Shown here in pieces: positions 1 through 46,438 of a DNA stretch of 46,438 nucleotides (positions are counted from its first letter, which is position 1; each line of letters opens with the position of its first letter). The notes beneath the pieces were generated by a model. That model was not told the origin of the DNA, searched no databases, and worked only from the letters and a program-made list of their open reading frames with translations. A program made the position numbers and the translations under genes. The DNA comes from Promicromonospora sp. MEB111. Lineage in GTDB: Bacteria > Actinomycetota > Actinomycetes > Actinomycetales > Cellulomonadaceae. Where the stretch lies: positions 1 to 46,438 of the forward strand of contig NZ_JARVSD010000027.1 in NCBI RefSeq assembly GCF_030209445.1. The letters run 5' to 3'.

Positions 1-884
1 AGGCCGCCGCCGTCGCGCGCTGGGCCCGGGACAAGGCCCGGGCGAAGGCGCAGGCCGCCGCGCAGGAGGCCGCCCCGCAGATCGAGGCCGGGGCGCCGGG
101 CACGCGGCACGAGCCCGTGCCGCCCCCGCCGGACGAGCCCGCTCCCGGCGTTCCCGCCGGGGTGCCGGACCCGGCACGCCCGGCTCCCGCGCCCGCCGAC
201 GACGCCGGCTGGCGCGTGCCCGTGCTGCACGTCGAGCTCCCGGCCGACCAGGTGACCCAGGCCGCCGCCGCCCACGGCGGCACGCCCAACACCTGGTTCG
301 TCGCGTTCCTCGCCCGCCTGGTGCACGCCACCGGCCGGTTCCCGGGCGAGCCCGTGCCCGTGGCGCTGCCGGTCTCGACCCGCGGCGCCGACGACCCGCG
401 GGCCAACTCGACCAAGATCGCACGCGTCACCATCCCCGCCGACGTGCTGGCCCACCGCGACCTCGGCTGGGTCCGGGCGGCGGCCAAGGAGGCGTACACC
501 GCCGTCGGGCAGGCGGAGCCCGGGGTGGCCCCGGTGCCGCTCGAGCTGGTGCAGATGCTGCCGGACACCCTGGTCAGCCGCCTGCCGCAGCCGCCGGTCG
601 CCGCCGCGCTGGCGTCCAACCTGGGCCGCCCGCCCGAGGGCTACACGCAGGCGGCGGGCGGCCCGGTCCGCGCCGTCGCCACGCTGTCGCACTACCAGGG
701 CGCGTCCGCCGCCGAGCTGCGCGCCGCGGGTGGCGGGCTGGTCGCCTTCTGCACCACGGCGGGCCGCACGACGACGCTCAGCGTCGCCGCACTCGACCCC
801 GACCGCGTGGCCGACGCCGACACCCTGCGCCGCCTGGTGCTGGCCGAGGCCGAGGCCTGGAAGCTGCCGGCGGCCCCGTGGTGA
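1..884 (+). CDS. Acyltransferase-like protein, C-terminal part (5' truncated)
   Basis: The reading frame is open from the first bases and stops with TGA at 882-884, so the N-terminus lies outside the window. The visible part starts with an Ala/Arg/Lys-rich then Pro-rich linker, followed by a domain containing NTWFVAFLARLVHATG, VPVALPVSTRG and ASNLGRPP. The same three blocks recur in the same order in the protein at 2281-3747 (ANSLLIAVCTEI, VRVSLPVSLR, ASNLGRLP), so the two are paralogues. That protein keeps an H-x3-D-G motif typical of the condensation / wax-ester-synthase acyltransferase fold; here the matching region would be upstream of the window. The likely role is acyl transfer from a CoA or carrier thioester to a lipid or sugar hydroxyl, inferred from fold and from the neighbouring glycosyltransferase. 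It converges on that gene with 35 nt between stops. Confidence 0.6.
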   Translation, partial: AAAVARWARDKARAKAQAAAQEAAPQIEAGAPGTRHEPVPPPPDEPAPGVPAGVPDPARPAPAPADDAGWRVPVLHVELPADQVTQAAAAHGGTPNTWFVAFLARLVHATGRFPGEPVPVALPVSTRGADDPRANSTKIARVTIPADVLAHRDLGWVRAAAKEAYTAVGQAEPGVAPVPLELVQMLPDTLVSRLPQPPVAAALASNLGRPPEGYTQAAGGPVRAVATLSHYQGASAAELRAAGGGLVAFCTTAGRTTTLSVAALDPDRVADADTLRRLVLAEAEAWKLPAAPW

Positions 885-919
885 GAGGCCGCACGTGGCG
901 CTGCGGGGACGACGCCGGC

Positions 920-2227
920 TCAGGCCCGGTCGTCCGACAGCCGGGTCAACGCGTCCGCCGCCGCCGCGACCGCCCGGTCCGCGGGCACCAGCCGCGCCCC
1001 GAGCGCGGCGGCGCGGGCCGCGGTGGCGTCGTCGAGCACCTCGGCCAGCGCGCCCGCGAGCACGCCGGGCCGCGTCAGCGTGCTCGCGCGGCGGGCCACG
1101 CCGACGCCCGCGCCGCGCAGCAGGTCGCCCCACATCGGCTGGTCCGCGGAGTACCAGCCGACGACGGCGGGCAGGCCCGCCCGCAGCGCCGCCGCCGTCG
1201 TCCCGGCACCGCCGTGGTGCACGGCCGCCCGACAGCGGGGCAGCACCGCCGCGTGGTCGACGGCGCCGACCACGCGCACGCGCTTCGCGTCGGGCCCGGG
1301 GCCGGCAGCCCCCGAGAAGTCGTTCCAGCCCGCGCTGACCAGCGCCCGCACCCCGAGGTCGGCGCACGCGGCGTCGACGGCGGCGACCAGCGCGGCCGGG
1401 TCCGCCACCGGCATGGAGCCGAAGCCCACGTAGACGGGCGGCTCGCCGTCGTCCAGCCACCCGTCGAGCCCCGCGTCGAGGCCGCCGCCCGACCCCGCGC
1501 CGGCCTCCCCGAGCCGGGCGCGGGCGTCGTCGTCCAGGGCGAGGAAGCCCGTCAGCGGGCGGCCCGACCCCCACTCGTCGGCGAGCCCGGGCGCGAGCGC
1601 CGGGTCGTAGGCCTGGACCTCCACCGCCCCGGCGTCGCGCAGCCGGGTGGGCAGGTGCACGCGCGTGCCGCCGAGCCCGAGCTCGGCGCGCTGGGCGTTC
1701 TCCGCCCGGCGGGTCAGGCCCCAGCGCACCCGCTCCCCCAGCGCCCAGACGGCGCGGGTCGCGCCCGGTCCGCGCACGCCGCTCACGGGCGACACCACGC
1801 CGTTGGCCCGCACCGGGCAGTAGTGCAGCGCCGCCATGGCCAGGCCCCGCCGCTCGGCCACCGCGGCGGCCACCTCCTGGCCCAGCAGGCCCGTCACCAC
1901 GGTGTCCGCGCCGCCGACGTCGTCGAGCAGTGCCAGCAGGCCGGTGCGGAGCTCGTCCCAGCCGGCCGACGCCACGGCACGCAGCGCCCGCACCCGGCGC
2001 ACCGGGTGCGCGGACCGCATGTCGCGCCGCACCAGGTCGGACCCCAGGAGGGCCGCGGAGTCGATGCCGAGCGGCACCGGGTCCAGGCCCAGCCGGCCGG
2101 CCAGCGGCACGAGGTTCGGCGCCACGCCGGTGACCACCTCGTGCCCGCGCCGGCGCAGCTCCAGGGCGACCGCGAGAGCCGGCTGGACATCTCCTCGACT
2201 GCCCACCAGGGCCATGACATGACGCAC
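920..2227 (-). CDS. GT1-family (UGT/MGT-like) glycosyltransferase
   Basis: 435 aa. The N-terminus VMALVGSRGDVQP is the sugar/aglycone-binding start of GT1 enzymes of the sterol- and macrolide-glucosyltransferase type. Residues 337-344 (HHGGAGTT), followed by GLPAVVGWYSADQP, are the nucleotide-sugar signature of the C-terminal Rossmann domain. The length is normal for the family and the protein is probably soluble or membrane-peripheral. It should move a hexose from an NDP-sugar onto a lipid or small-molecule acceptor. The GTG start is preferred because it places GSRGDVQP about nine residues from the N-terminus, as in homologues; an in-frame ATG lies at 2215. It sits between two plus-strand acyltransferase-like paralogues, suggesting an acylated glycolipid or glycosylated metabolite. 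The acceptor cannot be read from sequence. Confidence 0.85.
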   Translation of the reverse strand: MRHVMALVGSRGDVQPALAVALELRRRGHEVVTGVAPNLVPLAGRLGLDPVPLGIDSAALLGSDLVRRDMRSAHPVRRVRALRAVASAGWDELRTGLLALLDDVGGADTVVTGLLGQEVAAAVAERRGLAMAALHYCPVRANGVVSPVSGVRGPGATRAVWALGERVRWGLTRRAENAQRAELGLGGTRVHLPTRLRDAGAVEVQAYDPALAPGLADEWGSGRPLTGFLALDDDARARLGEAGAGSGGGLDAGLDGWLDDGEPPVYVGFGSMPVADPAALVAAVDAACADLGVRALVSAGWNDFSGAAGPGPDAKRVRVVGAVDHAAVLPRCRAAVHHGGAGTTAAALRAGLPAVVGWYSADQPMWGDLLRGAGVGVARRASTLTRPGVLAGALAEVLDDATAARAAALGARLVPADRAVAAAADALTRLSDDRA

Positions 2228-2231
2228 GCGC

Positions 2232-2237
2232 GCAACC
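2232..2237 (-). promoter_or_regulatory. -10 box TAGGTT for the glycosyltransferase
   Basis: On the minus strand TAGGTT-GCGC is followed directly by the GTG start at 2227. The TAnnnT form is the common actinobacterial -10. The 4-nt gap would put transcription start at or just inside the start codon, so the message is leaderless or has almost no leader. No Shine-Dalgarno sequence is seen. Confidence 0.4.
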
Positions 2238-2280
2238 TACACGCCCGCCGACCACCCGCCCGCCCGGCACCGGAGAACCA

Positions 2281-3747
2281 GTGACCAGCCCTGTGACCAG
2301 CCCGCCCGCCATCCCGCCCGCCATCCCGCCGACCACGAGCTCCCCCGCCGCGAGCAACCGCCTGACCTACGACGACGACCTGTTCCTGCGCACCCGCCGG
2401 GTGCTCGGCGTGGCCGTGGTCAACCAGACCGTCTGGCGGCTGCCCGCGCCGCTCGACCTCGACGCGCTGCGCGCCCTGCACCGCGGGCTGGCCGAGGGTC
2501 CGCTGCAGCGCGTGGTGCGGCCCGGCCGGCTCCCGGGCGCCCGCGCGCGGTGGTCGGCGTCCACCAGGCTGCCCGACCTGCTCATCGGGTCCGCGCCGGT
2601 GCCCGAGGCCTACGTGCTCGCCTGGGCGGACGAGCAGGCCCAGGTGAGCCTGGACCCGGAGCACGGTCCCACCTGGGCGCTGTCCGCCGCGCCGACGACG
2701 AGCGGCGGGAGCCTGCTCAGCCTCGTCACCTCGCACGTGGTGGCCGACGGCGGGATGCACGTGGGCGCCCTGGAGGCGGCCGTCGCGGCAGCCGCGGCGC
2801 GGGGTGCCTTCGCGGGCGGGTACGCCGAGGGCGCGCCGTCGTCCGACAGCCGGCGCCTGCCCAAGGAGGGCGAGCGGATCCGCACGGGCCTCGTGGCCGA
2901 CCTGCGCGACGCGACCTACCAGGCGCGCGCCGCCGTGGGCGGCCTGCGCCGGATGGCGCGGCAGGGACCGGTACCGCCGCTCATGGCGCAGCAGTCCGGG
3001 GACCGGCCCCGGCCCGCCCCGCGGCCCGACGACGCCGAGCTCGCCCACCCACCGATCGTCGTCGTGGACACGGACGCCTCCACCTGGCACCGCGCGGCCC
3101 ATGCCGCGGGGGGCACGGCGAACAGCCTGCTCATCGCGGTGTGCACGGAGATCCTGCTCGCCGCGGGCGCCGCGAGCGCGGGCATGCCGGTGCGCGTGTC
3201 GCTGCCCGTGAGCCTGCGGCAGCCGGGCGACCTGCGGTCCAACGCGACGTCCGGGGTGTCCATCGCCGTGGACACCACCGTGACGCCGGCACCCGAGCGG
3301 GCCGGCGTGGTGGCCGACATGGCGCAGATCCGGGCCCGCTCCAAGGCCGAGTTCGCGGCACTGACCTCCGGCACGCGGGTGGACACCCTGGGCCCGCTCA
3401 AGCCGCTCATGCAGATGGTGCCGGACGCCGTCGCGAAGCTGGCGGCGCGCGACGGCACCGCGCCGCTGTGCCTGGCCTCGAACCTGGGCCGGCTGCCGAC
3501 GGCGTTCGCCGCGCCGCTCGGCACGCCCGCCTCCGGCGTGCTCATGCGCGGCGTGACGCAGGGGCTCACGCGCGGGCGGCTGCGGCAGATGCGCGGTGGC
3601 CTGGACTCCTGGTGGTCCGAGCACAACGGCATCGCGACGCTGGCGGTGCTCGGGCTGGACGACGAGCGGCTGGGCACCCCCGCGCAGGTGCGCGCGGCGG
3701 TCGAGAGCGTGTACGCGCGGCACCGGCTGCCGGTCCGGTTCTGGTGA
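2281..3747 (+). CDS. Condensation/wax-ester-synthase-like acyltransferase
   Basis: 488 aa, GTG start, with a Pro/Ser-rich low-complexity N-terminus (about residues 1-25). H152 and D156-G157 in SHVVADGGM match the H-x3-D-G active-site motif of the CoA-dependent acyltransferase superfamily (condensation domains, PapA, WS/DGAT), with the first His of the usual HHxxxDG replaced by Ser. ANSLLIAVCTEILLAAG, VRVSLPVSLR and ASNLGRLP match C-terminal blocks of that fold. Probable activity is acylation of an alcohol, perhaps the product of the adjacent glycosyltransferase. It is paralogous to the truncated protein at the window start. It is not a confident triacylglycerol synthase: the length is right but the classical HHxxxDG and SNVPGP blocks are both altered. 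Confidence 0.6.
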   Translation: MTSPVTSPPAIPPAIPPTTSSPAASNRLTYDDDLFLRTRRVLGVAVVNQTVWRLPAPLDLDALRALHRGLAEGPLQRVVRPGRLPGARARWSASTRLPDLLIGSAPVPEAYVLAWADEQAQVSLDPEHGPTWALSAAPTTSGGSLLSLVTSHVVADGGMHVGALEAAVAAAAARGAFAGGYAEGAPSSDSRRLPKEGERIRTGLVADLRDATYQARAAVGGLRRMARQGPVPPLMAQQSGDRPRPAPRPDDAELAHPPIVVVDTDASTWHRAAHAAGGTANSLLIAVCTEILLAAGAASAGMPVRVSLPVSLRQPGDLRSNATSGVSIAVDTTVTPAPERAGVVADMAQIRARSKAEFAALTSGTRVDTLGPLKPLMQMVPDAVAKLAARDGTAPLCLASNLGRLPTAFAAPLGTPASGVLMRGVTQGLTRGRLRQMRGGLDSWWSEHNGIATLAVLGLDDERLGTPAQVRAAVESVYARHRLPVRFW

Positions 3748-3765
3748 GCCCCTTCGAGGCCGGGC

Positions 3766-4659
3766 CTAGCGGCCGACCGATGCCGCCAGCTTGTCCACCG
3801 TCGCGGTGAGCACCGGCATCACGATCCCGCGGCGTGCGCCCGCGCGCAGGATCGCTCCCCCGATCGCGTCGAGCTCGCCGGGCCGCCCCGCCGACAGGTC
3901 GGCCTCCAGCGAGCCGACGGTCAGCGGCGGCATCCCGGCCAGCAGGCCGCGCAGGTCCGCACCCGTGGAGGGCACGCCCTCGGCGGAGGCGACGGCGGCG
4001 ATCTCGTCCAGGAGCCCGGCGGTGAGCGCCGGGTCGCGGTCCAGCGCGTCGGCGATCCCGGTCTTCCACGTGGAGGTCAGCAGCGACAGGGCGGCGAGGA
4101 ACCGCAGCTTCTTCCAGAGCACCTCGGCCTCGGTGCCGCCGGTCTGCAGCACGGCCCCGGTGTCCCGGAGGGCGGCGGTCAGGCCGAGGTCGGCGGCGGC
4201 GTCGGGCACCACGACCGTGAGCAGGTCGAACGAGTGGGTGACGGTCGCCGGGCCGGGGCCCTCGGCGGGCGTGCGTCGCGTCTGGCCCGCGATCGTCGCG
4301 CCGAACACGGCCGCACCCGGAGCCGCCGCACGCAGCGGCACCATGTGCTCGACGCCGTTGAGCAGCGCGATCACCTCGACCGGGTCGGCCGCACGCAGCA
4401 GGTCCGCCGCGGCGGCCACGCCGTCCGACTTGACCGCGACGAGCACGCGCGCGCCCGGCGGCACCGTGGTGGACGCCGCCAGGGGCGCGTGCCAGCTCCC
4501 GAAGAGGTCGGAGACGACGTCGAGCCCGTGCTCGGCGATGTGCGCGGCGGTCCGCTCGCGCGCGACGACCGTGACGTCGTGCCCCGCGCGCTGCATGAGG
4601 GCGGCCATGAGACCGCCGATCGCGCCGGGGCCGACCACCGCGACCGGCGCGTCGCTCAC
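3766..4659 (-). CDS. 2-dehydropantoate 2-reductase (ketopantoate reductase) family protein
   Basis: 297 aa from a GTG start. The N-terminal Rossmann motif VVGPGAIGG binds NADP(H). VLVAVKSDG and LLNGVEHM are the next conserved blocks of the PanE/ApbA family, and LWKKLRFLAALSLLTSTW is the C-terminal helical region that carries the catalytic Lys. The canonical reaction is NADPH-dependent reduction of ketopantoate to pantoate for CoA synthesis, but actinobacteria have several paralogues of unknown substrate and no pan genes are nearby. Its start overlaps the upstream membrane-protein stop as GTGA, so the pair is translationally coupled. This overlap decided the start over a much longer frame without family similarity. 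It converges with the acyltransferase gene. Confidence 0.8.
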   Translation of the reverse strand: MSDAPVAVVGPGAIGGLMAALMQRAGHDVTVVARERTAAHIAEHGLDVVSDLFGSWHAPLAASTTVPPGARVLVAVKSDGVAAAADLLRAADPVEVIALLNGVEHMVPLRAAAPGAAVFGATIAGQTRRTPAEGPGPATVTHSFDLLTVVVPDAAADLGLTAALRDTGAVLQTGGTEAEVLWKKLRFLAALSLLTSTWKTGIADALDRDPALTAGLLDEIAAVASAEGVPSTGADLRGLLAGMPPLTVGSLEADLSAGRPGELDAIGGAILRAGARRGIVMPVLTATVDKLAASVGR

Positions 4660-5084
4660 GCGGCCATCCGCACCGGAGGGTGCCCCTTCGACCCGGGGAT
4701 CGCGGTGGGGCGGGCCGCCTTGCGACGGCGGATCGTCACCAGCACGCCCGCGGACGCCGCCGCGAACGCCAGCACACCGAAGCCGGTGGACCACGCGTCC
4801 AGGTCGACCGAGAGGGTGAAGGCGATGATCGCGCCGACCGGGGCCACCATGCCCACGAGCACGGAGATGCGGGCCAGGCGCAGGGCGCGGGCGATCCGGG
4901 CGACGGACCAGCCGACGACCGCCCAGGTGAGGACGGTGAGGGTGGCACCGCCGACGGAGGCGAAGATCTCGCCGGCGTTGTGCGCGCCGGACGGAGGCCC
5001 GAACCAGAAGAGCTCGGTGGTCGCCACAAGCACCAGGAACCCCACGATCGCGGCCGTTCCGGTCACGAGAGAGCGTGTCAACAC
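4656..5084 (-). CDS. Four-helix integral membrane protein
   Basis: 142 aa with four hydrophobic segments at about residues 5-26, 44-62, 74-95 and 100-118, and a basic tail (TIRRRKAARPT). The short acidic/polar stretches between helices suggest a small inner-membrane bundle. No enzymatic motif is visible and the family is not recognised. It is the first gene of a two-gene unit; its TGA overlaps the GTG of the reductase. A membrane role linked to the reductase is possible but unsupported. Confidence 0.65.
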   Translation of the reverse strand: MLTRSLVTGTAAIVGFLVLVATTELFWFGPPSGAHNAGEIFASVGGATLTVLTWAVVGWSVARIARALRLARISVLVGMVAPVGAIIAFTLSVDLDAWSTGFGVLAFAAASAGVLVTIRRRKAARPTAIPGSKGHPPVRMAA

Positions 5085-5132
5085 TCGGCCTCCGCACTGA
5101 GGGAACTACGCCGGACTTTCCTGGCGCGCCCC

Positions 5133-5138
5133 TTTATA
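5133..5138 (-). promoter_or_regulatory. -10 box TATAAA upstream of the membrane-protein/reductase pair
   Basis: The minus strand reads GGTATAAAGG about 49 nt upstream of the start at 5084, in a locally AT-richer stretch of the 156-bp gap between the two minus-strand units. No convincing -35 was found at 16-18 nt, so the assignment rests on the -10 alone. Confidence 0.4.
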
Positions 5139-5240
5139 CCAACTCGTTACCGCGCGGTGTGAGCGCGTCACCCTCAATTCACCCACACATGACCACCGGA
5201 ATGCAAAAGGCGCAGGCCGGAACCAGGGTGCCCGACGCCG

Positions 5241-6677
5241 TCAGAGGGCCTGGACGATCAGCTCCACCTGGTCCTTCGCGTCCCCGAACAGCATCGCGGT
5301 GTTCTCGCGGAAGAACAACGGGTTCTGCACGCCCGCGTAGCCCGTGGCCATCGACCGCTTGAAGACCACCACCTCCCGAGCCTGCCACACCTCCAGGACG
5401 GGCATGCCCGCGATGGGCGAGGCCGGGTCGTCCTGGGCGGCCGGGTTCACGGTGTCGTTGGCCCCGATCACCAGCACGACGTCGGTCGTGGCGAAGTCGT
5501 CGTTGATCTCGTCCATGCCCAGCACCTGGTCGTAGGGCACCTTCGCCTCGGCGAGCAGCACGTTCATGTGGCCCGGCAGCCGGCCGGCCACGGGGTGGAT
5601 GCCGAACCGCACGGTGGTGCCGCGCGCCGTGAGCCGGGCGACGAGGTCCGCGACCGGGTACTGGGCCTTCGCCACCGCCATGCCGTAGCCCGGCACCACG
5701 ATCACCGACCGGGCGGCGGTCAGGCGGTCGGCGACCTCCAGCGCCGTCGTCTCCCGGTAGGTGCCCTGCTCGGCCGGGGCGCCCTGCGCGACGACCCCGG
5801 GCTCGGCGCCGAACCCGCCCAGGATCACGCTCACGAACGACCGGTTCATCGCGCGGCACATGAGGTAGCTGAGGATCGCACCCGAGGACCCGACCAGCGC
5901 GCCCGTGATGATGAGCAGGTCGTTGCCCAGCATGAACCCCGCCGCGGCGGCCGCCCACCCGGAGTAGGAGTTGAGCATCGAGACGACGACGGGCATGTCG
6001 CCGCCGCCGATCGCCGCCACCAGGTGCCAGCCGAGAGCCAGCGCGACCACGGTCATGAGCAGCAGCGGCACCAGGCCGGACTCCCCCGCCGTGAGGAACC
6101 ACCAGAGCAGTCCCCCGCAGGCCAGGAGGGCGGCGAGGTTGAGCCAGTTGCGGCCCGGCAGCAGCAGGGGCGAGGAGCGGAGCCGGGCCGACAGCTTGCC
6201 GAAGGCCACCACGGAACCCGTGAACGTCACGGCGCCGATCAGCACGCCCAGGAACACCTCGACCAGGTGCACGGTGGCCCCGGCGCCGTCCGCCCCGGCC
6301 GTGCCATCGGACCCGGCCGACCCGGGGTCGGTCAGGTAGGAGCCGAAACCCACCAGCACGGCTGCCGCGCCGACGAACGAGTGCAGCAGCGCGATGAGCT
6401 CGGGCATCTGGGTCATCTCGACGGTCCGCGCCCGCCAGGTGCCGACCGCCGCGCCCACCAGGAGCACGAGCAGGATCAGCCCGGCCGTCACGCCCACCGG
6501 CCGCTCGGACCGGTCCAGGGCCAGCGCGACGGTCGCCACCAGCGCGAGCCCCATGCCGGTCATGCCGAGCAGCACACCGCGCCGCGCCGTCTCCTGCTTC
6601 GACAGCCCGGCGAGCGACAGCACGAACAGCACCGCCGCGACCAGGTACACGGCCTGGACCACCGACTCGACGCTCAT
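5241..6677 (-). CDS. pntB: NAD(P) transhydrogenase subunit beta
   Basis: 478 aa, about the E. coli length (462). The first roughly 270 residues are a series of hydrophobic helices (domain II). The C-terminal third is the NADP(H)-binding domain [15 protein letters not shown] is the dIII Rossmann signature and [20 protein letters not shown] and [14 protein letters not shown] are diagnostic. With PntA it couples hydride transfer between NADH and NADP+ to proton re-entry, supplying NADPH. The ATG start overlaps the pntA TGA by 4 nt, so the subunits are co-translated. Nothing appears to be missing. Confidence 0.95.
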
Positions 6678-8269
6678 CGGCGGTCCCCCTCGCCCGGGCT
6701 GTGGTGGAACATGCCGAGCATGCGGTGGGTCACGAGGAACCCGCCGAAGATGTTGATGCTCGCGACCGCCGAGGCCAGCACGGCCAGCGTGGTCACCACC
6801 GGGTCCGCCGAGCCGATCTGGAGCATCCCGCCCACGAGGATGATCCCGGAGATCGCGTTGGTCTGGGACATGAGCGGAGTGTGCAGGGCGTGGCTGACGT
6901 GCGAGATCACGTAGAACCCGACCACCACGGCCAGCGCCAGCACGGTGAAGTGGGCCGCCTGGTCCGGCGGGGAGGCCGCCACGGCCAGCGCCGCCAGCAC
7001 GGCGCCGAGGGCGACCAGCACCCAGCGCGCGAACGACGGCGCGGGGCGCGCCCCGCCGGCCGCCCGAGCCCCGCCCGCCGCCCGGGCCGGGGTCCCGGCG
7101 GGCTCGCCCGGCTCCTCGGCCGACGGCACGGGCGCGGCGGGCGCCGACACCGCCACCGGGGGCGGCGGCCACAGCACCTCGCCGCCGGCGGCGACGGTCA
7201 TGCCGCGCACGACGACGTCGTCCGGGTCGAGCGCGAGGCGGCCGTCGCGTTCCGGCGTGCCGAGCTGGACGAGGTTGGCGACGGCCGTGCCGAGCAGCTC
7301 CGAGGTGTGCCGGGGCATGCGGTCGGGCAGGTCGGTGTATCCCAGGACCACGACGCCGTTGTCGCTGACCACGCGCTCCCCCGGCACGGTCAGCTCGCAG
7401 TTGCCGCCGCCGGGCGCGGCGAGGTCGACGACCACGCCGCCGGGCCGCATCCGCGCGACCATCTCGGCCGTGATCGTGGTGGGCGCGGTCCCGCGCACCA
7501 GCGCGGTGGTGACGACGATGTCGGCCCGCGCCGTCTCGACGGCGTACGCCCGCAGGGCCGCCGCCTCCTGGTCGGCCGTCAGGGCCTGGGCGTACCCGTC
7601 GGCGCTGACCTGCTGCGCGGCGTCGTCGGCCCGGACCACCGTGGCGCCCATGGACTCGATCTGCTCCGCCACCTCGGGGCGCACGTCGAAGGCGCGCACC
7701 TGCGCGCCGAGGCTGCCGGCCGCGCCGATGGCCGCGAGGCCGGCCACGCCGGCGCCGATGACGAAGACGTTCGCGGGCGGGGTGGTGCCCGCCGCCGTGA
7801 CCTGGCCGGAGAACATGCCGCCGAACTCGGCGGCGGCCTCGACGACGGCCCGGTACCCCGCGACGTTCGACAGCGCGCTCAGCACGTCGAGCGACTGCGC
7901 GCGGGAGATGCGCGGCACGGCGTCGAGCGCCAGGGCGGTGACGCCGCGGGCCGCGAGCTCGCGCACCAGGTCCGGCCGGGCGGCGGGCGCGATCTGGGCG
8001 ATCAGCACCGCCCCGGGCCGCAGCGCCGCCGGGCCGGGCGCGGTGAGGTGCTCCGGCGCCCGGGTGACCGCCACGACGTCGGCGGCCCACGCCTCGCCGC
8101 CGGGCACCACGGCGGCTCCCGCGGCCGCGTAGGCGGCGTCGGGGAAGCCCGCCCCCGCGCCCGCTCCCGCCGCCACGACCACGTCGTAGCCCAGGCCGAC
8201 CAGCCGGCCGGCGGTCGCGGGGGTGGCGGGCACGAGCGGCCCGCCGTCGTCCGGTATGCCGATGCGCAT
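6674..8269 (-). CDS. pntA: NAD(P) transhydrogenase subunit alpha (fused alpha1-alpha2)
   Basis: 531 aa. The N-terminal NAD-binding domain I (to about residue 380) begins [10 protein letters not shown] and includes [17 protein letters not shown]. An Ala/Pro/Gly-rich linker follows ([14 protein letters not shown] to GGARPAP), then a membrane domain ending with [15 protein letters not shown] and an NIFGGF helix. The single-chain alpha subunit is the E. coli-type arrangement, unlike the split PntAA/PntAB of many bacteria. AAGGAGG lies about 5 nt before the chosen ATG. A GTG at 8287, exactly 6 nt after a TAGGTT box, could add MSKEGH as a leaderless start, but I favour the ATG because its ribosome site is so strong. 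Confidence 0.93.
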
Positions 8270-8293
8270 GTGACCCTCCTTGCTCACAGGCGC

Positions 8294-8299
8294 AACCTA
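8294..8299 (-). promoter_or_regulatory. -10 box TAGGTT for pntAB
   Basis: The minus strand reads TAGGTT-GCGCCT-GTG. Transcription should begin near 8287, giving an 18-nt leader that holds AAGGAGG in front of the ATG at 8269. The same spacing is seen at several leaderless genes in this window. No clear -35 is seen. Confidence 0.5.
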
Positions 8300-8348
8300 C
8301 CTCCGCGACGCCCGGCCCGGGCACTACCACCTGCGCAGGGGTCGCGTG

Positions 8349-9743
8349 CTATGCCTGCTCGGCGGGGGTGGCCTTCTCGACCCGCACCGGGAAGGTGACC
8401 GGGATGCTCACCGGCTGGCGCATCCACAGCGACCGGTCCCACGTGACGTCGGCGGCGGGGATCCGCAGCACGACCTCCAGGCGGCGCAGCACCGTCTCGA
8501 CGGCGATCCGCGCGATCACGCGCGCCGTGCGGGGCGCCGGGCACGCGTGCGGGCCGGTGCCGAAGGAGACGTGGGCCCGGCTGCCCACGTGGTCCCACGG
8601 GTCGCCGGTGTCCATGCGCGGGTCCGTGTTCGCCGCGTGGATCGCCAGGACGAGCGGGTCGCCCGCCGCGACGAGCTTGTCGTCGAGCACGACGTCCTGC
8701 CGGGCGAAGCGGGGCAGGCTGTGGATCGTCGGCGTGGAGCGCCACAGCACCTCGTCCATCGCGCTGTCCAGGTCGATGCGGCCGCCGTGCAGCCGCCCCG
8801 AGAACCGCGCGTCCGCCAGGGTCAGCAGCAGGGTCTGCGCCACCCAGGCGGTCAGCGTCAGGTTGCCCGAGTAGGCCACGGCGAGCAGGGTGTGGGTGAC
8901 CTCGACGTCGTCCCGCATGTTCGGGTGGGCCACCAGCGAGCTCGCCAGGTCGCGCCGCGGGTGCTCCCGGCGCACCGCCACGAGGTCGCCGAGCATCCGG
9001 TCCATCTCGTGCACGGCGTCGGCGGAGTCGGTGCCACCCCCGGCCATCCGGCGCGTCAGGTCGAACAGGCGCTGCCCGTCCTCCGGGTCGAGGCCGATCA
9101 TGTCGGCGACCACGAGGAGCGGGATCACCGACGCGTACTCCAGCATCAGGTCCGCGCGGCCGCGGTCCTCGAAGCGGTCGATGAGCAGGTTGCAGAAGGA
9201 CCGCACCTTCGCCGCCGTGAGCGGCTCGGAGAGCTGCTCGAACGCGTCGTCGAGGGGCACGCGCAGGCGCTGCCGGAGGGCGCCGTCGGCGTGGTTGGCG
9301 GAGAACCGCTGGTGCGACGTGAGCACGGGGCGCAGGCCCGACGTCCGCGACAGACCGCCGCGCGCGTGCCCGTTCCAGAGCTGCGGGTCGGTGGCGAACA
9401 CGTGCTCGTTGCGCATGATGTCGTAGACGAGCCGCTGCCCCATGACCAGCCACGCGGGCACCCCGGGCTCCAGCTCGACCGGGGCCACCTCGCCCCACTG
9501 CGCCTCGAGCTCGTCGTAGAGCTCGCGCGGGTCGGCCAGCCCCGACGCCCGGACCAGCGGCGTCAGGTGCGTGACGGCGTCGAGCCGCAGCGGCCGCGTG
9601 CCTCGCCAGGGGCGGTGGTCCTGGGTGTCGGACAGGTCGTCGAGCACGGTTGCGGGCCTCTCGCGGGACGGCTCCGGCCCGCGCGGACGGCTCGGATGCC
9701 TCGGGGGGACTTGTCGGATATCACCCAGTTCGTGTATTTTCAT
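8349..9743 (-). CDS. Cytochrome P450
   Basis: 464 aa. The haem-binding loop FGTGPHACPAPRTAR places the thiolate Cys at about residue 401. The K-helix reads DEVLWRSTP, so the normally invariant E-x-x-R is E-V-L-W with the Arg one place late. The I-helix reads AYSGNLTLT, lacking the usual acidic residue before Thr. The soluble bacterial monooxygenase would need separate ferredoxin and reductase partners, none of which are here. The ATG at 9743 was chosen because TACGGT lies exactly 6 nt upstream, a leaderless arrangement; an internal GTG after about 30 residues is the alternative. It is divergent from an IclR regulator, which probably controls it. The substrate is unknown. Confidence 0.88.
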   Translation of the reverse strand: MKIHELGDIRQVPPRHPSRPRGPEPSRERPATVLDDLSDTQDHRPWRGTRPLRLDAVTHLTPLVRASGLADPRELYDELEAQWGEVAPVELEPGVPAWLVMGQRLVYDIMRNEHVFATDPQLWNGHARGGLSRTSGLRPVLTSHQRFSANHADGALRQRLRVPLDDAFEQLSEPLTAAKVRSFCNLLIDRFEDRGRADLMLEYASVIPLLVVADMIGLDPEDGQRLFDLTRRMAGGGTDSADAVHEMDRMLGDLVAVRREHPRRDLASSLVAHPNMRDDVEVTHTLLAVAYSGNLTLTAWVAQTLLLTLADARFSGRLHGGRIDLDSAMDEVLWRSTPTIHSLPRFARQDVVLDDKLVAAGDPLVLAIHAANTDPRMDTGDPWDHVGSRAHVSFGTGPHACPAPRTARVIARIAVETVLRRLEVVLRIPAADVTWDRSLWMRQPVSIPVTFPVRVEKATPAEQA

Positions 9744-9749
9744 TGATTC

Positions 9750-9755
9750 ACCGTA
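9750..9755 (-). promoter_or_regulatory. -10 box TACGGT, leaderless P450 promoter
   Basis: The minus strand reads TACGGT-GAATCA-ATG: a TAnnnT hexamer with a 6-nt gap to the start codon. No Shine-Dalgarno sequence precedes the ATG. The surrounding 9731-9760 stretch is unusually AT-rich for this genome. Confidence 0.55.
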
Positions 9756-9841
9756 TCTGTGCAGTCGTCCTCGATCGCCCAGGGTGAACCCACCCACGTT
9801 GCCGTCTTGTACCGTGACCTCGGCCACACCCGTGGCTACCA

Positions 9842-9859
9842 TGTCTGCGAGGGCAGACA
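9842..9859. promoter_or_regulatory. Perfect 7-4-7 palindrome, candidate IclR operator
   Basis: TGTCTGC-GAGG-GCAGACA lies in the 240-bp divergent gap between the P450 and the IclR gene, about 90 bp upstream of the P450 -10 and 125 bp before the regulator start. The position suits control of both genes. A TTGCAC hexamer at 9865-9870 may be the regulator -35. Binding by this IclR protein is inference. Confidence 0.5.
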
Positions 9860-9983
9860 AACTGTTGCACCCTCGAACCACCCTGTCGAGTCTTCCCGGA
9901 CCACGTTCACCCTCGACAGAGCACAGTCGAAAGGCAGCGTCACACAGGTACCGTCGGCCTCCTCCGACGAGCAAGGGGGACAC

Positions 9984-10745
9984 GTGACACTGGACTCCGA
10001 GCGGGAGCGCCCGGACGACCTGGTACAGAGCGTTGCCCGCGCCTTCCGTGTCCTCGAGGTCGTCACCCGCTTTCCGGGCCTGCCCGTCAAGGCGATCGCA
10101 CGCCGCAGCGGCCTCAACCTCTCCACGACGTACCACCTCGTGCGCACGCTCGCCTACGAGGGCTACGTGACCCGGCTCAAGGACGGCACCTACGACGTCG
10201 GCGAGCAGGTGAGCCACCGGTTCTACGAGCAGCTCGGCTCGCTCGGCCGCGGCCCCGACACCCGCGAGGTGCTGCGCCACCTCGCGCAGAGCAGCGGCTA
10301 CAGCGCGTACCTGGGCCGCATCAGCGCGGGCCGGGTGGTCGTGGTCGACTACGCGGAGGCCCCCGGCTCCCCGTACATCGAGGACCTGGAGCGCGGGCTC
10401 GACGTCTCGGCGCACGCCACCGCGCTCGGCAAGGCGCTGCTGCTGGGCATGTCCCGCCGCGAGCGCCACGAGCTGGTGGTCGACGCCGGGATGCGCAAGT
10501 TCACGCCGCGGACCGCGGCCGACATGACGGCGCTCGACGCCCAGCTCGCCCGCCTGCGCCCCGACGCCGTCGTCGAGGAGCACGGGGAGTTCCGCAACGA
10601 CATCGCCTGCGCCGCCCATCTCGTCCCCCGCCGTGCGGGTGACGACACGACGTGGGCCGTCGGGCTGAGCATCCCGGGCGAGGTGGTGCCGCCGCACGCC
10701 CGCCGGGAGCTGAGCCTGGTGGCGGGAGACCTCGCGGGGGCCTGA
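9984..10745 (+). CDS. IclR-family transcriptional regulator
   Basis: 253 aa. An N-terminal winged helix (about residues 10-75) includes VQSVARAFRVLEVV and the recognition region AIARRSGLNLSTTYHLVRTL. A C-terminal effector domain contains ARISAGRVVVVDY-like strands, LDVSAHATALGKALL and the closing AVGLSIPGE block typical of IclR sensor domains. The GTG start is preceded by AAGGGGGA at a proper distance and gives a family-typical length; in-frame upstream codons would add a tail with no similarity. It is divergent from the P450, which is its probable target. The stop codon sits inside a hairpin that ends the unit against the convergent sigma gene. Confidence 0.88.
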   Translation: MTLDSERERPDDLVQSVARAFRVLEVVTRFPGLPVKAIARRSGLNLSTTYHLVRTLAYEGYVTRLKDGTYDVGEQVSHRFYEQLGSLGRGPDTREVLRHLAQSSGYSAYLGRISAGRVVVVDYAEAPGSPYIEDLERGLDVSAHATALGKALLLGMSRRERHELVVDAGMRKFTPRTAADMTALDAQLARLRPDAVVEEHGEFRNDIACAAHLVPRRAGDDTTWAVGLSIPGEVVPPHARRELSLVAGDLAGA

Positions 10746-10753
10746 CCCCCGCG
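10733..10753. terminator. GC hairpin between convergent IclR and sigma genes
   Basis: CGCGGGGG-CCTGA-CCCCCGCG is an 8-bp perfect stem with a 5-nt loop overlapping the IclR stop at 10743-10745. There is no T-run, as is usual for hairpins of high-GC actinobacteria. The convergent placement suggests it acts in both directions. Confidence 0.55.
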
Positions 10754-10759
10754 GGCTAC

Positions 10760-11647
10760 TCAGCCCGGCTGCCGGCGTAGGCCGGCCAGGCGCTCCGGAT
10801 TGCGGAACACCATGACGCGCGCCAGCAGGCCGTCCTGGTCGCCGGTGCCGTACTCGGCGACGGTCGCCATGGCGGGCGCGCCGTCGAGCAGCGCGAGCAT
10901 GCCCGACGCCCCGTTGATCTCCACGGGGACCCACTCCATGCACCCCACGGTCGTGTCACCGGCGAAGGCGACCAGGGCGCGCGAGACCTTGTCGGCTCCG
11001 CGGATGATCCGGCGCGCGGCGCGGACGACGCCGCCGCCGTCGGTCACGAGCTCCACCTCGGGGGCGAGCGCCGCGAGCACGCCCGCGACGTCGCCGGTGA
11101 AGCACGCCGTGAGAAACCGTTCGGTCGCCTCGGCGTGCTGGGGTCCCGCGGGCGTGTACCGCGGCCGCCGGGCGCGCACGTGCTCGCGGGCCCGGTGGGC
11201 GGTCTGCCGCACGGTGGCGACCTCGCGGTCGAGCGCCCCGGCGATCTCCTGGTAGGGCAGGTCGAACACCTCGCGCAGCACGAACACCGCGCGCTCCACG
11301 GGCGACAGCGTCTCCAGCACCACGAGCAGCGCCAGCGACACCTCCTCGGCGCGCTCGACCGGCAGGGCGGCGTCGGGCGTGGTGAGGATCGGGTCGGGCA
11401 GCCACGGCCCCACGTACGTCTCGCGCACCCGGCGCAGCGTGCGCAGCCGGTTCAGCGCGAGGCGCGTGGTGATCCGCACCAGATAGGCCCGCGGGTCGAG
11501 GACGTCGGAGCGGTCCTTCGCCGACCAGCGCAGCCAGGCCTCCTGCACCACGTCCTCGGCGTCGGCGGCCGCGCCGAGCATCTCGTAGGCGACGGTGAAC
11601 AGGAGACGGCGGTTGTCGGTGAAGGCCAGGGTGGCGTCGTCCCCCAC
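10760..11647 (-). CDS. ECF41-family RNA polymerase sigma factor
   Basis: 295 aa. Sigma-2 lies at about residues 10-75 (AADAEDVVQEAWLRW), then YVGPWLPDP at 78-86, the linker signature of ECF41 factors. Sigma-4 includes LSPVERAVFVLREVFDLPYQEIA. The C-terminal SnoaL-like extension carries TDGGGV and ends with RNPERLAGL, matching the DGGGK and NPDKL motifs known in this group. That extension modulates activity in place of a classical anti-sigma factor. The GTG start shares one base with the stop of the preceding carboxymuconolactone-decarboxylase-like gene (TAGTG), so the two are coupled; such partners are characteristic of ECF41. The DGGGK Lys is replaced by Val. Confidence 0.92.
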   Translation of the reverse strand: MGDDATLAFTDNRRLLFTVAYEMLGAAADAEDVVQEAWLRWSAKDRSDVLDPRAYLVRITTRLALNRLRTLRRVRETYVGPWLPDPILTTPDAALPVERAEEVSLALLVVLETLSPVERAVFVLREVFDLPYQEIAGALDREVATVRQTAHRAREHVRARRPRYTPAGPQHAEATERFLTACFTGDVAGVLAALAPEVELVTDGGGVVRAARRIIRGADKVSRALVAFAGDTTVGCMEWVPVEINGASGMLALLDGAPAMATVAEYGTGDQDGLLARVMVFRNPERLAGLRRQPG

Positions 11648-12282
11648 TAGCCCTCACCCACCTGGGCGAGCGGACCGCCCATCGGCACCTCGCACCGGTC
11701 GCTGAAGCCCTGCGCGCTCAGCCCCATCGCGGCGTTGATCCGGCTGCGCAGGTTCTCCACGGCCACGATCGCGACGAGCTCGGTGAACGCCTCCTGCCCG
11801 AGGGCGTCGGTCAGGCGCGCGGCCAGCTCGTCGTCGACGGTGGGCGGCGTGGCCGTCTCGGCCTCCGCGAGCGCCAGCACGTCGCGCTCCAGGTCGGTGA
11901 AGCGCTCGCTCGTCCGCCAGACGGGGACGTCGTGCAGCTTCGAGGGGTCCATGTGCTGATGCTGCGCCTCCCAGTACCCGAAGTCCACGCACCACGTGCA
12001 GCCGATCTGGACGGACGTGGCCATGACGGCCAGTGACTTCAGGCCCGGGTCGAGCGCCTTCCAGCCGCCCACGCCGAGCTCGGTCAGGGCGTACGTGTGG
12101 GTCACCTTCCCGTGGTGCCCGACGGCGACCAGCGGGTCGAGCACCGCGCCGTACCGCAGGCGGGAGAACGCGGCCATGGCCCGGTTGGTCAGGGTGCGCG
12201 GCAGGACGCCGCCGACCCGGGTACTGATGCTGCGCCCGGTGCTGTCGGCGCTGCGCCCGGTGCTCCTCGGCGTGCTGGACAT
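11647..12282 (-). CDS. Carboxymuconolactone decarboxylase / AhpD-like protein
   Basis: 211 aa. C95-T-W-C98 in VQIGCTWCVDFG is the CxxC redox motif of the AhpD-like alkylhydroperoxidase core; the all-helical fold follows. HQHM soon after the CxxC fits the family. These proteins reduce peroxides or disulfides; true gamma-carboxymuconolactone decarboxylases lack the Cys pair, so a redox role is favoured. It is first in a two-gene operon with the ECF41 factor and lies directly behind a match to the ECF41 promoter, implying positive autoregulation. The N-terminal 20 residues are Ser/Arg/Thr-rich and unstructured; a start slightly downstream is possible. Confidence 0.85.
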   Translation of the reverse strand: MSSTPRSTGRSADSTGRSISTRVGGVLPRTLTNRAMAAFSRLRYGAVLDPLVAVGHHGKVTHTYALTELGVGGWKALDPGLKSLAVMATSVQIGCTWCVDFGYWEAQHQHMDPSKLHDVPVWRTSERFTDLERDVLALAEAETATPPTVDDELAARLTDALGQEAFTELVAIVAVENLRSRINAAMGLSAQGFSDRCEVPMGGPLAQVGEG

Positions 12283-12320
12283 GATCGGCTCCGTTCGACG
12301 GCTCGGCTAGGACCCATCCA

Positions 12321-12347
12321 GACACCGCCCGAGCGGCGGACGTGACA
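12321..12347 (-). promoter_or_regulatory. ECF41-type promoter, TGTCACG-N16-TGTC
   Basis: On the minus strand TGTCACG (12347-12341) is followed by exactly 16 nt and TGTC (12324-12321). The published ECF41 consensus is TGTCACA-N16-CGTC, so 9 of the 11 defined bases and the spacing agree. It lies about 39 nt upstream of the carboxymuconolactone-decarboxylase-like start, leaving a leader of about 30 nt. It probably drives that gene and the sigma factor itself. Confidence 0.8.
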
Positions 12348-12453
12348 TCGCCGGACGGTGACCCAGGTCACAGCCCGCCGCCGGCCCGCAGGCCGGCCGC
12401 TGTCGGCCCACTGTCGGCCCGCCGTCGCCCCGCCGTCGCCCCGCCGTCGGAGG

Positions 12454-12523
12454 TTCTCTTCGAGGCCCGACTTTCTTCGCTTTGAGCTGCCTCAAAGCGA
12501 AGAAACTTAGGCCTCAAAGAGGA
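12454..12523. repeat. Hairpin repeat element, copy A
   Basis: The core is TTTCTTCGCTTTGAG, loop CTGC, then its exact complement: a 15-bp perfect stem at 12472-12486/12491-12505. Outer arms at 12462-12467/12510-12515 and 12454-12460/12517-12523 extend the pairing with mismatches. It lies in the 297-bp gap between the ECF41 promoter and the stop of the lipid-kinase gene (all minus strand). The T/A-rich core contrasts with the surrounding GC. It is related to elements at 25131, 28173 and 34684. Confidence 0.85.
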
Positions 12524-12579
12524 GCTGCGAGGGCAGCCCGACCGGAACGACGTCGGCGGGCAGGCCGGACGGCACCGCG

Positions 12580-13551
12580 TCAGGCCGGGACGCAGAGGGT
12601 CAGCGACTCGCGGTGGGCCGCCACCGTCACCGGGACCGGGCCCATGGGCTCGCCGTCCGCGTACGTGACCAGGCCCTCGGGAGCCGTCAGGCGGACGGCG
12701 GTCGCGCGCAGCGTCGTGACCTCCGGCCGCTCGACGTGCGTGCCGGCCTTGATCAGCGAGTCGAACGCGAGGAGCCGGAACCGGCCCATCGCCTGGACGA
12801 GCGTGACGTCGAGCAGGCCGTCGGCCGGGTCCGCGCCGGGGCAGATCGGCACGCCGCCGCCGTAGGTCCTGGTCAGACCGATCGCGAGCATGTACCCGTC
12901 CTGCTCCAGCACCCGCAGGCCGGACGCCGGTGCCCCGCCCGGCGCGGGCAGGTCCGGCGCGGCCGCACCAGGGCCCGGCTCCCCCGTCAGCTCCAGCCGG
13001 TACCCGAACCGCCGCAGCCGTAGCCACTCGATGTAGACGGCGGCCAGGTACCGGGCGGGCCCCCGGGGCCACGTCATCCGGTTGGTGCGCTCGTTGGTGC
13101 GCGAGTCCAGGCCCGCGCACAGCACGGTGACGAAGTGCCGCACCGTGCCGTCGGCGGCCGTGACGGTGCCCGTGTCGACGCGGCGGCGGGCGCCGTCGAG
13201 CGCGAGGTCGGCGGCGGCCGCGGCGTCGTCCAGCGGGATGCCGTGCTCGCGGGCCAGGTCGTTGCCCGTGCCGCCGGGGATCACGGCCAGCGGGATGCCC
13301 GAGGCCAGCACAGGCCCCAGCACCGACGAGACCGTGCCGTCGCCGCCGACCACGACGACGACGTCGGGCCGCTCGTCGACGGCCTGCCGCCCGAGCTCGA
13401 CGGTCTCGCGCTCGTCCGCGCCCTGGTAGACCTTGACGTGTGCGCCCCGGGCCCGCAGCCGGTCGACGGCGACGTGCCCGCTGTCCGCCCCGACACCGTG
13501 GCCCGAGGCGGGGTTCACGAGCACCGCGATGTGCCCGACCTGCTCAGTCAT
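12580..13551 (-). CDS. Diacylglycerol kinase-family lipid kinase
   Basis: 323 aa. VVGGDGTVSS (GGDGT at 69-73) and IPGGTGNDLAR (93-99) are the ATP-binding motifs of the DAGK catalytic domain, and VTYADGEPMG near the C-terminus carries the second-domain Asp-Gly-Glu. The enzyme phosphorylates diacylglycerol or a related lipid alcohol to phosphatidate at the membrane face. It lies 9 nt downstream of the flavoprotein stop, clearly one operon. The same four-gene set (glpD, TetR, flavoprotein, lipid kinase) surrounds M. tuberculosis Rv2252, a characterised diacylglycerol kinase. The ATG follows TAGGTT by 6 nt, but that TAG is also the upstream stop codon, so an internal leaderless promoter is only possible. 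Confidence 0.9.
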   Translation of the reverse strand: MTEQVGHIAVLVNPASGHGVGADSGHVAVDRLRARGAHVKVYQGADERETVELGRQAVDERPDVVVVVGGDGTVSSVLGPVLASGIPLAVIPGGTGNDLAREHGIPLDDAAAAADLALDGARRRVDTGTVTAADGTVRHFVTVLCAGLDSRTNERTNRMTWPRGPARYLAAVYIEWLRLRRFGYRLELTGEPGPGAAAPDLPAPGGAPASGLRVLEQDGYMLAIGLTRTYGGGVPICPGADPADGLLDVTLVQAMGRFRLLAFDSLIKAGTHVERPEVTTLRATAVRLTAPEGLVTYADGEPMGPVPVTVAAHRESLTLCVPA

Positions 13552-13560
13552 GGCCGCAAC

Positions 13561-15192
13561 CTATCCGAGGGTGTCTCCGAGCAGGGCGCCCGGGTTCATG
13601 ATCCCGGCCGGGTCCAGCTCGGCCCGCACCGCACGGAGCATGCGCAGGCCCGTCGCCCCGATCTCCTGCTCCAGCCAGGGCGCGTGGTCGGCGCCGACGC
13701 CGTGGTGGTGGCTGATGGTGCCGCCCGCCGCCATGATCGCGTCGTTCACGCCGGACTTGACCCGGTCCCACGGCTCCAGCGGGTCGGTACCCAGCCCGGC
13801 GATCACCGTGAAGTACAGCGAGGCGCCCGTCGGGTAGACGTGCGAGATGTGGCACAGGATGCGGTGCTTCGCGTGCTCCCGGTCGAACCCCTCGGCCAGC
13901 GCCGCGGTGACGGCCGCCTTGAGCGCGCGCAGGTTCGACCAGGTGGTGGCGGTCTCCAGCGTCTCGCAGAAGACGCCGGCGGCGAGCAGCGCGTCGCGCA
14001 GGTACGGCGCCCGGAACCGGCCGTGGTCCCAGGACGCGGCGAGCTTCTCGGCGGCGGGCCGGCCGCCCGCCTCGCGCAGCACGCGCGTGGTGGCCTCCCG
14101 GCGCGCGGCGGCGAGGTCCGCGGGCCCCTCGTGCAGCACGACGGCGGAGCAGCCCCGGGTCAGCGCCTTGCCGATGTTGCCGACCTGGGCCAGGGAGACG
14201 GCGGTCTCCTCCTCGTCGGACAGGCGGATCACCGTGGGGCCCGTGCCGAGCTGCGCCACGCGGCGCAGGCCGTCGGCGCCCGCGGCGAAGTCGCGGAAGG
14301 TCCAGGCGTCGAAGAGGCGCGCCTCGGGCGCGGGGTGCACCCGCAGGCGCACCCGGGTGATCACGCCGAACGTGCCCTCCGAGCCGAGGAACCAGCGCAC
14401 CAGGTCGGGCCCGGCCGCCGAGCCGGGCGCCCGGCCCAGGTCGAGCGTGCCCGTGGGCGTGACCACGCGCAGGCCGGTCACCATGGCGTCGAACCGCCCG
14501 TACCCGGCGGAGTTCTGGCCGGAGGAGCGCATGGCGGCGAACCCGCCGAGGGTCGCGAACTCGAAGCTCTGCGGAAAGTGCCCCAGCTCGAAGCCCCGGC
14601 GGGCCAGCGCGGCCTCGGCGGCGGGCGCCGTCGTGCCGGCGTGGAAGGTCGCCTCGTGGGAGACGTCGTCCAGGGCGACCAGGCCGGTGAGCCGGCGCAG
14701 GTCGAGGCTGACCACGCCCCGGTGCGTCCCGGCGTCCGGCGTCAGGCCGCCGGTCACGGCGGTGCCGCCGCCGAACGGCACGACGGCGAGGCCGCGCCCC
14801 ACCGCGACGGCCAGCACGGCGGCGACGTCGTCCTCCGAGCCGGGCCGCACCACGGCGCCCGGCGCCGCCTGCTCCGCGTGCCGGCGCCGCAGCAGGTCCG
14901 GCGTGGACTTGCCGCCCGCGTGCAGCAGCCGTACGTCGTGGCCGGTGTCCACGTGCTCGGCGCCGACGACCGCGGCGAGCGCCGCGACGTCGTCCCCGGG
15001 CAGGGGCGGGGTGCTGATCGTGACGTCGGCGAGGTCCGGGCCGGGCGGCGGGGCGGGCGTGCGGCCGAGCACGGCCGTGAGCAGGAGCTTCACGCCGCCC
15101 GGCAGCCCGTGGGCGCGGGCCGGGTCGCCCCAGCCGTCCCACCGCATGTCGATGCGCTCGTCCTGCGGCGGCTTCTCCGGCAGCGTGCTCAC
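13561..15192 (-). CDS. FAD-linked oxidase, alkyldihydroxyacetonephosphate synthase-like
   Basis: 543 aa, GTG start with GGAGGA upstream. The FAD-binding loop VPFGGGTAVTGG lies at about 138-149. GKSTPDLLRRR (94-104) resembles the substrate-side segment of alkyl-DHAP synthases. ISHHHGVGADHAPW and the terminal LDPAGIMNPG are typical of the vanillyl-alcohol-oxidase/AGPS superfamily. In eukaryotes AGPS swaps the acyl of acyl-DHAP for a fatty alcohol to start ether lipids. Bacterial homologues are often called FAD-binding oxidase and the true substrate is not proven. Operonic with the lipid kinase and divergent from TetR-glpD, which makes a glycerol-phosphate or DHAP-linked substrate plausible. Confidence 0.87.
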   Translation of the reverse strand: MSTLPEKPPQDERIDMRWDGWGDPARAHGLPGGVKLLLTAVLGRTPAPPPGPDLADVTISTPPLPGDDVAALAAVVGAEHVDTGHDVRLLHAGGKSTPDLLRRRHAEQAAPGAVVRPGSEDDVAAVLAVAVGRGLAVVPFGGGTAVTGGLTPDAGTHRGVVSLDLRRLTGLVALDDVSHEATFHAGTTAPAAEAALARRGFELGHFPQSFEFATLGGFAAMRSSGQNSAGYGRFDAMVTGLRVVTPTGTLDLGRAPGSAAGPDLVRWFLGSEGTFGVITRVRLRVHPAPEARLFDAWTFRDFAAGADGLRRVAQLGTGPTVIRLSDEEETAVSLAQVGNIGKALTRGCSAVVLHEGPADLAAARREATTRVLREAGGRPAAEKLAASWDHGRFRAPYLRDALLAAGVFCETLETATTWSNLRALKAAVTAALAEGFDREHAKHRILCHISHVYPTGASLYFTVIAGLGTDPLEPWDRVKSGVNDAIMAAGGTISHHHGVGADHAPWLEQEIGATGLRMLRAVRAELDPAGIMNPGALLGDTLG

Positions 15193-15263
15193 GCGTCCTC
15201 CGTGTCGTGTCGACGGCCATGTCGTGGTCGACGGCGTCCGGTGTTGGCCACCGACCGGCGTCG

Positions 15264-15279
15264 CGTTACAGTGTTACAC
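15264..15279. promoter_or_regulatory. Divergent promoter region with GTTACA repeats (candidate TetR operator)
   Basis: GTTACA-GT-GTTACA (15265-15278), with the small palindrome GTGTTACAC at 15271-15279, lies in the 90-bp gap between the flavoprotein and TetR starts. TACAGT at 15267-15272 could be the -10 for the TetR gene, whose ATG is 10 nt downstream. Repeats overlapping a -10 are what an autorepressor site would look like; binding is inference. Confidence 0.4.
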
Positions 15280-15282
15280 AAG

Positions 15283-15927
15283 ATGACAATTCGTAATGCA
15301 CTCCCCGAGGGGATCTCGCCCGCACCGGACGCGTTCGGCGACGGCCCGGGCGGCGACCCCGACGCCGCCCCCGACCGCACCGAGGCGCGCCTGCTGGAGG
15401 CCGCCGCCCGGCTCGTCGCCACGCGCGGCACCCGCGGCCTGTCCGTCACGGAGCTCGCCCGCGCGGCCGGCGTCTCGCGGCCCACGGTCTACCGCCGGTG
15501 GGAGTCCGCCGACGACGTGCTGCGCGCCCTGCTCGCGCACCGCGCCCAGCTCGTGATCACCGCCGTCGGTCCCCGGGCCGCCGACCGCGCGACGATCGTC
15601 GACAAGGTGGTGCGGTTCGGCGAGCTGCTGCGGGCCGACCCGGTCTACGGGCACCTCCTGACCGAGGAGCCCGAGGTCTTCACGCGGTACGCCTTCGAGC
15701 GGATCGGCCGGTCGCAGCGCGTGATCCTCGAGTGGCTCGCCGCCGCGGTCGCGGCGGCCCAGCGGGGCGGCACGGTCCGGGCCGGGTCCGCCACGGACAT
15801 GGCGGTCATGGTCCTGCTGATCTCCCAGTCGGCGGTGCTCTCGCACCGGACCGTCACCACCGTGATCGACGACGCCGCCCTGCGGGCCGAGCTCGCGCAC
15901 TCCCTGGACGGGTACCTCCGCCCCTGA
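15283..15927 (+). CDS. TetR-family transcriptional regulator
   Basis: 214 aa. An N-terminal helix-turn-helix at about residues 45-70 (LSVTELARAAGVSRPTVYRRW) is followed by the TetR connector VLRALLAHRA and an all-helical ligand domain. The ATG fits closely behind TACAGT; a GTG four codons upstream is in frame but lies within the putative -10. It is divergent from the flavoprotein-kinase operon and co-directional with glpD 59 nt downstream. It is the natural candidate to control both, perhaps in response to a lipid or acyl-CoA ligand, which cannot be predicted from sequence. Confidence 0.88.
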   Translation: MTIRNALPEGISPAPDAFGDGPGGDPDAAPDRTEARLLEAAARLVATRGTRGLSVTELARAAGVSRPTVYRRWESADDVLRALLAHRAQLVITAVGPRAADRATIVDKVVRFGELLRADPVYGHLLTEEPEVFTRYAFERIGRSQRVILEWLAAAVAAAQRGGTVRAGSATDMAVMVLLISQSAVLSHRTVTTVIDDAALRAELAHSLDGYLRP

Positions 15928-15986
15928 CCGGCGCGCCGGCCCGGCGTCCGCCACCCCAGAAGCCGACCCGACCAGGGAGCAGAACG

Positions 15987-17603
15987 ATGCAGCGCACCGC
16001 CCTCACCGCCCGGCGCCGCGAGCGCGAGCTCGACGAGCTCGCCTCCGAGCCGGTGGACCTGCTCGTGGTCGGCGGCGGGGTGACCGGCGCCGGCGTGGCG
16101 CTGGACGCCGCGGCGCGCGGCCTGTCGGTCGCCCTCGTCGAGGCGCGGGACCTGGCGTGGGGCACCTCCCGGTGGAGCTCCAAGCTGGCGCACGGAGGCC
16201 TGCGGTACCTGGCCACGGGCGACGTCGGCGTGGCCCGCGAGAGCGCGCGCGAACGGCACGTGCTGATGACCCGCACCGCGCCGCACCTGGTCCGGGCGCT
16301 GCCGCAGGTGCTGCCGCTCACCCAGGGCGTGGGGCCGCGGCAGGGCCTCACGGCGGGCATCGGGTTCGGGCTGGGCGACCTGCTGCGGCGCGACGCCGGG
16401 ACGTCGTCGGACGTGCTGCCCGCGCCGCGCCTGGCCCGGCCGGGCGAGGCCGCCCGGCTCGTGCCGGCGGTCGCGCGCGAGCACCTGCACGGGGCGTGGG
16501 TGGCGCACGACGGCCAGCTCGTCGACGACGCGCGGCTCGTCGTCGCCCTGGCGCGCACTGCCGCCGGGCGCGGGGCGCGGATCCTGACGCGCGTCCGGGC
16601 CACGGAGCTGCACGGGGACGGCGCGACCCTCCAGGACACGCTGACCGGCGCCGGTCTGCGGGTGCGGGCCCGCGTCGTCGTGAACGCCACGGGCGTGTGG
16701 GCCGGGACCGTGGACCCGTCGGTGCGCCTGCGGCCGAGCCGCGGCACGCACGTCGTGGTGCCCGCCGCGCGGCTGGGCGACCCGGCGGGCGCCCTCATGG
16801 TGCCGGTGCCCGGGTCCGCCTCCCGGTTCGTGTTCGCGCTGCCGGCCCAGCTCGGGCGCGTGATCATCGGCCTCACCGACGAGGAGGCCCCCGGCCCCGT
16901 CCCGGACGTGCCCGTGCCCACACGGCCCGAGATCGACTTCCTGCTGGCCACGGTCTCCCGCGTGCTGGACCACCCCCTGCTGCCCGACGACGTCGTGGGC
17001 GCCTTCGCCGGGCTGCGGCCCCTCGTGGACTCCGCCGGGCCGGGCGACGGCCCGGGGCTCGGCTCGTCCGACGTCTCCCGCAGGCACCTCGTGGCGGTCT
17101 CCTCCGCGACGGGCGCGGTGAACGTGCTGGGCGGCAAGCTGACGACCTACCGGACCATGGCCGAGGACGCCGTCGACCTGGCCGTCAAGCACGCCGGGCT
17201 CACCGCGGGGCCGTGCTGGACGGCGGACCTGCCCCTGGTCGGCGCGCCGCCGCGGGCGGTGCCGCCGGCCGATGCCCTGGCGCGGGCGGGGGCGCGGGCC
17301 ACGCAGGTCGCGCCCCCGCCCCTCGCCCCCGCCCTCGTCGCGCGCTACGGCGCCGAGGCCCCCGACGTGCTGGCCGCCGCCGCGCTGCCGGGCGCGTCGG
17401 ACGTCGTCGGGCAGGGCATCCCGGGCACCGGGCACCTGGACGTCACGCGCGCCGAGATCGAGTGGGCGGTCACCCACGAGGGCGCGCTCGACGCGGACGA
17501 CGTGCTGGACCGTCGGACCCGGATCGGGCTGGTGCCGGCGGACCGGGCCGCGGTGGGCGACGTCGTCGGGGAGCTGGTCGAGGACGCGCTGAAGCGGATC
17601 TGA
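15987..17603 (+). CDS. glpD: Glycerol-3-phosphate dehydrogenase (FAD)
   Basis: 538 aa, ATG preceded by AGGGAGCAG. The FAD Rossmann motif VVGGGVTGAGVALDAAARG (28-46) is followed by the GlpD signature WGTSRWSSKLAHGGLRYL. Further blocks are GLRPLVDS, LGGKLTTYRTMAEDAVD and the C-terminal helical domain with TRAEIEWAVTHEGALDADDVLDRRTRIGL. It oxidises sn-glycerol-3-phosphate to dihydroxyacetone phosphate at the membrane and feeds electrons to menaquinone. No glpF/glpK is adjacent; instead it follows the TetR gene opposite an AGPS-like flavoprotein and a lipid kinase, suggesting a role in lipid-head-group supply as well as glycerol catabolism. Confidence 0.94.
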   Translation: MQRTALTARRRERELDELASEPVDLLVVGGGVTGAGVALDAAARGLSVALVEARDLAWGTSRWSSKLAHGGLRYLATGDVGVARESARERHVLMTRTAPHLVRALPQVLPLTQGVGPRQGLTAGIGFGLGDLLRRDAGTSSDVLPAPRLARPGEAARLVPAVAREHLHGAWVAHDGQLVDDARLVVALARTAAGRGARILTRVRATELHGDGATLQDTLTGAGLRVRARVVVNATGVWAGTVDPSVRLRPSRGTHVVVPAARLGDPAGALMVPVPGSASRFVFALPAQLGRVIIGLTDEEAPGPVPDVPVPTRPEIDFLLATVSRVLDHPLLPDDVVGAFAGLRPLVDSAGPGDGPGLGSSDVSRRHLVAVSSATGAVNVLGGKLTTYRTMAEDAVDLAVKHAGLTAGPCWTADLPLVGAPPRAVPPADALARAGARATQVAPPPLAPALVARYGAEAPDVLAAAALPGASDVVGQGIPGTGHLDVTRAEIEWAVTHEGALDADDVLDRRTRIGLVPADRAAVGDVVGELVEDALKRI

Positions 17604-17647
17604 GCCGCCCCGCCGCGAAGGCGCGGCCCCGACCGACAGGCGCGGTC

Positions 17648-18439
17648 CTAGGCCGGGGGCGCGGGCGCACCCGGCGGCGCGGGCGCGGGTTCTCGTTCCC
17701 GGCGCGGGGCGCGCAGCACGGAGAGCGCCACCATGCAGGCGATGAACCCGAGCAGCCAGCCGCCCGGGATGTCGCTCAGCCAGTGGTAGTCCAGCCAGGA
17801 CATGAGGGCGCCCGCGATCATCACGATCACGGCGACCACGGGGATCATCTTGCGCAGCCGGGACACGCTCGGATACAGGCCGTTCTGGGTGAACAGCAGG
17901 CACAGGATGAAGAAGCCGGTGAAGAACGTGTTCGCCGCGTGCCCCGACGGGAACGCCTGGCCACCGGCGTGCAGCACGTCCATGTTGTGGTGGGGGCCGG
18001 TCCGCCCCAGGCCGAACTTGGTGCCGTAGCCGATCAGCGCGATGGTCGCGAGGCCCGCCACCACGGCGAGCACCGGGCGGCGCGTGCCGATCTCCCGGAG
18101 CGAGCCCGGGCCGCCCTGCTTGCGGGCCACGTACAGGGCCGTGCCGCCCACCATCGGGATGGTGAACATGCGCTCGCCCGTGATGCTCGCGACGATGTCG
18201 AGGAAGATCTTCTCCCAGCCCACGGGGTGGTGGGAGTCCACGTAGTAGTGGAACTGCCAGTCCCAGGCGATGAACGGCCCGCGGACGACGACCTGCCAGA
18301 TGCAGAGGGCGAAGACCAGCACGGCGATGACGGCGGCGACCACGGAGCTGCGCCAGGTCGGACGGGTCGACGGGTCGAGCAGAGCCCCTGTCGTGTGTGA
18401 CTCCACTCGGGTAACACCCCTGCCCTCTGATTGCGCCAT
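17648..18439 (-). CDS. PAP2-family membrane phosphatase
   Basis: 263 aa with about six hydrophobic segments (roughly 32-53, 88-105, 123-145, 165-186, 197-216, 225-245) and a Pro/Ala-rich cytoplasmic tail. KFGLGRTGPHH, AFPSGHAANTFFTGF and SWLDYHWLSDIPGG are the three PAP2 active-site motifs, with PSGH and the final His-Asp intact and the usual Arg of SRxxxxxH replaced by Trp. The family dephosphorylates phosphatidate, undecaprenyl or other isoprenyl pyrophosphates on the outer membrane face. It is convergent with glpD and close to the lipid-kinase operon, consistent with phosphatidate or diacylglycerol turnover. The ATG at 18439 sits 7 nt after TAGGAT. Confidence 0.88.
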   Translation of the reverse strand: MAQSEGRGVTRVESHTTGALLDPSTRPTWRSSVVAAVIAVLVFALCIWQVVVRGPFIAWDWQFHYYVDSHHPVGWEKIFLDIVASITGERMFTIPMVGGTALYVARKQGGPGSLREIGTRRPVLAVVAGLATIALIGYGTKFGLGRTGPHHNMDVLHAGGQAFPSGHAANTFFTGFFILCLLFTQNGLYPSVSRLRKMIPVVAVIVMIAGALMSWLDYHWLSDIPGGWLLGFIACMVALSVLRAPRREREPAPAPPGAPAPPA

Positions 18440-18446
18440 CGAGCCG

Positions 18447-18452
18447 ATCCTA
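18447..18452 (-). promoter_or_regulatory. -10 box TAGGAT, leaderless promoter of the PAP2 gene
   Basis: The minus strand reads TAGGAT-CGGCTCG-ATG with a 7-nt gap, so transcription should start at or next to the start codon. The rest of the 18440-18698 gap holds GGTCAC/GTGACC arms (18522-18527/18540-18545) and one hairpin, with no gene. Confidence 0.5.
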
Positions 18453-18556
18453 CGGGTTTCGGGGTGAATGTTCGGTGCCGGATACGTGTCCGGCAGGGGC
18501 TCCGGGTAACGATCCCGGCACGGTCACACCGACCCAGGGGTGACCGTATACCGTCC

Positions 18557-18577
18557 GCCTGGGACAGCGTCCCAGGC
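18557..18577. terminator. Hairpin downstream of the LacI gene
   Basis: GCCTGGGAC-AGC-GTCCCAGGC is a perfect 9-bp stem with a 3-nt loop and no T-run. It lies about 120 nt past the LacI stop in the 259-bp gap before the PAP2 gene. Termination of the minus-strand LacI message is likely but unproven. Confidence 0.4.
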
Positions 18578-18698
18578 CAGGCGCACGCGGCCCGACGACG
18601 CCGGCCCGCCGGGGCCCGTCACGACCGCTCGTCCCGCCGCGTCGCGGACACGACGGACGTGCTCAGCGTCACCTCGACGTTCACCCGCCGGCGCCGGC

Positions 18699-19727
18699 TC
18701 ACGCCCGCGGCGGCGCCGTGCTCTCGCGGATCTTGAGCTCCACCGGGACCACCTCGTGCAGGTCGGCATCCTCGCCGTGACCGTCGGCACCACCCGCACC
18801 GGCCCGGACCTCGCTCACCAGCCGGGCCACCAGGCGCCGGCCGATCTCGCCGAAGTCCTGCACCACCGTCGTCAGCGGCGGCCAGAGGTACTCGGCCAGC
18901 AGGATGCCGTCGAACCCCACCACGGACACGTCGCCCGGCACCGAGCGGCCGGCCTCGTGCAGCGCGCGGAGCACGCCCGCGGCCATCTCGTCGTTGGCGC
19001 AGAACACCGCGGTGACCCCGGGGTCCGCGGCGAGGCGGCGTCCGGCGTCGTACCCGGAACCCGCCGTCCAGTCCCCCGGCACCACCTCGGGGACGGGGCG
19101 GCCGGCCGCGACGAGCGTGGCGCGCCAGGACTCCTCACGGAGCTGCGCGGGAGCCGACCCGGCCGGCCCGCGCACGTGGTGCACCGTGCGGTGCCCCAGG
19201 TCCAGGAGGTGCTGGGTGGCCTGCCGGGCGCCGTCGACCTGGTCCGCGCCGACGGCGGGGTGGTGGCCCACGAACCGCGAGTCCGACACCACCACGGGCA
19301 GCCGGGACGGCAGCGCGAGCCGGTCAGGAGTGACGGTCTCGGCCCGGACGATCACCAGCCCGTCGATGGCCTGGTGGGAGAGCCGGGTCGCCGCGGCGGA
19401 GACGACGTCGGACGACGGGTTCTCGACGTCGATCAGCGTGACCGTGTAGCCCTCGTTGCGCGCCGCCTCGACCACCGCCTCGATGGTGCGCGACTCGCCG
19501 GTCCGGGCGAGCCCGTGCGCGATCATGCCGATGGTCCGGAAGCTCCCGTACCGCAGCGCCCGGGCCGCGGTGTTCGGGGCGTAGCCGAGCTGCGCCATCG
19601 CGGCGAGCACCTTGTCCCGCGTCGCGGGACGCACGTTGTCGAGCCCCATCGACACCCGGGACACGGTCTGGGTCGACACTCCCGCCAGCACCGCGACATC
19701 GCCCAGGGACGGACCTCTGCCCTCCAC
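18699..19727 (-). CDS. LacI-family transcriptional regulator
   Basis: 342 aa. The N-terminal helix-turn-helix SLGDVAVLAGVSTQTVSRVS and hinge helix AARALRYG are standard LacI. The periplasmic-binding-like ligand domain includes VAVFCANDEMAAGVLRAL-type and VSVVGFDGILLAEYLWPPLTTV blocks near the C-terminus. The GTG at 19727 is chosen because GAGGAGG lies 8 nt upstream; an upstream start would add 16 residues with no similarity. It is divergent from a sugar ABC importer and beta-galactosidase, so the effector is probably galactose, a beta-galactoside or an oligosaccharide of these. Repression by the 19813 palindrome is inferred. Confidence 0.9.
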   Translation of the reverse strand: MEGRGPSLGDVAVLAGVSTQTVSRVSMGLDNVRPATRDKVLAAMAQLGYAPNTAARALRYGSFRTIGMIAHGLARTGESRTIEAVVEAARNEGYTVTLIDVENPSSDVVSAAATRLSHQAIDGLVIVRAETVTPDRLALPSRLPVVVSDSRFVGHHPAVGADQVDGARQATQHLLDLGHRTVHHVRGPAGSAPAQLREESWRATLVAAGRPVPEVVPGDWTAGSGYDAGRRLAADPGVTAVFCANDEMAAGVLRALHEAGRSVPGDVSVVGFDGILLAEYLWPPLTTVVQDFGEIGRRLVARLVSEVRAGAGGADGHGEDADLHEVVPVELKIRESTAPPRA

Positions 19728-19768
19728 GGCATCCACCTCCTCGTGATGTGCCTCGCACCGGTGTGCGC

Positions 19769-19826
19769 TTGACACCTCCGGTAACTCACGAGCACCCTAG
19801 TCCGCGTCACCATGTTTACGTCAACA
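19769..19826 (+). promoter_or_regulatory. Importer promoter (TTGACA) and LacI-type operator
   Basis: TTGACA at 19769-19774 is a perfect -35 on the plus strand; no good -10 follows at 17 nt (the best nearby is CACCCT). TGTTTACGTCAACA at 19813-19826 is a 14-bp palindrome, 12 of 14 symmetric, centred on ACGT, like operators of LacI/CcpA-type regulators. Its position downstream of the promoter and before the first permease fits repression by roadblock or at initiation. Confidence 0.6.
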
Positions 19827-19866
19827 CGACGACATGCTGACCTCACTCGTGAAGGAGCGACTTCCC

Positions 19867-20784
19867 TTGACCACGCTCGCATCGCCGCCGGCCGTGCCCA
19901 AGACCCTGGGGCGTGCACGACGCCGCTCCCGCTGGACCGGATGGGGGTTCGTCGGACCCTTCATGGCCGTGTTCGCCCTGGTCTTCCTCGCGCCGATCGT
20001 CTACTCGCTCTGGTTGAGCCTGTTCCAGACGCAGCTCGTGGGCGGCACGTCGTTCGTAGGATTCGACAACTACGCCCGGGTGCTCAGCGACCCGCAGTTC
20101 TGGGACGGCGCCGGCCGCGTGACGCTGTTCCTGCTGGTCCAGGTACCGGTGATGCTCGGCATCTCGCTGCTGGTCGCCCTCGCGATCGACAGCGGCCGCC
20201 TGTACGGGCGCGACTTCTTCCGCCTGACGATCTTCCTGCCGTACGCCGTGCCCGGCGTCGTCGCCGCCCTGATGTGGGGCTTCATGTACGGCGAGCGGTT
20301 CGGCCTGGTCGGCAACATCAACGACCTGTTCGGCACGAGCATCCCCGACCCGCTGGCGTCCGCACTGGTGCTCCCCGCGATCGGCAACATCGTGACCTGG
20401 GAGTTCGTCGGCTACAACATGCTGATCTTCTACTCGGCGCTGCGCGTGGTCCCCGCCTCGCTGTACGAGGCCGCGGAGATCGACGGCGCCGGCCCGTGGC
20501 GGGTGATCTCGGCGATCAAGCTGCCCGCGATCCGCGGCGCCCTGGTGGTCGCGACGATCTTCTCGATCATCGGCTCGTTCCAGCTCTTCAACGAGCCGAG
20601 CATCCTGCAGCCGCTGTCGCCCAACTACATCTCGACGCACTACACCCCGAACCTGTACGCCTACTCGCTGTCCTTCTCCGGCCAGCAGTACAACTACTCG
20701 GCCACGGTGGCGATCATCATGGGCGTGCTCACGATGCTCGTGGCCTACGTGGTGCAGCTGCGCGGCATGCGCAAGGAGGCCTGA
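19867..20784 (+). CDS. ABC sugar transporter permease (MalF/LacF type)
   Basis: 305 aa from a TTG start; an ATG at 19834 would add 11 residues. TTG is favoured because GAAGGAG lies 9 nt before it. The protein has six membrane helices, and the cytoplasmic loop YEAAEIDGAGPWRVISAIKLP is the EAA motif that docks the ATPase. It forms a heterodimeric channel with the next permease, importing a carbohydrate delivered by the lipoprotein at 21804. No ATPase gene is present, so a shared MsiK-type ATPase encoded elsewhere is likely, as is common in actinobacteria. It is the first gene of the importer unit behind the LacI operator. Confidence 0.9.
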   Translation: MTTLASPPAVPKTLGRARRRSRWTGWGFVGPFMAVFALVFLAPIVYSLWLSLFQTQLVGGTSFVGFDNYARVLSDPQFWDGAGRVTLFLLVQVPVMLGISLLVALAIDSGRLYGRDFFRLTIFLPYAVPGVVAALMWGFMYGERFGLVGNINDLFGTSIPDPLASALVLPAIGNIVTWEFVGYNMLIFYSALRVVPASLYEAAEIDGAGPWRVISAIKLPAIRGALVVATIFSIIGSFQLFNEPSILQPLSPNYISTHYTPNLYAYSLSFSGQQYNYSATVAIIMGVLTMLVAYVVQLRGMRKEA

Positions 20785-20787
20785 GCC

Positions 20788-21717
20788 ATGACGAACGTCC
20801 TGATGACCGCGCCCACCGTGCGCCCCCGCAAGTCCCCTCCGCGCCTGCGCAACAACCGCCGCACCTCGCACGCCCGGCCCACGCGCAGCGTCCTGCTGAC
20901 GGTGCTGACCGCCCTGATCGGCCTGTACGCGCTGATCCCGCTGGTGTGGCTGCTGATCAACGCGACCAAGACGCAGCCCGACCTGTTCAGCTCGTTCGGC
21001 CTGTGGTTCAGCGGCGACTTCGCCCTGTGGGACAACATCACCGGCGTCCTGACCTACGACGGCGGCGTCTTCGGGCGCTGGTTCCTCAACACGCTGCTCT
21101 ACGTGGTGGTCGGTGCGGGCGGTGCCACGCTGCTGGCCCTGCTCGGGGGCTACGGCCTGGCCAAGTTCGACTTCCCCGGCAAGCGCGCCGTGTTCGCCGT
21201 CGTCATCGGCGCCGTGGCCGTGCCCGGCACCGCCCTGGCGGTGCCCACGTTCCTCATGTTCGCCAACCTCGGCCTGACCAACACGCCCTGGTCGGTGATC
21301 ATCCCGTCGCTCATCTCGCCGTTCGGGCTCTACCTCATGTGGACCTTCGCGGCCGACGCCGTGCCCGACGAGATCATGGAGGCCGCCCGGATCGACGGCG
21401 CCAGCGAGGCCCGCACCTTCTTCCAGGTGTGCCTGCCGATGATGGCCCCCGGCATCGTCACGGTGCTGCTGTTCACCGTGGTGGCGACGTGGAACAACTA
21501 CTTCCTGCCGCTGATCATGCTGCGCGACCCGGACTGGTACCCGCTGACGCTGGGCCTGAACGCGTGGAACGCCCAGGCGACGACGGCGGGCGGCGAGGCC
21601 ATCTTCAACCTCGTCATCGCCGGCTCGCTCCTGACGATCCTGCCGCTGATCGTGGCCTTCCTGCTCCTGCAGCGCTACTGGCAGTCGGGTCTGGCCGCCG
21701 GCAGCGTCAAGGAGTGA
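20788..21717 (+). CDS. ABC sugar transporter permease (MalG/LacG type)
   Basis: 309 aa, starting 4 nt after the previous stop. A basic cytoplasmic N-terminus of about 30 residues is followed by six membrane helices. MEAARIDGASEARTFFQVCLP is the EAA loop, and the closing LLLQRYWQSGLAAGSVKE is the usual MalG-type C-terminus. It pairs with the upstream permease. The stop is followed 3 nt later by a strong hairpin, which separates the membrane components from the binding-protein gene. Confidence 0.92.
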   Translation: MTNVLMTAPTVRPRKSPPRLRNNRRTSHARPTRSVLLTVLTALIGLYALIPLVWLLINATKTQPDLFSSFGLWFSGDFALWDNITGVLTYDGGVFGRWFLNTLLYVVVGAGGATLLALLGGYGLAKFDFPGKRAVFAVVIGAVAVPGTALAVPTFLMFANLGLTNTPWSVIIPSLISPFGLYLMWTFAADAVPDEIMEAARIDGASEARTFFQVCLPMMAPGIVTVLLFTVVATWNNYFLPLIMLRDPDWYPLTLGLNAWNAQATTAGGEAIFNLVIAGSLLTILPLIVAFLLLQRYWQSGLAAGSVKE

Positions 21718-21720
21718 CCC

Positions 21721-21748
21721 GAGCCGGGCGGCTCGTGCCGCCCGGCTC
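21721..21748 (+). terminator. 11-bp hairpin between permease and binding-protein genes
   Basis: GAGCCGGGCGG-CTCGTG-CCGCCCGGCTC starts 3 nt after the permease stop. It has a perfect 11-bp stem and no T-run. It may partially terminate, or protect the ends of processed transcripts so that the binding protein is expressed differently from the permeases. Confidence 0.55.
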
Positions 21749-21803
21749 CCCAGAGCCTTCCCCCCAGACAGATCCGACTGACGATGAAGTGAGAGGAACC
21801 ACC

Positions 21804-23144
21804 ATGACCATCCGCCACCACCGCGCCCTGGGCGTGCTCGCCGCGGCGAGCGCCCTGGCGCTCACCCTGACCGCGTGCGGTTCAGGGTCCGACGGCGGCG
21901 ACGCCGCGGAGACCGTCTCCCCCGAGGACGTCTCCGCGGCCCTCGAGGAGGGCGGCGACCTGCTGGTCTGGGCCTGGGAGCCCACGCTGGACCAGGTCGT
22001 CAAGGACTTCGAGGCCGAGTACCCCAACGTGAACGTCGAGCTGGCGAACGTCGGTACCGGCAACGACCACTACGTGGCCCTGCAGAACGCGATCAGCGCG
22101 GGCTCGGGCGTGCCCGACGTCGCGCAGATGGAGTACTACGCCCTGCCGCAGTTCTCCATCGGCGAGTCGCTGGCCGACCTCGCGCCGTACGGTGCGAGCG
22201 AGCTCGACGGCACCTACTCCCCCGGCCCGTGGGGCGCCGTGACCAGCGGTGACGCCGTGTACGGCCTGCCGATGGACTCCGGCCCGATGGCCCTGTTCTA
22301 CAACGCGAAGACGTTCGAGAAGGCCGGCGTCGAGGTGCCGGCGACGTGGGACGAGTTCGTCGACGCCGCCAAGAAGCTCCACGAGTCCGACCCGAACACG
22401 TACATCACCGCGGACAACGGCGACGCCGGCTTCGCGACGTCGATGATCTGGCAGGCCGGCGGCCACCCCTTCGCGGTGGACGGCACGGACGTGACCGTGG
22501 ACCTGGCCGACGAGGGCTCGACCAAGTTCGCCGAGATGTGGCAGCAGCTGCTCGACGACGACCTCGTCGCCGACGTGCCGGCCTGGTCCGACGAGTGGTT
22601 CCAGGGCCTGGGCAGCGGCGAGATCGCGGCCCTGGTGACGGGCGCCTGGATGCCCGCGAACCTGGAGTCCGGCGCCGCCCCGGCGTCCGGCGACTGGCGC
22701 GTCGCGCCCATGCCGCAGTGGACGGCGGGCGCCACCGAGACCGCCGAGAACGGCGGCTCCGCGCTGTCGATCACCCAGGCGAGCGAGAAGAAGGCGCTGG
22801 CCTACGGGTTCCTCCAGTACGCGAACGCCGGTGACGGCGTCGCCACCCGCCTGGAGGGCGGCAACTTCCCGGCGACGCTCGCCGACCTCACCGACGAGAA
22901 GTTCCTCGCCGAGGAGTCCGAGTACTTCGGCGGGCAGAAGATCAACGAGGTGCTCTCGGCGTCGGCCACCGGCGTCGTCCCCGGCTGGCAGTACCTGCCC
23001 TACCAGGTCTACGCCAACAGCATCTTCCCCGACACCGTGGGCCAGGCCTACACGGGCTCGACGCCGCTGACCGACGGCCTGGGCGCCTGGCAGGAGTCGA
23101 TCGTCAAGTACGGCAACGAGCAGGGCTTCACCGTCTCCGAGTGA
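21804..23144 (+). CDS. Extracellular sugar-binding lipoprotein (ABC importer)
   Basis: 446 aa, with GAGAGGA before the ATG. The signal peptide has a lipobox LTAC with Cys25 as the lipidation site, so it is anchored to the outer face of the membrane. The mature protein is a family-1 solute-binding protein: DLLVWAWEPTLDQVVKDFEAEYP, VPDVAQMEYYALPQF, YGLPMDSGPMALFYNAKTFEKAGV and a C-terminal NGGSALSIT block. The ligand is probably a beta-galactoside or galacto-oligosaccharide, inferred from the adjoining GH35 gene. Placing the binding protein after the permeases is less usual, and hairpins on both sides suggest separate control of its level. Confidence 0.92.
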   Translation: MTIRHHRALGVLAAASALALTLTACGSGSDGGDAAETVSPEDVSAALEEGGDLLVWAWEPTLDQVVKDFEAEYPNVNVELANVGTGNDHYVALQNAISAGSGVPDVAQMEYYALPQFSIGESLADLAPYGASELDGTYSPGPWGAVTSGDAVYGLPMDSGPMALFYNAKTFEKAGVEVPATWDEFVDAAKKLHESDPNTYITADNGDAGFATSMIWQAGGHPFAVDGTDVTVDLADEGSTKFAEMWQQLLDDDLVADVPAWSDEWFQGLGSGEIAALVTGAWMPANLESGAAPASGDWRVAPMPQWTAGATETAENGGSALSITQASEKKALAYGFLQYANAGDGVATRLEGGNFPATLADLTDEKFLAEESEYFGGQKINEVLSASATGVVPGWQYLPYQVYANSIFPDTVGQAYTGSTPLTDGLGAWQESIVKYGNEQGFTVSE

Positions 23145-23162
23145 GCCGCGGCTGAGCTGACC

Positions 23163-23198
23163 GGACGACGGCGGGGGGCCTTCCCCCCGCCGTCGTCC
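23163..23198 (+). terminator. Very strong 16-bp hairpin after the binding-protein gene
   Basis: A perfect 16-bp GC stem (23163-23178/23183-23198) with a CCTT loop begins 18 nt after the binding-protein stop. There is no T-run. It is the strongest hairpin in the window and should end most transcripts or stabilise the 3' end, limiting read-through into the beta-galactosidase gene 67 nt further on. Confidence 0.75.
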
Positions 23199-23265
23199 CG
23201 TGTCCCCACCCAACCCCCACGCCTCGTGCCTCTGCCGCACGACCGCACCCCCCGAGGAACCACAC

Positions 23266-25074
23266 ATGGCCACGTTCGAGATCGGACCCGAGGACTTTCT
23301 GCTCGACGGCGAGCGGATGCAGGTCGTCAGCGGCGCGCTGCACTACTTCCGCGTGCACCCCGACCAGTGGGCCGACCGGATCCGCAAGGCCCGGCTCATG
23401 GGCCTGAACACCATCGAGACGTACGTGCCGTGGAACTTCCACGCGCCCGACCCGGACACGTTCGACCTGACGGGACGACGCGACCTCGGCCGGTTCCTCG
23501 ACCTGGTGGCCGCCGAGGGCCTGCACGCCATCGTGCGGCCGGGTCCCTACATCTGCGCGGAGTGGGACGGCGGCGGGCTGCCCGGCTGGCTGTTCGCCGA
23601 CCGGGCCGTGGGCGTGCGCCGGCACGAGCCGCGGTTCCTCGCGGCGATCGGCACGTACTTCGCCAACCTGCTGCCGCTGGTGGCCGAGCGTCAGGTGACG
23701 CGCGGCGGGCCCGTGCTCATGGTGCAGGTGGAGAACGAGTACGGGGCCTACGGGAACGACCCGGTGCCGGAGCGCCAGAAGTACCTGCGCGCGCTCGTGG
23801 ACCTCACGCGCGAGCAGGGCATCGACGTGCCGCTGTTCACCTGCGACCAGGCGGACGACGAGATGCTCGCCCGCGGCGGCCTGCCGGAGCTGCACAAGAC
23901 CGCGACGTTCGGCTCGCGCAGCACGGAACGGCTGGAGATCCTGCGGCGGCACCAGCCGACCGGCCCGCTGATGTGCATGGAGTTCTGGAACGGCTGGTTC
24001 GACTCCTGGGGCCTGGAGCACCACATCGCCCCGGCCGAGGCGAACGCCGCCGACCTGGACGACCTGCTCGCGGCCGGCGGGTCCGTGAACCTCTACATGT
24101 TCCACGGCGGCACCAACTTCGGGCTGACCAGCGGCGCCAACGACAAGGGCATCTACCGGCCCATCACGACGTCCTACGACTACGACGCGCCGCTCGCCGA
24201 GGACGGCACGCCCACCGCCAAGTACCACGCGATGCGCGAGGTCATCGCCCGGCACCTGCCGGTCCCGGACGCCGGGACGCCGGATGCCGACGGGCCGGCC
24301 GCGGCGCCGGTGCTGGACGTCGACCTGTCCGCCCAGGTGCCGCTGACCCACGCGCTGCCGAGCCTGCTGCGCGAGGACCTTGCTGCGTTCACGTCGACGC
24401 CCACCACCGACGACCTGCGGCTGTGGTCGGGTTTCGCCGTCTACCGCACCCGGATCCAGGCCGACGACCTCGTGCTGACCGTCACCGAGGTGCGCGACCG
24501 CGCCGTCGTGCTGGTCGACGACGAGCAGGTGGGGGTGCTCGACCGCGCGTCCCACACCTTCGCCGTCGCGCTGCCCGCCCGCGCGGGCGACCTCACGCTC
24601 CTGGTGGAGGACCAGGGCCGGGTCAACTACGGGCCCCGGATCGGCGAGCCCAAGGGCCTCGTCGGCCCGGTGCGCACGGCGACCCGCACCCTGGACGAGT
24701 GGGAGGCCGGTGCGCTGCGCGTCGAGGACGCCCCGGAGCTGCTGCGCGCGGCGCTCGACGCGCCGGGGCGTGCGCTGCCGGTCGCGGCTCGTGGTGTGCG
24801 GCCGGTCGGGGCCGGGCTCTACCGCGCCACGTTCGACTCGGTCGGCGGGGCCGACCACTTCCTCCGGCTCGACGGCTGGACCAAGGGCCTGGCCTGGGTC
24901 AACGGCGAGCTGCTGGGCCGGTACTGGAGCCTCGGCCCCACGCACACGCTGTACGTGCCGGGCCCGGTGGTGCGCGACGCCGGCAACGAGCTGGTGCTCC
25001 TGGAGCTCCACGGCGCGGCCGACGCGCGGGCAGGCTTCGTGGCGGCGCCGGCCCTGGGCATCACGGAGCAGTAG
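23266..25074 (+). CDS. GH35 beta-galactosidase
   Basis: 602 aa. Residues 91-109 (RPGPYICAEWDGGGLPGWL) and GGPVLMVQVENEYG (147-160) are GH35 signatures, with the general acid expected at Glu158. MEFWNGWFD places the nucleophile at Glu239. The roughly 320-residue TIM barrel is followed by beta-domains with a C-terminal jelly-roll (LRLDGWTKGLAWVNGELLGRYW). No signal peptide is seen, so it hydrolyses terminal beta-galactosides in the cytoplasm after uptake by the upstream importer. The ATG with GAGGAAC upstream is preferred over an earlier start that would add 22 unrelated residues. Confidence 0.94.
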   Translation: MATFEIGPEDFLLDGERMQVVSGALHYFRVHPDQWADRIRKARLMGLNTIETYVPWNFHAPDPDTFDLTGRRDLGRFLDLVAAEGLHAIVRPGPYICAEWDGGGLPGWLFADRAVGVRRHEPRFLAAIGTYFANLLPLVAERQVTRGGPVLMVQVENEYGAYGNDPVPERQKYLRALVDLTREQGIDVPLFTCDQADDEMLARGGLPELHKTATFGSRSTERLEILRRHQPTGPLMCMEFWNGWFDSWGLEHHIAPAEANAADLDDLLAAGGSVNLYMFHGGTNFGLTSGANDKGIYRPITTSYDYDAPLAEDGTPTAKYHAMREVIARHLPVPDAGTPDADGPAAAPVLDVDLSAQVPLTHALPSLLREDLAAFTSTPTTDDLRLWSGFAVYRTRIQADDLVLTVTEVRDRAVVLVDDEQVGVLDRASHTFAVALPARAGDLTLLVEDQGRVNYGPRIGEPKGLVGPVRTATRTLDEWEAGALRVEDAPELLRAALDAPGRALPVAARGVRPVGAGLYRATFDSVGGADHFLRLDGWTKGLAWVNGELLGRYWSLGPTHTLYVPGPVVRDAGNELVLLELHGAADARAGFVAAPALGITEQ

Positions 25075-25079
25075 GCCGC

Positions 25080-25100
25080 GCCGCCGGCCGTTCCGGCGGC
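25080..25100 (+). terminator. Hairpin after the beta-galactosidase gene
   Basis: GCCGCCGG-CCGTT-CCGGCGGC is an 8-bp stem starting 6 nt after the stop, without a T-run. A hairpin repeat element follows within 31 nt, so the convergent 201-bp gap to hutI contains two independent stem-loops. Confidence 0.5.
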
Positions 25101-25130
25101 CGGCGTCGACCAGCCCCCGCAGGTCGGCAT

Positions 25131-25198
25131 CCTCTTCGAGACCTAAGTTTCTTCGCTTTCGGGTCGCCCAAAGCCAAGAAACTTAGGTCTCGAAGGGG
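25131..25198. repeat. Hairpin repeat element, copy B
   Basis: This is the most perfect copy: a 20-bp uninterrupted stem at 25134-25153/25176-25195, one mismatch, then a further 5 bp (25155-25159/25170-25174) around a short loop. It shares the TTTCTTCGCTTT core with copies A and C. It lies between the convergent beta-galactosidase and hutI genes, where it could act as a bidirectional terminator. Confidence 0.88.
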
Positions 25199-25275
25199 AG
25201 TATCCCCGCGGCAGATCGGACAAGTCCGTCGGCCGAGTCAGCCCGTCAGGTGGTCGGCCTGGACCGGCTGCTTCG

Positions 25276-26538
25276 TCAGACGGCGCGGGCGCCCGCCTGC
25301 CAGACCTGGTGGATCAGCGGGACGCCCGGGCGGTACGCGAGGTAGGTGTGGCTCGGGGCGTCCAGCACGGTCAGGTCGGCGCGGGCGCCCACGCCCAGGT
25401 GTCCGACGTCGTCCCGGCGGAGCGCCAGGGCCCCGCCCGCCGTCGCCGACCAGAGGGCTTCTGCCGGGCTCATCCGCATCTCGCGCACCGCGAGCGCCAC
25501 CACGAACGGCATGGACGACGAGTAGCCGGAGCCCGGGTTGCAGTCCGTGGCCAGGGCGACGGGCACGCCCGCGGCGAGCAGCCGGCGGGCGTCGGGGTAC
25601 GGGGACCGGGTGGAGAACTCGATCGCGGGCAGCAGGGTCGCGACGGTGCCGTGCCCGGTGCCCGGCCCGCCGTCCGCCGGGCTCCACGAGTCCGCCAGCG
25701 CGGCGACGTCGGCGTCGGTCAGGTGGGTGCAGTGGTCCACGCTCGCCGCCCCGACCTCGACCGCGAGCCGCACCCCCGGACCGGCCGAGAGCTGGTTGCC
25801 GTGCACCCGCGCGCCCAGCCCCGCGCGCAGCCCGGCCTGGAGGACGGCGCGCGCCTCGTCCTCGTCGAACGCCGTGGGCGCGGCGGGCTCGCAGAACACG
25901 TCGACCCAGCGGGCGTGCGGCGCGCAGGCGGCGAGCATCGGGCCGGTCACGAGGCCGACGTACCCGGCGCGGTCGGCGGTGTACTCGGCGGGGACGGTGT
26001 GGGCGCCGAGGTACGTCGTCTCGGGCGTGAGCTCGCGGGCGATCCGCAGCGTGCGAGCCTCGGTGGCGACGTCCTGGCCGTAGCCGCTCTTGATCTCGAC
26101 GGTCGTGGTGCCCTGCGCGAGCATCTCGCGCACGAGCGCCCGGCCGCGCGCCCGGAGCTCGTCCTCGCTCGCGGCGCGGGTCGCGGCCACCGTCGTCGCG
26201 ATGCCGCCGCCGGTGTAGGGCTCGCCGGTCATGCGCGCGGCGAACTCGGCGGCCCGGTCTCCCGCGAACACGGTGTGCGAGTGCGAGTCCACGAACCCGG
26301 GCAGCACGCAGCGCCCCTCGAGGTCGACGACGACGTCCGCCGCCGGGGCCGACGCCGCCGGCCCCGTCCACGCGATGCGCCCGTCCTCGACGATCACGGC
26401 GGCGTCCGGCACGACGCCGATCCCGTCGGCCGCGGTTCCCCGCCCGCCCGGCACGGTCCCGCCCTCGGCCGGCCCCGACCCGTCGTGCGCCGGGTCGTTG
26501 GTGACCAGCTCGCCGATGTTCGTCAGCAGCACGCTCAT
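25276..26538 (-). CDS. hutI: Imidazolonepropionase
   Basis: 420 aa amidohydrolase-fold enzyme. [13 protein letters not shown] supplies the metal Hx[31 protein letters not shown] and [16 protein letters not shown] are the ordered HutI motifs with metal and substrate residues. It opens 4-imidazolone-5-propionate to N-formimidoyl-L-glutamate, step 3 of histidine breakdown. Residues about 15-45 hold a Gly/Ala-rich insertion ([15 protein letters not shown]) not needed by the fold. The ATG overlaps the hutF TGA by 4 nt. It is the last gene of the operon, facing the beta-galactosidase across a hairpin element. Confidence 0.94.
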
Positions 26539-28133
26539 GCGTCGCTCCCCCTGGTGATGTCGTGTGCGGTGTTCCTCGCGGTGTCGCGCCCGCGTACGGG
26601 TGCCCCCGCGGGCCGACCCGCGCCGTGCCCCCGCTCCGCCGCGGCCCAGATCTCGTCGACCGCCTCGGCGAGCATCCGTGCCACGTCGCCGGCCCGGTGC
26701 GCGCCGTCGCGCACCACCAGCTCGCCGCCCGCCACGACGTCCGACACGTCCGCCGCGCCCGCGACCAGGGCGACCTGCGCGGGGTCGGTCCCGGCCGTGC
26801 GGGCCGTGTCGAGGCGCACCGCGACGAGGTCGGCGGGCGCGCCCACCGCGATCCGGCCCGCGTCGGGCCGGCCGAGCGCCGCGTGCCCGGCCGACGTCGC
26901 CATCCCGATCAGGGTCGCCGGGTCGAACGCGCCGCGCCGGCCGCCCGCGAGGCGCTCGTGCTCCTCGACGCCGCGCGCCTCCGCGAGCACGTCGGCGCCC
27001 ACGTGCTGGTCCGTGCCGACCGACAGCGGGCTGCCCGCGCGCAGCAGCCGGAGACCGGGGGCGATGCCGTCGGCGAGGTCGCGCTCCGTCGTCGGGCAGA
27101 GGCAGACGCCCGTGCCCGAGGCGCCGAGCAGCGCGACGTCGTCGTCGGTCAGGTGCACCGCGTGCACCGCGGTGGTGCCCGGACCGAGCGCCCCGGCGTC
27201 GTGCAGCAGCCGCGTCGGGGTGACGCCGAAGGCCGCGAGCGCCGCCTCGTTCTCCCCGGGCTGCTCGGACAGGTGGACGTGCAGCGGCGCGCCGGCGTCC
27301 CGGGACCAGCGGGCGACCGCGGCGAGCTCGGCCGGCGCGACGGCGCGCACGGAGTGGGCGGCGGCGCCGACGAGCACGCGGTCGTCGTCGGCCCAGGCGG
27401 CGCGCAGCGCGTCCACGCGCCCCGCCCACCGCTCGACCGTACCGTCGCCGAACCGGGCCTGCTCCGGCGCGAGCGGTTCGTGCCCGCGGGGGCCGAGACC
27501 GCCGTGCAGGTAGCAGGTGTCGAGCAGCGTGAGGTGCACGCCGGCGTCGCGGGCCCCTCGACGCAGGGCCTCGGCCATGGCGTTCGGGCCGCCCTGCGCC
27601 GCGGAGTACGGCGCCCCGTCAGGGCGGTGGTGCACGTAGTGGAACTCGCCGACGGCGGTGGTCCCGCCGAGCGCCAGCTCCGCGAGGACGGCGCGGGCCA
27701 GGCGTTCGTACCGGTCGGGCGTCAGGGCCGCGGCCAGGGCGTACATGCCCTGGCGCCACGTCCAGAACGATCCGCCGTCGGCGTGGGTGCGACCGCGCAG
27801 CGCGCGGTGGAAGGCGTGCGAGTGGGCGTCCGCGAGCCCAGGGAGCACGATGCCGCGCAGCAGCACGTCGCCGTCCGACGCCGGGGCACCGGGCTCGACC
27901 GCGACGATCCGCCCGCCGGCGGTCTCGACCCGAACGGACCCGACGACGTGGCCGGGGGCGCCGGACCCGGCCGACACGGCGCCGGTTCCGTCGCCGGGAC
28001 CGCCGCCGGTGACGCCGTCGGGCGCACCGCCGGGCGCGCCGCCCGGTGCACCGCAGGGCGCCTCGCCCGGTGCACCGCCGGGCGCCTCGCCCGGCGCCGG
28101 CAGCCAGGCCCGCTCGCACCAGAAGCTCGTCAC
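26535..28133 (-). CDS. hutF: Formimidoylglutamate deiminase
   Basis: 532 aa. [14 protein letters not shown] carries the metal Hx[16 protein letters not shown] and [13 protein letters not shown] the later ligands, and [11 protein letters not shown] the terminal Asp, all typical of HutF. It hydrolyses N-formimidoyl-L-glutamate to N-formyl-L-glutamate and ammonia. The GTG start is preceded by GAGAGGAGAG. Residues about 13-50 are a Gly-Ala-Pro tandem repeat encoded by a GC minisatellite, inserted between the first strand and the rest of the composite beta-domain; this makes the protein longer than the usual roughly 450 aa. A long acidic/basic C-terminal tail is also present. Coupled to hutI by ATGA. 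Confidence 0.93.
28020..28100. repeat. Gly-Ala-Pro coding tandem repeat in hutF
   Basis: Degenerate 12-bp-based units (GGCGC-pyrimidine-GCCGGGC type) encode GGAP/GEAP-like tetrapeptides repeated about six times near the HutF N-terminus. The phase is a multiple of three, so the frame is kept. Copy number is expected to vary between strains. Confidence 0.7.
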
Positions 28134-28172
28134 GGCTCTCCTCTCACGTTCCACGCTCTCTCGCTGTTCGGT

Positions 28173-28246
28173 GATCCTCTTCGAGGCCTATGTTTCTTCG
28201 CTTTCGGCCCTGTCAAAGCGAAGAAACTCAGGCCTCGAAGGGGATC
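28173..28246. repeat. Hairpin repeat element, copy C (inside the hut operon)
   Basis: Outer arms at 28173-28189/28230-28246 pair over 17 positions with one G-T wobble. After two mismatches a 13-bp inner stem (28192-28204/28215-28227) closes on the TTTCTTCGCTTT core. The element fills most of the 135-bp gap between the M20 amidohydrolase stop and the hutF start, both minus strand, so it is transcribed within the operon. Confidence 0.88.
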
Positions 28247-28268
28247 ATGGCGGGCCCGGTCGGCCTGG

Positions 28269-29849
28269 TCAGCCCGGTCGGCCCGGCGGGGCGACTCGGC
28301 CCGGCGGCAGGGCCGGGTCCGTCAGCAGGTCCGGGTCCGTCAGCAGGTCCGGGTCCGTCAGCAGGTCCGGGTCCGTCAGCGGGTCCGGGTCCGTCAGCAG
28401 GTCCGGGTCCGTCAGCAGGTCCGCCAGGACGGCGGTCAGGGCCTCGACCCCGGCGTCGCAGTCGGCCTGCTCGGCGTACTCCACCGGAGAGTGGGACACC
28501 CCCGTCGGGTTGCGCACGAACAGCATCGCGGTGGGTACGCCGGCCGCGGCGAGGATGCCGGCGTCGTGCCCGGCGCCCGTGCCGATCACCGGCGCGGGGA
28601 GGGCGGAGCCCGGCCTCCCGACGACGTCGGCGAGCCGCGCCGCGAGCGCCGGGTCGAATACCGTGGCCGGCGTCCAGGACTCCTCGACGGGCCGCCACCC
28701 GGCCAGCCCCCGCCCGCCAACGCGGGTCCAGCCCCTCTCACCGACCCCAGCCCCGCCGTCGGCCGTCGAACGTAGGGTTGCTCGCTCCGTGAGCCCTGAT
28801 GCGCCGACGACTCCTACGCTCGGCGGCTCGCTGCCCGACAGCTCGCCGCCCGACAGCTCGCTGCTCGGCGGATCACCGATCACCGAACGGACGGCCCGTT
28901 CCGTTTCCGCGCGGGCGTCGATCCAGGCGCGCACCCGGGACGGGATCGCGTTGACGCCGTTCGGCTCGACCTCGACCTTGGCCAGCGTCGCGAGCGCCCC
29001 GGCCGGCTCGGCGGCGGCGCGGACGTCGGTGATCAGGCGCGCGAGGTCGAGCATCGGGTCGTGCCGGTGGGCCAGCGGTGTGGTGCCGGCGTGGTTGGCC
29101 TCGCCCGCGAGGTCGACGCGCCAGCGGCCGTGCGGCCAGATCGCGGCGCCGACGGCGACCGGTGCCGCCTCGTCGGCGGGCAGGTCGGCGAGGTACCGAC
29201 CCTGTTCCACGTGCAGCTCGACGAAGACGCCGATCCGCGCCAGGGCCTCGTCGTCGCGGCCGTAGTGGTCGAGCCGCGCACCGCCGTCCGAAGCCCCGCT
29301 CGTCCGGCCCACCCCGCCCGTCCGGCCCACCCCGCCGGTCGGGCCGACCCGTCCGAGCACGTCCGCGAGGCTGTCCCCCGCCCGGTCCCGCAGCGCGAGC
29401 AGCCGGTCGGCCCCGACGGTGCCGGTGACCGCCCGCGAGCCGAGGCAGGCGAGCCCGAACCGGGCGCCCTCCTCGTCGGAGAAGTTCACGATCCCGAGCG
29501 GCCGAGCGGGCACGACGCCGTCGGCCCGCAGCGCGTCGAGCGCCGCGAACGCGCTCGCCACGCCCAGCGGGCCGTCGAACGCGCCGCCGCCGGGCACCGA
29601 GTCGAGGTGGCTGCCGGTCACGACGCCGGGCCCCTCGGCGTCCGGGTCGCCCCACCACGCCCACTGGTTCCCGGCCCGGTCCACGGTCACGTCCAGCCCC
29701 CGCGCCGCGGCCTCGGCGGCGAACCACTCGCGCAGGGCCAGGTCGTGCACGGTCCAGGCGAACCGCTCGTACCCGCCGGACGGCGCCCGCCCGACGTCGG
29801 CGATCGCCTCCAGCAGCCCGCCGACGCGGATCAAGCCCGGACCCGTCAC
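28269..29849 (-). CDS. M20-family amidohydrolase (allantoate/N-carbamoyl-amino-acid hydrolase-like) of the hut operon
   Basis: 526 aa. [53 protein letters not shown] and VSHSPVEYA are the metal-binding motifs of the AllC/HyuC group of M20 peptidases. The same gene lies between hutU and hutF in Streptomyces, and no formylglutamate deformylase (HutG) is present here, so the enzyme probably finishes the pathway by hydrolysing N-formylglutamate to glutamate and formate; this is inference. Three in-frame tandem-repeat insertions occur: a C-terminal LLTDPD run, an [13 protein letters not shown] insert near 28826 and VGRTGG repeats near 29301. The protein is about 100 residues longer than usual. The GTG start overlaps the hutU stop as GTGA. 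Confidence 0.88.
28311..28418. repeat. 18-bp tandem repeat at the 3' end of the M20 gene
   Basis: Six head-to-tail 18-bp units (plus-strand GTCCGGGTCCGTCAGCAG) are almost identical; the first has one change and the fourth one change. On the coding strand each gives Leu-Leu-Thr-Asp-Pro-Asp, extending the final helix of the enzyme. The near identity points to recent slippage expansion. Confidence 0.9.
28826..28870. repeat. 15-bp tandem repeat within the M20 gene
   Basis: Three units of GCTCGCYGCCCGACA type at 28826-28840, 28841-28855 and 28856-28870 (the last degenerate). They encode the [11 protein letters not shown] segment of a roughly 65-residue insertion that separates conserved blocks of the amidohydrolase. 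Confidence 0.7.
29301..29336. repeat. Perfect 18-bp duplication within the M20 gene
   Basis: CGTCCGGCCCACCCCGCC occurs twice without change at 29301-29318 and 29319-29336, followed by a degraded third copy. It encodes the GGVGRT repeats of a Gly-rich loop between [10 protein letters not shown] and the [10 protein letters not shown] block. Confidence 0.75.
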
Positions 29850-31522
29850 GCCCCCTCCCGCATCGGCACCCGCAGCCCGCCGCGCTCGGCGGCGGCGACG
29901 GCGTCGTCGTACCCGGCATCCACGTGCCGCAGCACGCCCGTCGCCGGGTCGTTCGCGAGCACCCGCGCGAGCTTCTGCGCGGCGAGCGCCGTCCCGTCCG
30001 CGACGGACACCTGTCCGGCGTGGATCGAGCGCCCCATGCCCACGCCGCCGCCGTGGTGCAGCGACACCCACGTCGCACCCGACGCGGTGTTGACCAGGGC
30101 GTTCAGCAGCGGCCAGTCCGCGATGGCGTCGGAGCCGTCGGCCATCGACTCCGTCTCCCGGTACGGCGAGGCCACCGAACCGGAGTCCAGGTGGTCACGC
30201 CCGATCGCGAGCGGTGCGGAGATCTCCCCCGAGGCGACGAGCTCGTTGAACCGCAGCCCCGCGACGTCGCGCTCCCCGTGCCCGAGCCAGCAGATGCGGG
30301 CGGGCAGCCCCTGGAAGGCGACCCGGTCCTGGGCGGCGCGGATCCAGCGGCCGAGGTGGTCGTCGTCCGGGAACAGGTCGAGCACGGCCTGGTCGGTCAC
30401 GGCGATGTCCCGCGAGTCCCCGGACAGCGCAGCCCAGCGGAACGGGCCCTTGCCCTCCGCGAACAGCGGCCGGATGTACGCGGGCACGAAGCCCGGGAAG
30501 TCGAACGCCCGGCCGTAGCCGCCCTGGCGCGCCTCGTCGCGGATCGAGTTGCCGTAGTCGAACACCTCGGCGCCCGCGTCCTGGAAGCCCACCATGCCCT
30601 CGACGTGCCGGGCCATCGACTCGCGCGCCCGCTCGGTGAACCCCTCCGGGTCCTTCTCGGCCTCTGCGGCCCAGTCCGCCAGCTCCACCCCCGACGGCAG
30701 GTAGGACAGCGGGTCGTGCGCCGAGGTCTGGTCCGTCACGACGTCCACCTCGACGCCGCGGCGCAGCAGCTCCGGCACGACGTCGGCGGAGTTGCCGACC
30801 ACGCCCACCGACAGCGCGCGCCGGTCCTTCTTCGCGGCCAGCGCCAGCTCGACCCCTTCGTCGAGCGAGGACGCGACGACGTCGAGGTAGCGCGTCTCGA
30901 CGCGCCGGTGCAGGCGGGCCGGGTCGACGTCGACCACGAGGCACACGCCGCCGTTGAGCGTGACCGCCAGGGGCTGGGCGCCGCCCATCCCGCCGCAGCC
31001 GCCGGTCAGGGTGAGGGTCCCGGCCAGCGTGCCGCCGAACCTCTTGGCGGCCACCGCGGCGAACGTCTCGTACGTGCCCTGGAGGATCCCCTGGGTGCCG
31101 ATGTAGATCCAGGACCCGGCCGTCATCTGCCCGTACATGGTCAGGCCGAGCTGCTCCAGACGCCGGTGCTCGGGCCACGTGGCCCAGTCGCCCACGAGGT
31201 TGGAGTTGGCGATGAGCACGCGCGGCGCCCACTCGTGGGTACGCAGCACGCCCACGGGCCGTCCGGACTGGACCAGAAGGGTCTCGTCCTCGCGCAGGTC
31301 CGTGAGGGAGCGGACGATCGCGTGGTAGCTCGGCCAGTCCCGCGCCGCCCGGCCGGTGCCGCCGTAGACCACCAGGTCGTCGGGCCGCTCGGCCACCTCG
31401 GGGTCGAGGTTGTTCATGAGCATGCGCAGCGGCGCCTCGGTCTGCCAGCTCCGGGCGGTCAGGGTGGTGCCGCGCGCGGCGCGGACGGGTACGGGGGTCC
31501 CCCGGTCGTACGGCTGGTTCAC
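29846..31522 (-). CDS. hutU: Urocanate hydratase
   Basis: 558 aa, the normal urocanase length. [25 protein letters not shown] N-terminus, QTAG-like [35 protein letters not shown] (NAD-binding glycine loop with Cys), DQTSAHDP and the C-terminal [15 protein letters not shown] are diagnostic. It uses tightly bound NAD+ to hydrate urocanate to 4-imidazolone-5-propionate, step 2 of the pathway. The GTG start has AAGGAG upstream. It lies 40 nt downstream of hutH and overlaps the amidohydrolase start by 4 nt. Confidence 0.96.
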
Positions 31523-31562
31523 TTGGGTCTCCTTCGGCTCGGGTCGGCAGGTCGGGGCGGGT

Positions 31563-33173
31563 TCAGTGGAGGTGTCCGACGGCGCCCGCGGCGGCCGCCA
31601 CGACCTGTCCGCCGGCCACGAGCCCCACCACGTGCTCGATCTCGGGGGCGAGGTAGCGGTCCGGTCCGGGACCGGGCACGACGGCGCGGACGACGTCGTG
31701 CACCGCCGCCGTACCCGCCGCGGGGGCTTCTTCCCGCAGGTCCAGGGCGCGCGTGGCCGTGAGCACCTCGATCGCGAGCACCCGGGTGAGACCGTCCACG
31801 GAGCGGCGCAGCTTGCGGGCGCCGGCCCAGCCCATGGACACGTGGTCCTCCTGCATGGCGGAGCTCGGGATGGAGTCCACGCTCGCGGGCACCGCGAGGC
31901 GCTTGAGCTCGGAGACGATCCCGGCGGCCGTGTACTGGGCGATCATGTGCCCGGAGTCGACGCCGGGGTCGTGCGCGAGGAACGCGGGCAGCCCCTCGGA
32001 GCGCGCGACGTCGAGGAACCGGTCGGTGCGCCGCTCGCTCATGCTCGCCAGGTCGGCGGCCGCGATGGCGAGGAAGTCGAGCACGTAGGCCACGGGCGCG
32101 CCGTGGAAGTTGCCGTTGGACTCGACCCGCCCGTCGGCGGTCACGACCGGGTTGTCGATCGCCGAGGCCAGCTCCCGGCCCGCGACGGTGGCGGCGTGGT
32201 CCAGGGTGTCGCGGGCGGCGCCGTGCACCTGGGGTGCGCACCGCAGGGAGTAGGCGTCCTGCACGCGGGTGCACGCGGGATTTCCGGCGTCGTCCAGCTC
32301 GCGGTGGCTCGCCATGAGCGGCGAACCCGCCAGGAGGCGCCGCATGTTCGACGCGGACGCCGCCTGCCCGGGGTGCGGGCGCAGGCCGACCAGGTCCTCG
32401 GCGAAGGGCGCGTCCGACCCGAGCAGGGCCTCGACGGACAGGGACGCCGCGACGTCGGCCGTGGTGAGCAGGCGCCGCAGGTCGTGGAGCGCGAGGCAGA
32501 GCATGCCGAGCATGCCGTCGGTGCCGTTGATGAGAGCCAGACCCTCCTTCTCGGCGAGCACCAGCGGCTCGATCCCGGCGTCGGCGAGGGCCCGGGCGGC
32601 GTCGACCTCGTGTGCCCCGACCCGCATGCACCCCTCACCCATCGCGGCGAGCGCCACGTGCGCGAGCGGCGCGAGGTCGCCGGAGCAGCCGAGCGACCCG
32701 TACTCGTGCACGACGGGCGTGATGCCCGCGTTCAGCATCCCGGCGTAGGTCTGCGCCGTGACCGGACGCGCGCCGGTGTGGCCGGTGACCAGGGTCGCGA
32801 GCCGCAGGAGCTGCAGCGCCCGCACCACCTCGGTCTCGACCTGCGGCCCAGACCCCGCAGCGTGCGAGCGCACGAGGCTGACCTGGAGCTGCGCCCGCAT
32901 CTCGGCGGGGATGTGCCGACGCGCGAGCGCGCCGAAGCCGGTGGAGACGCCGTAGTGCGGCGCGGCGTCGTGGGCGAGGTCGTCGATGACGGCGCGGGTC
33001 TGCGCCATGCGAGCCAGCGCGCTCGCGTGGATCTCGACGGTCGCGCCGTGGCGGGCCACGGCGACGACCTGCTCGACGGTCAGCGGGGTGCCGTCGAGCA
33101 CGACGTGCGTGGTTTCCTCGGTGCCGGCCGCGCCGGAGGCGGGCGTCGTTGCCGCGTCGTGCAGGGTGCTCAT
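31563..33173 (-). CDS. hutH: Histidine ammonia-lyase
   Basis: 536 aa. HYGVSTGFG (73-81) supplies the catalytic Tyr loop, and [12 protein letters not shown] holds the triad that cyclises to the MIO cofactor; here it is C163-S164-G165 rather than Ala-Ser-Gly. Later blocks such as [25 protein letters not shown] and [13 protein letters not shown] are typical. It deaminates L-histidine to trans-urocanate. It is the first gene of the operon and divergent from an IclR regulator 90 bp away. The ATG at 33173 gives a family-typical protein with an extended, low-complexity 20-residue N-terminus. Confidence 0.95.
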
Positions 33174-33227
33174 GCGCTCATCGAACCTCGCCCCGGCCCC
33201 TCCGGCGCGGGCGGAGGCATCGATAGA

Positions 33228-33243
33228 GTCTGGGATACGAGAC
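33228..33243. promoter_or_regulatory. Candidate hut operator (GTCT-N8-AGAC)
   Basis: GTCTGGGATACGAGAC is an imperfect palindrome with intact GTCT/AGAC arms in the 90-bp gap between hutH and its IclR regulator. TAGAGT at 33224-33229 may be the -10 of the regulator, so the site would cover its transcription start. This is consistent with autoregulation and control of hutH; no binding evidence. Confidence 0.45.
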
Positions 33244-33263
33244 AACGCACCCGGGAGGAAACA

Positions 33264-34031
33264 GTGGCCGGCAGCAGTGCCGTTCCCGCCGCGCGGAGCA
33301 CAGCGCGGCTGCTCTCGTTCCTCGCGGCGCAGCCCGGGCCGGTGCCCGCGGGCGCGATCGCGCACGGCCTCGGGGTGCCCCGGTCCAGCGTCTACCACCT
33401 GCTGTCGGTGCTGGGCGACGAGGGCTTCGTGCGGCACTTCCCCGACGAGCGCCGCTACGGCCTGGGTGTGGCGGCCCTCGGCCTGGGCAGCGCGTACACC
33501 CGGCAGGCGCCGCTCACCCGCCTGGCCGCGCCCGTCGTCGCCCGCCTGGTGGAGGCCGCGGGCGAGAACGGGCACCTCGCCGTCCTCAACGGGCGGGAGG
33601 TGCTGTACCTGGTGGAGCAGCGGGCGGCGGGGCGCCCGCCCCTGGTCACCGACGTCGACGTGCACCTCCCGAGCCACCTCACCGCCAGCGGCCGAGCGGT
33701 CCTCGCGCTGCTGCCGCCCGCGCAGGTGCGCGCCCTGTACCCGACGCCGGGGTCGTTCACCGACCTGACCGGCGCCGGACCGCACACCCTGCGCGAGCTG
33801 CGCGACGTGCTGCGGCTGGCGCGGGCACGCGGCTTCGCGGTGGAGGACGGCGAGGTGACGGCGGGCTTCGCGTCGGTGGCCGCTGCCGTCGTCGACCACA
33901 CGGGCCGCCCGGTCGCCGGGCTCGCGATCACCTTCCGCTCGGAGGCGTACGACGACGACGCGCGGGCCGGCCTCGCGGAGCAGGCGACCCGGGCGGCGCG
34001 CGAGGTCAGCCGGCGGCTCGGGGCGCGGTGA
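33264..34031 (+). CDS. IclR-family regulator of the hut operon
   Basis: 255 aa, GTG start with GGGAGGA upstream. The winged helix spans about residues 8-70 (RLLSFLAAQPGPVPAGAIAHGLGVPRSSVYHLL). The effector domain includes VVARLVEAAGENGHLAVLNGREVLYL, HLPSHLTASGRAVLA and VAGLAITFRSE. It is divergent from hutH, so control of histidine use, probably with urocanate or histidine as effector, is a fair inference. The 3' end overlaps the convergent gene at 34006 by 26 bp. Confidence 0.87.
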   Translation: MAGSSAVPAARSTARLLSFLAAQPGPVPAGAIAHGLGVPRSSVYHLLSVLGDEGFVRHFPDERRYGLGVAALGLGSAYTRQAPLTRLAAPVVARLVEAAGENGHLAVLNGREVLYLVEQRAAGRPPLVTDVDVHLPSHLTASGRAVLALLPPAQVRALYPTPGSFTDLTGAGPHTLRELRDVLRLARARGFAVEDGEVTAGFASVAAAVVDHTGRPVAGLAITFRSEAYDDDARAGLAEQATRAAREVSRRLGAR

Positions 34032-34539
34032 CGTGCGGGTTGCCGGGCAGTTCGTGCAGGATCCCGTCGGTGCCGCGCCTCCACCACAGGCCGGCGGCGT
34101 CGCGGAACGTCAGCTCGAGCTGGACGTCCTGGTCGTCCGCGAAGTGGACGACCTCCGGCTCCCCGACGACCCGCGGCCTGTCCGTCGGGGTGAGCATGCC
34201 CCACGGTTCCAGGCGGGGAGCGTCACCCATGAAGCCCGCCGGGATCGAGACGACCACCTCGTACACGGGCGCCGCCGAGGCGTTGTGGATCCTGTACTCC
34301 GCGAGCAGCTCGGGTGGATCCGGCTCGATGTGCACCTCGAGCCAGGCGTTCACGAGCGTGGCCTGTGCGCGCCGGCGCTCGGTTGCCTGCTCTCTCCGGT
34401 CGGCCGTACCCCGGTAGTACTCGACCCCGCCGAACACGAGCGCGACGAGCACAGCGGCGAGGGTTCCGATCGCGATCATCCAGTCGACCGCCGACGGCCC
34501 GCCGTTCAGAACGACCGCAAGAGGCGGAAGCGGCGACAC
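34006..34539 (-). CDS. Membrane-anchored protein of unknown function
   Basis: 177 aa from GTG. A single hydrophobic helix at about residues 20-42 (MIAIGTLAAVLVALVFGGVEYY) follows a short N-terminus. Then comes a basic coiled stretch (RREQATERRRAQATLVNAW) and a beta-rich domain (EYRIHNASAAPVYEVVVSIP to LELTFRDAAGLWWRRGTDGILHEL), probably cytoplasmic. The architecture resembles small actinobacterial helix-plus-beta-sandwich proteins; no function can be assigned. The start is chosen because TACGAT lies exactly 6 nt upstream (leaderless); a longer frame would add 48 Arg/Pro-rich residues. The C-terminal codons overlap the IclR gene end-to-end. Confidence 0.65.
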   Translation of the reverse strand: MSPLPPLAVVLNGGPSAVDWMIAIGTLAAVLVALVFGGVEYYRGTADRREQATERRRAQATLVNAWLEVHIEPDPPELLAEYRIHNASAAPVYEVVVSIPAGFMGDAPRLEPWGMLTPTDRPRVVGEPEVVHFADDQDVQLELTFRDAAGLWWRRGTDGILHELPGNPHVTAPRAAG

Positions 34540-34545
34540 AGTTGA

Positions 34546-34551
34546 ATCGTA
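34546..34551 (-). promoter_or_regulatory. -10 box TACGAT, leaderless promoter
   Basis: The minus strand reads TACGAT-TCAACT-GTG with a 6-nt gap to the start at 34539 and no Shine-Dalgarno sequence. The 322-bp divergent gap (34540-34861) otherwise contains hairpin copy D and the promoter of the MurG-like gene. Confidence 0.5.
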
Positions 34552-34683
34552 TGAGGCCCGGGCGGAACCACACCTCGTGCGGACGGTCGTCGGCGCACCT
34601 GCCGACCCACGCGGGCGGCCAGCCGGAGGTTGGAGGCGCGGTGATCTACGTCTCACCGCGGGCCGTCGGAGGGCTCCCCGCAC

Positions 34684-34754
34684 TCCCCTTCGAGGCCAGA
34701 GTTTCTCCGCTTTGCGGGCGCTGAAAGAGGAGAAACTCTGACCTTCGAGGAGGG
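34684..34754. repeat. Hairpin repeat element, copy D (between divergent genes)
   Basis: The inner stem is 12 bp at 34697-34708/34729-34740, continued by 4 bp at 34710-34713/34724-34727. The core is TTTCTCCGCTTT, differing from copies A-C at one position with the matching change in the opposite arm. The outer TTCGAGG blocks pair poorly. It lies between diverging promoters, where a terminator for a flanking gene is not expected. Confidence 0.8.
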
Positions 34755-34813
34755 CCGCTGAACTGCGACTATCCGTACCTCACTGGCGAAGCGGACGACC
34801 GCCGTCGACCCCC

Positions 34814-34819
34814 TAGAGT
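34814..34819 (+). promoter_or_regulatory. -10 box TAGAGT for the MurG-like gene
   Basis: This TAnnnT hexamer lies 42 nt before the GTG start, leaving a leader of about 35 nt that holds GGGAGA as ribosome site. The -35 position (around GCGGAC at 34791) is a weak match. Confidence 0.4.
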
Positions 34820-34861
34820 TGGGATCACGCCCCCTTCCGCTGCCGTCCAGGGAGATGTCTC

Positions 34862-36034
34862 GTGAGTTCACAGCCGTCCGAGTTCCGACTGCTCGTCACC
34901 GGTGGCGGGACCGGCGGCCACACGTATCCGGCGCTCACGACGCTGCGCGCGCTGCAGGCCCGGCTGGCCGAGTCGGGCACCGCCGTCAGCGTCCTGTGGG
35001 CGGGCACGGCCGACGGGCTGGAGGCCCGGGTCACGGCGTCCGAGGGCATCCGGTTCCTGCCGGTGGCCACGGGCAAGCTGCGCCGGTCGGCCAACCCGCT
35101 GGGCATGCTGTCGGCCAGCAACATGAAGGACATGGCGCGGGTGCCGCTCGGCGTGGCGCAGGCCCGGTCGATCGTGGCCGAGTTCAAGCCGGACGTGATC
35201 CTGTCGACCGGCGGCTACGTCGCCGTCCCGGTCGGCATCGCGGCGGGCCTGGCCCGCCGTCCGCTCGTGGTGCACGAGCAGACCGTGCGGCTCGGGCTGG
35301 CCAACCGCCTGCTGGCCAAGCGGGCCACACGCGTCGCGGTGTCGTCGCCGTCCACCATCGAGCTGCTGCCGGAGGCCGTGCGCGAGCGGGCCGTCGTGAC
35401 GGGCAACCCGGTGCGCGCCGAGGTGCTGACCGGCGAGCCGCTCAAGGCCGTCGACGCGCTGGGCCTCGACTCGTTCGACCCCGACCTGCCCGTCCTGTAC
35501 GTCACGGGCGGCGCGCAGGGGTCGGTGCAGATCAACGAGCTGGTCGCCGAGACGCTGCCCTGGATGCTCCAGCGCGCGAACGTGATCCACCAGTGCGGCC
35601 CGAACAACCTCAAGGAGATGTTCGAGCGCACCGCCACGCTCCCGGCGGAGCTGGCCGCGCGGTACCGCGTGCTCGGGTTCGTCGGGGCGGAGCTGCCGGA
35701 CGTGCTCGCCCTGGCCGACGTCGTCATCTCCCGCAGCGGGGCCGGGACCATCGCCGAGCTGACGGCGCTGGGCAAGCCCGCGGTGCTGATCCCCCTGGCG
35801 TCGTCCGCCGGGAACGAGCAGGCGCACAACGCCCGCAGGCTGCAGGACCTGGGCGCGGCCGTCGCCCTGGAGGGCGACCTCACGTTCTCGGACCTCCGCG
35901 GGGCGCTGGCCGGGCTCCTGGACGACGCCGGACGGCGCGAACGCATGGCCGACGCCGCCCGCAAGATCGGGGTGCCCGACGCCGCCGAGCGGCTCGTGGA
36001 CCTGCTGCTGGAGGTCGCAGGCCCGCGGAAGTGA
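34862..36034 (+). CDS. MurG-like UDP-GlcNAc transferase (GT28 paralogue)
   Basis: 390 aa, GTG start with GGGAGA upstream. LLVTGGGTGGHTYPAL is the MurG N-terminal glycine loop, ILSTGGYVAVPVGIAA and VVHEQ follow as in MurG, and VVISRSGAGTIAEL plus SAGNEQAHNARRL are the C-terminal UDP-GlcNAc-binding blocks. MurG adds GlcNAc to lipid I at the inner face of the membrane. The gene stands alone, without mraY, ftsW or murC around it, so it is probably a second copy or a related glycolipid glycosyltransferase rather than the division-cluster murG. That can only be judged with the rest of the genome. It converges with marR over a hairpin. Confidence 0.82.
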   Translation: MSSQPSEFRLLVTGGGTGGHTYPALTTLRALQARLAESGTAVSVLWAGTADGLEARVTASEGIRFLPVATGKLRRSANPLGMLSASNMKDMARVPLGVAQARSIVAEFKPDVILSTGGYVAVPVGIAAGLARRPLVVHEQTVRLGLANRLLAKRATRVAVSSPSTIELLPEAVRERAVVTGNPVRAEVLTGEPLKAVDALGLDSFDPDLPVLYVTGGAQGSVQINELVAETLPWMLQRANVIHQCGPNNLKEMFERTATLPAELAARYRVLGFVGAELPDVLALADVVISRSGAGTIAELTALGKPAVLIPLASSAGNEQAHNARRLQDLGAAVALEGDLTFSDLRGALAGLLDDAGRRERMADAARKIGVPDAAERLVDLLLEVAGPRK

Positions 36035-36056
36035 GCGGCTCGCATTCCTGAGCCGC
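36035..36056. terminator. Hairpin between convergent MurG-like and MarR genes
   Basis: GCGGCTC-GCATTCCT-GAGCCGC is a 7-bp stem with an 8-nt loop, starting directly after the MurG-like stop and 8 nt from the marR stop. It is placed to serve both strands. Confidence 0.55.
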
Positions 36057-36063
36057 CCGGACG

Positions 36064-36516
36064 CTAGCCCGCGGCCTGCTCGGGGGCGGCCGTGTCGTCC
36101 CGCGCCACGAGCGCCTTCGCCAGGAGCCCGGCCAGCTCCCGCAGGTCGTCCGCGTCCAAGCCGGCGAACGGGGTTCGGTCCAGCGTCCCGGCGATGATCT
36201 CGGTGCGCACGCGCCTGCCCTCAGCGGTCAGGACGACGACGCGCGACCGGCGGTCGTGCGGGTCGGTGGCGCGCTCGACCAGGCCCCGCTCGACGAGCTG
36301 GTTGGTCACGAAGCTCAGGTTCGGCGCGTTGCAGTGCAGGCGTTCGCTCATCACCTTCATCGACGGCGGCGCCTCCTCCGGGTCGATGACCCACAGCGCC
36401 TGCGCCGTCTGGAGCGTGAGCCGGTGCCGTGCGACCACGCCGGCCGCCCGGTCGCCCGTGACCATGAAGAGCTCGTGGTTCGCCCGGACGACGGCTTCGA
36501 GATCGGTCTGGCTCAT
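36064..36516 (-). CDS. MarR-family transcriptional regulator
   Basis: 150 aa. The winged helix includes MKVMSERLHCNAPNLSFVTNQLVERGLVERATDPHDRRSRVVVLT, with the DxRxxR wing motif characteristic of MarR proteins. Flanking helices form the dimer interface. It is divergent from an SDR gene, with two identical palindromes between them. The ATG follows TAGGAT by exactly 6 nt (36523-36528, minus strand), a leaderless promoter whose -35 region falls in one palindrome. Autorepression and control of the SDR gene are therefore likely; the ligand is unknown. Confidence 0.9.
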   Translation of the reverse strand: MSQTDLEAVVRANHELFMVTGDRAAGVVARHRLTLQTAQALWVIDPEEAPPSMKVMSERLHCNAPNLSFVTNQLVERGLVERATDPHDRRSRVVVLTAEGRRVRTEIIAGTLDRTPFAGLDADDLRELAGLLAKALVARDDTAAPEQAAG

Positions 36517-36539
36517 CCGGCGATCCTAGCCTCTGTTAG

Positions 36540-36552
36540 TTCGAGACTCGAA
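36540..36552. promoter_or_regulatory. MarR operator 1, TTCGAG-A-CTCGAA
   Basis: Perfect 6-1-6 palindrome. It overlaps the -35 regions of both the leaderless marR promoter (minus) and the SDR promoter whose -10 TAGGGT lies at 36558-36563. An identical site is 33 bp away. Confidence 0.75.
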
Positions 36553-36572
36553 GGTGTTAGGGTCCGAACTAC

Positions 36573-36585
36573 TTCGAGACTCGAA
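36573..36585. promoter_or_regulatory. MarR operator 2, TTCGAG-A-CTCGAA
   Basis: Identical to operator 1, shifted 33 bp (about three helical turns, same DNA face). It lies just downstream of the expected SDR transcription start and 23 bp before the SDR ATG, so binding would block that gene. Confidence 0.75.
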
Positions 36586-36608
36586 GCATTCACGGACGAA
36601 GGCGGACC

Positions 36609-37418
36609 ATGTACAGCTACCGCGGCACCACCACCCTCGTGACCGGGGCCTCCCGCGGGCTCGGCGCGGCCTACGCGACCGAGCTCGCCCGGCGAGGCTC
36701 GGACCTCGTGCTCGTCGCACGCTCGGCTCCGGCGCTCGACGAGCTGGCCACCCGGATCCGCGCCGGGCACGACGTCGCGGTGACCACCCACGCTGCGGAC
36801 CTGACGGACCGTGACCAGGTCGCCGCGCTCCTGCGCGACCTCGACTCGGTACCCGTCGACCTGCTCGTCAACAACGCGGGCATGGGGCCGGCCGGCCCCT
36901 TCCTGGACCGCCCGTTCGCGCCCGCCCAGACGGCGGTGGACCTCAACGTCTGGGCGCTCATGGCACTGACCCACGGGCTCGGCACCCCGATGACGGCCCG
37001 GGGCCACGGCGGGATCATCAACGTCGCCTCGACAGCAGCCTTCCAGCCGATGCCCTTCCAGGCCGGCTACGCCGCGACCAAGGCGTTCGTGCTGTCGTTC
37101 ACGGAGGCGGTGGCCGAGGAGCTGCGCGGTACGGGCGTCCGCGTCATGGCGGCGCACCCCGGCGGGACGGACACCGCGTTCTTCGAGGGCACCTCGCACA
37201 CCGTCAACCCGCGGTTCCTCGATTCCCCCGAGGATGTGGCCCGCCGAACCCTCGACGACTTCGCACGGGGCAGGAGCTCGTCGTACCCGGGCCGGCGGCT
37301 GAACCAGGTCGCGTCCTGGCTCCCGCGGTTCCTCCCGCGCACCGCGACCACACGGATCACCGGGAAGCTCAACCGCACCCTGGGGCTCGACGCCGTTCGC
37401 GCGGTGCCCGCTGCCTGA
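36609..37418 (+). CDS. Short-chain dehydrogenase/reductase
   Basis: 269 aa. TGASRGLG (12-19) is the NAD(P) glycine motif, VNNAGMG the structural NNAG, NVASTAAF supplies the catalytic Ser and YAATK the Tyr-x3-Lys pair: a complete classical SDR. An Arg directly after the Ser of the glycine motif suggests NADP(H). It has a C-terminal extension (YPGRRLNQVASWLPRFLPRTATTRITGKLN) seen in some membrane-associated SDRs. Controlled from the twin-operator promoter divergent from marR, it probably detoxifies or modifies the MarR ligand. Substrate unknown. Confidence 0.88.
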   Translation: MYSYRGTTTLVTGASRGLGAAYATELARRGSDLVLVARSAPALDELATRIRAGHDVAVTTHAADLTDRDQVAALLRDLDSVPVDLLVNNAGMGPAGPFLDRPFAPAQTAVDLNVWALMALTHGLGTPMTARGHGGIINVASTAAFQPMPFQAGYAATKAFVLSFTEAVAEELRGTGVRVMAAHPGGTDTAFFEGTSHTVNPRFLDSPEDVARRTLDDFARGRSSSYPGRRLNQVASWLPRFLPRTATTRITGKLNRTLGLDAVRAVPAA

Positions 37419-37458
37419 CGGCGCCCACCGCGCGACCAGCCCACACGCGCGCGTCCGG

Positions 37459-38289
37459 TCAGCCGAGCCGGTCCCGGATGACGGCGTCCGCCTGACGCCG
37501 GACCGGGACGGCGATCTCGGGGTGCGCGCCGATGCCGACCAGCCGCAGGTACTTGTCGGCGGCGGCGAGCTGGGCGACGGCGCCGGAGTAGGTGTCGAGC
37601 ACGTCGGCGAACTCGGCGCGGACGCGGGCGGCGATGTCGGGCTGGAGGATCGCCGAGCAGGCGAGGACGGCGGCGTCGTACCCGGCAGGCGCCGAGCCCC
37701 AGTACTCCCAGTCCAGGATCGTCAGGCCCGGGGCCGTGAGGTTGCCGAAGTGCAGGTCGCCGTGGGAGACCTCCCACTCGACGCGGCCGAGGTCGATCTC
37801 CACGCCGAACAGGGCCAGGATCGAGGACCGGACGGCGTCGGGGTCCAGGACCCGGCGTTCGGTCGCGACCCGGCGCAGGGTGTCGAGCCCGGCCCGGAGC
37901 CGGGCCCACCAGGTGTCGGGCAGGTCGACCGGGTGCTCCAGCACCAGGCCGGTGCCCACGGCCGGCTGGTCCACGAAGGTCATGAGGTCCGCCCGGACGA
38001 CCTGGTCGACGTCGTCCCACCGCGCGGCCCACTCCGCGGACCGCAGGTGCCGGGGCATCGGGATGTCGCCGAACGGCTCGCCCGTGGCGGTGGCGATGCC
38101 GTCCCAGATCTCGCCCCGGGCCCACTCCGGTGGCTGGGCCGTGACCCGCAGCCATGCCGGGCCCGACGTCCGGACGGCGAGGGTCCGGTCGTAGGCCCCG
38201 CGGACCGGCTCGCCGTCGAGCGTCACGCCAAACCGGGTGGCGGCCTCGGCGAGGAGCCCGGCGAGCCGGTCCCGGCGTGCGTCCGACAT
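37459..38289 (-). CDS. APH-fold phosphotransferase family protein
   Basis: 276 aa, ATG with GGGGAGA upstream. VSHGDLHFGNL is the catalytic HGDxxxxN loop and LTILDWEYWG the metal-binding Asp of the aminoglycoside phosphotransferase/choline kinase fold. The N-terminal lobe is short and the usual ATP Lys is not obvious. These proteins phosphorylate small hydroxyl compounds; resistance activity cannot be claimed from sequence. It converges with the SDR gene and is divergent from the deformylase gene. Confidence 0.75.
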   Translation of the reverse strand: MSDARRDRLAGLLAEAATRFGVTLDGEPVRGAYDRTLAVRTSGPAWLRVTAQPPEWARGEIWDGIATATGEPFGDIPMPRHLRSAEWAARWDDVDQVVRADLMTFVDQPAVGTGLVLEHPVDLPDTWWARLRAGLDTLRRVATERRVLDPDAVRSSILALFGVEIDLGRVEWEVSHGDLHFGNLTAPGLTILDWEYWGSAPAGYDAAVLACSAILQPDIAARVRAEFADVLDTYSGAVAQLAAADKYLRLVGIGAHPEIAVPVRRQADAVIRDRLG

Positions 38290-38393
38290 GTGTCTCCCCT
38301 GGTGATGAGGCCTGAGCCGCGCGTGGATGCGCCCCACGGAACCATGCCGCGGGTACGGTGGCGCGGAACCACGCCCGGCCCGGAAGGAATCGA

Positions 38394-38960
38394 GTGACCC
38401 AGCACCGCAGCGACGACGCCTGGATCAAGGGTGTCGCCGACGACGACCTCGTCACGATCGGCGACCCCCGGCTGAAGGCCCCCACGTCGGAGATCGACGC
38501 CGACGACGACGCACGCGACCTCCTGGCGACCCTCACCACCCGGCTGCGCGAGCTGAACGGTGCCGGGCTGGCCGCCCCGCAGATCGGCGTACCGGTGCGG
38601 GCCGCGATCGTCGAGGTACGCCGGACCGACGTCTTCCCCGACCGGCCCGAGACCGGCCTCATCCAGATCCTGAACCCGACCGTCCTGGAGCGCTCCGCCG
38701 AGACGGTGCTCGACTGGGAGGGCTGCTTCAGCGTTCCCGGGTACCTGGGCCAGGTGCCCCGGTCCGAGAGCATCACGGTCCGGTACACCGACGAGACCGG
38801 GCAGACGATCACGACCGAGGTGAGCGGGTACGCGGCGCGCGTCTTCCAGCACGAGATCGACCACCTCGACGGCCTGGTGTACCTCGACCGCATGCCCGAC
38901 ATGACCAGCCTCACGACCACGCAGAACTACCTCGACCACCACCGGCCCGGATCGAGCTAG
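38394..38960 (+). CDS. def: Peptide deformylase
   Basis: 188 aa, GTG start with GGAAGGA upstream. All three metalloprotease motifs are intact: GAGLAAPQIG (56-65), EGCFS (109-113, metal ligand Cys111) and QHEIDH (152-157, with His153, Glu154 and His157). It removes the formyl group from nascent polypeptides at the ribosome. It stands away from fmt, so it may be a secondary deformylase. The EGCFS motif with Phe instead of Leu is a common variant in actinobacterial paralogues. It converges with the DUF429 gene, 7 nt between stops. Confidence 0.93.
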   Translation: MTQHRSDDAWIKGVADDDLVTIGDPRLKAPTSEIDADDDARDLLATLTTRLRELNGAGLAAPQIGVPVRAAIVEVRRTDVFPDRPETGLIQILNPTVLERSAETVLDWEGCFSVPGYLGQVPRSESITVRYTDETGQTITTEVSGYAARVFQHEIDHLDGLVYLDRMPDMTSLTTTQNYLDHHRPGSS

Positions 38961-38967
38961 CGGCCGG

Positions 38968-39645
38968 TCAGGCCCGGATGCAGGCGTCGATCCCGTCGAG
39001 CCGTTCCGGCGGGTCGGGATACACCCGCGCGATGCCGTCGGCCACGCGGCGAGCGGTCCAGCACGCCACGGCGGCGTCGAGCACGTCGTCCGGTCCGGAC
39101 ACCTGCCCCGGACGTCCGAGGTCGGCAGGCAGCGCGAACCCGGCCCCGGCGAGCAGGGCCCGCCGGTCCTCCAGCCCGGCCCACGTCGACTTGGGCGCCG
39201 AGAGGTGACGCCCGGCCAGGGTGGCGAACGACAGCTCGGGATGCACCTCCACGATGCGCCGGCCGGCCGATCGCACCACGTCGTCCACCTCGAGGATCCG
39301 CGGCCTGAGCGCCCACGCCTGGCGGCTGAGGCCCCTGCCCGTCACCCGCCGGGTCGTCTCCAGCGCCGCGGCGTAGGTGTCCGCCGTCAGTGCCGCGGAC
39401 GGCGGCGTCATGAACACCGACGGCCACCGCGGCCCGACAGCCTGACGGGCCTGCACGTCGGCACGGCGGTATCCGATGCCGGCGGGCAGGCCGATCGGCA
39501 TGTCGACGCCCACCACCTCGACCCGACCGTCCACGTCGGCCTGCGCGAGCACGCCGGTGAACGTCAGGTCCGCGTACACGTGCAGGTCGCTCGCGACCGC
39601 GACCCAGTACTTCTTCGCGACGTCGACGCCCAGCACGCGGACCAT
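38968..39645 (-). CDS. DUF429 family protein (predicted RNase H-fold nuclease)
   Basis: 225 aa. MVRVLGVDVAKKYW begins an RNase H-like strand with the first acidic residue; VEVVGVDMPIGLP is the next conserved block, then RILEVDDVVRSAGRRIVEVHPELSF and the C-terminal DDVLDAAVACWTARR with paired Asp. This matches the DUF429 family, predicted but not shown to be nucleases. The ATG at 39645 is preferred to an upstream start that would add 36 Arg/Pro-rich residues. The neighbours give no functional hint. Confidence 0.78.
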   Translation of the reverse strand: MVRVLGVDVAKKYWVAVASDLHVYADLTFTGVLAQADVDGRVEVVGVDMPIGLPAGIGYRRADVQARQAVGPRWPSVFMTPPSAALTADTYAAALETTRRVTGRGLSRQAWALRPRILEVDDVVRSAGRRIVEVHPELSFATLAGRHLSAPKSTWAGLEDRRALLAGAGFALPADLGRPGQVSGPDDVLDAAVACWTARRVADGIARVYPDPPERLDGIDACIRA

Positions 39646-39731
39646 CGCTCCATCGTCGCCGACATCGCGCCGCGGGGCACGGGCACGCGGCCGGAGCCCC
39701 GGAGCGCCTCCAGGAGCTGAGACCGACCTAT

Positions 39732-39755
39732 GGGTGATACTGGGATATTTCACCC
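39732..39755. promoter_or_regulatory. GGGTGA-N12-TCACCC inverted repeat in the kinase promoter
   Basis: Six-base perfect arms (39732-39737/39750-39755) enclose GATACT and GATATT, either of which could be a -10, 19-36 nt before the ATG at 39774. An operator overlapping the -10 is suggested; the cognate regulator is unknown. It is one of the few AT-rich patches here. Confidence 0.4.
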
Positions 39756-39773
39756 AGATACGGGAGGCTCTCG

Positions 39774-40349
39774 ATGATCCTGGTCGGCCCGCTCGCGGCA
39801 GGGAAGTCCACGCTCGGCGCCCTCGTCGCCGAGCGGATCGGGCTCCCGTTCGTGGACATCGACGACATCGCCTGGACCTACTGCGCCGAGGTCGGCTGGG
39901 ACCTGGGCCGCCTGCTCGAACGGGACGACGCCGTCGGCTGGGCCGCCGCCGAACGCGAGTGGGAGCCGGCCCGCGCCCACGCCGTGCGGCGCGTCGTCGA
40001 GGACCACCCGGAGACGGTCATCGCGTTCGGCGCCGGCTACACCAGCTTCACCGGCCCGGAGCACGCCGACCAGGTGCGGCGGGCGCTGGCACCGGTCCCC
40101 GACGTCGTCCACCTGCTGCCCAGCCGCGACCCCGAGCGGTCGGTGACCGTGCTGCGCGAGCGCGCGATCGCCGGCCGGGGCAAGGACTGGATCATCGAGG
40201 GGCGCGACTGGATCGCCGCCTGGGTCGCGGACCCGCTGGCCGGCGAGGTCGCTGCCGCCACCGTCTACACCGACGGCGTCGGCCCCGCCGAGTCGGCCGA
40301 CCAGCTCGTGCGGCTGCGTGAGCGCCTGCTGGCGGAGCTCGCCGCCTGA
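39774..40349 (+). CDS. P-loop kinase, shikimate-kinase-like
   Basis: 191 aa. MILVGPLAAGKSTLG is a Walker A loop at the very N-terminus and PFVDIDDIAW resembles the substrate-binding Asp pair of shikimate/gluconate kinases. A basic lid region (LRERAIAGRGKDW) follows. The ATG is preceded by GGGAGG. It is similar to many stand-alone actinobacterial small-molecule or nucleoside kinases; the substrate is undetermined, and no aro genes are nearby, so a true shikimate kinase is unlikely. Confidence 0.75.
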   Translation: MILVGPLAAGKSTLGALVAERIGLPFVDIDDIAWTYCAEVGWDLGRLLERDDAVGWAAAEREWEPARAHAVRRVVEDHPETVIAFGAGYTSFTGPEHADQVRRALAPVPDVVHLLPSRDPERSVTVLRERAIAGRGKDWIIEGRDWIAAWVADPLAGEVAAATVYTDGVGPAESADQLVRLRERLLAELAA

Positions 40350-40355
40350 CGACGG

Positions 40356-40395
40356 CGGGCGGCCGGCAGCCGGGGCGGGCGGCCGGCAGTCGGGT
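40356..40395. repeat. 20-bp tandem duplication
   Basis: Two adjacent 20-bp units beginning CGGGCGGCCGGCAG (40356-40375, 40376-40395) differ at two positions. They fill the gap between the convergent kinase and APH-like genes. Confidence 0.75.
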
Positions 40396-40414
40396 GGCGC
40401 CGCGCGCCGGCGCC
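40396..40414. terminator. Hairpin between convergent kinase and APH-like genes
   Basis: GGCGCCG-CGCGC-CGGCGCC is a 7-bp stem with a 5-nt loop, directly after the 20-bp duplication and 6 nt from the APH-like stop. No T-run. Confidence 0.45.
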
Positions 40415-40419
40415 CCGCG

Positions 40420-41331
40420 TCAGGCCGTCGCCAGCAGCCGCTCCAGCGCCGCGCGTCCCGGCGGCCCCCACGACGCCTTGCCGCCCGGCCGCCCGTGCAC
40501 GCCGGCCTCCCCGATGAGCAGCCCGACGAGTGCCTTCGCTGCGGCCACGCCCCGGGCGCGACGGAGCGTCGCGGCGTCGACACCCGGCCGGTAGGAGTCG
40601 TGGAAGGCGTCGACCCCGCCGTCCGGCAGGAGCAGCCACGGCGCGGAGAGGTCGTAGGCCGGGTCACCGGCGCACAGGTCGCCGAAGTCGATGACTCCGC
40701 AGAACGTCCCGTCCGCCGTCAGCACGTTGGCCGGGTGCAGGTCAGCGTGCAGCCACACCGGCGGTCCGGCCCACTCGGGCGCGGCCACGGCATCGTCCCA
40801 GACGGCGCGGACGGCGTTCGGGTCGGCGACGAGCCCTCGCTCCGCCGCCTCGGCAAGCTGCCCCGCGAACCCCGCGGTGTGCTGGGCGAGCGGCCCGCCC
40901 CGACCGCGGCCCGACGGCGCCCCCTCCGGCGCAGGCTGATGGAGCGCGGTCAGGAACGAGCCCAGCACCCGCGCCGCCTCGGCACCCCGCGTGACCGGGG
41001 CCCGGTCGGCGGGCGCACCCGGCACCCAGGTGGTGACGATCCACGGCCGCGGGAACCGCTCGGCCGGCTCGCCGAGGCGCTGCGGCACCGGGACCGGCAG
41101 CGGGAGTCCCGGCGCCAGGCCGGGCACCCAGGCGTGCTCCTTGCGCAGCAGCTCGTCCGCCGAGTCCGTCGCCCACGGCAGCCGGACGGCGAGGTCGTCC
41201 CCGAGGCGCCAGAGCTGGTTGTCCCAGCCGCGCGCCCCGAGCTCCAGCGGGAGCTCCGCCAGGTCGGGGTGCTGCTCACGAAGCAGCTCCCGGATCAGGT
41301 CGGCGTCGATCTCGGTGTCGGCATGCGTCAT
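40420..41331 (-). CDS. APH-family phosphotransferase
   Basis: 303 aa. The N-lobe contains [17 protein letters not shown] and [25 protein letters not shown] is the catalytic loop (His-x-Asp-x4-Asn) and [18 protein letters not shown] the metal-binding Asp segment. This is a more complete APH domain than the protein at 37459. Members phosphorylate aminoglycosides, macrolides or metabolites such as sugars; which applies here is unknown. It is divergent from the GNAT gene with 56 bp between starts. Confidence 0.85.
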
Positions 41332-41375
41332 GCGCAGCCACGGTAGCGGGCGGCCCCGTCACCGCAGCGCGCGCT

Positions 41376-41381
41376 TAGGGT
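41376..41381 (+). promoter_or_regulatory. -10 box TAGGGT, leaderless promoter of the GNAT gene
   Basis: TAGGGT-GCTTTC-ATG: exactly 6 nt separate the hexamer from the start codon and no Shine-Dalgarno is present. Confidence 0.55.
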
Positions 41382-41387
41382 GCTTTC

Positions 41388-41807
41388 ATGAGCGACGACC
41401 CGTACCTCCTGGTCCCCACCGCGCCCAGCGTCGACGAGTACCTGCACCTGCGCGCCGCCTCCGGCCTCTCGCCCAAGAACGCCGAGCAGGCCGCGCCCGC
41501 GCTGACGTCGAGCTGGGCCTTCTGCCACGTCCGCGAGGCGGCGACGGACCAGGCCGTCGCGATGGGCCGCACGCTCGGCGACGGCGGCTGGTACTTCCAC
41601 ATCGCCGACGTCGCGACGCTGCCCCAGCACCAGAGCCGAGGCCTCGGCCGCCGGGTGATGTACTGGCTCCTGGACCAGATCGCGGACCGCGCGCCCGCCG
41701 ACCCGTACGTCACGCTCAACGCGGACGAGCCCGGCCGGCAGCTGTACCGCAGCCTCGGGTTCGTCGAGACGGCGCCCGCGAGCATCGCGATGCGCCTGGC
41801 CCGGTAG
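41388..41807 (+). CDS. GNAT-family N-acetyltransferase
   Basis: 139 aa. [28 protein letters not shown] holds the central strand and the acetyl-CoA pyrophosphate loop (Q-x-x-G-x-G-R), followed by [22 protein letters not shown], the closing GNAT motif. It transfers acetyl from acetyl-CoA to an amine; the substrate is not predictable. It is compact but complete. It is expressed from a leaderless promoter divergent from the APH-family gene. Confidence 0.87.
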
Positions 41808-41885
41808 CACCGTGTCGGACCGCGCGCTCCGTGAACGGCACCGTGCTCGCCCTGGCCGGCCCGCTCACCTGGCACGATACGACCC

Positions 41886-42230
41886 ATGACGCCCCCGAGG
41901 CCTCGCCACCGCGCGGGCTGGATCGTGGCGGCCGTGCTCACCGCGGCCGTCGTCCTGCTCGTCGCGATCGGCACGGCCGCGTTCGACACCGCCCAGGACC
42001 GGTGGGCCTGGCGCCTCGCCGACCTGGACCGCAACGAGCTGCACCTGCGGGCCGTGCCGGAGTCGATCGAGGACGGGACGGTCGTGGAGGAGTCGTCGGG
42101 CCACGTGGTGGTCAGGTACTCCCGCGAGATCACGAACTGGATGGGCGGCTACACCGGCGAGGTCGAGTCCATCTGCTACCAGTTCTCCTTCGCCGATCCC
42201 GACGACTTCTACGAGGTTGCCTGCCCATGA
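41886..42230 (+). CDS. Small membrane-anchored/secreted protein
   Basis: 114 aa. A basic start and one hydrophobic helix at about 11-33 ([21 protein letters not shown]) act as signal anchor, followed by a mostly acidic extracytoplasmic domain with a Cys pair in ESICYQFSF and YEVACP. No family was recognised. Its TGA overlaps the ATG of the isochorismatase-like gene (ATGA), so the two form an operon. A degenerate GATACG lies just before the start codon. Confidence 0.6.
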
Positions 42231-42772
42231 CCACCGCCGTCCTCGTCATCGACCTCCAGGCCGACGTCGTCCACGGTTGCTTCGACGCCGACGGCGTCGT
42301 CACCCGCTCCGCCGCCCTCGTGGAGCGGGCCCGCGACGCCGGGACGCCCGTCGTCTGGGTGCAGCACCACGAGCCGGGACTGGATCGGGACACACCGGGC
42401 TGGGCCCTCGCGGACGGCCTGTCCCGCCGCCCCGACGAGGCGCTCGTGCACAAGGCCTACCGCGACTCGTTCGCCGACACCGACCTTCGCGACGTCCTCG
42501 ACGCGCTCGGCGCCACGCGGCTGGTCGTCACGGGCGCGCAGTCCGACTTCTGCGTCCGCACGACGACGCAGCGGGCCGCCGCGCTCGGCTACGACGTGAC
42601 CCTCGTGAGCGACGCGCACACCACCCGCGACACCGAGTGGGACGGCGTGCCGATCACCGGCGAGCAGATCGTGGCCCACACCAACATGTACTTCTCCGGT
42701 CTGCGATACCCCGGCAGCACGTTCGGCGTGGCCCGGCACGACGAGGTTCCGCTGACCAGCCAGGCCTGCTAA
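42227..42772 (+). CDS. Isochorismatase-family cysteine hydrolase
   Basis: 181 aa. Asp9 (VLVIDLQ), Lys76 (LVHKAY) and Cys109 ([11 protein letters not shown]) form the Asp-Lys-Cys triad of cysteine hydrolases, preceded by the cis-peptide region [20 protein letters not shown] is the standard strand after the nucleophile. Family members hydrolyse nicotinamide, N-carbamoyl compounds or isochorismate; the Cys makes it an amidase-type member rather than an isochorismatase. It is coupled to the upstream membrane protein. Confidence 0.87.
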
Positions 42773-42786
42773 CGTCCCTGGCAGTC

Positions 42787-42810
42787 GCCCGGGTCCGCAT
42801 CGGCCCGGGC
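42787..42810 (+). terminator. Hairpin after the isochorismatase-like gene
   Basis: GCCCGGG (42787-42793) pairs with CCCGGGC (42804-42810) around a 10-nt loop, 15 nt after the stop. The rest of the 203-bp gap before the MFS gene shows only a GAAGGA ribosome site at its end. Confidence 0.45.
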
Positions 42811-42975
42811 ACCACGTTGTGTACCGCCCGGTGTCGGGGGCGGCGGCAGGGGCGCGTGTCCCGTCCCACCGCAGTCCTGGATGTCCCCTGGCGGGCCACG
42901 GGTCGCACCCGAAGCAGCATCAGGCGCCGGCGACCCCGGGTGGCCCCTCCCGCCGGGCGGCGACGAAGGACATCC

Positions 42976-44175
42976 ATGTCTGCTGCCGCCTCCGGCTACC
43001 GCTCCCTGCTGCGCGCGCCCGGCGCCGCCGCCTTCTTCCTTGCCGCCACCACCGGCCGTGTCGGCATCGCCATGACGGGCCTCGGCCTGGTGTGGCTGCT
43101 GCACGACCGCACCGGCTCGTACGCCACGGCCGGCCTCGCCGCCGCGGTCTTCGCCCTGGCCGAGGCGGTTGTCGGCCCGCAGCTCGCCCGTCTGGTCGAC
43201 CGATTCGGCCAGACCCGTGTGCTCCCGCTGTACCTCGTCGCCCGCGGCGCCGCCGTCGTGGGCGTGCTCGTGTCGACGACGCCCGCCGTGGCCGTCGTCG
43301 CCGCGGGCTGTGCGGGTGCGGCCGTCCCCCAGCTCGGCGCCCTGTCCGCCGCCCGCTGGGCGCACCTGCTGCGCGGCGACGCCGACGACCTGCCCAGCGC
43401 GTTCTCGCTGGAGTCGCTGGCCAACGCCACCAGCTTTCTGCTCGGGCCGGTGCTGGTCACCGCGCTGGGCGCGGCGGGCCGCACGACGGCGGCCAGCCTG
43501 CTGGCGGCGGGGCTGATCCTCGCCGGCGGCACGGCCCTGGCCCTGCAGCGCCGCACCGCACCCCCGCCGCGGCGGGGCGCCGGGCGGGTCCGCGGCGAAC
43601 GGCCCGCCCTGCTGGCGCCGGCGTTCCTGATCCTGGCGCTGCTGAACCTGGCCATCGGCCTGTACTTCGGCACGATGGGGGTGGCGGTCACCGCCTTCGC
43701 CGTCGGCCACGGGATACCCGGGGCGGCGACGCCGCTCATCGCCGCCGGGAGCGTGGCCGGCCTCCTGTCGGGCTGGCTCTACGGCCTGCGCCGCCGCCGC
43801 ACGCCGGCCCGCCTCCAGCTCGTGCTCGCCACCGGGTGGCTGACGGCGACCGCCGCGCTGCTGCCGCTCGCGCCGTCCGCCGTCTGGCTGGGCGTCGCCC
43901 TGGTGCTCACGGAGGCCGCCGTGCCGCCGACCCTGGTGCTGCTCACCGTGCTGACGGAGCGCTCGGTCCGCCCGTCCGTGCTGACGCAGGCGTTCACCTG
44001 GAACAACTCCGCCAGCGCGGCCGGATCAGCGCTGGCGGCGTCGCTCGCGGGCCGGGCCGCCGACACCTGGGGCGCGTCGGCCGCGCTCGCGCAGGCGCCG
44101 GCGGCGGGCCTGCTGCTCGTGGCCTTCGCCCTGGTCCTGCTCCGCGCGCCGCGCCGCCGACCTGTACAGCCATGA
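42976..44175 (+). CDS. Major facilitator superfamily transporter
   Basis: 399 aa with about 12 hydrophobic segments and a basic central loop (LQRRTAPPPRRGAGRVRGERP, about residues 192-212) splitting the two six-helix halves. The signature ARLVDRFGQTRVLPLYL after helix 2 is the MFS loop 2-3 motif, in a degenerate form. It resembles drug/metabolite exporters of the DHA type in actinobacteria. ATG with GAAGGA upstream. It converges with the SRPBCC gene across 17 nt. Substrate unknown. Confidence 0.85.
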   Translation: MSAAASGYRSLLRAPGAAAFFLAATTGRVGIAMTGLGLVWLLHDRTGSYATAGLAAAVFALAEAVVGPQLARLVDRFGQTRVLPLYLVARGAAVVGVLVSTTPAVAVVAAGCAGAAVPQLGALSAARWAHLLRGDADDLPSAFSLESLANATSFLLGPVLVTALGAAGRTTAASLLAAGLILAGGTALALQRRTAPPPRRGAGRVRGERPALLAPAFLILALLNLAIGLYFGTMGVAVTAFAVGHGIPGAATPLIAAGSVAGLLSGWLYGLRRRRTPARLQLVLATGWLTATAALLPLAPSAVWLGVALVLTEAAVPPTLVLLTVLTERSVRPSVLTQAFTWNNSASAAGSALAASLAGRAADTWGASAALAQAPAAGLLLVAFALVLLRAPRRRPVQP

Positions 44176-44192
44176 CCGGCGGCCGCGACGGG

Positions 44193-44669
44193 TCAGCCCG
44201 CCACGTACCGCGCCATCTTGTCGAGGCACGCCTCCAGCCCCTGCCGCGACATGTCGCGGGCCGCGGTGCTGGTGTACCCGTGCTCGACCATGTGGATGCG
44301 GCTGCGCCCGTCGCCCAGGCCGGTGATCTCGACCTCGTGGTGCCCCTCGGCAGGCACGTCGTCCATCGGCGGGGCCTGCGGCACGCCGTCGGCGTCGCTG
44401 AACCGGAACGTGTACTCGATGCGCCGCACCGGCTCGACGACCGTGAAGTCCCAGGTGGACCACGTATCCCCGCCGCCGTACTCGGCGGGGGCACGCATCG
44501 CGAGCAGCGCGCGGCCGCCCACCCGGAGGTCGACCTCGGCGGCGGGGCAGGTGAACGGGCCGGGCCCCCACCAGGCGCGCAGGCCGTCAGGGGTGCTCCA
44601 TGCGGCCCAGGCCGCCTCGACGGGTCCGTCGAGGTCGCGGGTCACGTCGACGTCGAAGGTGTCGGTCAT
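44193..44669 (-). CDS. SRPBCC/AHSA1-domain protein
   Basis: 158 aa, ATG with GGAGG. VDVTRDLDGPVEAAWAAWSTPDGLRAWWGPGPFTCPAAEVDLRVGG is the N-terminal half of the Aha1/START-like domain; FTVVEPVRRIEYTFRFSDADG and EVEITGLGDGRSRIHMVEHG complete the helix-grip fold with a hydrophobic cavity. These small proteins bind lipophilic ligands or occur with ArsR regulators; none is adjacent here. Directly upstream (minus strand) is a four-unit 15-bp tandem repeat. Confidence 0.85.
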   Translation of the reverse strand: MTDTFDVDVTRDLDGPVEAAWAAWSTPDGLRAWWGPGPFTCPAAEVDLRVGGRALLAMRAPAEYGGGDTWSTWDFTVVEPVRRIEYTFRFSDADGVPQAPPMDDVPAEGHHEVEITGLGDGRSRIHMVEHGYTSTAARDMSRQGLEACLDKMARYVAG

Positions 44670-44683
44670 GATGCCTCCAGGTC

Positions 44684-44743
44684 TGCTCGGGCAAGGCGTG
44701 CTCGGGCGGAGTGTGCTCGGGCGAGATGTGCCCGGGCGGACCG
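44684..44743. repeat. 15-bp tandem repeat upstream of the SRPBCC gene
   Basis: Four units beginning TGCTCGGGC (the last TGCCCGGGC) at 44684-44698, 44699-44713, 44714-44728 and 44729-44743 lie 14 nt upstream of the start codon at 44669, in the expected promoter/leader. The period is 15 bp with a conserved 9-bp core. Confidence 0.8.
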
Positions 44744-44900
44744 CGCGACGCACGATCCCGCCAGTATCGACCGGACCGGGGCCGCAGGCTCATCGGAACC
44801 CGTGCCCCTCTTCGCCGTCCGATTGAACCGGTACGCCCTTTCACCCGTAGTAGGGGCAGAGGCCGATATCCGGTCGGCCTGCGAACGAGAGGGGCGGAGC

Positions 44901-45584
44901 GTGCGCACTGGGGCAAAGGTAGGCATCGGCGTCGGAGCGGCCGTGGTCGTGATCGGCGGGGCGGCGGCGGTCTTCGGGCCGGGCCTGTACGCGGACTGGG
45001 CCAACGAGGCCGCCGCGGACGTGCCGAGCCTGGCGGCGTCGGCGGCACCGCTGCCCGACGCCGAGGCTGCGGCCGGGACCTGGACCGTGACGGACGGGTC
45101 GTTCGCCGGCTACCGCGTCGAGGAGGTGCTGCAGGGCGAGGACGTGACCGTGACCGGGCGCACCGAGGACGTCACCGGGTCGGTGACCGTCGCGGACGGC
45201 GCGATCACCGCCGCCGACATCGAGGTGGACATCGCGAGCGTGGCCACCGACGAGGCCAACCGCGACGGGTACTTCCGCGACACCGCGATGGAGGTGGGCC
45301 AGTTCCCGACCGCGACGTTCGTGCTGACCGAGCCGGCGCCCATCGAGGAGGGCGCCACGTCGGTGGAGCTGACCGGCGACCTCACCGTGCACGGCGTCAC
45401 GCAGCCGGCCACGGTCGACGCCGAGGTCGCGGGTGACGCGACCAGCGGTGACCCGGTGCAGGTGGTGGGCAGCGTGCCGATCACGTTCGAGGACTTCGGC
45501 GTCGAGGCGCCGGACCTGGGGTTCGTGACGGTGGAGGATGAGGGCAGCATCGAGTTCTCGCTGCAGCTGGCCCCTGGCCAGTGA
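44901..45584 (+). CDS. YceI-family lipocalin-like protein with signal anchor
   Basis: 227 aa from GTG. A hydrophobic helix at about 7-27 (VGIGVGAAVVVIGGAAAVFGP) anchors or exports the protein. The extracytoplasmic domain has the YceI pattern: AGTWTVTDGSFAGYRV, EVDIASVATDEANRDGYFRDTAMEVGQFPTATFVLT and GDLTVHGVTQPATVDAEV. YceI proteins bind polyisoprenoids or related lipids in a beta-barrel. It lies 49 nt before an ECF sigma gene in the same direction and may be a member of that regulon or operon. Confidence 0.88.
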   Translation: MRTGAKVGIGVGAAVVVIGGAAAVFGPGLYADWANEAAADVPSLAASAAPLPDAEAAAGTWTVTDGSFAGYRVEEVLQGEDVTVTGRTEDVTGSVTVADGAITAADIEVDIASVATDEANRDGYFRDTAMEVGQFPTATFVLTEPAPIEEGATSVELTGDLTVHGVTQPATVDAEVAGDATSGDPVQVVGSVPITFEDFGVEAPDLGFVTVEDEGSIEFSLQLAPGQ

Positions 45585-45633
45585 TGCGGTAACGACCGGA
45601 CCGGGTAGCCGACACACACGGAAGGAGCCGCTC

Positions 45634-46137
45634 GTGGGTGCCGAGGACGAGCTCCTCGAGGCGGTACACGACACGCACGCCGACGCGCTGTACCGGTACG
45701 TCGTGCGCCGCACGGGCGACGAGGAGGAGGCGCGCGACGTGGTGCAGGAGACCCTGCTGCGCGCGTGGCGCCACCCCGAGGTGCTGGAACGCTCGGAGGA
45801 CTCCGTGCGCGCCTGGCTGTTCACGGTGGCGCGGAACCTCTCCGTCGACCACCTCCGCAGCGCCCGCCGCACCCGCGAGCGCTCCACCGGGCACCTGCCC
45901 GACCGCGAGGAGCGCGACACCACCCAGTCCGTGCTGGACTCGTGGCTGGTGGCCGACGCGCTGCTGTCGCTCTCGCCGTCGCACCGGGCGGTGGTGGTCG
46001 GCGCGTACTACGGGGGCCGCTCGGTGGCCGAGCTCTCGACCGAGCTGGGTGTCCCCGCCGGGACGGTCAAGTCGCGGCTGCACTACGGGCTGCGCGCGCT
46101 GCGCCTGGCGCTGCAGGAGAAAGGAGTCACGGCATGA
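45634..46137 (+). CDS. ECF sigma factor (SigK/SigL-like)
   Basis: 167 aa, GTG with GGAAGGAG. Sigma-2 at about 8-75 (YRYVVRRTGDEEEARDVVQETLLRAWRHP and AWLFTVARNLSVDHLR) and sigma-4 at about 110-160 (LSLSPSHRAVVVGAYYGGRSVAELSTELGVPAGTVKSRLHYGLRALR) are both intact. Its stop overlaps the ATG of a zinc-finger anti-sigma gene. It probably answers envelope or redox stress and may control the upstream YceI gene; this is inferred from neighbourhood. Confidence 0.93.
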   Translation: MGAEDELLEAVHDTHADALYRYVVRRTGDEEEARDVVQETLLRAWRHPEVLERSEDSVRAWLFTVARNLSVDHLRSARRTRERSTGHLPDREERDTTQSVLDSWLVADALLSLSPSHRAVVVGAYYGGRSVAELSTELGVPAGTVKSRLHYGLRALRLALQEKGVTA

Positions 46138-46438
46138 TCCCCGCGGCAGAGTCAGGGGGTGGCGGCGACCGCTACGCCGAGTGGGACGCGGCCTACGTGA
46201 TCGGCGCCCTGAGCCCGAGCGACCGGCGCACCTACGAGCGGCACCTGGCCGAGTGCGCCGCGTGCCGCGCGGCGGTGGCGGAGCTCGCGGGCCTGCCGGG
46301 CCTGCTCGGCACCATCAGCCCGGCGCACGCGGAGGCGCTCGTCGCCGAGGCACCCGGGCCGGCCGGGCTGCCCGACGGCGGAGCGCCGCCCGGCGAGCCC
46401 GCCCCCGGGCGGCCGGCGGACGTCGTCCCGCTCACGGG
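46134..46438 (+). CDS. Zinc-binding anti-sigma factor (3' truncated by window end)
   Basis: The frame opens at the ATG overlapping the sigma stop (ATGA), with AAGGAG upstream, and runs open to the end of the window (101 codons). YVIGALSPSDRRTYERHLAECAACRAAV contains H37-x3-C41-x2-C44, the zinc-containing anti-sigma (ZAS) motif that holds the sigma factor inactive in the cytoplasm. A Pro/Gly/Ala-rich linker follows and would lead to a membrane helix outside the window, as in RskA/RslA-type proteins. The sigma/anti-sigma coupling is a standard stoichiometric arrangement. Confidence 0.9.
   Translation, partial: MIPAAESGGGGDRYAEWDAAYVIGALSPSDRRTYERHLAECAACRAAVAELAGLPGLLGTISPAHAEALVAEAPGPAGLPDGGAPPGEPAPGRPADVVPLT

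Follow-up and report, generated by a model that had tools for sequence, protein, structure and literature searches.

REP/BIME elements bind gyrase in E. coli. REPs are mobile and, like the family described here, biased to gene 3′ ends (PMC3733652); the accessible portion of that survey contains neither the word Actinobacteria nor the word Streptomyces. The stem-loop families of Petrillo 2006 and Cozzuto 2008 (PMC1590033, PMC2267715) were collected from 40 genomes, and the high-GC Gram-positives met in the accessible parts of these papers are Corynebacterium and Mycobacterium. In Streptomyces, the accessible sections of a Term-seq study report that just 4-6.6% of 3′ ends qualified as canonical intrinsic terminators and that terminators have a median of 32-35 stem nucleotides (PMC12207403), and structured 3′ ends lacking a U-tract have been mapped in Streptomyces clavuligerus, according to the accessible text of PMC8269248. 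Dispersed motifs can also take on a local spelling: Neisseriaceae DNA uptake sequences have species dialects, as the accessible part of PMC3630211 describes.

The window, that is, the whole stretch of 46,438 nucleotides of Promicromonospora sp. MEB111 DNA that was analysed, holds four hairpins, A to D, which a sequence-only reading had listed together with eight base pairs. All four are present at the positions it gave, all eight pairs read as it gave them, and the genome-wide folded repeat family that it suspected, here called F1, is real and larger than it had noted. A covariance model finds 50 places in the MEB111 genome, each matched on both strands, 49 of them with E <2e-7 and one weak (C17; E 0.007). 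The model was trained on 40 aligned MEB111 copies, taken from 33 regions retrieved from the genome, and those 40 match by construction; in a plain DNA search with copy B as the sole query, 39 other places and copy B itself were recovered (74 rows). When as many as 3 mismatches are allowed, a 22-base pattern of the arm matches 83 times in this genome, its reversed control never, and all 83 matches sit in listed F1 hairpins, leaving no unpaired arm. Rfam yields no gathering-score match in the window; we found no description of the family in the literature, and papers containing the core strings, among the matches listed, are unrelated by title.

Each F1 copy is a near-perfect palindrome of 68-70 bp composed of an outer box, a covarying triplet, an inner box, and an individual apex; in the MEB111 genome the arm reads approximately CCCCTT(C/T)GAGGCC, a varying triplet, GTTTCTTCGCTTT, an apex stem of 3 bp, and a loop of ~4 nt. 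Mean conservation of the boxes is 0.94 at positions 5-13 and 0.95 at positions 17-29, as averaged over 41 MEB111 copies of equal length with 8 of 49 copies of differing length set aside. The border, T-CCCC...GGGG-A, is abrupt: an A directly follows the stem in 83% of 69 oriented flanks, and beyond it conservation stops. The apices are nearly all private, with 113 distinct 10-base apices among 127 distinct equal-length copies (of 140 from MEB111 and three named species). In the 40-copy alignment, 92.8% of cells pair, at most 57% after sliding by 1-3 columns, and both sides have changed at 15 of 32 pairs (91 such cells vs 29 in shuffles); these compensatory changes fall at the C/T site, in the triplet, and in the apex stem, and are rarer inside the inner box. 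Behind the hairpin, T occurs 1.33 times per 10 nt, vs a background of 1.54, and no U-tract was found behind the stem in the 69 flanks; F1 is therefore not a canonical intrinsic terminator.

The position of F1 relative to genes is strongly biased. Among the 50 MEB111 copies, 23 are convergent, 24 tandem, 3 divergent, and none wholly intragenic, with three overlapping a called gene end by 2-16 bp; the room in gaps of at least 70 bp would predict 25% convergent, 40% tandem, and 35% divergent (chi-square p 1.6e-5), the genes being those of a purpose-trained caller (122 long ORFs, 91% coding) rather than a curated annotation. In tandem gaps, 21 of 24 copies are closer to the upstream stop than to the downstream start (median 31 vs 98.5 bp). 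The same holds for 23 of 27 tandem copies in other species, where 93 copies at loci chosen by exact core comprise 50 convergent, 27 tandem, and 10 divergent cases, one inside a called gene, and 5 at the locus edge; MEB111 and the other species together contribute 13 divergent calls. The mixed gene contexts of the window copies had been taken to oppose a pure terminator role, an argument that fails genome-wide, where only 3 of 50 copies are divergent (35% expected) and tandem copies hug the upstream stop. We considered and rejected a regulon marked by F1, given that no theme is shared among 20 proteins scanned with Pfam (18 of the 70 genes ending at F1, best-scoring copies and window neighbours first, plus two other window ORFs), 3 of which had no match.

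F1 shares its niche with other long hairpins. A survey of 846,438 bp of MEB111 DNA returned 62 hairpins with a stem score of at least 15, namely 6 F1 copies and 56 others, the latter divided into 26 convergent, 23 tandem, 4 divergent, and 3 intragenic; owing to uneven arms, it overlooked B, D, and a copy on C30, three of the nine F1 copies that it covered. By eye, at least six other repeated long-hairpin families are present. One of these, F4 (GTGTCAGACnnnCAGGTCAC), follows the F1 plan of box, covarying triplet, and box, and has 30 exact copies in MEB111, 23 in G010, 5 in G008, 1 in G011, and none in the other four of the eight genus genomes searched; G008 carries F4 but no F1. Position, symmetry, and these accompanying families fit a U-less bidirectional 3′-end hairpin of GC-rich genomes. 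We tentatively read F1 as a genus-level family of such hairpins with a putative role as terminator or mRNA 3′ guard, a function that we deduce from sequence and hold with slightly less than even confidence. Being mostly located within ~70 bp behind a stop codon and reading the same on both strands, a copy could act for both members of a convergent gene pair; when transcribed, it would yield an RNA stem of 30-35 bp without a U-tract, which may form or guard the mRNA 3′ end as (i) a U-less I-shaped terminator, (ii) an exonuclease block, or (iii) an RNase III site.

Copy A (12455..12522) is tandem and follows, after 57 bp, the stop codon of a diacylglycerol-kinase-like gene (12580-13551, minus strand); copy B (25131..25198) occupies the convergent gap between a GH35 beta-galactosidase gene (23266-25074, plus strand) and an amidohydrolase gene (25276-26538, minus strand); and copy C (28176..28243), again tandem, comes 25 bp after the stop codon of an M20-peptidase-like gene (28269-29849, minus strand). 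Copy D (34685..34752), the least regular of the four, is called divergent, a call resting on a left ORF of 157 aa (34006-34479, minus strand) that overlaps another call and has no Pfam match. Syntenic F1 copies are found at the copy B site in G002, G006, and G010, and at the copy C site in six genomes (G001, G002, G006, G010, G011, and G012), F1 being absent there from five others and G009 not mappable; the presence pattern at the copy C site requires at least 3 changes on a one-gene tree. None of 12 congeners has F1 at the copy D site. For sites B and C, 13 mapped congener places lack F1, and at or next to three of these (G007 and G003 at B, G003 at C) stands a different long hairpin. Finally, an outer half-arm, CCCCTTCGAGGCC, stands alone between convergent genes at 3748..3766. 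A congener locus, L096, has a complete F1 at this place, and the inner 12-mer of this remnant has no other occurrence outside F1 in 846 kb of MEB111 DNA, which makes the remnant most simply, and probably, the deletion scar of an F1 copy.

The family is carried by 11 of 13 Promicromonospora genomes and is absent from G005 and G008 in the covariance model search; counts for several congeners are lower bounds, to be read as "at least." G003 has three copies, one of them weak, and one-strand matches at E 1e-5 number 117 in G011 and 62 in G007. The exact core occurs at no fewer than 80 loci in named genomes; among the matches listed, 79 are in P. sukumoe, P. kroppenstedtii, and P. umidemergens, and one is in a Clostridia MAG that matches in the core only. 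Outside the genus, 6 of 187 genomes reach E 1e-4, and G020, of yet another genus, is weaker. Part of a box recurs in the non-genus matches viewed, which may or may not be kin of F1, since pairing by itself is enough to give a long GC-rich palindrome a score. Syntenic F1 copies exist in another species for 35 of the 50 MEB111 sites, from 59 syntenic pairs, each located to within 320 bp from one flank or from both. In the reverse direction, nine foreign copies map onto the surveyed MEB111 DNA, where 5 meet F1 (four sites, one of them twice) and 4 do not (one site seen twice, a second copy beside copy A, and window 3748-3766). Identity is 83.6% between syntenic copies, 82.0% between non-syntenic copies of different species, and 80.6% within the MEB111 genome, vs 89% in flanking DNA.

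Each genome has its own dialect of the boxes, and syntenic copies are therefore hardly more alike than non-syntenic ones. When copies from six genomes are assigned by their boxes and nothing else, 102 of 116 fall nearest to the genome that they come from, vs a mean of 23 and a maximum of 36 in 20 label shuffles; G002 is poorly separated (4 of 8), and MEB111 is the most mixed. The spelling is GAGACC-TAA-GTTTCTTCGCTTT in G006, GAGACC-GAG-GTTGCTTCGCTTT in G011, GAACCC-GAC-GTTTCTCGGCTTT in G007, GAGTCC-TAG in G001, and GAGGTC-TAA-GTTTCTCCGCTCT in the sister genomes G004 and G012. Copies were read without box patterns (20 each from G006, G007, and G011, 7 from G001, 8 from G002, 3 from G004, and 2 from G012), those of G006, G001, G002, G004, and G012 being the best model matches, a choice that works against detecting dialects. 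Exact outer boxes of the GAGGCC form on both arms number 25 in MEB111, 39 in G009, 47 in G010, 9 in G002, 3 in G012, one each in G003, G004, and G011, and none in G001, G006, and G007, all of which carry F1. Exact inner cores number 53 in G006, 51 in G010, 40 in G009, 30 in MEB111, 10 in G001, and 8 in G002, with none in G003, G004, G007, G011, and G012. Of the 9 copies at sites B and C that have a usable profile, 7 are spelled in the dialect of the genome in which they sit, the exceptions being window copy B and the G012 copy at C. Conservation of the boxes between species, a view that rested partly on loci chosen by the exact inner box, is ruled out by these dialects. A spelling held in common by dozens of dispersed copies within a species is concerted change, which may reflect a reader whose preference shifts, in the manner of the Neisseriaceae uptake-sequence dialects (PMC3630211), copy turnover into the same slots, or arms recopied between copies that keep individual apices. 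A terminator can work without a common stem sequence and without a species dialect, and terminator function leaves the dialect unexplained; for the 3′-end hairpin that we favor, we conjecture that a sequence-specific factor reading the copies, or recopying of arms between them, could keep one dialect.

Copy turnover is central to another reading, possible although we rather doubt it, in which F1, a MITE- or REP-like palindrome, is non-autonomous and either moves or copies itself by means of an unrecognised enzyme, its copies turning over in each species and its gene-end bias representing tolerated insertions. Dialects at shared places fit such turnover, as do the sharp border, with A at +1 in 83% and no consensus beyond it, the local grouping of copies in twos to fours (2-4) in other species, the patchy presence of several unrelated families (F4, and G008 with F4 and without F1), and the equal gene-end bias of REPs in the accessible part of PMC3733652. 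Against this reading, direct repeats of at least 6 bp flank 2 of 50 MEB111 copies (2.1 expected), and nearly every copy has its own apex (113 among 127). The Y1/RAYT transposase domain PF01797 matches in none of the 13 genus genomes, with control matches in 5 of 14 named genomes, in agreement with the earlier remark that no REP-associated transposase is visible; a RAYT origin is rejected on this ground, for the Y1 family scanned. A parent IS with F1 ends is likewise rejected for the MEB111 genome, as all 83 arm matches fall within listed hairpins and no single-arm parent element appears outside them, and so is horizontal carriage, phage and plasmid records (blastn, one copy) and viral contigs (exact core) being blank. 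What survives of the REP/MITE-like mobility proposed in the sequence-only reading is the room that species dialects leave for some copy turnover; target duplication, parent element, and Y1 transposase do not accompany it.

The pairing of the arms also calls for caution. In the 59 syntenic pairs, both sides changed with pairing kept in 122 cells and with pairing lost in 34, and one-sided changes comprise 130 of pair/mismatch, 48 of pair/G-U, and 18 of other kinds. If selection acted on the RNA alone, the transcribed strand should tolerate G-U more readily than A-C; the ratio is 24:15 for tandem copies read on their sense strand (one-sided p 0.10) and 27:36 for convergent copies, nine copies with indels having been skipped, and the preference is not significant. 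One apex is the exact reverse complement of that of its syntenic partner. Over 77 apex pairs at 35 sites, 4 match only inverted (0.5 expected, p 0.0016) and 3 only directly (0.6 expected, p 0.02), with mean identities of 0.572 inverted, 0.550 direct, and 0.510 shuffled (p 0.001 for inverted), in a test that was devised, and its cut-offs set, after the first case had been noticed and in which 2 of the 4 inverted pairs come from the copy C site. Syntenic apices are more alike than others (0.591 vs 0.531, <1 in 5000 permutations, 47 of 59 pairs readable), and this retained likeness speaks for inheritance in place of some of the copies at least. When template switching occurs between the arms of an inverted repeat, it makes the arms alike and inverts the spacer (PMC8604942, accessible part); it also yields compensatory changes in one step (PMC8794818, accessible part), and, together with the apex inversions, this means that covariation alone is no proof of RNA selection. 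Thus, the earlier contention that compensation implies selection on the folded form stands as to the compensatory pairs, which are real, and is weakened as to the inference, because the syntenic apex inversions point to DNA template switching. On the reading that we favor, structure selection and template-switch repair would both help to keep the arms matched.

F1 could also act as DNA. Placed between transcription units, its boxes would be binding sites for a road-block, topoisomerase, or nucleoid protein, much as gyrase is bound by REP/BIME elements in E. coli, and RNA folding would be incidental. The boxes are common within the genome (0.94 and 0.95 over 41 copies) and differ from species to species in the way expected if a DNA reader changed, and the G-U preference is not significant; the triplet and the apex stem, however, also keep their pairing, which is needless for duplex DNA binding, and no candidate protein has been identified, and we regard this reading as unlikely. 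A purely mutational origin of the covariation, with template switching (PMC8604942, PMC8794818, accessible parts) keeping palindromes perfect at gene ends that tolerate them without any function, is suggested by the syntenic apex inversions (4 of 77 inverted only vs 0.5 expected), yet alone it yields neither a shared box over ~50 dispersed copies nor species dialects and is highly improbable.

More speculatively, and with a degree of belief well short of that given to the 3′-end hairpin, several parallel long-palindrome families could constitute a gene-end code, each family with a species dialect and with copies and reader (or template-switch recopying of arms) shifting together as species part. 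F1 separates compensatory change from selection on RNA structure, two things that are often lumped together, and raises the question of how dozens of dispersed, partly syntenic palindromes come to have one spelling per species when nearly every apex is individual. Whether a reader drags its sites along or arms are copied between sites, either would be of general interest, and F1 suggests that high-GC actinobacteria, which are poor in U-rich terminators, have a gene-end system that has gone unrecognised.

Among known systems, F1 resembles REP/BIME elements in comprising many intergenic palindromes beside gene 3′ ends, with several families per genome, and it shares the extragenic, 3′-end-biased location of REPs; unlike these elements, which are 20-40 bp long and GTAG/CGTC-tagged, it is a near-perfect dyad of 68-70 bp whose border has no terminal GTAG or CGTC tag and is followed by non-conserved bases. 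As judged from its letters, it has the I-shaped terminator trait of a stable stem-loop without a U-tract close behind the stop codon, and it differs from U-lacking I-shaped terminators in a stem about twice the Streptomyces length given in the accessible part of PMC12207403 and in a shared, species-specific stem sequence. Like Neisseriaceae DNA uptake sequences, whose inverted pairs act as terminators in the accessible account, F1 is a dispersed motif with species dialects; unlike these single motifs with some inverted pairs, it occurs only as whole palindromes, in ~50 copies, and the two are compared by dialect pattern alone. In form and place it is also like the stem-loop families of Petrillo 2006 and Cozzuto 2008, which, in the accessible parts of these papers, are repeated intergenic hairpins concentrated at gene 3′ ends. 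We place F1 in the known class of palindromic gene-end repeats, and not among REPs or MITEs.

At window positions 3748-3766, an outer half-arm of F1, the family of 68-70 bp near-perfect palindromes at gene ends, stands alone with convergent genes on both sides; an entire F1 element occupies the matching place in a congener (locus L096). Elsewhere, F1 copies in other species are grouped, with two to four per cluster within 0.3-4 kb (L068 6759-7137, L111 1900-5861 and L075 1472-1733), and one of these three clusters is apparently a local duplication that includes the flank. At L010 3998-5017, a 339-aa gene lacking a Pfam match is flanked by two F1 copies 1.1 kb apart.

On contigs C11, C30, C12, C1 and C34 of the MEB111 genome, the 3' ends of genes also carry long hairpins with near-perfect stems that belong to at least six more families; CGTGTCAGAC...GTCTGACACG and TGAGTGCGGGATATTCGCCC...GGGCGAATATCCCGCACTCA are examples. 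Palindromes of 98 bp are found in congeners (L152 10999-11096, L153 3909-4006 and L159 1213-1310); these read TGGTCGGCA... and are composed of GGTCGGTA-like units. In another genus of the same bacterial family, hairpins at L209, L212 and L215 contain an inner stretch resembling CTTTCCGTCGCTTTCC and are possibly distant relatives of F1, or possibly a chance likeness.
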